A program made the translations under genes and the position numbers. Below the pieces are notes generated by a model. The model was not told the DNA's origin, did no database searches, and worked only from the letters and a program-made list of their open reading frames with translations. DNA of 41,361 nucleotides from Synechococcales cyanobacterium bin59.metabat.ball.084 (GTDB lineage: Bacteria > Cyanobacteriota > Cyanobacteriia > Cyanobacteriales > Chamaesiphonaceae): contig JAAFHZ010000028.1 of assembly GCA_013297675.1 (NCBI GenBank), positions 1 through 41,361 on the forward strand. The letters run 5' to 3'. Positions 1 through 41,361 of the stretch are shown here, in pieces. Each line of letters begins with the position of its first letter. The stretch's first letter is position 1.

Positions 1-52
1 CCATCTCGACCAGTTCTGCTTGGCTCAATTGCTCTAGTTCGGTTGGTGTCAT
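1..52 (-). CDS. IS66-like transposase, N-terminal end (partial)
   Basis: Only the first 17 codons lie in the window; the gene runs off the left edge. They read MTPTELEQLSQAELVEM, which resembles the N-terminus of cyanobacterial IS66-type transposases (a short acidic helix with the pattern LxxLSxxELxE). The ATG at 52-50 is chosen because an AAGGAG ribosome-binding site lies at 67-62 with suitable spacing. An alternative in-frame ATG at 70 would lack a site. The identification rests on a very short peptide and is tentative. Confidence 0.35.
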   Translation of the reverse strand, partial: MTPTELEQLSQAELVEM

Positions 53-100
53 GGGTGCGTGCTCCTTCATTTCCCTAGCTTATCATCGTCAGGGTACTCT

Positions 101-340
101 CTATCTTTTTTGACCTGAATACTTACGTCGATTGTTATAAGAGCCGTCATATTTAAAAATAGCCAAGAGAACTAAATCTAAACACTTCAAACCTAGTAAA
201 GTTGTTTCGAGCAATACTTTAGGAGGAGCATCATACTTCTTTTTAGCATGAGTTATATCATTACGCACTTTCATGAAAATCAATAAGGCTTTAGATGCCG
301 TTTTACTATTTAGCTCTTTCTTATTTAAGTTTTCAGACAT
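101..340 (-). CDS. small HEPN-like protein, possibly a remnant
   Basis: This is a 79-aa ORF. Residues 26-31 read RNDITH, which fits the R-x4-6-H signature of HEPN-domain RNases, and it is followed by a hydrophobic helix (about residues 43-63), as at the end of HEPN domains. A full HEPN domain is usually 110-150 aa, so this would be a truncated C-terminal part. The AGAGG stretch abuts the ATG, too close for a normal ribosome-binding site, which also suggests a remnant or translational coupling. The neighbours are an IS66-like transposase start and a toxin-antitoxin pair, so it sits in an accessory patch. The identification rests on one motif plus predicted helices. Confidence 0.4.
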   Translation of the reverse strand: MSENLNKKELNSKTASKALLIFMKVRNDITHAKKKYDAPPKVLLETTLLGLKCLDLVLLAIFKYDGSYNNRRKYSGQKR

Positions 341-452
341 CCTCTGATGATTGCAAAGTTTTCATATTAACAGGTTTTATATAATGTTGTTATCTACCAA
401 TATTATTAGAATCGATGATTTACTCAGTTGATATTTGTGCTTTGACGTTATC

Positions 453-1526
453 TTAAGTAAATAAAAGAAGGTGGTGTTTGACCTTAACCAGAAATTTTCT
501 ATGGTTTTTATAGGGAATTTTACCGATATTTTGTAATTGACCAACTAAAATTCCTGGATGTATACCTTGAGAATGAGAAAATTGATCAATCGTCTCTTTT
601 GATAAGTGGTGATTGTCTCTCAAAAAAGCTGTTAATAGATCTTGTGGAATCAACCAATTGGCAGCTTGGCTATTGGCTTCATTTTCTATTGGTGTATCTT
701 CGAGATTTTTTAGGTCATCAAGATAGTATCCTTCATGCTCTAACCAGATATGTGCAACCTCATGCATTAAAGTGAACCAAAAATAGTCGATTCGATCGAA
801 TCGTAAAGTCATCGCAATTACTGGTCGCTCATTTAACCAAAAAGCCGCGCCATCCAGATAGGTTCTTTGTAAGTGAGGAACTATGACAAAATGCACACCT
901 AAACCCATTAGCATTTCAGGAAGAATTGATATATTAGCTGGATCGGTGTTTAGAGCTAGTATTTCTGGTATCTTGGCCTTAAATTTAGCCCGATCGAAGG
1001 CAGGTAAATTTTGCCCAATAGCGATCGATTCGACTCGTTTCAACCAAGCCAACTGAGAGATAGTTTCTGGTCGCTTTTGTTGACTAGTCCGAAAACTCAT
1101 TTGAAACTGGAGTGCTTCATCGATCGAAGTAACTCCAAAGAAATTTAGTACCTGCTGTTCCAAGCCACTTATGGAGTCTTCTGGATTAATCCAGCCATGT
1201 TTTGCCATCTCAGCGATCGGTGCAAATTCATATAATTTGCTTTTGCGTTGAATCTCATCATTTTTTTTTGTAGATCTGGCTAAAAAAAGGCGGTAATTAC
1301 TCTCCAAATTAGTCCAGAACTCCGCAGATGTCCCAAAAGCACTAGCTAACTCTAATGCAGTTTCTGGAGTAATTTGTTTAGTCCCTTTAATAATTGCACT
1401 AATAGTTTGTTCTGGGCGATTAATGATTTCAGATAAATCTTTTTGTGTCCATTCTCTTGCAGCCAGTTCACGACTAATAATTTGTCCTGGCGGAGATACT
1501 TTGGCCGGAAGTAGTTTTGTTTTCAT
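453..1526 (-). CDS. higA: HigA-type antitoxin with ImmA/IrrE-like metalloprotease domain
   Basis: This 357-aa protein is probably the antitoxin and autorepressor of the upstream toxin gene. Residues about 12-75 form a HigA/XRE helix-turn-helix (motifs LAAREWTQKDLSE and IINRPEQTISAIIKG). The C-terminal half contains a zinc-protease signature HEVAH (residues 255-259) followed by WLEHEG, as in the ImmA/IrrE (DUF955) family. HigA proteins extended by such a domain are known; the short canonical HigA has only about 100 aa. The gene lies 22 nt downstream of the toxin gene on the same strand, the toxin-first order typical of higBA. Proteolytic control of the repressor is an inference from the domain. 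Confidence 0.85.
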   Translation of the reverse strand: MKTKLLPAKVSPPGQIISRELAAREWTQKDLSEIINRPEQTISAIIKGTKQITPETALELASAFGTSAEFWTNLESNYRLFLARSTKKNDEIQRKSKLYEFAPIAEMAKHGWINPEDSISGLEQQVLNFFGVTSIDEALQFQMSFRTSQQKRPETISQLAWLKRVESIAIGQNLPAFDRAKFKAKIPEILALNTDPANISILPEMLMGLGVHFVIVPHLQRTYLDGAAFWLNERPVIAMTLRFDRIDYFWFTLMHEVAHIWLEHEGYYLDDLKNLEDTPIENEANSQAANWLIPQDLLTAFLRDNHHLSKETIDQFSHSQGIHPGILVGQLQNIGKIPYKNHRKFLVKVKHHLLLFT

Positions 1527-1548
1527 TGCTATCCTTTGGTAAGTCTTG

Positions 1549-1845
1549 CTAGTGGTAGTCTTCGATTTTGTATATTAAAATATATTGTCCCTCTTCATCT
1601 GATTCCTCAGTCACAATTAATCGCCATTGGTCGTTCAATCTGAGGGATCTTTCATCACTGCGTTTACCTTTGAGTTTTTCATATCTCAAACTTTTTTGAG
1701 CATAGAGATCTTGAGTGTTTAGTGCAGCATCAATAATTGATATGACCTCGAAAAAAGCATCAACTATAGCAGGTTCATACTTCTTTGCTCCTTTAAGTTC
1801 GGTATATAATAATTCGAGCTTTTTGGAATGAAATTCCCATCTCAT
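1549..1845 (-). CDS. higB: HigB/RelE-family toxin
   Basis: This 98-aa protein resembles the RelE/HigB fold of ribosome-dependent mRNA interferases: basic central segment (SLRYEKLKGKRSDERSLRL), then the strand pair NDQWRLIV and YILIYKIEDYH. The C-terminal DYH is typical of this group. The start is placed at ATG 1845 rather than an upstream in-frame codon at 1881, because AGGTGAGGAA lies just before it and the family begins with a WEFHSKKLE-like segment. It is the first gene of a two-gene operon with the antitoxin gene 22 nt downstream. Toxicity is inferred from the family. Confidence 0.8.
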   Translation of the reverse strand: MRWEFHSKKLELLYTELKGAKKYEPAIVDAFFEVISIIDAALNTQDLYAQKSLRYEKLKGKRSDERSLRLNDQWRLIVTEESDEEGQYILIYKIEDYH

Positions 1846-1950
1846 CCTGGTTTCCTCACCTAGTTGGAGCCGATGCACCAAGTAATGGCGTTACTCATCC
1901 CAACCATCTTAACTTAAGCAATTCAGTTTTGGGGTGAATCACTGAATTTC

Positions 1951-1979
1951 ATTTTATCATACTCCTGAGTACTTGTATA
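1951..1979 (-). promoter_or_regulatory. candidate promoter/operator of the toxin-antitoxin operon
   Basis: On the minus strand TATACA (1979-1974), a 17-nt spacer and TAAAAT (1956-1951) form a plausible sigma-70 promoter about 105 nt upstream of the toxin start. The spacer contains a 12-bp palindrome, TACTCCTGAGTA (1960-1971), well placed for autorepression by a HigA-type antitoxin. The -35 match is mediocre and binding is untested. Confidence 0.35.
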
Positions 1980-2062
1980 CTATTTCCTGCAGGACTTATT
2001 AAGCGTGGGTTAGGGCAGAACTCTCAATGAAAATCATATTTTAATACTGTTCAGAAGTGAGT

Positions 2063-2193
2063 TTAGAGAGTGAGAGGCAAAATTGGTTCCAAATCTACTT
2101 CAGCCCGAGCAATCAGGTTATCTAACTTGCCATCGAACTTCAGGGCAACACATTTTTCTTCCAACACATCAATCAAATTCTTCGTGTTTTGTT
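2063..2193 (-). pseudogene. C-terminal remnant of an unrecognised gene
   Basis: A 42-codon minus-strand open frame, bounded upstream by an in-frame stop and lacking a start, ends in a TAA at 2065-2063. Its peptide (for example KNLIDVLEEKCVALKFDGK, then LDNLIARAEVDLEPIL) has protein-like composition. No family is recognised. It may be the tail of a gene lost by rearrangement. The remaining intergenic DNA from 1882 to 2251 shows only the candidate promoter at 1951-1979. Confidence 0.25.
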
Positions 2194-2251
2194 AGTAGCC
2201 ATCTAACTGATCGATCGACTAAAATTTTAGATCAATTTATTACTCAATAAA

Positions 2252-2890
2252 ATGATGAAAGCATTGCAGTTTGTTACCTCCATAGCGATCGCTTCAGTTG
2301 CCCTTCAGCCCTTCTCTGGCCTGCAAGCCGCTGAACCAACGATTACCCCACAGCCCATTCAAGTCACACCACCCGTCGCAGATCCCCAAATCGGTTTACT
2401 GTTCGATCCCAGAAATCGCCCCGATCCCGGAGACCCACCTAACCTTGCCTACCTAGTAGAAAAAAAATACACCGGTCAATGTAGCGGTAGATCTGAACCC
2501 GAAGCGGTTGCCAAATTTTATTCCAAAACCCGTAAACCCGCCCCCGGCCTGCGGGTGATTGTGCGCAATCTCACCTTTGGCTTTGCTGGTGACACTCGCC
2601 CCAACACCGATCGAGAATATTACAACGGCGATATTTCTGAAGGCTTCTTGATTAAATATGGCGACCATCACAGCGGTCGCTACCTAGCCGTACAACCGGG
2701 CAACAACGAATTCGACTACGTGATTAAGTCTGGCCAAAACATCCTAGAAAGCGGCAAATTTTCGGTCAAGTTCGATCGCAAAATCACCACCGAATATCGT
2801 CATAGCACCCCGGTTGTGGAATCTTACTGTGCCTACTATCATCGAGGACGCTGCATTTATCAAACTCGTACTATCTTTAACTGTTATTAG
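2252..2890 (+). CDS. secreted hypothetical protein with four cysteines
   Basis: This 212-aa protein is not recognised. Residues 1-27 form a clear signal peptide (MMKALQ, hydrophobic core, likely cleavage after LQAA). A proline-rich linker follows (about 28-65), then a globular part with cysteines at 77, 193, 201 and 211, which could form two disulfides after export. The C-terminus is rich in Tyr, Arg and Cys. The gene contains a HIP1 octamer near its start and has normal cyanobacterial base use. Its stop overlaps the stop region of the converging ABC permease gene by 4 nt. Start ATG 2252 or the adjacent ATG 2255 are equivalent. Confidence 0.7.
   Translation: MMKALQFVTSIAIASVALQPFSGLQAAEPTITPQPIQVTPPVADPQIGLLFDPRNRPDPGDPPNLAYLVEKKYTGQCSGRSEPEAVAKFYSKTRKPAPGLRVIVRNLTFGFAGDTRPNTDREYYNGDISEGFLIKYGDHHSGRYLAVQPGNNEFDYVIKSGQNILESGKFSVKFDRKITTEYRHSTPVVESYCAYYHRGRCIYQTRTIFNCY
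2285..2292. repeat. HIP1 octamer GCGATCGC (one of at least nine)
   Basis: HIP1 is a highly iterated palindrome of many cyanobacterial genomes. Other copies seen here are at 3620, 4994, 5258, 16899, 20437, 20782, 22314 and 24167 (start positions). None was seen between 5266 and 16898, although CGATCG cores are common in 7.6-9.4 kb and 15-16.3 kb. The cargo at 10.1-14.7 kb lacks even CGATCG. Confidence 0.85.
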
Positions 2891-3672
2891 CTAGAGGCAC
2901 TGGTATAAAACCGCAAGGCAAACCTCCACCATCGATTAGCTATAAACATCAATAGCATCGCGAGGCCGATCGAACTCCCCATACTCCACCAACTCACCCT
3001 CCCCAGAAATACTTCAGCGGGCACGGTGGTGATGAAACTTACTGGCACCACAAAAGTAAAAAAGAACCGATAGATCGGCGGATAGGCTACCAGCGGATAG
3101 CGACCAGCTTCTAACAAACCACGTAATACTTCTGTAACATTGTAGATTTTCACAAACCAAATGCTGGTGGCTCCCAACATAAACCACAAACTATACAAAA
3201 TCAAAAAAGCCGAGGTGAGGGGTACGATACCCAACAAATAATTAATTGGTGCTACTCCCATCTTTACCCCCCCATAAACAATCAAGCTTAGTCCTAATAA
3301 GACATCTGGCAAACCCCAAGGAGAAATCGATCGAGTAGAAAGCCAAAACTGACTACTGATGGGTTTTAGCAATACAAAATCCAAGGTGCCTTTTTGAATG
3401 TGATCGACAATTTTGCTCAAATTCGGACTCAAAAAAGCTGCCGACATTCCCTGAAAGAAAGTAAATACTCCCACCACCACCAGCGCTGCTTCCCAAGACC
3501 AACCGGGGAACTGGTAGCCTTTACGGTAGAACAAATAAAGACCAAATAGACTACCGACAAAATTACCAATGCTGGTAATAGTTTCTAGGGCAAAATTCAG
3601 TCGATATTCCATCTCAGCGGCGATCGCTGCTGTCCAAAAGCGCCGCACTAACAATAAATATTTGGTGAGCAT
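2887..3672 (-). CDS. ABC-2 type transporter permease (PF06182-like)
   Basis: This 261-aa integral membrane protein has about six hydrophobic segments and the conserved GTLDFVLLKP segment of uncharacterised ABC-2 family permeases (COG3694/COG4587, ABC2_membrane_6). Such proteins usually act as two different permeases with one ATPase; neither partner is in this window. The start is placed at ATG 3672 (MLTKYLLLVRRFW) because the family begins with a short amphipathic helix; an alternative ATG at 3690 adds six residues. It converges on the secreted hypothetical gene with a 4-nt overlap. The substrate is unknown. Confidence 0.8.
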   Translation of the reverse strand: MLTKYLLLVRRFWTAAIAAEMEYRLNFALETITSIGNFVGSLFGLYLFYRKGYQFPGWSWEAALVVVGVFTFFQGMSAAFLSPNLSKIVDHIQKGTLDFVLLKPISSQFWLSTRSISPWGLPDVLLGLSLIVYGGVKMGVAPINYLLGIVPLTSAFLILYSLWFMLGATSIWFVKIYNVTEVLRGLLEAGRYPLVAYPPIYRFFFTFVVPVSFITTVPAEVFLGRVSWWSMGSSIGLAMLLMFIANRWWRFALRFYTSASS

Positions 3673-3871
3673 GAAATTTCCCGCATCCAAAAGTGACCAA
3701 AAAACCTGATAGCCAGCAACAAGTGCTGAAAGACTGTTGGTCTTACCATTATGCCAAATCTATTGGCACCATAAGTTATTTATGCGGCATAAGTCTGGGG
3801 CAAAACAGTTCTGAACTCCATGCGTCCCCGGCATCGGCTAGCATAAGAGGCGTTGCGATTTTGCTGAAGCC

Positions 3872-5374
3872 ATGTTGTCATTTGAAACCATTTTGGGTCT
3901 GCGCTGTTACCTAGAAGCCCGACCCACTGCTACAATCGGCTTTGTCCCCACCATGGGCGCACTGCATCAAGGGCATCGCAGCTTGATCGATCGAGCCAGA
4001 CAAGAAAACGATCTGGTGGTGGTGAGTATTTTTGTTAACCCTCTGCAATTCGCTCCTGGCGAAGACCTCGATCGATACCCTCGCCAACTGGTCGCCGATC
4101 GACAGCTTTGCACTGAAGCTGGTGTAGATGTAATATTTACCCCCACCAGTGAATCTTTAAACTTGGAGAGCGAATTAACTCAAGTTGTTCCACCAGCTAG
4201 TTTAACCAATGGCTTATGTGGCCGATCGCGCCCCGGTCATTTTACGGGCGTAGCCACAATTGTCACCAAATTGCTGCAAATTATTCATCCTAGCAACAGC
4301 TACTTTGGCCAAAAAGACGCTCAGCAAGTCGCAATTATTCGGAAGTTAGCCCAAGACTTACATTTGCCAGGACGCATTGTGACTTGTCCGATCATCCGGG
4401 CAGATAGTGGACTAGCCCTCAGTTCTCGCAATCAATATCTCAGCGCTGAACAACAGGCACAAGCTGCCAATATTTATCGCAGTTTGCAACAGGCTCAAAA
4501 TTTATTTGTGCAGGGAGAGCGAGTCACCGGTAATTTATTGAATGCTGTGCGATCGACTCTCCAAGATCATCCCGCAATCCAATTAGATTATCTTGAACTA
4601 GTGAATCCACAAACCATGGTTCCTCTAGAGAGCATTCAGACTAGTGGACTGTTGGCAATTGCGGCTAAAGTTGGCAACACCCGCCTAATCGATAATATCT
4701 TGCTAACTCAGCAGTCGCCAATCATTGCGATCGATGGCCCTGCCGGAGCCGGAAAATCTACGGTCACGAAGTTAGTGGCCAAAGCCCTGGGCTTGCAGTT
4801 TCTAGATACCGGTGCTATGTATCGCGCCGTTACCTGGCTAGTTCTTCAAGCTCAGCTACCTCTCGATAGTGCCGCCGAAATCGCCGAGTTAGTTGCTAAA
4901 TCTAAGATCGAATTACAAGGCGATCGGGTGTTAATTAATAGCCAAGATATCAGCACCGAAATTCGCAGCTTAGAAGTCACTAGTAAAGTTTCGGCGATCG
5001 CGGCTTTGGGTGCGGTGAGAACCGCCTTAGTTCAACAACAGCAGTCGATCGGGCGCAATGGCGGTATCGTCGCCGAAGGGCGTGATATGTGCACCCACGT
5101 TTTCCCCGATGCCGGAGTGAAAATATTTTTAACGGCTACCGTGGGAGAACGCGCCAGAAGAAGACTGGCTGATCTGCGCGTCACCGGCGAGATGGATATC
5201 AGCTTGGCAGAATTGGAAGCGGCGATCACCGAACGCGATCACCTAGATAGCACCAGAGCGATCGCCCCCCTCAAAAAAGCCGCCACCGCCACCGAAATTG
5301 TTACTGATGGTATGTCGATCGCACAAGTGGTGGCAGAAATCGTTAATTTGTATTCTCGCCAGAGAGGGGAATAA
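3872..5374 (+). CDS. panC-cmk: bifunctional pantoate-beta-alanine ligase / cytidylate kinase
   Basis: This 500-aa fusion joins two cytosolic enzymes. Residues about 1-275 are pantothenate synthetase (PanC), which condenses pantoate and beta-alanine with ATP; the signature FVPTMGALHQGH is at 24-35, and further motifs are SIFVNPLQF and YFGQKDAQQ. Residues about 285-500 are CMP kinase (Cmk), with the P-loop IDGPAGAGKST and the following FLDTGAMYRAV motif. The fusion is well known in cyanobacteria. The start ATG 3872 matches the usual PanC N-terminus; no strong Shine-Dalgarno is visible. It ends 17 nt from the 3' end of the converging J-domain gene. Confidence 0.96.
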   Translation: MLSFETILGLRCYLEARPTATIGFVPTMGALHQGHRSLIDRARQENDLVVVSIFVNPLQFAPGEDLDRYPRQLVADRQLCTEAGVDVIFTPTSESLNLESELTQVVPPASLTNGLCGRSRPGHFTGVATIVTKLLQIIHPSNSYFGQKDAQQVAIIRKLAQDLHLPGRIVTCPIIRADSGLALSSRNQYLSAEQQAQAANIYRSLQQAQNLFVQGERVTGNLLNAVRSTLQDHPAIQLDYLELVNPQTMVPLESIQTSGLLAIAAKVGNTRLIDNILLTQQSPIIAIDGPAGAGKSTVTKLVAKALGLQFLDTGAMYRAVTWLVLQAQLPLDSAAEIAELVAKSKIELQGDRVLINSQDISTEIRSLEVTSKVSAIAALGAVRTALVQQQQSIGRNGGIVAEGRDMCTHVFPDAGVKIFLTATVGERARRRLADLRVTGEMDISLAELEAAITERDHLDSTRAIAPLKKAATATEIVTDGMSIAQVVAEIVNLYSRQRGE

Positions 5375-5391
5375 TCAGGCAAGTTTAGAGG

Positions 5392-6546
5392 CTAGCGAAA
5401 GATAGAGTTAATGATTTCAGTTTCGTCAAAATCAAAGAAATCGTCGTCGTCAGCATACATTTTTTTCAAAGCTGGACCACGTTTGAATTTTTCTACGGTG
5501 ATCTCTTTTTTTAAAAAAGACTGGACAAAATCATGAATGATTTGCATATTGTCTAAGTTGTTCTCGGCTTCAGCCATTAGCTCTTCGATCGGCTCCACTC
5601 CCTGTTTTTTGAGCTGCTGATACTCCTTGAGCATCTGACCGGGCTGGCTTTTCTTCATTTCGCGCATTTCTTTTTGAATGGCGACCTGCTGCTCTTTGAG
5701 TAGCTCATTCTCTCGATCGAGCTGCCGACAGCGAATAGTTAAATCATCGGCGTTGGTGAGATCAATTATTTCGCCTACGTCATACTGCTTTTCAATTTCT
5801 AATAACCTTGCCAAATCACCGCGCTGGTAAGCAGCGTTGACCTCTTTCATCACCTCTTCGTAGTCGGCTTTCTTAGCTTCATCTGGCAGCTTATCGGGGT
5901 GAAACACCGATGCTAGCCGCAGAAAAGTCTGGCGAATTTTGCGGGTTTCCTCTCGATCGGGTTTGTCTGTTTCGGGTTCATCATCTTCGGTGTCAAAATA
6001 ATTACCAAAGCCTTTACCGCGAGAGCCGCTGTCAGATTCTTCTTCTTCCGGTTCGTCTCTGGAATTGGGATCTAGGCCCAATAGCTCTTCTAAAAAGCTC
6101 CGAGGTCTACGTTTGGGGTTGATGCTAATCGCTTGGCTAGATTGCAAATAAAAATATACTTCTTCCACCATTTTGGTAGTGTTTTTACCCATTTTGCGAG
6201 TCTCAAAAATCTGAGTAAATATTTTATGGATTTCTTGATCTAACACCTGGATCTGGCTCATGAACACACTGCCGCGTGTGATCATTTCTCGTCCGATTTC
6301 CTCCACATCACCCAAGAATTTGTCTAATTCCTGGCGTTTCTTACTAATTTTTTTGAGTAGCTTCTCATTTTCTTTTTCTAATCCGGTCAGTCGCAAATGC
6401 AGGTCAGTAAGAGCTAGTGTTGGCTCTGGGATAGATGCTGGCACTGTCTTCTGCACTGCTTTTGCCACAGTTTTTGCAGTAGTGCTTTTAGTGCGGACAG
6501 ATTTTGCGGGTGCTTTGGTGGCAGCTTTTTTAGAAGTAGGAGGCAT
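5392..6546 (-). CDS. J-domain coiled-coil protein
   Basis: This 384-aa protein starts with a basic, Ala/Lys/Thr-rich disordered tail (1-45), followed by a coiled coil (about 50-110), an acidic linker (160-200, rich in Glu/Asp/Ser) and a J-like domain with HPD at 216-218 in RLASVFHPDK. A second coiled coil spans about 270-340. J-domains stimulate DnaK-type ATPases, so it is probably a specialised DnaK co-chaperone with unknown client. There is no Gly/Phe region or CxxCxGxG zinc finger. The start is put at ATG 6546 (MPPTSKK); the upstream nine in-frame residues look like leader DNA. Confidence 0.75.
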   Translation of the reverse strand: MPPTSKKAATKAPAKSVRTKSTTAKTVAKAVQKTVPASIPEPTLALTDLHLRLTGLEKENEKLLKKISKKRQELDKFLGDVEEIGREMITRGSVFMSQIQVLDQEIHKIFTQIFETRKMGKNTTKMVEEVYFYLQSSQAISINPKRRPRSFLEELLGLDPNSRDEPEEEESDSGSRGKGFGNYFDTEDDEPETDKPDREETRKIRQTFLRLASVFHPDKLPDEAKKADYEEVMKEVNAAYQRGDLARLLEIEKQYDVGEIIDLTNADDLTIRCRQLDRENELLKEQQVAIQKEMREMKKSQPGQMLKEYQQLKKQGVEPIEELMAEAENNLDNMQIIHDFVQSFLKKEITVEKFKRGPALKKMYADDDDFFDFDETEIINSIFR

Positions 6547-6663
6547 AAGAAAAAAGAAAAACTTAGCACTCAAGGTAACATCTATCTTCCCTCAAGCCTA
6601 GGTAAACGCAATATTCTGTCTTACTTCCTATTTTCTGGATATTTACTAAGTATCCGTCTAGAG

Positions 6664-6736
6664 ATGCACGGTACAGGAGTTGAACCTGTCTGGTACGAAT
6701 TATGAGCTCGTTGCCTAAACCGCTCGGCCAACCGTG
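6664..6736 (-). tRNA. trnI-CAU: tRNA-Ile(CAU), lysidine-type
   Basis: A 73-nt cloverleaf can be drawn: acceptor stem GCACGGT/ACCGTGC, D stem GCC/GGC, anticodon stem ACGAG/TTCGT with loop CTCATAA (anticodon CAT), and T stem ACAGG/CCTGT with loop TTCAACT. The discriminator is A and CCA is not encoded. The CTCATAA loop and the overall form GCA...TGGC...GGTT resemble chloroplast and bacterial isoleucine tRNAs whose C34 is changed to lysidine by TilS, rather than elongator or initiator methionine tRNAs. The assignment as Ile rather than Met is from these features. Confidence 0.88.
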
Positions 6737-6837
6737 CAAGATATCTTCTAGACATCCTAGCAAAAAAATCGATCGATTGACTTCTCTCTACAAAACTCAG
6801 CAAAGAACTCGAACAAACCAATCTCAAAGCACTAAGG

Positions 6838-6843
6838 TATAAT
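6838..6843 (+). promoter_or_regulatory. candidate -10 element of the cysK operon
   Basis: A perfect TATAAT lies 56 nt upstream of the cysK start. No good TTGACA-like -35 is seen 16-18 nt before it, so the promoter may need an activator or the match may be chance. Confidence 0.35.
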
Positions 6844-6899
6844 CTGGAGGAATTTCAGTCTATCTTAGTACAAGTGTAACGCTTTAAGGTTCTAGAACA

Positions 6900-7847
6900 A
6901 TGCGTATTGCCAACAACATCACCGAACTAATCGGCTCTACGCCTCTAGTTCGTCTTCAGCGTATTCCCCAATCTACTGGCTGCGGGGCCGAAATACTAGT
7001 CAAACTAGAAGGCATGAATCCTGCGGCCTCTGTTAAAGATCGGATTGGCATCAACATGATTGTGGCCGCCGAAAAAGAAGGTTTAATTACTCCCGGCAAA
7101 ACAATATTAGTAGAGCCAACCTCGGGCAATACGGGCATTGCTCTAGCCATGGTGGCAGCCGCCAAAGGATACACGTTAATTTTGACCATGCCCGAAACCA
7201 TGAGCTTAGAGCGTCGAGCCATGCTCAAAGCCTATGGTGCACAGTTAGAGCTAACTCCTGGTACCGAAGGCATGAGCGGCTGTATTCGCCGCGCTCAAGA
7301 AATTGTGGATAAAACTCCTCATGCCTATATGCTTCAGCAGTTTCGCAACCCGGCTAACCCCGAAATCCATCGATTGACTACTGCCGAAGAAATTTGGACA
7401 GATACCGCAGGCAAGGTAGATATTTTGGTAGCCGGGGTTGGTACCGGTGGCACGATTACTGGGGTAGGTGAGGTGCTCAAAGCCCGCAAGCCGGGATTTA
7501 AAGTAATTGCGGTAGAACCAACCAATAGTCCGGTTCTTTCTGGCGGTAGGCCCGGACCACACAAAATTCAGGGCATTGGAGCGGGCTTTGTGCCCCAGGT
7601 CTTAAAAGTAGACCTCATTGATGAAGTCATCACCGTGAGCGACGCTGAGGCGATCGACTATGGCCGCAGACTAGCCCGCGAAGAAGGCTTACTGTCAGGA
7701 ATTTCCACTGGAGCGGCGCTGTGTGCAGCGATCACAGTGGGCAGCCGTCCCGAAAATCAAGGCAAGCTGATTGTGATGATCCAGCCTAGTTTTGGTGAGC
7801 GTTATCTGAGCACGCCACTATTCCAAGACCCTGAAGTAAAGCTGTAG
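6900..7847 (+). CDS. cysK: cysteine synthase A (O-acetylserine sulfhydrylase)
   Basis: This 315-aa PLP enzyme makes cysteine from O-acetylserine and sulfide. The PLP lysine is K46 in [10 protein letters not shown], the substrate-binding loop TSGNTG is at 74-79, and the glycine-rich phosphate-binding loop GTGGTITG is at 181-188. The length is normal for CysK. It heads a co-directional run with a J-domain gene (9 nt downstream), a DUF721 gene and lepB, so co-transcription is likely, although those genes have no obvious link to sulfur metabolism. Confidence 0.95.
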
Positions 7848-7856
7848 AAAGATCTG

Positions 7857-8537
7857 ATGGCCACTCATTACCAAACCCTCCAAGTTACTCCTCGTGCCAC
7901 GGCCAGCGAAATCAAACGCGCCTATCGAGAGCTTGCCAAACAGCATCACCCCGATGTTCAAGGTTCTACTACCGCCACGATCGATCAGATGGTGGCCATT
8001 AACGCTGCCTACGAAGTCTTGAATGATCCTGGCCGCAAGCGGGACTATGATCGATCGCTTCAGCAATCTTTGCCACTGAATCTAGAAATCAAAGTGGGCA
8101 AAGGCCCGAGTGTCAAGCGCCCTCGCGAACGCGGCGACGTAGATAGTCAAATGGAACAGTGGCTAAACGGAGTCTATGCCCCAATTAACCGCGCGGTAAC
8201 AGCGATCATCAAGCCTTTTAAAGGTCAAGTTTTGGCGCTCTCCGCCGATCCTTTTGATGACGATTTATTAGGTGCCTTCGAGGCTTATTTATTAGACTGC
8301 CAGCGCCATCTCAAAAAAGCCGAAAAAATCTTACATTCTTTTCCGAACCCGGCTAACCTGGCGGGAATCGCTGCCAGTCTTTATCACTGTTTAAATAGAT
8401 TGAGCGACGCGATCGAAGAGTTAACTCGGTATACGACCTGCTATAACGATGAATATTTATCGAGCGGCCAAGAGCTGCTCAAAATTGCCGCTGAGCTGCA
8501 AAAAGATGCCAAGCGCCAGTTCAAAATGATGTCTTAG
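7857..8537 (+). CDS. J-domain protein (type III DnaJ-like)
   Basis: This 226-aa protein begins with a canonical J-domain (residues 3-68; YRELAKQHHPD with HPD at 31-33 and the end motif NDPGRKRDYDRSL). The rest is mostly helical and lacks the Gly/Phe linker, the zinc finger and the CTD of DnaJ, so it is a specialised co-chaperone that should stimulate a DnaK partner. The client is unknown. It is 9 nt after cysK and 20 nt before the DUF721 gene, in one probable operon. Confidence 0.85.
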   Translation: MATHYQTLQVTPRATASEIKRAYRELAKQHHPDVQGSTTATIDQMVAINAAYEVLNDPGRKRDYDRSLQQSLPLNLEIKVGKGPSVKRPRERGDVDSQMEQWLNGVYAPINRAVTAIIKPFKGQVLALSADPFDDDLLGAFEAYLLDCQRHLKKAEKILHSFPNPANLAGIAASLYHCLNRLSDAIEELTRYTTCYNDEYLSSGQELLKIAAELQKDAKRQFKMMS

Positions 8538-8557
8538 GTAATTTGGGAGATTTAAGT

Positions 8558-9004
8558 ATGTCTTGGAGTTCGATCGATCAGGTAATTACCAGCATCACCC
8601 AACAACCCGCCTGGGATGCCTTTCGCGCTTGGCAAGAAGTGATGGACGCTTGGCCAAGAGTGTTAGAGAGCCTGCAAATACAGTCTGCTGCACAAATTTA
8701 TCCCCGCACTCGCAGCGGCGATGTATTGCAAGTGGCCACCCACAGTGCTGCTCTAGCAGATCTTTGCACTTGGCAGCGTCGATCGATTCTCAAAACTCTC
8801 AATGCCACTCTTACCGATCCTTTAACTGATATCAGATTCAGCACCGGTCGCTGGCAGCTTCCTGCCCCACCGACCCCTACCATTGACCAAGTAGATTACA
8901 GTTTGGTCGATCGGGTTTCATGCCCTCAATGCACTGCTTGTACTCCTCAGTGGGAACTAGAGCGCTGGTCGGTCTGCCGGTTTTGCATCGTGGAACATTG
9001 GTAA
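8558..9004 (+). CDS. DciA-like DUF721 protein with C-terminal zinc-binding cysteines
   Basis: This 148-aa protein has a DUF721 core (about residues 15-100; conserved W in AFRAWQEVMDAWPRVL and the strand VLQVATHSAALADLCTWQ). DUF721 includes DciA, the loader of the replicative helicase in bacteria lacking DnaC-type loaders. A C-terminal CPQC (122-125) and CRFC (140-143) pair probably binds zinc. The start is ATG 8558, supported by GGGAGA at 8545-8550; an upstream TTG at 8543 is less likely. A role in helicase loading is an inference from the family. Confidence 0.72.
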   Translation: MSWSSIDQVITSITQQPAWDAFRAWQEVMDAWPRVLESLQIQSAAQIYPRTRSGDVLQVATHSAALADLCTWQRRSILKTLNATLTDPLTDIRFSTGRWQLPAPPTPTIDQVDYSLVDRVSCPQCTACTPQWELERWSVCRFCIVEHW

Positions 9005-9058
9005 GTGGTGAGCAAAGGATAATGCCATACTTAAAGAATTGAATCTTTCTGTTTCCCT

Positions 9059-9637
9059 ATGCCCGAACCATCCGATTCCACTAACACCCCAACTCCGATG
9101 CTGACTAAGCTCTGGCAAAGCTGGGGTGAAAACCTCAAAATCTTGATTGCTGCTGTCATCTTAGCTTTGGTAATTCGCACCTTTGTAGCCGAACCCCGCT
9201 TCATTCCCTCAGCTTCAATGGTGCCTACTTTAGAGCTGGGCGATCGACTGGTAGTAGAAAAAATCTCTTATAAACTTCATCCTCCAGCCTATGCTGACAT
9301 CGTAGTTTTTGCTGTTCCGCCCCAACTACAAGCCGAAGGCTACCAAGCCGACCAAGCTTTTATCAAACGGGCGATCGGGCTACCGGGCGATCGGATTTCT
9401 TTAAGAAATGGCCGAGTCTATCGCAATGACATAGCTTTACCTGAACCCTATGTCACCATCACCCCCAAGCCCGAAGATATTAATACCATCACTGTCCCAG
9501 CCAATGAAATCTTTGTGATGGGCGACAACCGCAATAACAGTAACGATTCTCGCTATTGGGGTACTCTACCCATGCAAAATCTGATTGGCAAAGCTGTTTG
9601 GCGATTTTTTCCCTTAACTCGCTGGGGCAAACTGTGA
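9059..9637 (+). CDS. lepB: signal peptidase I
   Basis: This 192-aa membrane-anchored serine protease removes signal peptides from exported proteins. One N-terminal membrane segment (about 26-44) precedes the catalytic serine S53 in PSASMVPTL. The general-base lysine K103 is in KRAIGLPGD, and the box MGDNRNNSNDSRYWG follows. The size fits the compact form common in cyanobacteria. It is the last gene of the cysK-led run, 54 nt after the DUF721 gene. Confidence 0.95.
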   Translation: MPEPSDSTNTPTPMLTKLWQSWGENLKILIAAVILALVIRTFVAEPRFIPSASMVPTLELGDRLVVEKISYKLHPPAYADIVVFAVPPQLQAEGYQADQAFIKRAIGLPGDRISLRNGRVYRNDIALPEPYVTITPKPEDINTITVPANEIFVMGDNRNNSNDSRYWGTLPMQNLIGKAVWRFFPLTRWGKL

Positions 9638-9735
9638 TGATTGAGACCTATCCAATCAGGTGGGTTGTTTTCATCAATGGCTTTTCAACTAGGTAGTATC
9701 AGTAATGCTTAATATTTGAGATCATCCGGGGATTC

Positions 9736-10115
9736 GGATACGATGGGAGCAGAGTTTTATATTTTGTTACCTGCATTTTATCCGTTGACGGGTAAACCTG
9801 CACCTCAGAAACGGTTTATGGTTTATATTCTTGGTGCCTGTGTCTTTATTTACTGACGAACAACTGCTGTTTGAACCGCTGAATCCAACGGCGGAGGCGA
9901 TTCCAGTAATTTATGCTTTTCCGAATACCTATACTGTAGGGATTACCAGTTTGGGGTATCAGGTGGTGTGGGCAAACTTGGCGACCAATCCCTTGTTATC
10001 AGTCGTCAGTCGATTGTTAATGGATGGCGGTGAGTATTTGCCCATTAATCCAGAGCTGATGCGGTTTTCACGGCATTGGGAATTAGACTATACGAACATT
10101 TTGATATTAGTGTTA
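9736..10115 (+). repeat. direct repeat copy 1: duplicated 5' end of the radical-SAM gene
   Basis: This segment matches 14717-15034. About 61 bp (9753-9813) present here are missing from the other copy. From 9814 to about 9980 the copies are nearly identical, then diverge strongly and include a 3-bp insertion. Homology fades near 10115. Together the copies bracket the AT-rich cargo. Confidence 0.85.
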
Positions 10116-10118
10116 TAA
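9831..10118 (+). pseudogene. truncated radical-SAM protein, N-terminal fragment
   Basis: This 95-codon frame repeats the first part of the intact radical-SAM protein encoded from 14726 (shared segment YAFPNTYTVGITSLGYQVVW) and then stops at 10118 before any iron-sulfur motif. It has several non-conservative changes where the intact copy keeps family residues (for example RFSRHWELDY against GFSLSWELDY) and an inserted valine codon. The frame lacks an ATG and would start at TTG 9831 or GTG 9834. It lies in the original position downstream of lepB and is best read as the stump left by the cargo insertion. Confidence 0.85.
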
Positions 10119-10123
10119 TTTTA

Positions 10124-12694
10124 CTACTTAACAAGAGATTTTAGAAAATTTTCTTTTTCAATCATTTCCGATATCAAATGCTCTTTTTCACAACACTTGT
10201 TCCAAATGTATTGTGAGAGTGACCTGAAATCATTTTCATATTCAGACCAGGATTTTCTTTGACAAATATTTTGCAACTTAGTAATTATTTCCTGTGTAAT
10301 TATCTGATCTAAATCATCTTTTGTTAATGCTGGAATTTCCTTTACAGATTCAAAATTCTTATTAATTAATTCTAAATTTTTAATTAGTCCCAAATCTTCT
10401 TGTCCTCTTGAAAGCGAACCTAAACTCAATTTTGTTGGTATACAAGCTCTGGAAAATCCAAAGAGAATATCAGCCGATAAGATAGCATGTCTAATATGAA
10501 GACTCCCAATTAAAGCTTTTGTAAATAATTCAATTGATTTTTTGTATTCTTTTTTTATTAGTTCTAATTCTCCTTTAGCTAAATAAATTTCTGCTTGAAT
10601 TGCGTATTGGTATTTCAGATCAATTCTCACATCTATCACTGGCTCAATCATGGTTTCTGCAAGCTTTAAAATTTTACTTGCTTCATCTATTTTTTCTAAT
10701 CTAATGTAAGCACGAGCTGCACAACTTAGCCAACCAGCAGATTTTTGTCTAAGTCCTATTTTGGAAGAAAAAAATGCTGCTAAAATTAGATTTTCTGCAG
10801 CATTCTGCAAACATTCTATGTCTTCTTTATTGACACAAAAATATAACTCTAAACGACCAACATTTCCTATGATTTCAGAAACTGACAAGGAAGTGAAATA
10901 ATCTCGCATCCTATAATGCTCTTTTAATCCTTGATCATCAACATATTCTATCAATTTCTCGATATTTTTTTCCACCATAAATTCACGTAGAATACGCCAT
11001 TTCTTTCTTTTCAAGAATTCTGTGTCACTACCAATCAATTTAAGGTTAATTTCTTCTGACTTATACAAAATAAGTGCTGGAATATAGTCACTATTTTCTA
11101 CTTGATTTAGTAAAGCCCCAATTTCTATTAAATCAAGTTTCTTTCTGTTAAAATCTAATTTCATCCACAAAAATATACTACTTTTTTGTTTTAGAAATCT
11201 CTTGAATTCGTTATGAACTTTTGATAGTATTTCTTCAAGATCATTAAATTCTTCAAGGACTGTTATTTTTTCTTGTATTCCTTGAATTAATTCATTTGTA
11301 TTTTCGACAATAATATAGTCATTCAAGTGTTCGAGTTGCCTATAAATTTCTTGGTCTAATTCACAGAATGAATTGCTGATTTCGTGAACTTTATGAAATA
11401 CATTAGATATAGTGGAGTCCAAACCTATTTCATTTTTAATCCAATTTTCAATTGCATTAATAGTAGCTTGGGCAATTCCAACAACAATATTTACATCTAC
11501 CCACATACCATGAAATGTTTTTTCACTTGTTTGGTCGATTAATGTTATTGATATTCTTCTGAGCGATCCTGTACCTTTTCCAAGATTTAAAACAAATAAA
11601 TTTTTCAATTCTAATGGGCAACCTAGTCCCAGTAAGACAGCTTTTATGGTACTATCTACAGGAGCATGATTAGAAATTGATATCCATTGTCCTCTGATTT
11701 CCTCTTCATCTGTTGAGTGAACTTTTTTAAATCGAAAATCGACAATGGCCTTTGTGACAGGTGATTCTAAAGATATCAAGATTTGTTCGGGGAAGCCAAG
11801 TCTGCTAAGAGAATTTATAATTTGCGGATAAACATCTTTTTTTGATTCTTGGAAATGTGAATTACTAAGATTTTTAAATTGACAATTCTCTACCCGAACT
11901 TTGCATTTATTATTAATTGTATTTAATAAGTTAGCTTCTTCAATGTTGAAGTATAGCTCATAAATTTCCTCATAAGAAAACTTCGTTTTGCCGTTTCCAG
12001 TAAAGTGTGATATAGCTTTTTTGTATGTGGATTCTACTTTTTTTGTATGTTCAAAAGATACATTTTGATTTATTTTAATAAGTTCATTTTGTATCGCAAA
12101 TTCTGCATCAATTGGATCAATTTGTTCATCCTTTTGATTCTTCTCCAATGACATTAGTATAATATCTAGGGTGTTAGTAAAAACATGGTCTAACTTGCTA
12201 TCTGGAATGTTAAGACTAGAAAAACGTGAAATGATTCTTTGGATTTGAGGGTGGCGTTGACTTGATACTACAGGGGTGTTACTTTTCAAGTCATGAGATA
12301 TTTCTTGACACTGTGCTGCCCGCAAAATACTGTTAAGTACGTCTTGATCTAGATTTTTACGTTTGTTGGTAATCTCTTCAAAGTTTTGCCTACCTTTTTT
12401 AATGTTGTTTTCGTCTTTCAAATATTTGAAGAGATTCTTCAACTTCGCTTGATTGAAGTCCAGTCTCACAGAAAAATCAATATTTTCTATCTTTATGTTC
12501 TCATTTTCGTGTTCTCTTAAAACCTTTTCAATAGTATCAAAAAAAGTGTCTAGTGGTGTTCTACTGATCTTTAGTCCCGCACAAATTTCGGCATTCGTGA
12601 CCTTAAAAGAACTTTTAAGTTTTTGTAGCTCTCTATACAGATTTATGTAAAGATTTTTTTCTTCAATGTCCATTTTTTCATTGAACTGATTCAT
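10124..12694 (-). CDS. large unrecognised protein with possible HTH and TPR-like repeats
   Basis: This 856-aa, AT-rich, Lys/Glu/Ile-rich protein has no family that I recognise. Residues about 33-52 (VTNAEICAGLKISRTPLDTF) look like a helix-turn-helix; the middle (about 280-430) is mixed alpha/beta; and residues about 640-740 contain two or three TPR-like helical pairs (AENLILAAFFSSKIGLRQKS and AIQAEIYLAKGELELIKKEY). No Walker motif, nuclease motif or membrane segment is evident. The start ATG 12694 is preceded by AGAGGT. It has its own promoter, is divergent from the nuclease cassette, and its base composition is unlike the flanking core genes. It may be a regulator or sensor of a defence-type cargo; this is inference. 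Confidence 0.6.
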   Translation of the reverse strand: MNQFNEKMDIEEKNLYINLYRELQKLKSSFKVTNAEICAGLKISRTPLDTFFDTIEKVLREHENENIKIENIDFSVRLDFNQAKLKNLFKYLKDENNIKKGRQNFEEITNKRKNLDQDVLNSILRAAQCQEISHDLKSNTPVVSSQRHPQIQRIISRFSSLNIPDSKLDHVFTNTLDIILMSLEKNQKDEQIDPIDAEFAIQNELIKINQNVSFEHTKKVESTYKKAISHFTGNGKTKFSYEEIYELYFNIEEANLLNTINNKCKVRVENCQFKNLSNSHFQESKKDVYPQIINSLSRLGFPEQILISLESPVTKAIVDFRFKKVHSTDEEEIRGQWISISNHAPVDSTIKAVLLGLGCPLELKNLFVLNLGKGTGSLRRISITLIDQTSEKTFHGMWVDVNIVVGIAQATINAIENWIKNEIGLDSTISNVFHKVHEISNSFCELDQEIYRQLEHLNDYIIVENTNELIQGIQEKITVLEEFNDLEEILSKVHNEFKRFLKQKSSIFLWMKLDFNRKKLDLIEIGALLNQVENSDYIPALILYKSEEINLKLIGSDTEFLKRKKWRILREFMVEKNIEKLIEYVDDQGLKEHYRMRDYFTSLSVSEIIGNVGRLELYFCVNKEDIECLQNAAENLILAAFFSSKIGLRQKSAGWLSCAARAYIRLEKIDEASKILKLAETMIEPVIDVRIDLKYQYAIQAEIYLAKGELELIKKEYKKSIELFTKALIGSLHIRHAILSADILFGFSRACIPTKLSLGSLSRGQEDLGLIKNLELINKNFESVKEIPALTKDDLDQIITQEIITKLQNICQRKSWSEYENDFRSLSQYIWNKCCEKEHLISEMIEKENFLKSLVK

Positions 12695-12749
12695 CTTTAC
12701 CTCTAGCATTTTAGCTGATTTCACTGTATTTTTCGGGCAAAATTTTATT

Positions 12750-12763
12750 TGTCTCGCAAGACA
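12750..12763. promoter_or_regulatory. palindrome just downstream of the promoter, possible operator
   Basis: TGTCT and AGACA are separated by CGCA, forming a 14-bp palindrome that starts about 5 nt after the predicted transcription start of the 856-aa gene. This position suits a repressor site, perhaps for the HTH-like product itself. A single short palindrome in AT-rich DNA can be chance. Confidence 0.3.
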
Positions 12764-12774
12764 TTAGTGTCCTA

Positions 12775-12803
12775 ATTATACAAAATTTTAATTCACTTTG
12801 CAA
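12775..12803 (-). promoter_or_regulatory. sigma-70-like promoter of the 856-aa gene
   Basis: On the minus strand TTGCAA (12803-12798), exactly 17 nt, and TATAAT (12780-12775) form a good promoter. Transcription would begin near 12768 and leave a 5' leader of about 74 nt before the ATG at 12694. Confidence 0.55.
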
Positions 12804-13084
12804 AACTTACTGCATTTATTGTACAGTATTCTTATTGCCTCTGCATAAGCTATTTTTATGTCGACTAAGATATATTATTCTATTCAAAAGGAGCATTTTT
12901 TATGCGAAGTGATAAACAAAATTGAAAAATTTTTGTATTTTCAATACAATTTGATTGCGTTTTTGATTGTCAACGACCCATTAATAATTTATGCATTTGG
13001 TACTATACGTACAATAAATTATTGCATTTATAAAGACTGAGAGTTTATACTATTGCTCAGTAGAGATGTGTGAAGCATATCTAG

Positions 13085-13128
13085 AAAAAAATATCTTCAA
13101 GACCGTTGTTCAGACGGCTTTGAAGATA
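13085..13128 (-). terminator. intrinsic terminator, minus-strand reading
   Basis: A 37-nt hairpin (13092-13128) has a 9-bp perfect outer stem TATCTTCAA/TTGAAGATA, then a G-T pair, one mismatch, a 4-bp inner stem CCGT/ACGG and a 7-nt loop. On the minus strand it is followed by seven T residues (13091-13085). No minus-strand gene lies directly upstream, so it may end a non-coding transcript from 13.1-13.4 kb, or be a leftover of a lost gene. Confidence 0.55.
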
Positions 13129-13174
13129 GAACTCGAATCGATCTAGTCCATCGATCCAATCACGAAATCTACGA

Positions 13175-13297
13175 TTGACTTAAGAAAAGTCAAACCGATA
13201 GATACCTTCCTAAGAAGGCTTTTGACGGCGGTTGCAGTCGTAAGGGATTTCCTCCTTGACGGACATCACAACTTTGTACTATGCCACTTTCTGTGGC
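13175..13297. ncRNA. hairpin-rich non-coding stretch, possible structured RNA
   Basis: Within the 730-bp gap 12725-13456 there is a run of short perfect hairpins: TTGACTT/AAGTCAA with a 5-nt loop (13175-13193), CCTTC/GAAGG with a 4-nt loop (13205-13218) and GCCAC/GTGGC with a 5-nt loop (13283-13297), next to the terminator at 13085-13128. No convincing gene is found in the gap. It could be a structured RNA of the cargo or the decayed end of an IS605-type element. Strand is not determined, though the terminator favours minus. Confidence 0.25.
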
Positions 13298-13456
13298 TTA
13301 TATTCTGTTGTCTGCTACACAGAAAAGCTCATTCGGTATGCTGGGAATTTATCACGGCTCTGAATTAGATGAAGTGGATTGCCGATAAGAACTCTCTAGG
13401 CAGGGATTTTCGACACCAAACTTGGTCTGAAGTTATTGTTCTTGGAGTTTATCTCA

Positions 13457-14050
13457 ATGCTTAAAGTTGATAGAGAAAACAGGAATTTGTCAGAATCCAC
13501 AGTAAAAAGCAATCAAGATGCCACAGCATCCTATCAAGATAGGCTAAATACTGATGATTTTGAGCATGAGCCGGTCTTTAAAGAGTCCGGTATCTCACAT
13601 GAAACAGCACAAAGCCATTTTACCATTCAGCAACATCAGCGAATAGAGATTGCGAAGAAAATCGCTGATGATTGGGGAAGCAAGCCACAGTCGTCAATCT
13701 GTGTGGCGATCCTTGATTACCTTCTGGATATTGACACCGCTACTTCGGCTCATATTACCTATAGCTTGTTACAAGAATCAGTAAAGAAGTCCGAGCAAGC
13801 TGCTAATGAAGATCGAGATTTATGGATAGCAATACAATACCTATGTGGTGAACGAGTGCATTTGCTGGATGCCAGGTTTGAGCTGGTTGATAATAATGTT
13901 CGCTTTCCAATATCTAATGCCCTGTTAAATGATGCTCGTGAGACAGGAAAATTGGCTCATCCAGAAAGCAATAAATTAATTAGTGATTTCGAAGATAAGG
14001 TCTTCATTTATTTTCAGCCGAGTTCTTTGGTTCAGAGTATTTCTGCTTGA
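13457..14050 (+). CDS. unrecognised protein, partner of the nuclease-like gene
   Basis: This 197-aa soluble, acidic protein is not recognised. The first ~60 residues are polar and probably disordered; residues 65-190 are predicted helical (for example KKIADDWGSKPQ and ITYSLLQESVKKSEQAA). No catalytic motif is seen. The start is ATG 13457 with GGAG 8-9 nt upstream, rather than a TTG at 13436. It ends 5 nt before the start of the PD-(D/E)xK gene, so the two are surely one operon, and the protein may be its regulator, immunity factor or partner subunit. Confidence 0.65.
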   Translation: MLKVDRENRNLSESTVKSNQDATASYQDRLNTDDFEHEPVFKESGISHETAQSHFTIQQHQRIEIAKKIADDWGSKPQSSICVAILDYLLDIDTATSAHITYSLLQESVKKSEQAANEDRDLWIAIQYLCGERVHLLDARFELVDNNVRFPISNALLNDARETGKLAHPESNKLISDFEDKVFIYFQPSSLVQSISA

Positions 14051-14055
14051 GAGGA

Positions 14056-14712
14056 ATGAGTAAAGACATCAAAGATAATTTACGTAGGCTTCAAGAACTA
14101 GAAAGTTTTATACCAGAACTTGCTGGATTTCCATCAAGGATATTGGCAGTAAACTATGAGAAATTTATTCAGGTATTGTATGAAGATATCGATAAAATAA
14201 TTGGTCTATTACAAGAAAATCCGGAACTGCTTCAGCATGATACAGAAGATAGACTGACTCTAAGTATTGTCAGCAACCTGCGCTGTTTGGGTTACAACGC
14301 ATCTCATGAGCCAAAGATTGGTGGGCATGTAGATATAGCTGTCAAGAAAAGTAATTTCATGTGGATTGGAGAAGCCAAAATCCATCATGATTATGAATAT
14401 TTATGGCAGGGGTTTCAGCAGCTTGTGACTAGATATTCAACCGGTGATAACAATCAAAATGATGGTGGATTGCTGATATATATCAAGACTCAGAATACAA
14501 AGCAAGTAATTCAAAAATGGCAAGAGCATCTCACTAGCAAAAACTTACCTAATTATTCTATTCAGCCATGTGAAGTCAGAAATCTTTGTTTTTTCTCTAT
14601 TCATACACATCAAAGATCTGGCTGTGATTTTAAAGTAAGGCATATGCCAGTTATTCTTTATTTTAATCCTCAAGACAAGAGTGGTCTAAAAAGTAGAAAA
14701 CAGAAATCATGA
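14056..14712 (+). CDS. PD-(D/E)xK nuclease-like protein
   Basis: This 218-aa protein carries the core of the PD-(D/E)xK nuclease superfamily: a helix with a conserved-type glutamate (TEDRLTLSIVSNLRCLGY, E64), then D93 in GGHVDIAV, E106-x-K108 in WIGEAKIH, and downstream glutamines Q119/Q122 on a helix (LWQGFQQLVTRY). This order matches restriction-endonuclease-like active sites. ATG 14056 is chosen because GAGAGGA precedes it. It is tightly linked to the upstream 197-aa gene, ends just before repeat copy 2, and lies in AT-rich DNA without CGATCG. It is probably a defence nuclease; specific target and family are unknown. Confidence 0.7.
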   Translation: MSKDIKDNLRRLQELESFIPELAGFPSRILAVNYEKFIQVLYEDIDKIIGLLQENPELLQHDTEDRLTLSIVSNLRCLGYNASHEPKIGGHVDIAVKKSNFMWIGEAKIHHDYEYLWQGFQQLVTRYSTGDNNQNDGGLLIYIKTQNTKQVIQKWQEHLTSKNLPNYSIQPCEVRNLCFFSIHTHQRSGCDFKVRHMPVILYFNPQDKSGLKSRKQKS

Positions 14713-14716
14713 TAAA

Positions 14717-15034
14717 TCGGATACGATGGGGGCAGGTTTACGGTTTATATTCTTGGTGCCTGTGTCTTTATTTACTGACGAACAACTGCTGTTTGAACCG
14801 CTGAATCCAACGGCGGAGGCGATTCCGGTAATTTATGCTTTTCCGAATACCTATACTGTAGGGATTACCAGTTTGGGTTATCAGGTGGTGTGGGCAAACT
14901 TGGCGACCAATCCCTTGCTATCAGTCAGTCGGCTGTTTATGGATGGTGGTGAATCTTTGCCCTCTCAGCCAGAGCTGATGGGGTTTTCGCTCTCTTGGGA
15001 ATTGGATTATGTGAATATTTTGACCTTGTTAGAA
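14717..15034 (+). repeat. direct repeat copy 2: 5' end of the intact radical-SAM gene
   Basis: This is the partner of 9736-10115. It begins at the shared TCGGATACGATGGG, lacks about 61 bp found in copy 1, and runs into the intact coding sequence. Confidence 0.85.
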
Positions 15035-16369
15035 CAGTTGCAGGTGCCCATTCACACGATCGATCGCACTGATAATCATCCCCTAATTTTCGGTGGAGGG
15101 CCAGTCTTGACTGCTAACCCCGAGCCGTTTGCAGAGTTCTTTGATGTGGTGTTAGTCGGGGATGGTGAGGAGCTGTTAGGTGAGTTTGTGCGAGTATATA
15201 GCGAGGTGCGAGATTTAGATCGATCGCAGCAGCTCCGGCGCTTAGCCCAGGTGCCCGGGGTTTATGTGCCCAGTTTGTATGTAGTGACCTATGCAGGCGA
15301 AGAGATTGCCAGTATTCAGCCGATCGACTCCGAGATCCCCGCCACGATTACCAAGCAAACTTACCGGGGGCGACAGCTTTCTGCTTCGACGGTGGTAACT
15401 CCCAAAGCGGCTTGGGAAAGCATTTTTATGGTAGAAGTGGTGCGAAGCTGCCCAGAAATGTGTCGGTTTTGCTTGGCGAGTTATTTAACTCTGCCTTTTC
15501 GCACTGCTAGCTTGGAAGCATCTTTGATTCCGGAGATCGATCGAGGGCTGCAATTCACTAACCGCCTGGGTCTGTTGGGGGCTTCGGTGACGCAGCATCC
15601 CCAGTTTGAGGAGCTGATCGATCGCTTGGCTCTACCCAAATATGATGGGGTGCGGCTGAGTATTTCTTCGGTGCGTACCAATACTGTGACCGAGAAACTG
15701 GCTAAAGTTTTGACCCAGCGGGATAGTAAGTCGATTACGATCGCCGTAGAGAGTGGCTCAGCGCGGGTACGAGAGATTGTGAATAAGAAGCTGGCCACTC
15801 CAGAGATTGCAGCGGCGGCGGTGAATGCCAAGGCTGGGGGGCTAAGTAGCCTCAAACTCTATGGGATGGTGGGGATTCCGGGGGAAGAAATTGAGGATGT
15901 AGAGGCCTCGATCGAAATGATGCTGGGTCTGAAGAAAACTGTGCCGGGATTGAGGTTGACTTGGGGGTGCAGTACTTTCGTGCCCAAGGCACATACGCCG
16001 TTTCAGTGGTATGGGGTGCGCAAGGAGGCCGAGAAGCGGTTACAGCTATTGCAGAAGCGGTTGAAGCCTCAGGGTATTGAGTTTCGACCAGAAAGCTATA
16101 GTTGGTCGGTAATTCAGGCGCTGATTTCCCGGGGCGATCGGCGGTTAATTAGGGTGCTGGAGCTGACGCGGGAATATGGAGATAGTTTGGGTAGCTACAA
16201 ACGGGCTTTTAAAGATCTGCGTGGTTCTTTGCCATCGTTAGAATATTATGTGCATGAAGATCGATCGTTGGATGCTGTACTGCCCTGGAGTCATATTTTA
16301 GGGACTTTACCGGCAGCTACAATTATTCAACATTATCAAACCAGTAGCAAGATCATGGAAGATCATTAA
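14726..16369 (+). CDS. radical SAM protein with B12-binding-like N-terminus
   Basis: This 547-aa protein has a Rossmann-like N-terminal region (YAFPNTYTVGITSLGYQVVW, then FGGGPVLTANPEPFAEFFD and VGDGEE) as in B12-binding-domain radical-SAM proteins, followed by the radical-SAM core with C242, C246 and C249 (CxxxCxxC in SCPEMCRFC) that bind the 4Fe-4S cluster. The substrate is unknown. It resembles the TIGR03960 type but is shorter. The start is uncertain: ATG 14726 gives a nonstandard 11-residue lead, while GTG 14756 would start closer to the family's usual N-terminus. The cargo insertion replaced its native upstream region with cargo DNA, so its expression may now depend on the nuclease operon 13 nt upstream. 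Confidence 0.85.
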   Translation: MGAGLRFIFLVPVSLFTDEQLLFEPLNPTAEAIPVIYAFPNTYTVGITSLGYQVVWANLATNPLLSVSRLFMDGGESLPSQPELMGFSLSWELDYVNILTLLEQLQVPIHTIDRTDNHPLIFGGGPVLTANPEPFAEFFDVVLVGDGEELLGEFVRVYSEVRDLDRSQQLRRLAQVPGVYVPSLYVVTYAGEEIASIQPIDSEIPATITKQTYRGRQLSASTVVTPKAAWESIFMVEVVRSCPEMCRFCLASYLTLPFRTASLEASLIPEIDRGLQFTNRLGLLGASVTQHPQFEELIDRLALPKYDGVRLSISSVRTNTVTEKLAKVLTQRDSKSITIAVESGSARVREIVNKKLATPEIAAAAVNAKAGGLSSLKLYGMVGIPGEEIEDVEASIEMMLGLKKTVPGLRLTWGCSTFVPKAHTPFQWYGVRKEAEKRLQLLQKRLKPQGIEFRPESYSWSVIQALISRGDRRLIRVLELTREYGDSLGSYKRAFKDLRGSLPSLEYYVHEDRSLDAVLPWSHILGTLPAATIIQHYQTSSKIMEDH

Positions 16370-16392
16370 ATTCCAGTAAGAGGCTCACACAA

Positions 16393-16425
16393 TTTCGCCC
16401 TGTATTTTTTGAATACAGGGCGAAA
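16393..16425. terminator. bidirectional terminator hairpin between convergent genes
   Basis: A perfect 14-bp stem (16393-16406 with 16412-16425) with loop TTTTG lies between the 3' ends of the radical-SAM gene and gyrA. The stem ends in T/A runs that give a short U tract in both directions. Confidence 0.8.
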
Positions 16426-16447
16426 AGTCTAGTTAGATACAGAGAAT

Positions 16448-19054
16448 TTATGCTTCTTCTTCCATGCCTTCCCCGTCGCCTTCAGTGGCTTCTGTTTCTC
16501 CTGGGGGTACCAAAGCCACAGCTAAGATGGCATCATCAGTATCCAGCTTTTGGACTCTTACCCCAGTAGCCATCCGGGACTGCTGGGAAATAGCATCTAC
16601 GGCCTGACGAATAATTATTCCTCGGCTAGTGACAATCATCATCTCATCGCCGGGGTTCACCACCCGCAGCGCCGCAATTTGATCGCCCTTCTTACGGAAC
16701 TTAATCGCCATTACCCCCATCCCGGCGCGTTTTTGTAAGCGGAACTGGCCGACTGGCACCCGTTTACCCAAACCACCAGTAGTAACTACCAGCACCCAAG
16801 GCCCAGGGCTGGCTACTTCTTCTATTGCTTCTTCGCCCTCTACTACTTCAGGTTCTAATACTTCTATTCCAGTATCAGCTTCTGACTCAGTAGCCGCAGC
16901 GATCGCGTTGACCACCTGAGAAGGCAACACATCCATCCCAATTAATTCATCGCCTTTCTTTAAAGACATCGATCGCACGCCTCTAGTTGCCCGTCCCAAA
17001 GGACGTAGCTGTTCATGGTTAGTGCGGAAGTGAATCGACATTCCCATACGGGTACCAACGATCAGACTATCTTCGGCTTTGGCTCGGCGCACCCAGCGCA
17101 ACTGATCGCCTTCTTCTAGAGAAATTGCAATCAGACCATTGGAGCGAATATTGGCAAAAGCAGCCAGGGCAGTTTTTTTCACAAATCCCTTAGCCGTGAG
17201 CATCACCAAATATTCATCGTCGGCAAAGGCATCGACGGGTACTACTGAGGTGATTTTTTCTTCGCGGGGAATCGGCAGCATTTGCACCAAGGGCATCCCC
17301 TTGGCAGTGCGGGAAGAAGCCGGAATTTGATAGGCGCGGATGTGGTAGACTACTCCTCGATCGCTAAATAGTAATACGCTGTCGTGGTCACAGCAGGTAA
17401 TAAAATGCTCTACGGCATCTTCTTCCTTCATGCCTGTGCCTTTTTTGCCCCGGGTGGCGCGGCTTTGAATATTGAAGGTATCCACCGGCATCCGCTTGAT
17501 GTAGCCCTGCTCGGTAACTAGAATCAGCGCTTTTTCGTTGGCAATTAAATCGATATCTACCAAGTCGCCATCGCTATGCTCAATCACCGTGCGGCGCGGA
17601 GTCGCGAAAGCTGCTTTGATTTCAGTAACTTCTGTTTCGATAATTTCTAGCACCCGTTCACGGCGAGCCAAAATATCTTCGAGATCAGTTATTTTCAGTT
17701 GTAGCTCATCGTGCTCAAGCTGAATCTTGTCTGCTTCCAACGCGGTCAAGCGGCGGAGCTGCATTTGTAAAATTGCATCAGACTGCACTTCGGACAACTG
17801 GAACCGATCGATCATTTCTTGTTTAGCAGTGGCACTGTCTGCCGAACCACGAATTAGCTGAATCATTGCTTCCATATTGGCCAAGGCAATTAGCAAGCCC
17901 TGCAACAGATGATCGCGCTCTTGGGCTTTGCGTAGCTCATAGCGAGTCCGGCGCTCGATCGAAGTAATCCGAAAATCTAAAAAGACCGTTAGGAATTTTT
18001 TAATAGTTAACAACTGGGGTTCGCCGTCAACGATCGCCAGCATGTTGCAGCCAAAGTTGCTCTGAACAGGAGTTTGCTTATAGAGGTTGTTTAAAACTAC
18101 CCGAGGATAAGCATCCCGTTTGAGTTCAATGACAATTCGCATTCCATCTCGATCGCTTTCATCCCGGATATCGGAGATGCCCTCTAGGCGCTTCTCATTC
18201 ACCATTTCGGCGATTCGTTCAATCATCCCGGCCTTGTTGGTTTGGTATGGCAGCTCGGTGATGATAATTGCTTCCCGATCTTGGCGACCAGCGTATTCTA
18301 GGGTTTCGATCGAAGCCACCCCGCGCATAACTACAGAACCGCGTCCAGTGGTGTAAGCTTCTTTGATGCCCGATACGCCTAAAATCTGTGCGCCAGTAGG
18401 AAAATCTGGGCCGGGGATGTATTGTAGCAACTCCAAATCGGTGATGTCTGGGTTGCGAATTACTGCCATTAAACCATCTACTACTTCACCCAAGTTATGG
18501 GGTGGAATATTGGTGGCCATGCCTACGGCAATGCCAGAAGAACCATTGACTAAAAGCTGGGGAATCCGCGCTGGCAATACGGTGGGTTCTTGTTGAGAGC
18601 CATCAAAGTTATCGGCAAAGTCTACGGTTTCGCATTCAATATCTTGGAGCAATGCTACGCCGGTTAAAGCCTGTAACCGGGACTCAGTATACCGCATCGC
18701 TGCTGGGGGATCGTTGTCGATCGAGCCAAAGTTACCATGGCCGTTAATTAAGGGGCTGCGCATGGAAAAGTCTTGCGCCATGCGGACTAAGGCATCATAA
18801 ACAGCCGTGTCGCCGTGGGGGTGATATTTACCCAATACTTCCCCGACTACGCGGGCGCATTTCCGAAATGGTCGATCGGCGGTTAGCCCTAACTCGTGCA
18901 TGGCATACAAAATTCGGCGATGCACTGGCTTCAGGCCGTCGCGGGCATCGGGTAGGGCGCGACCGACGATCACGCTCATGGCGTACTCTAGGTAGGAGCG
19001 GGACATCTCTTGTCGTAGGTCTATGGGGGTGATCCGCTCTTCTGATAAAGTCAT
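16448..19054 (-). CDS. gyrA: DNA gyrase subunit A
   Basis: This 868-aa protein is the DNA-breaking subunit of gyrase. The catalytic tyrosine is Y122 in [12 protein letters not shown]. The quinolone-determining region reads [10 protein letters not shown], with T83 and D87 at the E. coli S83/D87 positions. A coiled coil and a six-bladed beta-pinwheel C-terminal domain follow, with an acidic insertion (about 720-755) and an acidic tail. Near residue 530 the segment SRATRGKKG sits where the GyrA-box (QRRGGKG in E. coli) is expected, so the box is divergent. Size and pinwheel favour GyrA over ParC. Confidence 0.92.
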
Positions 19055-19139
19055 GGAAATAGCTCCTGTGCCTGCTTCTGGCTCGTACTTATCGGTAGTT
19101 CAATTTTATCACAGAACGGCCTGTATGGGTTGGGGGCGC

Positions 19140-21776
19140 TTATTGTAGTCCAATCGTTAGATCTGTTTTAGCTTGCTGTAAGGCCGCCGCCACTTGACTA
19201 GGATCTTTGCCACCAGCCTGAGCCAAATTAGGGCGACCGCCGCCACCGCCACCGCAGATTTTGGCGATTGAACCAATAAACTTCCCAGCCTGTAGACCTT
19301 TATCGTTGACCTCTTTACTAAAAGCCGCCACCAAATTCACCTTATCTGGTGCAGGCACCGAAGCCAAAACCACTACTCCGGCTCCCAGCTTTTGGAGTAA
19401 GCGTTCAGCCGCAGTTTGCAAAGCCGTCCCATCCACATTACCAAGTTCAGCCACTATCACAGCATAGTTACCGATTTTTTCGGCAGTAGTTAATAGCTGC
19501 TCAGATTTTAGGATAGCTAAGTCACCTTGAGCTTGAGTCAACTGTTTAATGTTGGCTTTGAGTTCTTCTTGCAGAGCAGTGACCCGATCGACAATTTCAT
19601 CGGGCTTGGCCTTAAATCGATCGCCCAACTCCTTCACCACCGTTTCGCGCACATTTAGATAATCCAGAATCGCCGCACCAGCCACCGCCTCGATCCGGCG
19701 GATGCCAGCAGCTACTCCGGCCTCCGAGATGATTTTGAAAGCCCCGATTTCGGCGGTGTTATCTACATGAATGCCACCGCAGAGTTCCATGGAAACTCCG
19801 CCAAAATCTACTACTCGCACTTCGGCACCATATTTTTCACCGAACATCGCTACCGCACCTTTAGCCTTAGCGGCAGCAATTGGCATTACTGCTACTTCAG
19901 CTCCATGGGCAGCAGCTACCCAGCTATTTACCAAGTCTTCGACGGCTTGGACTTCTTTGGCGGTTAATGGCCTGGGACAGTTGAAATCGAAGCGCAGTCG
20001 ATCGAAGTTCACCAGAGATCCTGCTTGGGAGATCTCCGGATCTACGGCTTGTTTGAGAGCGGCTTGTAGTAAATGGGTAGCGCTGTGGTTGGCTTGGGCG
20101 CGGCGACGAGAGTTGCCGTCTACCTGGGCATTTACCTGATCTCCTTGGCGGAGGCTGCCGCGTATGACGGTGCCAAAGTGGATAAAGAAATCAGCTTCTT
20201 TTTGCACATCATCGATTTGCACTAACAGGTCTGCGCCTGCGAGGAATCCTCGATCGCCCACTTGACCACCAGATTCGGCGTAGAAGGGCGTGGAATCTAA
20301 TAATATTTGGACTTTGCTACCGGCTTCCGCCTCTTCGTTAATGGCACCGTTAACTACAATGCCCACGATATTGGAGGTGTGCTGAATTTGCTGGTATCCG
20401 AGAAAAATTGTGGGTTTAAGGCTTTTAGCTAATTCAGCGATCGCGCCTCGAACTGTCAAATCAATTTCCTGCACTGCACCACGACCAGTATCGATCTGTT
20501 CCTGCATCGCAACTTCGTAACCAGCTTCATCCACCGTCAAGCCTTGCTCTTCGGCAATTTCTTGGGTTAGCTCTAGCGGAAAACCAAAAGTATCATAGAG
20601 TTTGAAGGCATCAGCACCAGGAATCACGGTTTGTTGTTGTGATTTAACTGTAGTGATTACTTCAGCCAATAGTTTTTCGCCGCGTTCTAGAGTTTTGAGG
20701 AACTGGGCTTCTTCCCGCTGTAGTTCTGACTTGATTTTGACAGCTTGTTCGCGCACGTCTGGGTAAGCTGTTTCAGACATAGCGATCGCGGTTTCAGCCA
20801 CAGCATCAATGAAAGCACCATTAATACCCAACAATCTGCCATGACGCACCACCCGCCGCACTAAGCGCCGCAGAATATAACCGCGTCCAGTGTTAGAGGC
20901 TCTAATACCGTCACTAATCATATGGACTACAGCGCGGACATGATCGCCAATGACTTTTAGAGATACCTTTTGTTCATCGCTAGCAGCAGCATAATCCACC
21001 CCAGATGCTGTAGCAGCAGTTTGAATAATCGGAAAAATCAAATCGGTTTCATAGTTATTGGGCACCTGCTGCAAGATCTGCGCCATGCGCTCCAGACCCA
21101 TGCCAGTATCGATGTTTTTATTTTTGAGGGGGGTGAGCTGACCATCTACATCTCGGTTGTACTGCATAAACACCAAGTTATAAAACTCAATGAAGCGAGT
21201 ATCATCTTCTAGGTCAATCTGGTCATCGCCCAGTTCAGGATGGAAGTCATAGTAAATTTCCGAGCAGGGGCCGCAAGGACCGGTGGGGCCAGAGACCCAG
21301 AAGTTATCATCGGCACCCATGCGTTGGATGCGTTTGGGGTTGACACCGATTTTCTGCTGCCAAATATCAAAGGCTTCGTCGTCTTCTTCGTAAACGCTGA
21401 CTACTAGGTTGGCGGGGGAGATCCCAAAGGCTTGAGTGGAGATTTCCCAGCCCCATGTGATCGCCTGTTCTTTGAAGTAATCACCAAAGCTAAAGTTGCC
21501 CAGCATCTCAAAAAAGGTGTGGTGACGGGCGGTGCGTCCAACGTTTTCAATATCGTTGGTGCGGATGCACTTTTGGGAGGTGGTGGCGCGGGGGTATTCA
21601 GAGTTTTTTTGGCCGAGGAAGATGGGTTTGAAGGGCAGCATCCCGGCGATGGTTAGCAATACGGTGGGGTCTTCTGGTACCAAGGAGCCGCTGGCTAAGG
21701 GTTGGTGTCCTCGATCGGCGTAGAAGCCCAAGAATTTTTGACGAATTTCAGCACCGCTAAGTTTTGGGGCAGCCAT
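19140..21776 (-). CDS. alaS: alanyl-tRNA synthetase
   Basis: This 878-aa enzyme charges tRNA-Ala. It has the class II catalytic domain (motif RHHTFFEMLGNFSFGDYFK and GPTGPCGPCSEIYYD), the editing domain with the zinc motif HSATHLLQAAL and CGGIHVDNTAEIG, and the C-terminal DHHA1-type C-Ala domain with GGGGGGRPNLAQAGG. Length and domain order are standard. It is 85 nt upstream of gyrA on the same strand. Confidence 0.97.
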   Translation of the reverse strand: MAAPKLSGAEIRQKFLGFYADRGHQPLASGSLVPEDPTVLLTIAGMLPFKPIFLGQKNSEYPRATTSQKCIRTNDIENVGRTARHHTFFEMLGNFSFGDYFKEQAITWGWEISTQAFGISPANLVVSVYEEDDEAFDIWQQKIGVNPKRIQRMGADDNFWVSGPTGPCGPCSEIYYDFHPELGDDQIDLEDDTRFIEFYNLVFMQYNRDVDGQLTPLKNKNIDTGMGLERMAQILQQVPNNYETDLIFPIIQTAATASGVDYAAASDEQKVSLKVIGDHVRAVVHMISDGIRASNTGRGYILRRLVRRVVRHGRLLGINGAFIDAVAETAIAMSETAYPDVREQAVKIKSELQREEAQFLKTLERGEKLLAEVITTVKSQQQTVIPGADAFKLYDTFGFPLELTQEIAEEQGLTVDEAGYEVAMQEQIDTGRGAVQEIDLTVRGAIAELAKSLKPTIFLGYQQIQHTSNIVGIVVNGAINEEAEAGSKVQILLDSTPFYAESGGQVGDRGFLAGADLLVQIDDVQKEADFFIHFGTVIRGSLRQGDQVNAQVDGNSRRRAQANHSATHLLQAALKQAVDPEISQAGSLVNFDRLRFDFNCPRPLTAKEVQAVEDLVNSWVAAAHGAEVAVMPIAAAKAKGAVAMFGEKYGAEVRVVDFGGVSMELCGGIHVDNTAEIGAFKIISEAGVAAGIRRIEAVAGAAILDYLNVRETVVKELGDRFKAKPDEIVDRVTALQEELKANIKQLTQAQGDLAILKSEQLLTTAEKIGNYAVIVAELGNVDGTALQTAAERLLQKLGAGVVVLASVPAPDKVNLVAAFSKEVNDKGLQAGKFIGSIAKICGGGGGGRPNLAQAGGKDPSQVAAALQQAKTDLTIGLQ

Positions 21777-21848
21777 AAGATTGAAACCAGAAGAGATCTA
21801 CAGATTTTTCATTATATTAGCTGCTGGGGGCGTTCACCAAGTGTTTCC

Positions 21849-22092
21849 GAAGGAAAATCGCTGCTATCAGACGCTAAAATTGAGTTTCATACAGCAGTCG
21901 GTCAATTTATAAACTACCGAATTGCCTTAGAACAAGAAGATGCTGGTCGGCTATTGTACTTAGCAGCACCGCTGGATGTTTATAAGCGTTTCTTTAAATA
22001 TCCGTTTATTTCAGACTGTAATTCAGCTTAACCAAATTCCCTTGTTGATATATGACACTGAACAGCAGGAGGCTATTCAATGGATAAGATAA
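21849..22092 (+). pseudogene. xisH: xisH remnant, 5' truncated and frameshifted
   Basis: XisH is a fdxN-element excision controlling factor with a PD-(D/E)xK-like fold. The visible reading frame gives EFHTA-type motif IEFHTAVGQFINYR, then RLLYLAAPLDVYKRFF, the C-terminal half of XisH. A one-base shift near 22014-22017 moves the continuation VIQLNQIPLLIYDTEQQEAI into another frame; the gene would end at TAA 22090-22092, overlapping the xisI start by 13 nt as in intact xisHI pairs. The N-terminal half is absent, lost at about 21849 near the alaS promoter side. A sequencing error could explain the frameshift but not the missing half. Confidence 0.85.
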
Positions 22093-22418
22093 TTTTGTAT
22101 CGTGAAATAATTCAGAAGCTATTAACTACTAGAGCTGAATCTCGTTCTCCTCAAGATCCTGTGACTAGTCAGACTGTTTTTGATTTGCAGAATGACCATT
22201 ATCAAATGGTTAACTTAGGATGGAAGAATGGTAGTACTCGTATTTATGGCTGTGCGATTCATGTGGATATTATTGATGGAAGAATATGGGTTCAACAGGA
22301 TGGGACGGAAGATGCGATCGCTGATCAATTAGTGGCAAATGGCGTGCCCAAGCAAGATATTGTACTAGCCTATCAGGCTCCTCATGTCAGACAGTATACG
22401 GAATTTTCGATCGGATGA
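22080..22418 (+). CDS. xisI: XisI family protein
   Basis: This 112-aa protein matches XisI: MDKIILYREIIQKLL, QTVFDLQNDHYQMVNLGW, RIYGCAIHVDIIDGRIWVQQ and the C-terminal QAPHVRQYTEF are all characteristic. XisI works with XisH in controlling excision of the nifD/fdxN-type elements of heterocystous strains, but homologs are common in cyanobacteria without such elements and can occur as a toxin-antitoxin-like pair. Here XisH is broken, so XisI stands alone. It has a HIP1 octamer at 22314. Confidence 0.9.
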   Translation: MDKIILYREIIQKLLTTRAESRSPQDPVTSQTVFDLQNDHYQMVNLGWKNGSTRIYGCAIHVDIIDGRIWVQQDGTEDAIADQLVANGVPKQDIVLAYQAPHVRQYTEFSIG

Positions 22419-22632
22419 ATTGTAAATTCTGTCTGGTTGACCATGGCCAGAGAAACCTACTATCGGCGCTGATTTCTTGGCTTCTGATTCACGCAAAAAG
22501 CGAGAAAAGTTGGATAAACAAGTTGAATTTTCAAGAGTTAAGATGTTCTCTTTTTGAATTATTTATTTTACTACTGAAAATGTTGTTTAATACCAAAAAG
22601 TTTTCTGCACCACTAAGAGTACAGAATTCCAT

Positions 22633-22731
22633 TTACCAGCAATTACTTTGTTGAACTCGCTCCTTACCCATCAACCGGAACAGCAAAGTCTCCGTAGTCA
22701 GCGGGAGCTGATGAACAACAACAATCCCCGT
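22633..22731 (-). pseudogene. remnant of an Rpn-type nuclease gene
   Basis: The minus strand between 22731 and the TAA at 22635-22633 encodes QLPLTTETLLFRLMGKERVQ, which resembles the middle part of cyanobacterial Rpn/PD-(D/E)xK transposase-like proteins (LPLxxxTLxLRLLGKGxxQ). There is no start and no C-terminal DUF4351, so it is a fragment. It is one of the few recognisable items in the otherwise empty 22419-22813. Confidence 0.4.
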
Positions 22732-22813
22732 TTATAAAACTTGTACTCTAGTTTTTGTGCTAGTTATTTGAAAATAACATCAAGCTGGTTATTGTTTTCA
22801 TACTGGAAAACTC

Positions 22814-22842
22814 TTGACAGTCACTTGATATGGAATCATAAT
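22814..22842 (+). promoter_or_regulatory. sigma-70-like promoter of the GTPase operon
   Basis: TTGACA (22814-22819), 17 nt, CATAAT (22837-22842) is a near-consensus promoter. Transcription would start about 22849, giving a leader of about 37 nt before the GTG at 22886. It is the only strong promoter seen upstream of the first gene of the signalling cluster. Confidence 0.65.
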
Positions 22843-22885
22843 CAGTCTTGAGTTTTCGGTCAACTAACAAATTAAGGTTATTGAT

Positions 22886-23626
22886 GTGGGTGTCATTTAC
22901 ATCGGCGATCGGTATGCAGGCAAAACACATCTTGCTTTAGAATTGGCTAACCCAGTACATGAGTGTGTAAAAGTGCTTAGCCCTGGCTATAACGACCTTA
23001 AAAGCATTCTTTGCGATCCTGCTACAGGTAGCACGAATCCCACAAGCGTGATGCAGCCTCGCCAAATTGATATTCAGGTGAGGCTTCCTGCTGGAGCCGG
23101 GAAGGTTTTGGTTGACTGGATAGATACGCCCGGTGAAATGTGGAGACTGAAGTGGCAACAAGATAATCCGTTGCTCTGGCAGCAGTTCTTGGATGTCATT
23201 AAGCAAAGTGAGGGAATTATGCTGGTGCTTTCTCCATATGGAGAGATGATCGGAGCGAATGGTAATCCTGACGATTTTCCCACTTTTCAGCAGTGGTACA
23301 AAAGATTTGAGCGCTGGGTGGAATTTTTTAGGGCGTATTGCCCCAATCTCAGGCATTTATTAATTTGTTTGAATAAGGCAGATTTATTTTGTGATGTTAA
23401 GCAAGAGAGTGCTAGGTTAGCCTATAATACTGACAGTTACATGATGAATTGGCATCAGCGCCATAATTATATTTTAGATCATTATTTCCGACCAGTTAAG
23501 CCTCAGCTAGAGCAATTGAATCGGAGTATTAATGGGTTGTCAGTACGTTGCTTTATAACAACTATATATGATCGCTCTTTGTTGGAAATCCCTTGGATAT
23601 ACCTTGGAAGTTTTCTGTCCAATTAA
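22886..23626 (+). CDS. P-loop GTPase-like protein 1
   Basis: This 246-aa protein has a full set of GTPase motifs: Walker A GDRYAGKT (7-14), DTPGE (80-84, G3) and NKAD (163-166, G4, guanine specificity). It belongs with the small TRAFAC-type GTPases seen in bacterial conflict or signalling operons. The start is GTG 22886 with AAGG upstream. The next GTPase genes, which follow at 23663 and 24477, are different in G4, so this is the most canonical. No membrane segment is present. It is the first gene after the promoter at 22814-22842. Confidence 0.78.
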   Translation: MGVIYIGDRYAGKTHLALELANPVHECVKVLSPGYNDLKSILCDPATGSTNPTSVMQPRQIDIQVRLPAGAGKVLVDWIDTPGEMWRLKWQQDNPLLWQQFLDVIKQSEGIMLVLSPYGEMIGANGNPDDFPTFQQWYKRFERWVEFFRAYCPNLRHLLICLNKADLFCDVKQESARLAYNTDSYMMNWHQRHNYILDHYFRPVKPQLEQLNRSINGLSVRCFITTIYDRSLLEIPWIYLGSFLSN

Positions 23627-23662
23627 CTTAATGAATTTGCAATTTTCAACTGGTTTAGCATC

Positions 23663-24484
23663 ATGGGAAATATTCGCATTATTGGTCCGCGTAGTTCTGG
23701 TAAAACCACCTATTTAGCTGCTTTAGCTTATTTGCCAAAAGCATCAGGTGAGAAGTCTTATTTTAAAATTGAGCCTGTTGGTGAAGATGCAAAAAAACTT
23801 GCAGCAGAAGCAGAGAATATTATCTGCTTGTCGGAGTCTCTGACTCCTACGGGAGTAAGAACTAAAGATATTTTCTCTCTGCCTGTGTACCAATTCACGA
23901 TCGACGTCAAGCTGCCATTGCGACAGCCAGAAAGGATTGATTTGGTAGTACGAGATTATCCGGGGGAAATATTTGATGAGTTAGAAGCAGGAAACATTGA
24001 TGAGGTTCATCAAGCTTTTATGCAAGATTGTTTTATGAGCGATGTGGAAGGGTGTCTGATTTTGCTGAGTAAGTGGGAAGAAGGCAGTGATAGATTTTAT
24101 AAGCGTGTGTTCAACCAATTTTTAGAGTTGATGGATAATGAGGGGCGTGGGAGTAATCTTAGGATTGCGATCGCGATGAGTAAGTGTGAGCGGGGGGAGT
24201 TGTGGCCGGGGCGGATTGAGCCAGAGGTTGATTTGTTTGGTTTGCATTTACCTGATACGAAGGCTTTGTTGGAAAGCCGGATACCAGCTAAAAATTTGGC
24301 CTTTTTTGCGGTTTCTACTTTTGGGGTGCTGCGTCGGGATGATCCTCGACCAAATCGCACTGATGAAATGGGGTATGATGGTAAAGTTTCGGTATTGCGT
24401 CAACCGAAAATATGGCAACCATATGGCATGATGGCTCCACTTTACTGGCTGAATTCTGGTAAGAGGATTAAACACAATGTTTAA
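23663..24484 (+). CDS. P-loop GTPase-like protein 2
   Basis: This 273-aa protein has Walker A GPRSSGKT (8-15), DYPGE (98-102) and a G4-like SKCE (173-176). It shares its C-terminal motif QPYGMMAPLYWLNSGKR with GTPase 3 (RPFGLIAPLYWLCTGNR), so those two are paralogs. The stop overlaps the ATG of GTPase 3 by 8 nt, showing translational coupling. The double occurrence fits 'double-GTPase' type modules. Confidence 0.78.
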   Translation: MGNIRIIGPRSSGKTTYLAALAYLPKASGEKSYFKIEPVGEDAKKLAAEAENIICLSESLTPTGVRTKDIFSLPVYQFTIDVKLPLRQPERIDLVVRDYPGEIFDELEAGNIDEVHQAFMQDCFMSDVEGCLILLSKWEEGSDRFYKRVFNQFLELMDNEGRGSNLRIAIAMSKCERGELWPGRIEPEVDLFGLHLPDTKALLESRIPAKNLAFFAVSTFGVLRRDDPRPNRTDEMGYDGKVSVLRQPKIWQPYGMMAPLYWLNSGKRIKHNV

Positions 24485-25403
24485 GATAAATTCTATTTTT
24501 AACAAGGGTGATGATGGCAAGCCGAAGCAAGCTAATAGTTTGATTCGGATCATTGGCGATCGGGCTTCCGGGAAAACAGCTTATATGGCAGCCTTGGCAA
24601 GATGGCCAAATGCCAATGATAGTAGCCCGGTGCAAAGGGTTGTTGCCAACAATGATGATGGGAAAGAATTGATCCGTGCGGCTCAAAATCTTCTAGAGCA
24701 AGGCTTAGAACTTGAACAAACTAAACTCAATCCTAACCCTAATGAGATTAAAGATTATGCTATTGGGATCACACTAAAAGATCAGTTTTCCTGGCGAAAT
24801 ATGGCATCAAGTAACAGTGGCCAACTTATTGATTTAAATATTAATTGCAAAGACTATGCAGGTGAGTTTTTCTCGGATTTGTTGAGTTCACAAAATGATC
24901 CTGTGCTTGATGCTTATTTTACAGATTGTATTGCGGCTCAGGGTATTGCTTTACTTATTGATGGTACCAGTTACCAAAATGATAAAAAATATGCCAGCGG
25001 TTTGACTGCGTTTTTAGATGGAATTGATAATTTTGATCTTGCTGGTGAACAGCGGCGAATTGCTTTTGTGATCACAAAGTCAGAGCAGCCAGAATTGGTC
25101 ATTAATAGAAATGATTCTAAAAAAGCTTATGATTATGTACATTCAACTCGATTTCCTGAGGTCTACAAAACCTTGAAAAGTTGGCAAGCAAGGGGTACTG
25201 GTAAAGTTGATTTCTTTTTAGTATCTTCCTTTGGAACTATTGGATCTCGTGGGATAGAAGGTAATTATCGATTGCTTTCCAGAAGGCAAGGCGGAACACA
25301 AGCTGTGATCAAAAAAACTCAGCTATGGCGACCATTCGGTCTTATTGCACCTTTGTACTGGTTATGCACTGGTAATCGACATAAAGATTTAGATAAGGAT
25401 TAA
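24477..25403 (+). CDS. P-loop GTPase-like protein 3
   Basis: This 308-aa paralog of GTPase 2 has Walker A GDRASGKT (27-34), DYAGE (126-130) and a G4-like TKSE (200-203), with a polar N-terminal tail of about 20 residues. The shared C-terminal motif APLYWL is near residues 291-296. The two paralogs probably act as a pair, perhaps as a heterodimeric switch. Gap to the next gene is 5 nt. Confidence 0.78.
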   Translation: MFKINSIFNKGDDGKPKQANSLIRIIGDRASGKTAYMAALARWPNANDSSPVQRVVANNDDGKELIRAAQNLLEQGLELEQTKLNPNPNEIKDYAIGITLKDQFSWRNMASSNSGQLIDLNINCKDYAGEFFSDLLSSQNDPVLDAYFTDCIAAQGIALLIDGTSYQNDKKYASGLTAFLDGIDNFDLAGEQRRIAFVITKSEQPELVINRNDSKKAYDYVHSTRFPEVYKTLKSWQARGTGKVDFFLVSSFGTIGSRGIEGNYRLLSRRQGGTQAVIKKTQLWRPFGLIAPLYWLCTGNRHKDLDKD

Positions 25404-25408
25404 AATCA

Positions 25409-27859
25409 ATGGCTATTACAATTCATGAATTTAGCACAGGAATTAGACCTGATCGGACTCCTGACGGTGGGTGGGTTTCTCGTGGTTTTACAAGTCGGTT
25501 TATGAACAGCACGGTTAATCCAATTCCACATGAAATAGAAAGATCGATCGCTAACTTCGATTTTAGTATTACTGAAGGTACGGCTAAAGATGAACCCGCT
25601 TTTATCGGTCGAATTATTGCGAGTCAAGATCAACAGCGATTATGGTCTGTGGTTGCCATAGTTTCACGGGGAAAAGACGAAGTAGGTCGGAGTGCGCCTT
25701 TTTTTCGCTATTTTTTTGTGGAGAGTGGATCAGATGAGGATTACATTCCGCATATTTTAGCTTGGTTTGATCAATACAAACGTGAGCATGGTAAGTATCC
25801 GATTTTCAACCCGTTTGATCAGAAAACCATAGGAAGTGAGCTGAAAATTGACATCACCCCAAAAAGGTTGCAGATGGAAAGTCGTCTGTTACAAGATCAA
25901 GCTCCGATGATTTTCAAGTTCGATGAGTATAGTGCTGCTGCTATACATGAGCTATCTATGGCAAAATTGCGAATGGAAAATCAAGAAAATATTTTACCAG
26001 CGTGGGCATTTAATGTTGAGGCCGTAGAAAGGCCAGGGCAGTTTACAGCAATTAGAGCTGCTAGTGACACATCTTATAAGGCATTGTTAAGTACTAAAAA
26101 AGCTATAGCTGGAATTCAACCAAGAGTAGTTTTTGATGAAGAGTCTGTGAAAACGGCACTAAAAGGAATTACGAATAGCCCCACAATTAAGGATGAACAT
26201 TTTCAAGATTTTGTGAAAGCTTTAGCTGATCAAAAAGTTACTGGTCAATGGTCAAGGATATTCAATGGTTTAGGGTCTAAAAATGCACTGGATCGGGGAA
26301 TATACAATTCTCAAATGATAAAGCTACTGATTCTCCAGTCTGTAGCTATCCCACCTTTAGCACTTGATTATGTAAAATGGCTCGGTAAAAGTGATCAGAA
26401 AAGTCGAGAAATTGCAAAAGCTTTTGAAAAAGATTTTTTTTATAAAGTCAGCAGCCTAAGCAATCCTGATTTATTTGAGCAAGTCAAAAATCAACTAGTG
26501 GAAGGATTTGGTGTATTCATGATAAGTTTTATGAGTGACAAAGGCTTACTTGAAAATTTATTTAGCAAGGGCACAGTGCATTTTTTGTGGCTTGAACAGT
26601 CACAGGGATTTATTAAAGCACTTATCTCTGATCTGGATCTAATGGGGAGTTGCTTTCAATCACCATCTCAGGCTAATTTACAAACTATTCAACCCAACCG
26701 AAAAGCAAAAAAAACATCACCTATAGGTTCGACTTTCACCGATACTACTAGTAATGACATAAATCCTCAAGGATCATCAATGGTATTATCTCAAAATATA
26801 GCTACTTCTGGTGTTAATCAACCAACTAAAACTCAGAGAGAAGAAGCATATAAAAATGCCGATTTTGCACTGAAAAATGGAGAATGGGAACGCATCCGGT
26901 CTGACATTTGGGACTTTTGGAATTCTAGAAAAGATCGCAAATTTCTTAGACCCGAATATTTATATCTTGCTGAATTTTTTGAAAAAAGTGACAGTAAAAC
27001 AGTCGCTATCATTTTTTATGATGTTGCCCAGGGAAAAATACCAAAACATCTTTACAAAATCCAATCAAATATCTATGGAATGCCTCTTGATACAGACTTG
27101 AGCTTCATAGAGAAAGTACAAGAAGTCCAAAATAAACTATTCGTTTCCTTGGTGAGAAGTCCTTTTTTTGATCTCAAGCGATATCCTAAAACACACAACA
27201 AACAAAATTTAATTATGAAGATACCCTTCGTTATTTTTATGATGCTGATATCTACAATTTCTGGTGCTATTGGTGGGAGGTATTTTGCATCCCAGTCAAA
27301 ACCACTTACGGAGACTAAACAGCCTATCACCACTCCTATTAATTCACAACGGAATAAAACTATCCTCGATGATAAAGCTGAACAAATTGGGATTTTAATA
27401 AGCTCTCTGTCTCGAAATACTAGCACATTACCACCAATAAAAAGTGGCTGTGGTGATAATGTGACTGATTCATTTTTTAAAAAGGTGGGAATTACCAAGC
27501 CAGAAGACGATTTGAAAAACATTTGTGAAATCATCAAAAAATACAAGCAGTATCCTGATTCAGAAGCATTAAAACAGAACATTCAAACATCTGTAAAAGA
27601 CAATAACATTAAAATAATAGATCAGTGGGAAAAACTCAAAATAAAAATTATAGATCAGCAAAGAAAAATATCTCAATTAAATCCTGGAGATCCACTTCCA
27701 AAACAAGAACAGCAAACCAAAATAAATGAAATAAACTTGGATCTCCAGTCAATAGATAAAGTAGATAGAAAAATGATTGACATAAGCCCAGAAATATATA
27801 AATTAATAATGGAGCATAGAGAAAAAACTCCAGCAGTAAGGCAACAAAATCCCGGATAG
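25409..27859 (+). CDS. large GTPase-associated-like protein with one membrane segment
   Basis: This 816-aa protein has an N-terminal globular part (about 1-400; motif GRIIASQDQQRLWSVVAIVS, then FFRYFFVES) that in position and general pattern recalls the GAP1-type N-terminal domains placed next to paired GTPases in conflict systems. A Ser/Thr/Gln-rich linker (about 425-470), a helical middle, one membrane segment (about 602-624) and a charged coiled-coil C-terminus (about 700-800) follow. The GAP1 link is a hypothesis. Being 5 nt after GTPase 3 and touching the next gene, it is clearly in the same operon and could anchor the GTPases to the membrane. Confidence 0.55.
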   Translation: MAITIHEFSTGIRPDRTPDGGWVSRGFTSRFMNSTVNPIPHEIERSIANFDFSITEGTAKDEPAFIGRIIASQDQQRLWSVVAIVSRGKDEVGRSAPFFRYFFVESGSDEDYIPHILAWFDQYKREHGKYPIFNPFDQKTIGSELKIDITPKRLQMESRLLQDQAPMIFKFDEYSAAAIHELSMAKLRMENQENILPAWAFNVEAVERPGQFTAIRAASDTSYKALLSTKKAIAGIQPRVVFDEESVKTALKGITNSPTIKDEHFQDFVKALADQKVTGQWSRIFNGLGSKNALDRGIYNSQMIKLLILQSVAIPPLALDYVKWLGKSDQKSREIAKAFEKDFFYKVSSLSNPDLFEQVKNQLVEGFGVFMISFMSDKGLLENLFSKGTVHFLWLEQSQGFIKALISDLDLMGSCFQSPSQANLQTIQPNRKAKKTSPIGSTFTDTTSNDINPQGSSMVLSQNIATSGVNQPTKTQREEAYKNADFALKNGEWERIRSDIWDFWNSRKDRKFLRPEYLYLAEFFEKSDSKTVAIIFYDVAQGKIPKHLYKIQSNIYGMPLDTDLSFIEKVQEVQNKLFVSLVRSPFFDLKRYPKTHNKQNLIMKIPFVIFMMLISTISGAIGGRYFASQSKPLTETKQPITTPINSQRNKTILDDKAEQIGILISSLSRNTSTLPPIKSGCGDNVTDSFFKKVGITKPEDDLKNICEIIKKYKQYPDSEALKQNIQTSVKDNNIKIIDQWEKLKIKIIDQQRKISQLNPGDPLPKQEQQTKINEINLDLQSIDKVDRKMIDISPEIYKLIMEHREKTPAVRQQNPG

Positions 27860-28975
27860 ATGGCAAATATGAATAGTTTAATTAGAACTTGGTTGTATTT
27901 AGTTTCAGGATTGGTATCTGCTCTTATTGGGTGGAATATTGGGCAAGTATTGCTTACTGATTTTGGTTGGTTGAAGCAAATTCCCGAGCTAATTCTTTTT
28001 CCTTCCGTAGCAGTATCTTTGGCTGTTGGTATGTCGGTTACAGAAATATTTGTCAGTAACCCCACTCGTTTTAAGTTGAGTTTACGAACTGCCAAAGAAT
28101 CCTTAAAATGGGCGATTCCACTAGGGCTATTCTCAGGAATCATTTCTGGTGGCATTTGCCAGATCCTATTTATGCCAGCTTTCCGCATACCTCCTACTAT
28201 GGTGCGAATCTTTGGCTGGCTCCTAATTGGCGGTTTTGCTGGATTAGCTGAAGGTTTTACTTGGCGACAACGTAGTATAGAAGCTGGTAACAAAGAGCGT
28301 GCTGATAATCGTTTGAGGGCAAGTGCCTTTGGTGGATTGGGAGCAAGCTTGATGGCGGCAATTATTTTTGAATTTCTTCGGAAGAGCATTGGCGATCAAT
28401 TACCAGGGTTACAAAATTTTGAAGACCCGCTGGGTTTTGGTATTTTAGGTCTGTGTCTTGGTTTTGTCTTTAGTTGTACTTCATCACCTAGTTATTTGGT
28501 GGCTCTGAGAGCTGGCGGCGGGTTTGAGTTTACCGGCGATGATTATAGCGGTTTAGGGGCAGATGATGATGATCTTTCTGTATCGCCTTCTATCAATCAA
28601 GACTCTGAAGGTACAATCAAGTTATCTTTTATCAACAACAGTGAAATGGTAGTAATTGAGGAGGGTTTATCGATTCAATTACCATCTTCTGGCAAGATTC
28701 ATATTGGTGCCGCAGCTAAATCGCATATCCGTATTCCGGCTTTACCAACTCATGTGGCAGATTTGGAGCTGAAAGGGCGAGAAACTATTTTGCGACCTAA
28801 CGGCAAATTTTTTGGCGTGATCGAAATCAATGGCCAGAAATTATTTTCTAAAGGTTCAGTTACTTTAAAGCATAACAATGTTATTACTTTTTACACAGTA
28901 CAAAATAATGCAATTAATCCCAAAAAGTTTTATCGGTTTGTCTACTACAATCGATTTTTGGACCCGCAGGCTTAG
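27860..28975 (+). CDS. polytopic membrane protein with FHA-like C-terminal domain
   Basis: This 371-aa protein has about six membrane segments in residues 8-220, a short acidic linker (GADDDD) and a beta-rich C-terminal domain (about 255-355) that looks like a degenerate FHA fold (IHIGAAAKSHIRIPALPTHV, later INGQKL and LKHNNVITF). The usual FHA arginine and Ser-Arg-His motif are missing, so it may bind protein without phospho-threonine. It starts directly after the stop of the previous gene (ATG 27860), and its 3' end is overlapped by the vWA gene. Confidence 0.6.
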   Translation: MANMNSLIRTWLYLVSGLVSALIGWNIGQVLLTDFGWLKQIPELILFPSVAVSLAVGMSVTEIFVSNPTRFKLSLRTAKESLKWAIPLGLFSGIISGGICQILFMPAFRIPPTMVRIFGWLLIGGFAGLAEGFTWRQRSIEAGNKERADNRLRASAFGGLGASLMAAIIFEFLRKSIGDQLPGLQNFEDPLGFGILGLCLGFVFSCTSSPSYLVALRAGGGFEFTGDDYSGLGADDDDLSVSPSINQDSEGTIKLSFINNSEMVVIEEGLSIQLPSSGKIHIGAAAKSHIRIPALPTHVADLELKGRETILRPNGKFFGVIEINGQKLFSKGSVTLKHNNVITFYTVQNNAINPKKFYRFVYYNRFLDPQA

Positions 28976-30191
28976 CCTATCTATATTGGTTATCGTTACC
29001 GGGGCCAGTCCCTGTTGGGCAAAATTACATTCAGTCGAGATAGTAGGTAATCCGAGTGTTAATAATGATCGAGTTACTTTGAGAGTTAAAGCTAAACAAG
29101 AAGATGGTAAACCAGTTTTAAGCTTACAAGAAAAAGATTTTAATATTCTTGTTGATGGTCAACCCGTTAAGTTAAATCCCAAAAACTGGAAAAGTTCTAA
29201 GGAAGCTATTCCACCCCCCGTATGGATTATCTTCTTACTAGACTATAGTGGTAGTATGCAAGGCCAAGATGTGAAAGGTTCTCCGAAGTTAGACGGAGCA
29301 ATCAATGCTATCAAGCAATTTACCAAATCTGCTGTCAAACGCGGCGGAGTTACCAATGTATCAATCGTTCCTTTTGGCGAAGGTGAAGCTTGCAATAAAC
29401 CAGTTACCCCAGTTGAATTAGATCGTTTTTTTCAAGTAAATGATGCGAAAATTGAAAATCAGCTAGATAATCAGCGAGATAACTTTTTCAAAGGTGGTTG
29501 GTGTCAGAACACTAATATTTACAATCCTGTGACGGAAGCAGTAAACTTTTTTGCAAATCCAAAAGATCTGCGTTTTCATCCAACAGAGGCAAGTGAGGCT
29601 CAAGCGAGAATGACGATAGTACTACTTTCTGATGGATACCACGATATGCCTAACGAACCTGCTGATTTTGAACGCTTGATTAATTTTTTAGCAAAAAATG
29701 ATACTGTTGTGATCCATACGTTAGGTTATGGTTTAACTCCAGATAAATTAGGGCGGAAAGTAGGATTGAATCGACCAGCTAAACGTAGTGATGTTGAGGC
29801 AAATCGGGTTTCTGAGTTAGAATTTGTTGATCAGGAGAAGCTTGCTAAAATTGCTAATGTTACCGGTGGGATAGCTGAATTCTCTCCTGATGCTAAAACG
29901 GTATCGGAAAAACTAGATTTATTTTTAAATGCTATACTAGGAGAGTACGAAATAGTCTATAATCAACCTAATCCTGAACGCGGATCGAAACATGATGTCA
30001 AAGTTGTTGTCAATAACAATGAAACTGAAGCTATCTCGTCATCTAAAAACTATATTGTCAGCGTATTTGGAAGACCTGTTTCTTTACCAAAACGTTTGAC
30101 AATGATCTTAGGACTAGTCTTCTTACTAGTTATCGCTGGACTTTTACCATTTTGGCTATGGGGGAAGGAATTAAAAAAAGAGAAATTATAA
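28908..30191 (+). CDS. exported, membrane-anchored vWA-domain protein
   Basis: This protein has a signal peptide with an Arg pair and hydrophobic core (TRRLSLSILVIVTGASPCWA), a vWA domain with MIDAS DYSGS (D112, S114, S116) and LLSDG later, and a C-terminal membrane segment (LGLVFLLVIAGLLPFW) with a short basic tail. So the vWA domain should face the periplasm. The start is uncertain: ATG 28878, ATG 28908 or TTG 28938 are in frame; 28908 is chosen because it leaves a reasonable signal peptide. All overlap the 3' end of the preceding gene. The 146-nt gap after it includes a weak hairpin. Confidence 0.75.
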   Translation: MQLIPKSFIGLSTTIDFWTRRLSLSILVIVTGASPCWAKLHSVEIVGNPSVNNDRVTLRVKAKQEDGKPVLSLQEKDFNILVDGQPVKLNPKNWKSSKEAIPPPVWIIFLLDYSGSMQGQDVKGSPKLDGAINAIKQFTKSAVKRGGVTNVSIVPFGEGEACNKPVTPVELDRFFQVNDAKIENQLDNQRDNFFKGGWCQNTNIYNPVTEAVNFFANPKDLRFHPTEASEAQARMTIVLLSDGYHDMPNEPADFERLINFLAKNDTVVIHTLGYGLTPDKLGRKVGLNRPAKRSDVEANRVSELEFVDQEKLAKIANVTGGIAEFSPDAKTVSEKLDLFLNAILGEYEIVYNQPNPERGSKHDVKVVVNNNETEAISSSKNYIVSVFGRPVSLPKRLTMILGLVFLLVIAGLLPFWLWGKELKKEKL

Positions 30192-30202
30192 GTCACAAAA
30201 TC

Positions 30203-30233
30203 CATTGGAAAATAGCTAGCTCTAATTCCAATG
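30203..30233 (+). terminator. weak hairpin in the 146-nt operon gap
   Basis: CATTGGAA (30203-30210) pairs with TTCCAATG (30226-30233) around a 15-nt loop; TTTGATTT follows. It could be an attenuator or weak terminator between the GTPase part and the downstream part of the cluster. The pairing is A/T-rich and the U-tract poor. Confidence 0.3.
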
Positions 30234-30337
30234 TTTGATTTGAGAAATACGAGATCAGACTATTTTATGTTCTCTAAAATCAAAAGAATATGCCATAGTT
30301 ACTTTGCTTTCAGTTTAGCACTTTTCACACCATAATT

Positions 30338-31300
30338 ATGACCAATAAAAAGAAGTCTTTTGATGCATTTGGCTTGCCAATTCTAATTGCATCCATAGCT
30401 GGAGTAGCAAGTATTTTATTTCTTATTATAGCCGACCCACAAGACTTTTTCTATATACAAGAAGAAAAATGTCATCAGTTGGAGCCTGAAACAAATATTC
30501 CAGGAGCAGATTCATCAGGTAAAATAAAATGTAGTTCTTGGAGATGGAAATTTCGAAGAGCATCTCCAATTTTTTCTAGTTTGTCATCATCATTCGTAGG
30601 CAGTGCCTTGACTATTATTTTCTTTGAGATTTTGCTAAAAAGATTTTACGCGGAACAACTTGATAAATCTATTGACAGTCTTTTAGACAAGAAAAGAACA
30701 GAGGATAGCATTAGTAAAATAAGTAGATTTTATTCAACAGCAGATAAATATCACCAAGAGATATGGAATAGTATAGAAATCAAAGATAAAAATCCTGGTA
30801 GCAAAGCAGCTAAAATAGATGCTATAGAGATCCATCACAGCGTTTATTTCTTAGCAACTGACAAACTAGACCTGTTACAAAAGCGAGTACAAAATGGGTG
30901 GAAGATAAGGCTTCTCGTAACATATTTAGATCAGTCAACAAAAGATAATGTGGATAAGTTGAGAAAAATTTTACAATATGAAATAGGAGATACAGATCAA
31001 AAAAAAGAAGGTTTTGGTTATCTTGAGATTAGGCACTATCAGAACGTGCCTGGCCCCCCATTTTTTTACTTTAATTACCATGACGAAACAAACGAATCAT
31101 CTACATCTATAGTCCGTGAATCGATTTTATTTTCTTTGTTTTGTGCTGCCGAAAATTATTCCGTTACACCTGGATTTTCTATCACAGACCCAAGCGTGAA
31201 GCAGCAGTTTAATGAATGCTTTGAAAAGCTATGGGATGAAGCGAGAGATGATAAGATAATTCTATCGTACCGGGAAGGATCTACAACTACTAACACATAG
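30338..31300 (+). CDS. two-TM protein with cytosolic domain of unknown family
   Basis: This 320-aa protein has membrane segments at about 12-33 and 77-101 with a short external loop holding C45 and C65, which might form a disulfide outside. The cytosolic part (110-320) is mixed alpha/beta (for example NGWKIRLLVTYLDQSTKDNV and EIRHYQNVPGPPFFYF); it has features reminiscent of phospholipase-D-like or related folds, but no HxKxxxxD motif. It is not recognised. AT-rich, it sits between the exported and cytosolic vWA genes in the same direction. Confidence 0.55.
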   Translation: MTNKKKSFDAFGLPILIASIAGVASILFLIIADPQDFFYIQEEKCHQLEPETNIPGADSSGKIKCSSWRWKFRRASPIFSSLSSSFVGSALTIIFFEILLKRFYAEQLDKSIDSLLDKKRTEDSISKISRFYSTADKYHQEIWNSIEIKDKNPGSKAAKIDAIEIHHSVYFLATDKLDLLQKRVQNGWKIRLLVTYLDQSTKDNVDKLRKILQYEIGDTDQKKEGFGYLEIRHYQNVPGPPFFYFNYHDETNESSTSIVRESILFSLFCAAENYSVTPGFSITDPSVKQQFNECFEKLWDEARDDKIILSYREGSTTTNT

Positions 31301-31323
31301 CTTTTTTAAATGTTAAAAACACC

Positions 31324-31704
31324 ATGGCTAAATACACGCTCTATCTAAACAAAGATGATATAGTCTATGCAACTTATGAACTAGAATTAGGAGTGCAAGA
31401 ACGCAATAACCCTATTACCATTTTCACGCCGCAAAAGCGACAAGAAATGCGACATAGTTTAGAGAACAAGAGTGAGTGTAGAATTAACGATGGAAAATTA
31501 GATTATATGATAAAATCATGGCTATTAGACATTCAAGAAGATTATCGAGAGACTTTTTTAGCTTTAGAATTGCCTTCACTTTTATTGGATAATATTAGCA
31601 GATTGCAAGAACAAGGGTATCAAAACATACCGGAAATCCGTCCCCCCAATATTATCGATATTGAGCCGATGTTGGGAATGGCACCACTCTTAAACTTTTG
31701 TTAA
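31324..31704 (+). CDS. small hypothetical protein
   Basis: This 126-aa soluble protein is not recognised. It begins with a beta-strand pair (KYTLYLNKDDIVYATYELEL) and ends in a hydrophobic, Pro-rich tail (IIDIEPMLGMAPLL). It lies 23 nt after the two-TM gene and 69 nt before the vWA gene, so it is probably co-transcribed with them. Confidence 0.5.
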   Translation: MAKYTLYLNKDDIVYATYELELGVQERNNPITIFTPQKRQEMRHSLENKSECRINDGKLDYMIKSWLLDIQEDYRETFLALELPSLLLDNISRLQEQGYQNIPEIRPPNIIDIEPMLGMAPLLNFC

Positions 31705-31773
31705 GCTTACAAAAGAATTAAAACTTCACGTCAGATAGATCTAAAATAGAATTTATACAAAGACAAAACTATT

Positions 31774-33087
31774 ATGCTGAACGTTGAAATTAGGCCACAT
31801 CGAGATTTTCTATCTGCTGAAACCGACGAGCAAAAATTGTTTGTCATGTTAAAACTCCAGCCCGCTCAAGAAGTCTCATTGACAAAGCCCAGTACCGCCT
31901 TCGCCTTTATCATTGATACTAGCGGCTCAATGTACGAAAGTGTCGGTAACACCACCAAAATTGATATCGCAATTGAATCATTACTTTCATTGATCAGATC
32001 AGGCAGATTAGATCAAAACGATAGCGTGGCAATCATTCAATTTGATGATGAAGCCTCCGTTTTGATTCCCCTCACCCCTGCCACCGAAATCACCAAATTA
32101 GAAATTGCCATTTCTAGCTTAAGGAGCTACTCCGGTGGCACTTGCATTGCTAAAGGATTGCACCAAGCCCTAAATCTGTTGCAACCTATGGATATGACAG
32201 TGCTAAGAACCCTGCTCTTCACCGATGGTGAAACCATCGATGAAGATGAATGTCGTGAACTTGTGAAAGAATTTGCTGCCAACAACATACCCATCACCGC
32301 TCTCGGAGTAGGAGACTACAACGAAGATCTACTTATTAACCTCAGTGACACTACCGGTGGGACACTTGCCCACGTTGTTACCGGTGCTCCTACTGGCAAT
32401 CAACTATCGATCGCTGATTTGCCACAGGCACTCCTAGAAAATTTTGCCCAAGCCCAACAAGAAGTGATCACCAACCTTTGCATGACAATCAAAACTGTAG
32501 AGGGAGTTAAACTAAGCAAGATCGTTCGAGCATATCCTACCCAAGCAGAATTCATCCTCGATCGAGAACCCTACCCGATCGGCAACGCTGCCGCCAATGA
32601 TGAAACCATCTTTGCCATAGAATTCACCATCAAAGATCGACCCGCCGCCAAAGTCAGAATCGCTCAACTCAGCCTTACTTACGATGTGCCGGGACAAAAC
32701 AGACGAGGGGAACTGCCGCCCCAAAACCTGATAGCACAATTTGTGATTGGCCAAGCTGCCGCACAAGTCGATCGAGAAGTAATGGGTTATGTTCAGCAAT
32801 GTAATATATCCCAATTAGTTAATGAGGCTACCCGGATTGCAGAGCAAAACCCTCAAAAAGCGGAAGAATTACTTGAAACCGCCCGCCGTATGACCGTCCG
32901 AATTGGCAATGATGCCATGACAACCTCCTTAGAAAATGCTCAAACCGAACTGCGTAAAACCCGTCGCTTATCTTCAGATATGCGAAAAACAGTCAAAATG
33001 GGTTCCAAAGGCAAAACCGTTAAAATGGAAACAGAAAGCAACAACGAGCTTTCAGACGAAAAGATCCGCGAAATGACCGGAACCTAA
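31774..33087 (+). CDS. cytosolic vWA-domain protein with duplicated KTVKM tail
   Basis: This 437-aa protein has a complete MIDAS: DTSGS (D48, S50, S52), the Thr of GGTCIAKGL and LLFTDGE. A beta-sandwich-like segment and a helical segment follow, as in YfbK/TerY-like vWA proteins. The C-terminal tail has two KTVKM motifs (T406 and T415), likely phosphorylation sites that an FHA domain could read. The downstream genes are the FHA, PP2C and kinase, so this vWA is probably their substrate or scaffold. No signal peptide is present. Confidence 0.8.
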   Translation: MLNVEIRPHRDFLSAETDEQKLFVMLKLQPAQEVSLTKPSTAFAFIIDTSGSMYESVGNTTKIDIAIESLLSLIRSGRLDQNDSVAIIQFDDEASVLIPLTPATEITKLEIAISSLRSYSGGTCIAKGLHQALNLLQPMDMTVLRTLLFTDGETIDEDECRELVKEFAANNIPITALGVGDYNEDLLINLSDTTGGTLAHVVTGAPTGNQLSIADLPQALLENFAQAQQEVITNLCMTIKTVEGVKLSKIVRAYPTQAEFILDREPYPIGNAAANDETIFAIEFTIKDRPAAKVRIAQLSLTYDVPGQNRRGELPPQNLIAQFVIGQAAAQVDREVMGYVQQCNISQLVNEATRIAEQNPQKAEELLETARRMTVRIGNDAMTTSLENAQTELRKTRRLSSDMRKTVKMGSKGKTVKMETESNNELSDEKIREMTGT

Positions 33088-33119
33088 CAACCTATATCAC
33101 AACAACCTGGAGACTTCTA

Positions 33120-33704
33120 ATGATTTCTTGTCACGAATGTGGATACGATAATCCAGCCCCCGCCGAATTCTGCGAAATTTGCGGCATTGAACTTGCTGTC
33201 ACACCAACTGCGGCTAAATCTACGCCTGCTGTTACCTCACGAGCACCATTAGAGCAGAATGATTCTTTAGCGCCTCCTCAATGGAGTTCACCAACGCCAG
33301 TTGTGGCACCAGAGATATTAGAGCAACCTGCTGCTCCAATTAGTTTTAGTAACTCTCCTATAATAGGGACTCCTAAATTAATTGCAAAACAAGCTGGAGC
33401 AGTTATCCCTGAATTCACTTTAGATAAATCAAGCTTATTAGTGGGTATTTTCGATCCTGATAGCGGCCCAGTAGAAATTGATTTAGATAGTTTTGCTGGC
33501 AGTGATACAGTCTCTCGACAACATGCAGAAATTTATTTGGAAGCTGGGGAATGGAAAGTTAAGGATTTAACCTCTACCAATGGAGTATTTATTAAGAAGT
33601 CTAGCCAACAGCGTTTTGGTGGAAAAATTGTTTCCCCACAGTTGCTAGAAGATGGCGATGAGGTGGCCTTTGCCAAAATACAATTTACTTTCAGAACATC
33701 ATAA
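33120..33704 (+). CDS. zinc-ribbon / FHA-domain protein
   Basis: This 194-aa protein starts with a zinc ribbon (C4, C7, C18, C21), then a Pro/Ala/Ser-rich linker (about 28-85) and an FHA domain (about 100-194). The phospho-threonine site has S132-R133-H135 and N154-G155, but the conserved Gly-Arg is Gly-Ile (VGIF, 108-111), so an important phosphate contact is missing. GGAG lies upstream of ATG 33120. It follows the vWA gene by 32 nt. Confidence 0.82.
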   Translation: MISCHECGYDNPAPAEFCEICGIELAVTPTAAKSTPAVTSRAPLEQNDSLAPPQWSSPTPVVAPEILEQPAAPISFSNSPIIGTPKLIAKQAGAVIPEFTLDKSSLLVGIFDPDSGPVEIDLDSFAGSDTVSRQHAEIYLEAGEWKVKDLTSTNGVFIKKSSQQRFGGKIVSPQLLEDGDEVAFAKIQFTFRTS

Positions 33705-33882
33705 ATTCCGTGCGATTAGAACTTAATACATGAACTTTTAAATGATTGTCAGTCCTCATTACTTTTGATATTGATGGCACATCTATTTGATAACAACGCT
33801 AATAGCATGGAAATATATACATTTGAAATAAATAGGCATAGCTAAGGTTTATATTCTCTGAAATCAGCTAAAGTACAACATT

Positions 33883-35724
33883 ATGAACAAAGTCCTAGAT
33901 CAAGAAGAATTTGAATTTGTTATCCAAACTGGACAAAAGATTCTTCTCGAAGATTTTCAAGTAGAGATTGAATCATCTATTTGTCAAATCTCAGATGTAT
34001 ATTATTTCCAGGTTTCTTTCTACTCTCAACAAGCTGAAAGAGACAACCCTCACCCCAACCTGCAAAAAGGGTTATTAAGAGTTGGCTCATTAGATGGTGC
34101 GTTACACCGCGAGTTGGAAATCAGAGATAAGCTTGGCGATTACAAAATGCTATCTAAAGCATTGTTTTATACCAAGAGTGAAAAAGTCTTTGTTTCATCC
34201 CAATTACCATCATCTATAAGTGCCTTAGATGAGTTAAGCACCGAGTTAAGCTTTCAAGATATTCCTTATAAGTTATTGACCCATATAAAAATTCTTGAGC
34301 TGTCAAATGAATTAATTGAATTAGTTAGCGAAAAAGAACCTCTTCAGAATGAAGAAAGTGAATTCCTTGAAGAAGAGTACTATCAAGAAGATGAAAGCTT
34401 ATATCAATCTATTGGGAAAAAGATTTTATTTTTAAGCGATCTTCCTAGTAGTGGTCACACATTAGAAACTTGGCTCAAGAATGCTCCCTATTCTGTAGAA
34501 GAAGTCTTATCAGTTTGTAGTCAACTGTGCCAGGTTTGCAATTATATTTCAAAGCATAAATATTACTTTGTAGATATTCTGCCTCAGTTTGTCCAGATAG
34601 GTACTTCTATTCAGATTTTCGATCTAACCAGAACTTTGGGTGAAGGGACTTCTTTATCTGATTACATTGTGATGGATTATAGTGCGCCCGAGATTTCTTA
34701 CCACCCTGATTTAATCGTTGATGAATATCTAATTACTTATACGATCGGATGTTTATTATATCAGGGGATATATGGAAAAACACCCATTAGCAATAGTAAT
34801 GAATTATGGGATATTGAAAAGATTCCCGGAATTTTTCAAATTCTAAAAATATGTCTTTCACCCAATCCTGAAGAGCGATTTCCTCTTACCCAACTAGTCA
34901 AAATACTCGTAGAAGCACGAAAACAACAGACAATTCGTAAAATCACTTGGAATATTGCGACTAAATCTACCATGGGTTTATCATTGAATCGCCTGCAAAA
35001 TGAAGACAATTTTAGTGTGAAGCAACAACATGATTGTTCTGGAAACTCAATTTTATTAGCCGTTGTCGCTGATGGTATGGGAGGGTTAGCAAAGGGGGAA
35101 GTTGCCAGTAAAATAGTAGCTGATACATTCACTCAATCAAATATTCCTGACAAATTTTCTGAAGCTATAGAACGAAATAAATGGCTGTTATCACTTGTGG
35201 AAACTGCAAATATCGAAGTGGTTAAAGCAATTAGTGGTGATGGTGGAACAACCCTCAGTAGTATTATGGCTTGGAATGATGAACTAAGTCTTGCTCATGT
35301 TGGAGATAGCCGAATTTATCTGTTACGAGACGGGATGGTTTGCCAACTGAGTGAAGATCATTCAATGGTAGCCATGCTATTGGCAAATGGAACGATTTCT
35401 TATGAAGAAAGTCTAGAGCACCCAAATAAAAATGTTTTGTCAAAATCATTAGGGTCACTCAAAATACTCAGAGATGACTATATACAAACACTAGATCGAT
35501 TCTTTACTAATTCCACTATGACTCTGAGGGATAAAGATGTAATAATTATCTGTTCTGATGGAGCATGGGATTTACTACCAGCTTCTGAATTAGTGGAAAT
35601 TTTTAATGATCAAAATAGCCTTCAACAATCGGTTAATACGGCTATTGATAAAGTCATTAAAAAAGGTGCTCATGACAACGCTACAATTGTCGCTTTAGAA
35701 TGCCATATTCAGAGAGGTTGTTAA
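33883..35724 (+). CDS. pseudokinase-PP2C phosphatase fusion
   Basis: This 613-aa protein has a C-terminal PP2C domain (about 365-610) with all key metal residues: ED (374-375), DGMGG from D397, GTTLS (455-459), HVGDSR (472-477), SDG (558-560) and HDNATIV (598-604). The N-terminal part (about 195-345) is kinase-like in its C-lobe (YSAPE at 266-270, DEYLITYTIGCLLYQG, and ERF) but has no P-loop, no catalytic lysine, no HRD and no DFG, so it should be an inactive pseudokinase. The phosphatase probably counteracts the adjacent kinase. It ends 4 nt before that gene. Confidence 0.85.
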   Translation: MNKVLDQEEFEFVIQTGQKILLEDFQVEIESSICQISDVYYFQVSFYSQQAERDNPHPNLQKGLLRVGSLDGALHRELEIRDKLGDYKMLSKALFYTKSEKVFVSSQLPSSISALDELSTELSFQDIPYKLLTHIKILELSNELIELVSEKEPLQNEESEFLEEEYYQEDESLYQSIGKKILFLSDLPSSGHTLETWLKNAPYSVEEVLSVCSQLCQVCNYISKHKYYFVDILPQFVQIGTSIQIFDLTRTLGEGTSLSDYIVMDYSAPEISYHPDLIVDEYLITYTIGCLLYQGIYGKTPISNSNELWDIEKIPGIFQILKICLSPNPEERFPLTQLVKILVEARKQQTIRKITWNIATKSTMGLSLNRLQNEDNFSVKQQHDCSGNSILLAVVADGMGGLAKGEVASKIVADTFTQSNIPDKFSEAIERNKWLLSLVETANIEVVKAISGDGGTTLSSIMAWNDELSLAHVGDSRIYLLRDGMVCQLSEDHSMVAMLLANGTISYEESLEHPNKNVLSKSLGSLKILRDDYIQTLDRFFTNSTMTLRDKDVIIICSDGAWDLLPASELVEIFNDQNSLQQSVNTAIDKVIKKGAHDNATIVALECHIQRGC

Positions 35725-35728
35725 AATC

Positions 35729-37819
35729 ATGACAATACAATGCCCTACCTGTTTGGGTAATAATCCTGATGGCTCAATTAGTTGCCTGAGTTGTGGAGAA
35801 CAGTTATCTGTCAGTGTTACTGGTAGCCATTTGCCACCAAATACAACTCTAAATAATGGTCAATACCAAATCATAAAAACCTTAGGAGAAGGTGGTTTTG
35901 GTATAACTTATAAAGGGATGGATCTAAGTAATGGAAATATCGAAGTTGCCATTAAAGAGCTTTGGCCAGAGAGAAGTAATAGAAATAGCCAAAAGTCAAT
36001 TGAGTGGCCATTATTAATTTCGCCACAGGAAAAACGCAATCAAATTGATAGTTTTCAAAAAGAAGCCGAGAATATTTCTAAATGTATCCACCCCAGTATT
36101 GTTAAAGTATTTAATTATTTCACTGAGAATAATACTGCTTATATTATCATGGAATTTATTAAAGGCCAGCCCCTATCAGAAATCCAAAAAAATGCCGGTG
36201 GTAAATTAAGTGAAGCGACCATCAAAAAATATTTTCTTCATGTTGCCGAAGCTTTAAAAGTAGTCCATGCTGCCAATTTGCTTCATCGTGATATCAAGCC
36301 AGATAATATTATTGTTAATGACAGTGACCGGGCAATTCTTATCGATTTTGGTAATGCCAGAGGATACATCGCAGGTGTTACCAATAATATGACAAGAAAT
36401 TTAACACCAGGATATGCTCCCTTAGAACAATATATTACAACTGGTAAGCGTGGTCCTAGCACCGATTTTTATGCTGTCTGTGCTTCAATGTACCATCTAT
36501 TGACTGGTGTGATACCGCCAGAGCCAGCAGCTTTAAGCGCTGGTTGGGCAAATCTTATCCTTCCCAGTCAAATATTACCTAGTGTCGATCGCTTACTCGA
36601 ACAAATTATTATGAGTGGGTTGAAAGAAAAAGCTGAGGAAAGATTTCAGACAGCCGATGAACTAATCGAAGCACTAAAAGGGCGATTTATTTCTCCACTA
36701 CTAAAAAAAGCTCAAGATTTAGTCAAGCAAAATCGTTTTGGTGATGCTATCTCTGCATATGAGAAATGTCTTGTGGCAGAGCCAAACAATGATTTAGCTA
36801 TTGTTGAAATGGCTATAGTAATGCTTCACAATAATGATCCTCGCACCGAAGCTACTGCTCAACAAGCTGTCAAGATCGCACCGGAAGATGGGCGAGGACA
36901 AGGTATACTCGGTTTGATTGAGTGTCGTCAAAGCAATTGGTTGACGGCACTAAAACATTTAAAAGAAGCTGAGCAGTACGCACCACAAGAGCCGTGGATA
37001 CAAGCAAATCTGGCTTGGGCAGAAGCAAAAACAGGTGATTGGAATAATGCTTATCAAAGAGTATGTCGAGTTCAGCCGCTAGCCCCAGATGAAGTTTTTA
37101 TAGGAACACTAAAATCTTGGATTGCAGCTAACCAGCAAAACTGGAAAATGGCCATTAAAGATGCCCAAGCGACCATTAAAAGTTCTTCATTATCTACTCA
37201 ATCTAACAGTCAAATGCATCAAGATTGTGCATATTCATGCTTGCTTTTTGCACTTGAAAATTTTATTAATAACCCCCTTACACCCTATGCTAACAAATGC
37301 TTACAAGAATTTTTAAGTACTGTACCAACCAGCAGCTTTGCCCAAGGGTTCAAAGGCTATCGGCAAGCTCAGTTTCAACGTTGGGCTGAAGCAGAAGTTT
37401 CTTTGAAAAATATTTCTAATGTATCTAGCCAGTGGGTATTAACAAACTTGGCTATCAGTCAAGAACAACAAGGGAAAACCACAGAAGCCTTCATGACATA
37501 TGATAAAATATCCCGTCAATTTAGAGAAAATTCATTTGCCTTGTTTCGCATGGGAACAATATGCGCCCAAAAAGCTGATTGGTCAACAGCCCAAAAATAT
37601 TTGGAAGAATCAGTTAAATTAAATGACTCATTTCCTGAAACATATCATAATCTAGGGTGGGTTTTATCCAACATAAAAACCGCTGATGGACAAGCTGAAA
37701 ATCCTCGTCAGATTCTAGAGTCTTACAGAAAAGCTGTGGATTTATATCTGCGACAAAAAAGGTCATTAGATGCTCAGCAAATAAAAGCTGCCTTTGACGC
37801 GATCGATATTACCCTATAA
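35729..37819 (+). CDS. Ser/Thr protein kinase with N-terminal zinc ribbon and TPR tail
   Basis: This 696-aa protein combines a zinc ribbon (C5, C8, C19, C22), a kinase domain (about 45-315) with GEGGFGIT (53-60), K76 in VAIKE, HRD (186-188), N193, DFG (206-208) and APLEQ, and a helical C-terminal half with TPR-like repeats (about 330-690). All catalytic residues are present, so it should be active. It is 4 nt after the phosphatase gene and is the only intact kinase of the cluster, so it is the likely source of the threonine phosphorylation read by FHA proteins. Confidence 0.92.
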   Translation: MTIQCPTCLGNNPDGSISCLSCGEQLSVSVTGSHLPPNTTLNNGQYQIIKTLGEGGFGITYKGMDLSNGNIEVAIKELWPERSNRNSQKSIEWPLLISPQEKRNQIDSFQKEAENISKCIHPSIVKVFNYFTENNTAYIIMEFIKGQPLSEIQKNAGGKLSEATIKKYFLHVAEALKVVHAANLLHRDIKPDNIIVNDSDRAILIDFGNARGYIAGVTNNMTRNLTPGYAPLEQYITTGKRGPSTDFYAVCASMYHLLTGVIPPEPAALSAGWANLILPSQILPSVDRLLEQIIMSGLKEKAEERFQTADELIEALKGRFISPLLKKAQDLVKQNRFGDAISAYEKCLVAEPNNDLAIVEMAIVMLHNNDPRTEATAQQAVKIAPEDGRGQGILGLIECRQSNWLTALKHLKEAEQYAPQEPWIQANLAWAEAKTGDWNNAYQRVCRVQPLAPDEVFIGTLKSWIAANQQNWKMAIKDAQATIKSSSLSTQSNSQMHQDCAYSCLLFALENFINNPLTPYANKCLQEFLSTVPTSSFAQGFKGYRQAQFQRWAEAEVSLKNISNVSSQWVLTNLAISQEQQGKTTEAFMTYDKISRQFRENSFALFRMGTICAQKADWSTAQKYLEESVKLNDSFPETYHNLGWVLSNIKTADGQAENPRQILESYRKAVDLYLRQKRSLDAQQIKAAFDAIDITL

Positions 37820-37833
37820 ATATCATTTTATCT

Positions 37834-38691
37834 TTAGCCGCAGACTGTTTTCTCGTTGGGGTCGAGCCTAACTTTATATATTTCCCATTGCTGACTACTA
37901 TCATTCCATTTCAAATGGAAGCGAAGAAATAATCCAGAAAGCTTGTTGCTTTTCAGCTTGCAACTTGCCCTGAGCCGGATTTCAGCATTATATTCTGATT
38001 TCTCCACCACATCTAAACTGTTAATATTGATACCATTTAAGCCATCATAAAAATCAGTAAAAGAGTTATAGCCATTAGGGTGTACTGTTCGATTATCTCG
38101 CAAATCGATCGGTAATCTATTCCAAGCCGATTTGTAATCTCGACTATTAATCTTTTCATAGTATTGTGTGATCACATCCTTTGGTGAATTTCCTGGTCTC
38201 GGCTGAGGGGTTTGGACAACTGTTGGTTTAGAAGGCAAAGGGCTAGGAGACGGTGGATTAGTAGCAGCCACAATCAGATTAGGCTTATTGAAATCATTCA
38301 AGCTCATCTCTATCTTAAAACTACCAGCCCCCCGCCTATTCTCGATTTGAGCTAAATATTTACCATCTTGTGGTAGATTGCTATTGGCAACTATTTTGTT
38401 ATCTGGATCAAAGATCCAAATGCAAATGTCAGGATTTTCCACTTGGTAGTTAAAACTTTGTTTTTTCTTTGCCTTAAAGGTATATCCTACCGACTCTCCC
38501 CCAGCCACAGCATCAGATTTGCTAATTTTGGCAGATGATAGCTGAATATCCTGAACTCTTTTAGAATTTAGGGTAGATGATGGCTTCTCAGGACAAGCCG
38601 ATGCAGAATTGTTTATATTCTGACAGCCAGAGATGCCAAATATTCCAGAAACAATGCTGACAGTAATGATTTGCAAAAATATTTTATGCAT
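37834..38691 (-). CDS. lipoprotein with PPC-like and NTF2-like regions
   Basis: This 285-aa protein has a lipoprotein signal (MHKIFLQIITVSIVSG, lipobox GISGC, C23). A PPC-like beta-domain follows (about 60-135), then a Pro-rich linker and an NTF2-like C-terminal region (about 170-280; DVITQYYEKINSRDYKSAW). It is the only gene of the cluster on the minus strand; its 3' end converges on the kinase gene with a 14-nt gap. The start is ATG 38691, with in-frame ATGs at 38712 and 38739 less likely. It may be an extracytoplasmic sensor of the cluster or an unrelated insertion. Confidence 0.65.
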   Translation of the reverse strand: MHKIFLQIITVSIVSGIFGISGCQNINNSASACPEKPSSTLNSKRVQDIQLSSAKISKSDAVAGGESVGYTFKAKKKQSFNYQVENPDICIWIFDPDNKIVANSNLPQDGKYLAQIENRRGAGSFKIEMSLNDFNKPNLIVAATNPPSPSPLPSKPTVVQTPQPRPGNSPKDVITQYYEKINSRDYKSAWNRLPIDLRDNRTVHPNGYNSFTDFYDGLNGININSLDVVEKSEYNAEIRLRASCKLKSNKLSGLFLRFHLKWNDSSQQWEIYKVRLDPNEKTVCG

Positions 38692-38928
38692 CCGTGTTAA
38701 GATTGGGTTCATCAATAAACACAACTTTTCTATAACCAACCAAATTTATTGTATGTTTTCCAAGGTGTCAAGATGTATGTGATCATAGCATAATTCAAGA
38801 GTACGTCGATTCAACCCTGAATCGTAATTAGCCTTATCAGTTTTTATTCCGCTGATTTTCAACGTGTAAAGGTTGAACCAGCATTAATATCTACTATCCC
38901 CTTTTTTAAATTACCAAACACTGAGCTA

Positions 38929-40272
38929 ATGAACTCTCATGTTATTCTTTCTGTCATTTCTGGCCCTTGTCTCGGTACCACCCAAATTTTTGATAAACCT
39001 GGAACATACTCGATCGGGCGTGAAGAAGACCAACGAGACATGGCCTTACCAGACATTCCCGAACATCAGAATGTTTCTCGTCATCACTGTGACTTTAAAA
39101 TCACATCCCTCAATCCGCCTAATATTACCATTCTTGATAAGAGCGTCCACGGCACCTTTCATAATGGTCGCAGAATCAATCAAGAAATAGCTTTAGCAGA
39201 TCAAGATATTTTCAGTCTTGCCGACATCGCAATTCAAATCACGATCATTAATCCAACCGTCTCCAATCAAGAGCCAGGCCAAATTTTCCAAGCTGGGATA
39301 TTACTAGTTCCTAAGTTTGTTGAAGTAATTAAAAACTTTCTTGAGTTATCTCCTCCCATACCGACACCTTCTTCTACCGAAGAGCCACCCCCCGTTACCC
39401 CTCTGCAATTTCAAGATTATGAACTAGGAGAGATCCTTGGCCAAGGAGCTTTCAGCAAAGTACACAAAGCTACTCATCGACAATCTGGAAAACAAGTCGC
39501 TTTGAAGTTTTTGCAAGCAGATATTGCCAGCCAAGACGAAGCAACCCAAAGATTTATTAGAGAAATTGACAATACTAAGGTTCTTGATCATCCAAATGTA
39601 GTGAAACTTTTAGCATTTCGCTATCAGCAAGGAGCTTTTTTCTATACCACCGAATATTGTGAAGCTGGTAGCCTGTTTGCTCTAATGCAAAGTTTGGGAA
39701 AAAAACTACCTCTGGCCTGGGCAAAATTAGTGATTGCGCAAATCTTGAATGGATTAGCTTATATCCATGAAGTGGAAGTGCCGTATGTTCAATTTCCTGA
39801 TGGTAGCTCTGGCAAAGGTAAAGGATTAATACATCGTAACCTTAAACCAGAAAACATTTTACTTACCAACCAGCAAGGCAGGCTGGTTGTAAAGATTGGT
39901 GATTTTGCTTTGTCCAAACCTTTTGGCTCTGCCGAATTAACTCAGGCTACAGGAATCTCTCCTGGCACTCCATGTTTTATGTCTCGCAGTCAGCTATTAA
40001 ACTATCAAATAGCACAGCCCGAAATGGATTTGTGGGCAGCCGCCGCATGTCTATACGAAATGTTGACGGGCTACCCTCCTCGGGATTTTGGAGATCAAGA
40101 CCCGATAGAAGTAATCATGAACAATGATGCCGTTCCCATTTTGGATCGATCGCCCTACTTACCAGCAACCCTAGCAGCCGTGATTGATCAAGCACTGCAA
40201 GAAGATAAGAATTACAATACCTTTTACAAAACTGCTCAAGACTTGAAACGTGATTTGTTAGCAGCTTGGTAG
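38929..40272 (+). CDS. FHA-domain pseudokinase
   Basis: This 447-aa protein starts with a canonical FHA domain (about 1-108) with intact G30-R31, S50-R51-H52 and G80. The kinase-like domain (about 163-447) keeps the glycine loop GQGAFSKV (171-178), K193 and E212, but the catalytic HRD is HRN (N304), DFG is DFA (325-327) and the APE box is SRS (352-354). So it should be a pseudokinase that binds phospho-threonine partners by its FHA. It is the natural phospho-reader of the cluster. It starts 189 nt after the lipoprotein start, on the opposite strand. Confidence 0.85.
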   Translation: MNSHVILSVISGPCLGTTQIFDKPGTYSIGREEDQRDMALPDIPEHQNVSRHHCDFKITSLNPPNITILDKSVHGTFHNGRRINQEIALADQDIFSLADIAIQITIINPTVSNQEPGQIFQAGILLVPKFVEVIKNFLELSPPIPTPSSTEEPPPVTPLQFQDYELGEILGQGAFSKVHKATHRQSGKQVALKFLQADIASQDEATQRFIREIDNTKVLDHPNVVKLLAFRYQQGAFFYTTEYCEAGSLFALMQSLGKKLPLAWAKLVIAQILNGLAYIHEVEVPYVQFPDGSSGKGKGLIHRNLKPENILLTNQQGRLVVKIGDFALSKPFGSAELTQATGISPGTPCFMSRSQLLNYQIAQPEMDLWAAAACLYEMLTGYPPRDFGDQDPIEVIMNNDAVPILDRSPYLPATLAAVIDQALQEDKNYNTFYKTAQDLKRDLLAAW

Positions 40273-40327
40273 CAAAAATATTGAGATTTGGTTCATAATA
40301 ATATCCAAGTCTCCAATTACTAAGCTC

Positions 40328-40855
40328 ATGGCTTCTCGTCCTACTAACCCGGCCTCATCTAATCCTATTCCGACACAACCACCTGGTAATGCTCGGAAAA
40401 CCAGCGCCCAGAGACTTCGCACTTTGCAAATCCCTGGCCTAAAAGCAGTAAAGGGCTGGTCACAAAAAACAATAACTCCAGTTTCTAGGGACCTCAATCT
40501 TCCTATCAAACGTGTGGGGTTCGTTGTATTGCCATTGTTTTTGGCAGTTTGGTTAATGAGTTCTGTGTACAATTTTTTTGCTGGCTTCTTTAATAGACCT
40601 CCACTTGCAACCCCTCAAGCTTCTACGCAACCGGTGGAAGTTGCTAAACCCACCGCGACGGTGAGAGATGGCACCAAGTCAAATTACTGTGACGGAATAA
40701 GCGGTAAGATGCAAACTGCAAAGGTTAGTCATAAGCAAGTAAACAAAATATTTTGGGAAAAGCACCCTGAGCAACGAAACAAGCCAATTAGTGCTGGTAA
40801 TAAAGATTTGACTCAAGAGTGGTGTCAAATTGCTGAGTCTCTAGCAAAAAAATAA
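40328..40855 (+). CDS. single-TM hypothetical protein
   Basis: This 175-aa protein has a basic Pro-rich N-terminus (1-60), one membrane segment (about 63-88) and an external domain with C121 and C166, which could form a disulfide. It follows the FHA-pseudokinase gene by 55 nt and is likely its last co-transcribed member. No family is recognised. Confidence 0.6.
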   Translation: MASRPTNPASSNPIPTQPPGNARKTSAQRLRTLQIPGLKAVKGWSQKTITPVSRDLNLPIKRVGFVVLPLFLAVWLMSSVYNFFAGFFNRPPLATPQASTQPVEVAKPTATVRDGTKSNYCDGISGKMQTAKVSHKQVNKIFWEKHPEQRNKPISAGNKDLTQEWCQIAESLAKK

Positions 40856-40947
40856 TGGTTATCTTCGTTAGTAATGAAAACTAGACCGAGATATGGCTAA
40901 TTCTGCTTTTGACGATTTTGGTGAAGTAGCCACAGATTAAAATCATG

Positions 40948-41085
40948 TTACTCTTCATTACCTTGCAGCCAGGTTAATAGATCGCCCATATTTTCAAAAT
41001 CTAATAATGCTACCCCTAAAAAGCCGATCTGTTCTGTGGAAAGCGATCGAACCTGCCTTTCCACAACTGCTGAAATCGCACCTAC
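40948..41085 (-). pseudogene. 3' remnant of a DUF4351 (Rpn-related) gene
   Basis: The minus strand encodes EQIGFLGVALLDFENMGDLL, then TWLQGNEE and TAA (40950-40948). This is the C-terminal DUF4351 motif (LGEALLDFxxxxDLxxWL) of cyanobacterial Rpn/transposase-like nucleases. An in-frame stop (41088-41086) cuts the frame upstream, so it is a fragment. Confidence 0.6.
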
Positions 41086-41361
41086 TCACATCTTGCATCA
41101 TACTCCCTTGGTGAATATACACTGAAATACAAGAATCATGTTTTTATCTGAACTAATTCTAGTCTCAATCCCTGTGATGCTAATAACGATCGTTTAGCCT
41201 CAATCTCTACCAATAATTGCTTTACAACGATTTAAGGCATTAATTTCTCCATCGCCTGCGCAGATGATTTTCGCCAGTCAGGTTGTTGCCCCGTATTTAA
41301 TGATAAGTAGACCCAGTGAACAAGTATAAAACTGATTAAGCTGATTACTAGCCAGCGATAG
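41086..41361. other. right-end intergenic DNA, no firm gene
   Basis: No gene longer than about 30 codons is supported. A short minus-strand frame (about 41138-41220), reading for example QLLVEIEAKRSLLASQG, resembles coiled-coil protein tails and may be another remnant, but it lacks a start. Confidence 0.3.

Follow-up and report, generated by a model that had tools for sequence, protein, structure and literature searches.

The GTPase, vWA, FHA, PP2C and kinase genes of the window (the whole stretch of 41,361 nucleotides analysed here, from a Synechococcales cyanobacterium) form a real, single system, and the best reading is a wall-coupled GTP switch with swappable envelope proteins, under threonine-phosphorylation control. 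We propose a conserved, horizontally mobile cyanobacterial system that joins an inner-membrane GTPase switch, threonine-phosphorylation control and envelope coupling; with the working set out below included, we give this account about an even chance of being right. Twelve genes follow one another on the + strand between positions 22886 and 37819 (Table 1), and an ORF check found every gene listed in an earlier note on this DNA open where it had been placed. The analysis showed how the genes are ordered and co-occur, which families the proteins belong to, that motifs are intact, what membrane topology a hydropathy rule gives, that E has a predicted FHA fold, and that plasmids carry the system.

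Table 1. Features of the cluster (positions are those of the window; TM, transmembrane segment).
Feature	Position	Strand	Size	Description
Promoter-like site	22814..22842	+		TTGACA-17-CATAAT; 11/12 consensus match only; precedes the operon
A	22886..23626	+	246 aa	GTPase; GTG start; P-loop GDRYAGKT, DTPGE, NKAD; no Pfam match
B	23663..24484	+	273 aa	DO-GTPase2-like GTPase; PF19993 E 1.3e-5, 25.5 bits, below cut-off of 27
C	24477..25403	+	308 aa	DO-GTPase2 GTPase, paralogue of B; PF19993 E 3.8e-7, 30.4 bits, above cut-off
D	25409..27859	+	816 aa	Longin/TagF-like fold predicted for the N-domain; middle part helical; single TM near 601-619
E	27860..28975	+	371 aa	Five TM by hydropathy; six long helices in model; C-terminal FHA fold ~211-367
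F	28878..30191	+		vWA protein; C-terminal TM, signal-like start; ORF overlaps E by 98 bases
G	30338..31300	+	320 aa	Two predicted TM and soluble domain; in variable slot
H	31324..31704	+	126 aa	Small protein, conserved; no known domain
I	31774..33087	+	437 aa	Cytosolic vWA protein; DTSGS motif
J	33120..33704	+	194 aa	Zinc ribbon and FHA domain (Pfam FHA 2.7e-11)
K	33883..35724	+	613 aa	PP2C phosphatase; N-terminal part resembles a pseudokinase
L	35729..37819	+	696 aa	Zinc ribbon (by eye), protein kinase, TPR repeats
M	37834..38739	-		Lipoprotein; C-terminal part possibly NTF2-like
FHA-kinase	38929-40272			HRN for HRD, DFA for DFG (motif scan)
Small TM protein	40328-40855			Sole match at 24 bits, to an M-family ORF

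Comparison of gene order showed that the series A-B-C-D-E-F and the block H-I-J-K(-L) recur across cyanobacteria, usually with exported proteins between the two halves. Among the 148 genomes examined from the order, 22 have H, and every one of these belongs to the 27 that hold GTPase A (Fisher 8e-22); in two genomes (G018 and G023) the H-L block lies on a different contig from A-D, so that the association of the two blocks is more than adjacency. The earlier note had proposed the GTPase and kinase halves as one candidate membrane-spanning signalling or conflict system, a view that would fall if their homologues were never neighbours in other genomes; shared gene order, co-occurrence and plasmid copies bear out a single membrane-spanning signalling system. 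If a GTPase cluster and an unrelated kinase cluster were neighbours by chance, this would fit the type II relatives, in which A-F and H are present but an AAA+ protein replaces I-L, and which thus show that the two halves can part. However, H never occurs without A in the 148 genomes, and 21 of the 22 merged loci with all of H, I, J and K, the window included, also hold A, the other being cut by a contig end. Since homologues of the GTPases and of the kinase module recur together in other genomes, we rejected this explanation, which is extremely improbable. Protein distances of B track those of A, C, E, F, H, I, J and K (r 0.64-0.94, values reached in 0 of 2000 permutations, uncorrected for the species tree); L shows no such agreement with B in type I loci (r 0.07, a value reached in 720 of the 2000). 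Homologues of GTPase C lie on eight plasmids, all cyanobacterial, and all five plasmids examined carry A-F, H and I; plasmid B of Trichormus variabilis ATCC 29413 is one example of a plasmid with the system.

We then analysed the three GTPases. A motif scan located the P-loop, DxxGE and G4 motifs in each, and in the family alignments the D and G of the Walker B sequence D-x-x-G-E are invariant or nearly so and its glutamate is nearly invariant. Two marks of the DO-GTPase family were thus found, the Walker B glutamate of this TRAFAC-type class (A-C) and a pair of paralogous copies (B and C, hhalign E 7e-64); by sequence, B and C are DO-GTPase-like. A Pfam search for DO-GTPase2 over whole genomes gave no match in the own genome at E 0.001. 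GTPase A has profile matches to B and to 11 GTPase domains of its own genome, and scores slightly better against ordinary GTPase domains (48.5) than against TssM (43.5). B and C score 48.1 and 47.8 against TssM vs 37.3 and 37.2 against ordinary domains, over an alignment of only 16 and 36 columns round the P-loop; the likeness to TssM/IcmF is limited to the GTPase core or P-loop.

DO-GTPase systems were described in 2020, one theme with a zinc-ribbon kinase, PP2C and vWA (Kaur et al., PMC7159879), so that the word 'undescribed' in the earlier note is too broad for the class; it keeps its force in that the survey, in its sections on these systems, has them built around GAP1 and nearly completely absent from cyanobacteria, and GAP1 was not found here. 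The GAP1-N2 theme three, as outlined there, shares with the window tandem GTPases with a Walker-B glutamate, a large partner gene right after them, TM components, a zinc-ribbon kinase (L, the ribbon read by eye), PP2C (K) and a standalone vWA (I). Unlike it, the present system is cyanobacterial, its three GTPases have no zinc ribbon matches, its partner D has no detectable GAP1, and a membrane FHA protein (E), an exported vWA (F), H and a cassette of mostly exported proteins are added. The cluster could nevertheless be a diverged member of these published conflict systems, D being a GAP1 too diverged for Pfam and GAP1-N perhaps sharing the TagF fold. The DO-GTPase2 matches of B and C, the place of D directly after the GTPases, and a composition that agrees nearly item by item with the theme three account (PMC7159879) speak for this. 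Yet Pfam detected no GAP1 domain in the window's D or, at E up to 10, in 10 D N-domains, and no FNIII/FN3 among the 15 proteins of the stretch (E 0.01); of 98 cyanobacterial genomes, 0 had a GAP1-N2 match, with a positive control in Corynebacterium glutamicum. We therefore regard this alternative as possible but somewhat unlikely. No GAP1-N1/GASH family appears among the Pfam matches of the 15 proteins and the 10 D N-domains, for a library whose content of both models is unconfirmed.

Protein D occupies the position that GAP1 takes in GAP1-type systems. In a Foldseek search with its N-domain, the four best rows were TagF chains (9t0n, probability 0.93), and weaker rows included GFP and PAS chains. 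VIA aligned the domain with 9t0n over 191 residues (rmsd 4.3) at a Z of 6.5, a value within reach of unrelated models, and placed GATOR1, SEA and Lst4-longin chains on the same residues (Z 4.1-4.9). A DxxGR pattern is found in 30 of 37 D N-domains and in 12 of 12 TagF sequences. The sequence comparison of D with TagF was not significant (hhalign E 0.1, score 17.8; best of six shuffles 16.7), and the TagF_N model matched none of 10 D N-domains. The N-domain of D is predicted from models to resemble TagF most closely, a regulator of the longin type that acts in type VI secretion and binds FHA proteins, homology not being established by sequence alone. TagF has itself been likened to the longin domain of Sec22b, in the published comparison (PMC3325213), and in the account given for Agrobacterium, changing the equivalents of P. 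aeruginosa TagF S79, D81 and R85 together abolished Fha binding (PMC5995506).

This brings the cluster close to the type VI threonine-phosphorylation pathway (PpkA, PppA, Fha, TagF), with which it shares a TagF-like predicted fold beside FHA, PP2C, kinase and vWA, as well as DxxGR; unlike that pathway, it has the TagF-like domain inside a TM protein, and three GTPases. The genes could then encode the regulatory and membrane components of a type VI-related machine for secretion or injection, and the order tssM-tagF-PP2C in 6 of the 9 annotated type VI stretches taken for the TagF alignment would agree with that. Against this, the sheath protein VipA/TssB (PF05591) was found in 0 of 148 genomes, the own one included, with a positive E. 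coli control, and a Pfam search with the 15 proteins of the stretch recognised no component of a tube, spike or baseplate. Such a machine is very unlikely here: the cluster resembles the control circuit of a secretion weapon, and no weapon genes lie beside it.

The C-terminal domain of E has, in the predicted model, an FHA fold: nearly all of its 50 best VIA rows are FHA domains or FHA proteins (best Z 13.4). The Ser of SxxH is missing in 17 of 17 rows, so that E may not bind phosphothreonine. The start codon of F likely lies downstream of its ORF start, and export is predicted for it from two features, a C-terminal TM assigned by rule and a start that looks by eye like a signal peptide. In the variable slot that follows, 37 of 44 genes encode exported proteins, and the slot also holds ARC6-like and beta-lactamase-like proteins in relatives; G itself had no relative beyond its own genome (1 of 148). 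The M family sits between F and H in relatives, and M itself matches MecA_N only at E 0.19. PG_binding_1 was matched in 9 of the 26 D-family members scanned, and gave no Pfam match in the window's own D. Routine upkeep of the envelope or septum (growth of the cell wall, integrity of the filament or control of the conjugation surface, with no conflict role) would account for the peptidoglycan-binding domain of D relatives and for the exported, ARC6-like and beta-lactamase-like proteins of the slot. However, the system is patchy (27 of 148 genomes, and not found in the seven others of its own genus and family in that set) and carried on plasmids, so it is dispensable for basic envelope growth, and we consider this explanation unlikely.

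The block H-I-J-K-L holds the phosphorylation module. In relatives of J, the SxxH and NG patterns are present in 22 of 22 and GR in 6 of 22. The N-terminal part of K has none of the VAIK, HRD and DFG patterns and its Pfam kinase match is below cut-off; the motif scan found the four PP2C motif patterns. L has all three kinase motifs intact and is predicted from them to be an active kinase. The earlier note counted one intact kinase and one pseudokinase: L agrees with the former, but two kinase-like proteins lack an intact catalytic set, K in its N-terminal part and the FHA-kinase. The TerY-P triad consists of vWA, PP2C and kinase. As in that triad, genes for these lie close together here, and I matches the vWA-TerF-like model below cut-off; unlike it, an FHA protein lies in between, the PP2C is fused to a pseudokinase and GTPases are coupled to the set, and TerD had no Pfam match among the 15 proteins. 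MoxR-vWA ternary systems likewise have vWA proteins in multi-gene signalling loci, as the survey presents them (PMC7159879); here the switch is the GTPase set, and Pfam gave no match to a MoxR-type ATPase among the 15 proteins of the stretch. One plasmid copy adjoins MoxR and GUN4 genes.

We infer the working of the system, from its biological trigger and sensing through regulation of the GTPases by D and docking at FHA to any output, as follows. A disturbance of the cell wall, perhaps from phage infection, from a neighbour that conjugates or attacks, or from damage to the wall, would be sensed by periplasmic lipoproteins, by the exported vWA protein F and by D through its C-terminal part, where some relatives have the peptidoglycan-binding domain. 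D would relay the signal across the membrane to its own cytoplasmic longin/TagF-like domain, which may regulate the three GTPases encoded immediately upstream (A, B and C) or serve as their adaptor. Kinase L and phosphatase K, acting on threonines, would set the threshold, with the FHA domain of J as reader; the membrane FHA domain of E could be the docking site, by analogy with the binding of TagF to Fha in type VI secretion, and vWA protein I and small protein H might couple the two halves. An anti-invader or conflict role is plausible, and Pfam (15 proteins) and PADLOC (10 of them, with a single weak kinase-like match) recognised no nuclease or toxin, as the earlier note had seen. A bolder reading, which we hold to be rather unlikely, would make this a type VI-like TagF/FHA/kinase/phosphatase circuit that lacks the secretion machine and is connected to a triple GTPase switch and swappable envelope sensors, an immune machine that spreads on cyanobacterial plasmids and senses contact or invasion, with TagF and GAP1 as branches of one ancient bacterial longin-type family of GTPase partners.

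These results place a whole GTPase-centric system in a phylum called nearly completely devoid of them in the survey's 2020 account (PMC7159879). They offer a concrete idea of how such GTPases may be read, namely by a partner of longin type, similar to TagF, that lies beside an FHA domain at the membrane, and bear on the origin of the type VI threonine-phosphorylation module. Plasmids of culturable strains carry the system, and a class described in silico becomes deletable, challengeable and crystallisable in Trichormus variabilis ATCC 29413 or Gloeothece PCC 7822.

Finally, we examined the ends of the cluster. The site upstream of A, which the earlier note called a strong promoter, is indeed present, and the region has one other site that scores 11/12; sites of this class, however, are not clearly above chance (63 found vs 53.5, sd 6.2), so that a promoter there is plausible, not more. 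At the other end, the FHA-kinase had no relative with its FHA part among the ORFs of the relatives' loci compared, and the small TM protein had only the one 24-bit match to an M-family ORF. The last two genes (38929-40855) are therefore outside the conserved set, and the conserved system ends near 38739 and not at 40855, where the earlier note had put its limit. The minus-strand lipoprotein M, which that note left unnamed, belongs to a family that occurs inside the operon elsewhere. The GC content of the cluster is 0.35-0.43 vs 0.46-0.51 in the preceding positions 14001-22000.

The window is contig C142 from a draft genome of 4.64 Mb, cyanobacterial to judge by the matches of its genes. Its cluster of GTPase and kinase genes is a real, conserved and mobile single system. 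The cluster reads, in order, as three GTPases (A, B, C), a large transmembrane protein (D), a membrane FHA protein (E), an exported vWA protein (F), a two-TM protein (G), a small 126-aa protein (H), a cytosolic vWA protein (I), a zinc-ribbon-FHA protein (J), a pseudokinase-PP2C (K) and a zinc-ribbon-kinase-TPR protein (L), followed by a lipoprotein gene, M. The Pfam scan gave the assignments in the table and no accepted match for A, D, E, G, H or M, while a motif check found the expected motifs of the GTPases, of kinase L and of the PP2C, and the vWA metal sites. A and B have a GTPase core in common (hhalign E 9e-8); against PDB sequences, the profile of B matched at the level of the P-loop (best E 0.003). 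For ten proteins submitted to each of two further collections, NCBIfam returned only vWA and PP2C-type models, all below their cut-offs, and the only PADLOC match was a weak one between K and mad6 (E 0.0025). With a GC content of 0.35-0.43, the cluster is AT-richer than the preceding 14001-22000 (0.46-0.51).

Features of the window (Pfam assignments with E-values where reported)
Feature	Position	Strand	Character
Pair of genes	453-1881	-	HTH + IrrE-like peptidase; HigB-like toxin
Fusion gene	3872-5374		pantoate-beta-alanine ligase/cytidylate kinase
Low-GC stretch	10001-14712		GC 0.31-0.35 over 10001-14000
866-aa protein	10124-12724	-	only a LeuA_dimer match, below cut-off
221-aa ORF	14047-14712	+	GEAKIH segment, nuclease-motif-like; no Pfam match
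XisI gene	21702-22418 (with the 109-aa ORF before it)		PF08869, E 1.9e-42
A-L, twelve genes	22886-37819	+	
B			DO-GTPase2, E 1.3e-5, below cut-off
C			DO-GTPase2, 3.8e-7, above cut-off
F and I			vWA
J			FHA
K			PP2C
L			kinase
M, convergent, after L	37834-38739	-	lipoprotein
FHA-kinase	38929-40272		HRN and DFA motifs
Small TM protein	40328-40855		

Three lines of evidence bear on whether the GTPase half and the kinase half belong together. Firstly, they co-occur: in 148 genomes of the order, homologues of D are found in 26, A in 27 (one being a marginal 23-residue match) and H in 22, and all 22 genomes with H also have A (Fisher 8e-22). Secondly, gene order is kept. From 60 annotated loci we removed ten (three without a B hit and seven duplicates), and in 46 of the remaining 50, A lies immediately 5' of B. 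B-C-D are contiguous in 37 of the 46 loci with more than 3.5 kb downstream; among the 42 with more than 9 kb downstream, E-F are in order in 33 and the run from A to F is present in 30, by a criterion that tolerates a missing C and single unassigned ORFs. Of the 42 stretches reaching more than 9 kb downstream, most of which stop some 10 kb beyond B, 18 show H in the same orientation as B. H, I, J and K are all present in 22 merged loci (window included, duplicates kept), 21 of which have A; the one lacking it (L039) starts inside D at a contig end. In two genomes (G018 and G023), the H-I-J-K-L block and A-D are on different contigs, and the halves therefore keep company without touching. Thirdly, A, C, E, F, H, I, J and K each show protein distances that correlate with the distances of B (r 0.64-0.94, a level reached in none of 2000 permutations; species descent is uncorrected). 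With the two vWA families kept apart, the correlations involving I are 0.73 (B-I), 0.72 (E-I), 0.80 (I-K) and 0.81 (H-I). L and B are uncorrelated in the type I loci, those carrying H-I-J-K-L (r 0.07), which other kinases in the region under the label of L may explain. For the distance test, 12 separately fetched stretches were merged with the first stretch of their genome; near-duplicates (B distance 0.03 or less) were omitted from the correlations and kept in the plain counts, which include the window. Chance adjacency of two halves is thus rejected by the co-occurrence of H and A over the 148 genomes, by the gene order of the loci and by G018 and G023. The earlier note had proposed one system, to be abandoned if the halves were never neighbours in other genomes; gene order, co-occurrence and distances therefore bear it out.

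We then compared the system with described ones. Kaur et al. 2020 (PMC7159879) describe DO-GTPase/GAP1 systems and call this class "nearly completely absent" from cyanobacteria; one of their less common themes, an actinobacterial one, combines a zinc-ribbon kinase with PP2C and vWA. At E 0.001, the Pfam DO-GTPase2 model nevertheless found matches in 25 of the 194 genomes searched in the phylum, counted whether or not they carry the present system; the genome of the window gave no match in this search. GAP1-N2 was found in none of 98 cyanobacterial genomes (the control was positive) and in none of ten D N-domains, and we therefore do not class the cluster with the GAP1 systems: its DO-GTPases have either another partner or one that has diverged too far to be recognised. 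Membership of type VI secretion is excluded, VipA being present in none of the 148 genomes while the control was positive. Nor did the comparison with TssM establish that the GTPases are specially linked to it. A shares a core with 11 GTPase domains from its own genome (E 1e-6 over 130 columns) and is slightly closer to these; B and C are closer to TssM than to the own-genome domains, but around the P-loop only, and the TssM likeness of A-C is limited to the GTPase core. In the literature searched (open-licence papers, mostly at the level of titles), no description of such a cyanobacterial arrangement was found.

The fold of D was predicted from 41 sequences (mean pLDDT 76, mostly 87-97 over residues 1-420). 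In the Foldseek ranking, TagF chains of two organisms take the first four places (best probability 0.93, E 0.02). By VIA, D aligns to TagF 9t0n with Z 6.5 and an rmsd of 4.3 over 191 residues, the tool warning that Z below 8 perhaps reflects a common arrangement; the region is also aligned to GATOR1, SEA and Lst4-longin chains (Z 4.1-4.9), and residues 239-399 and 735-789 align to other folds, on which we base no conclusion. The VIA row names longin for Lst4 only, and we take the GATOR1 and SEA chains to be longin-fold as well. In eukaryotes, small GTPases are known to have longin-type domains as partners, which fits the place of D directly after the GTPases. TagF is reported to be similar to the longin domain of Sec22b (PMC3325213). 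Because the fold rows of D point to TagF and to a longin resemblance, we aligned 12 TagF sequences taken from plasmids. Comparing the profiles gave no significant result (E 0.1, score 17.8, with six shuffles reaching up to 16.7); the sole match pairs residues W79-F98 of D with the TagF segment PSxDRVGR. The motif DxxGR occurs in 30 of 37 N-domains of D and in all 12 TagF sequences, against 117 occurrences in the 440,358 residues of all ORFs of the loci. PMC5995506 reports that Agrobacterium TagF changed together at the equivalents of P. aeruginosa S79, D81 and R85 loses Fha binding, and these positions fall within the matched segment. The fold rows and the DxxGR segment are suggestive, not proof, of a D N-domain akin to TagF. 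The D profile had no match among PDB sequences (best E 0.35). PG_binding_1 was detected in nine of 26 D-family members scanned (up to 3.7e-11); the D of the window gives no match to it.

The model of E (17 sequences, mean pLDDT 81) shows a clear predicted FHA fold in its C-terminal domain (Z 13.4 to EmbR, Foldseek probability 1.00). The Ser of the SxxH motif is absent in all 17 rows, and E may therefore dock a ligand other than phosphothreonine. Among the 22 relatives of J, the SxxH and NG patterns are present in all and GR in only six.

The system is mobile, and its observed range is cyanobacterial. A genome scan with B gave at least 40 loci, all with cyanobacterial titles, and the E profile matched 18 of 292 genomes of the phylum, all 18 within the order of the window; in the order draw, none of the seven other genomes of the genus and family has A. 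C homologues occur in 8 of 72,556 plasmid records, all cyanobacterial, two of them typed conjugative and four mobilizable. We read five of the eight hits (H3, H4 and H7 being outside the set), and A-F, H and I are in order in each: plasmid B of Trichormus variabilis ATCC 29413, pCy782202 of Gloeothece verrucosa PCC 7822, and plasmids of Tolypothrix PCC 7712, Nostoc linckia NIES-25 and Nostoc ATCC 53789. For the plasmid copy, the closest paper in the literature searched is a 2007 kinase survey that gives Ava_B0009 as a kinase plus TPR (PMC2176072). Beside the system (loci L105 and L107), the Tolypothrix plasmid carries MoxR, GUN4 and SUMF1-like genes and the Nostoc ATCC 53789 plasmid a dynamin-family gene.

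Besides type I, we distinguish a type II, with A-F and H, in which an AAA+ ATPase (identified by Pfam in L050 and by profile in the other loci) replaces I-L. It comprises the loci L050, L051, L081, L082, L086, L088, L121 and L122; in six of them, two further genes upstream encode a Fer4_12 protein and one whose match to Miga is below cut-off. The interval between F and H varies from locus to locus and is empty in several; it holds M-family lipoproteins, ARC6-like proteins (PF13355, E 1.2e-20), beta-lactamase-like serine hydrolases (PF13354, E 1.4e-13) or a further vWA family. In the window it is occupied by G, for which the best Pfam match is only DUF5751 (E 0.022) and relatives number none in the 148 genomes, and M is placed after L instead. 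A simple rule based on hydropathy and the lipobox classes 37 of 44 genes of this interval (at least 120 aa, on the strand of F, repeated loci skipped) as membrane-bound or exported. The products of A, B, C, H, I, J and K, by contrast, are nearly always soluble (62 of 64 for A, 47 of 47 for H); the changing part therefore looks more like envelope sensors than toxins. In one locus (L043 4861-6729, genome G002), a restriction-modification pair (Eco29kI-like nuclease, cytosine methylase) lies between J and K.

The composition, order and conservation of the genes are observed, whereas membrane topology follows from a rule and the FHA and TagF-like folds are predictions. On this basis we propose that the outward-facing part of D would monitor the envelope together with F and the lipoproteins, and that the inner domain of D would control GTPases A-C. 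Kinase L and phosphatase K would set a state read by the FHA protein J and perhaps by E, with I and H connecting the two halves. A putative role of the system in conflict is plausible.

The earlier note had extended the cluster through 40855, which is too far: the FHA-kinase and the small TM protein downstream of M lie outside the conserved set. For the FHA-kinase, the FHA part has no match among the ORFs of the relatives' loci, the kinase part matches L-type kinases with up to 56 bits, and the motifs make it likely inactive; the small TM protein matches a single ORF, of the M family, with 24 bits. On the other side, the XisI gene lies ahead of the operon and is itself preceded by a 109-aa ORF, presumably resembling a shortened XisH. 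Near the start of the window, the peptidase and HigB-like (PF05015 E 1.5e-10) genes form a pair that, as predicted from its domains, is toxin-antitoxin-like.
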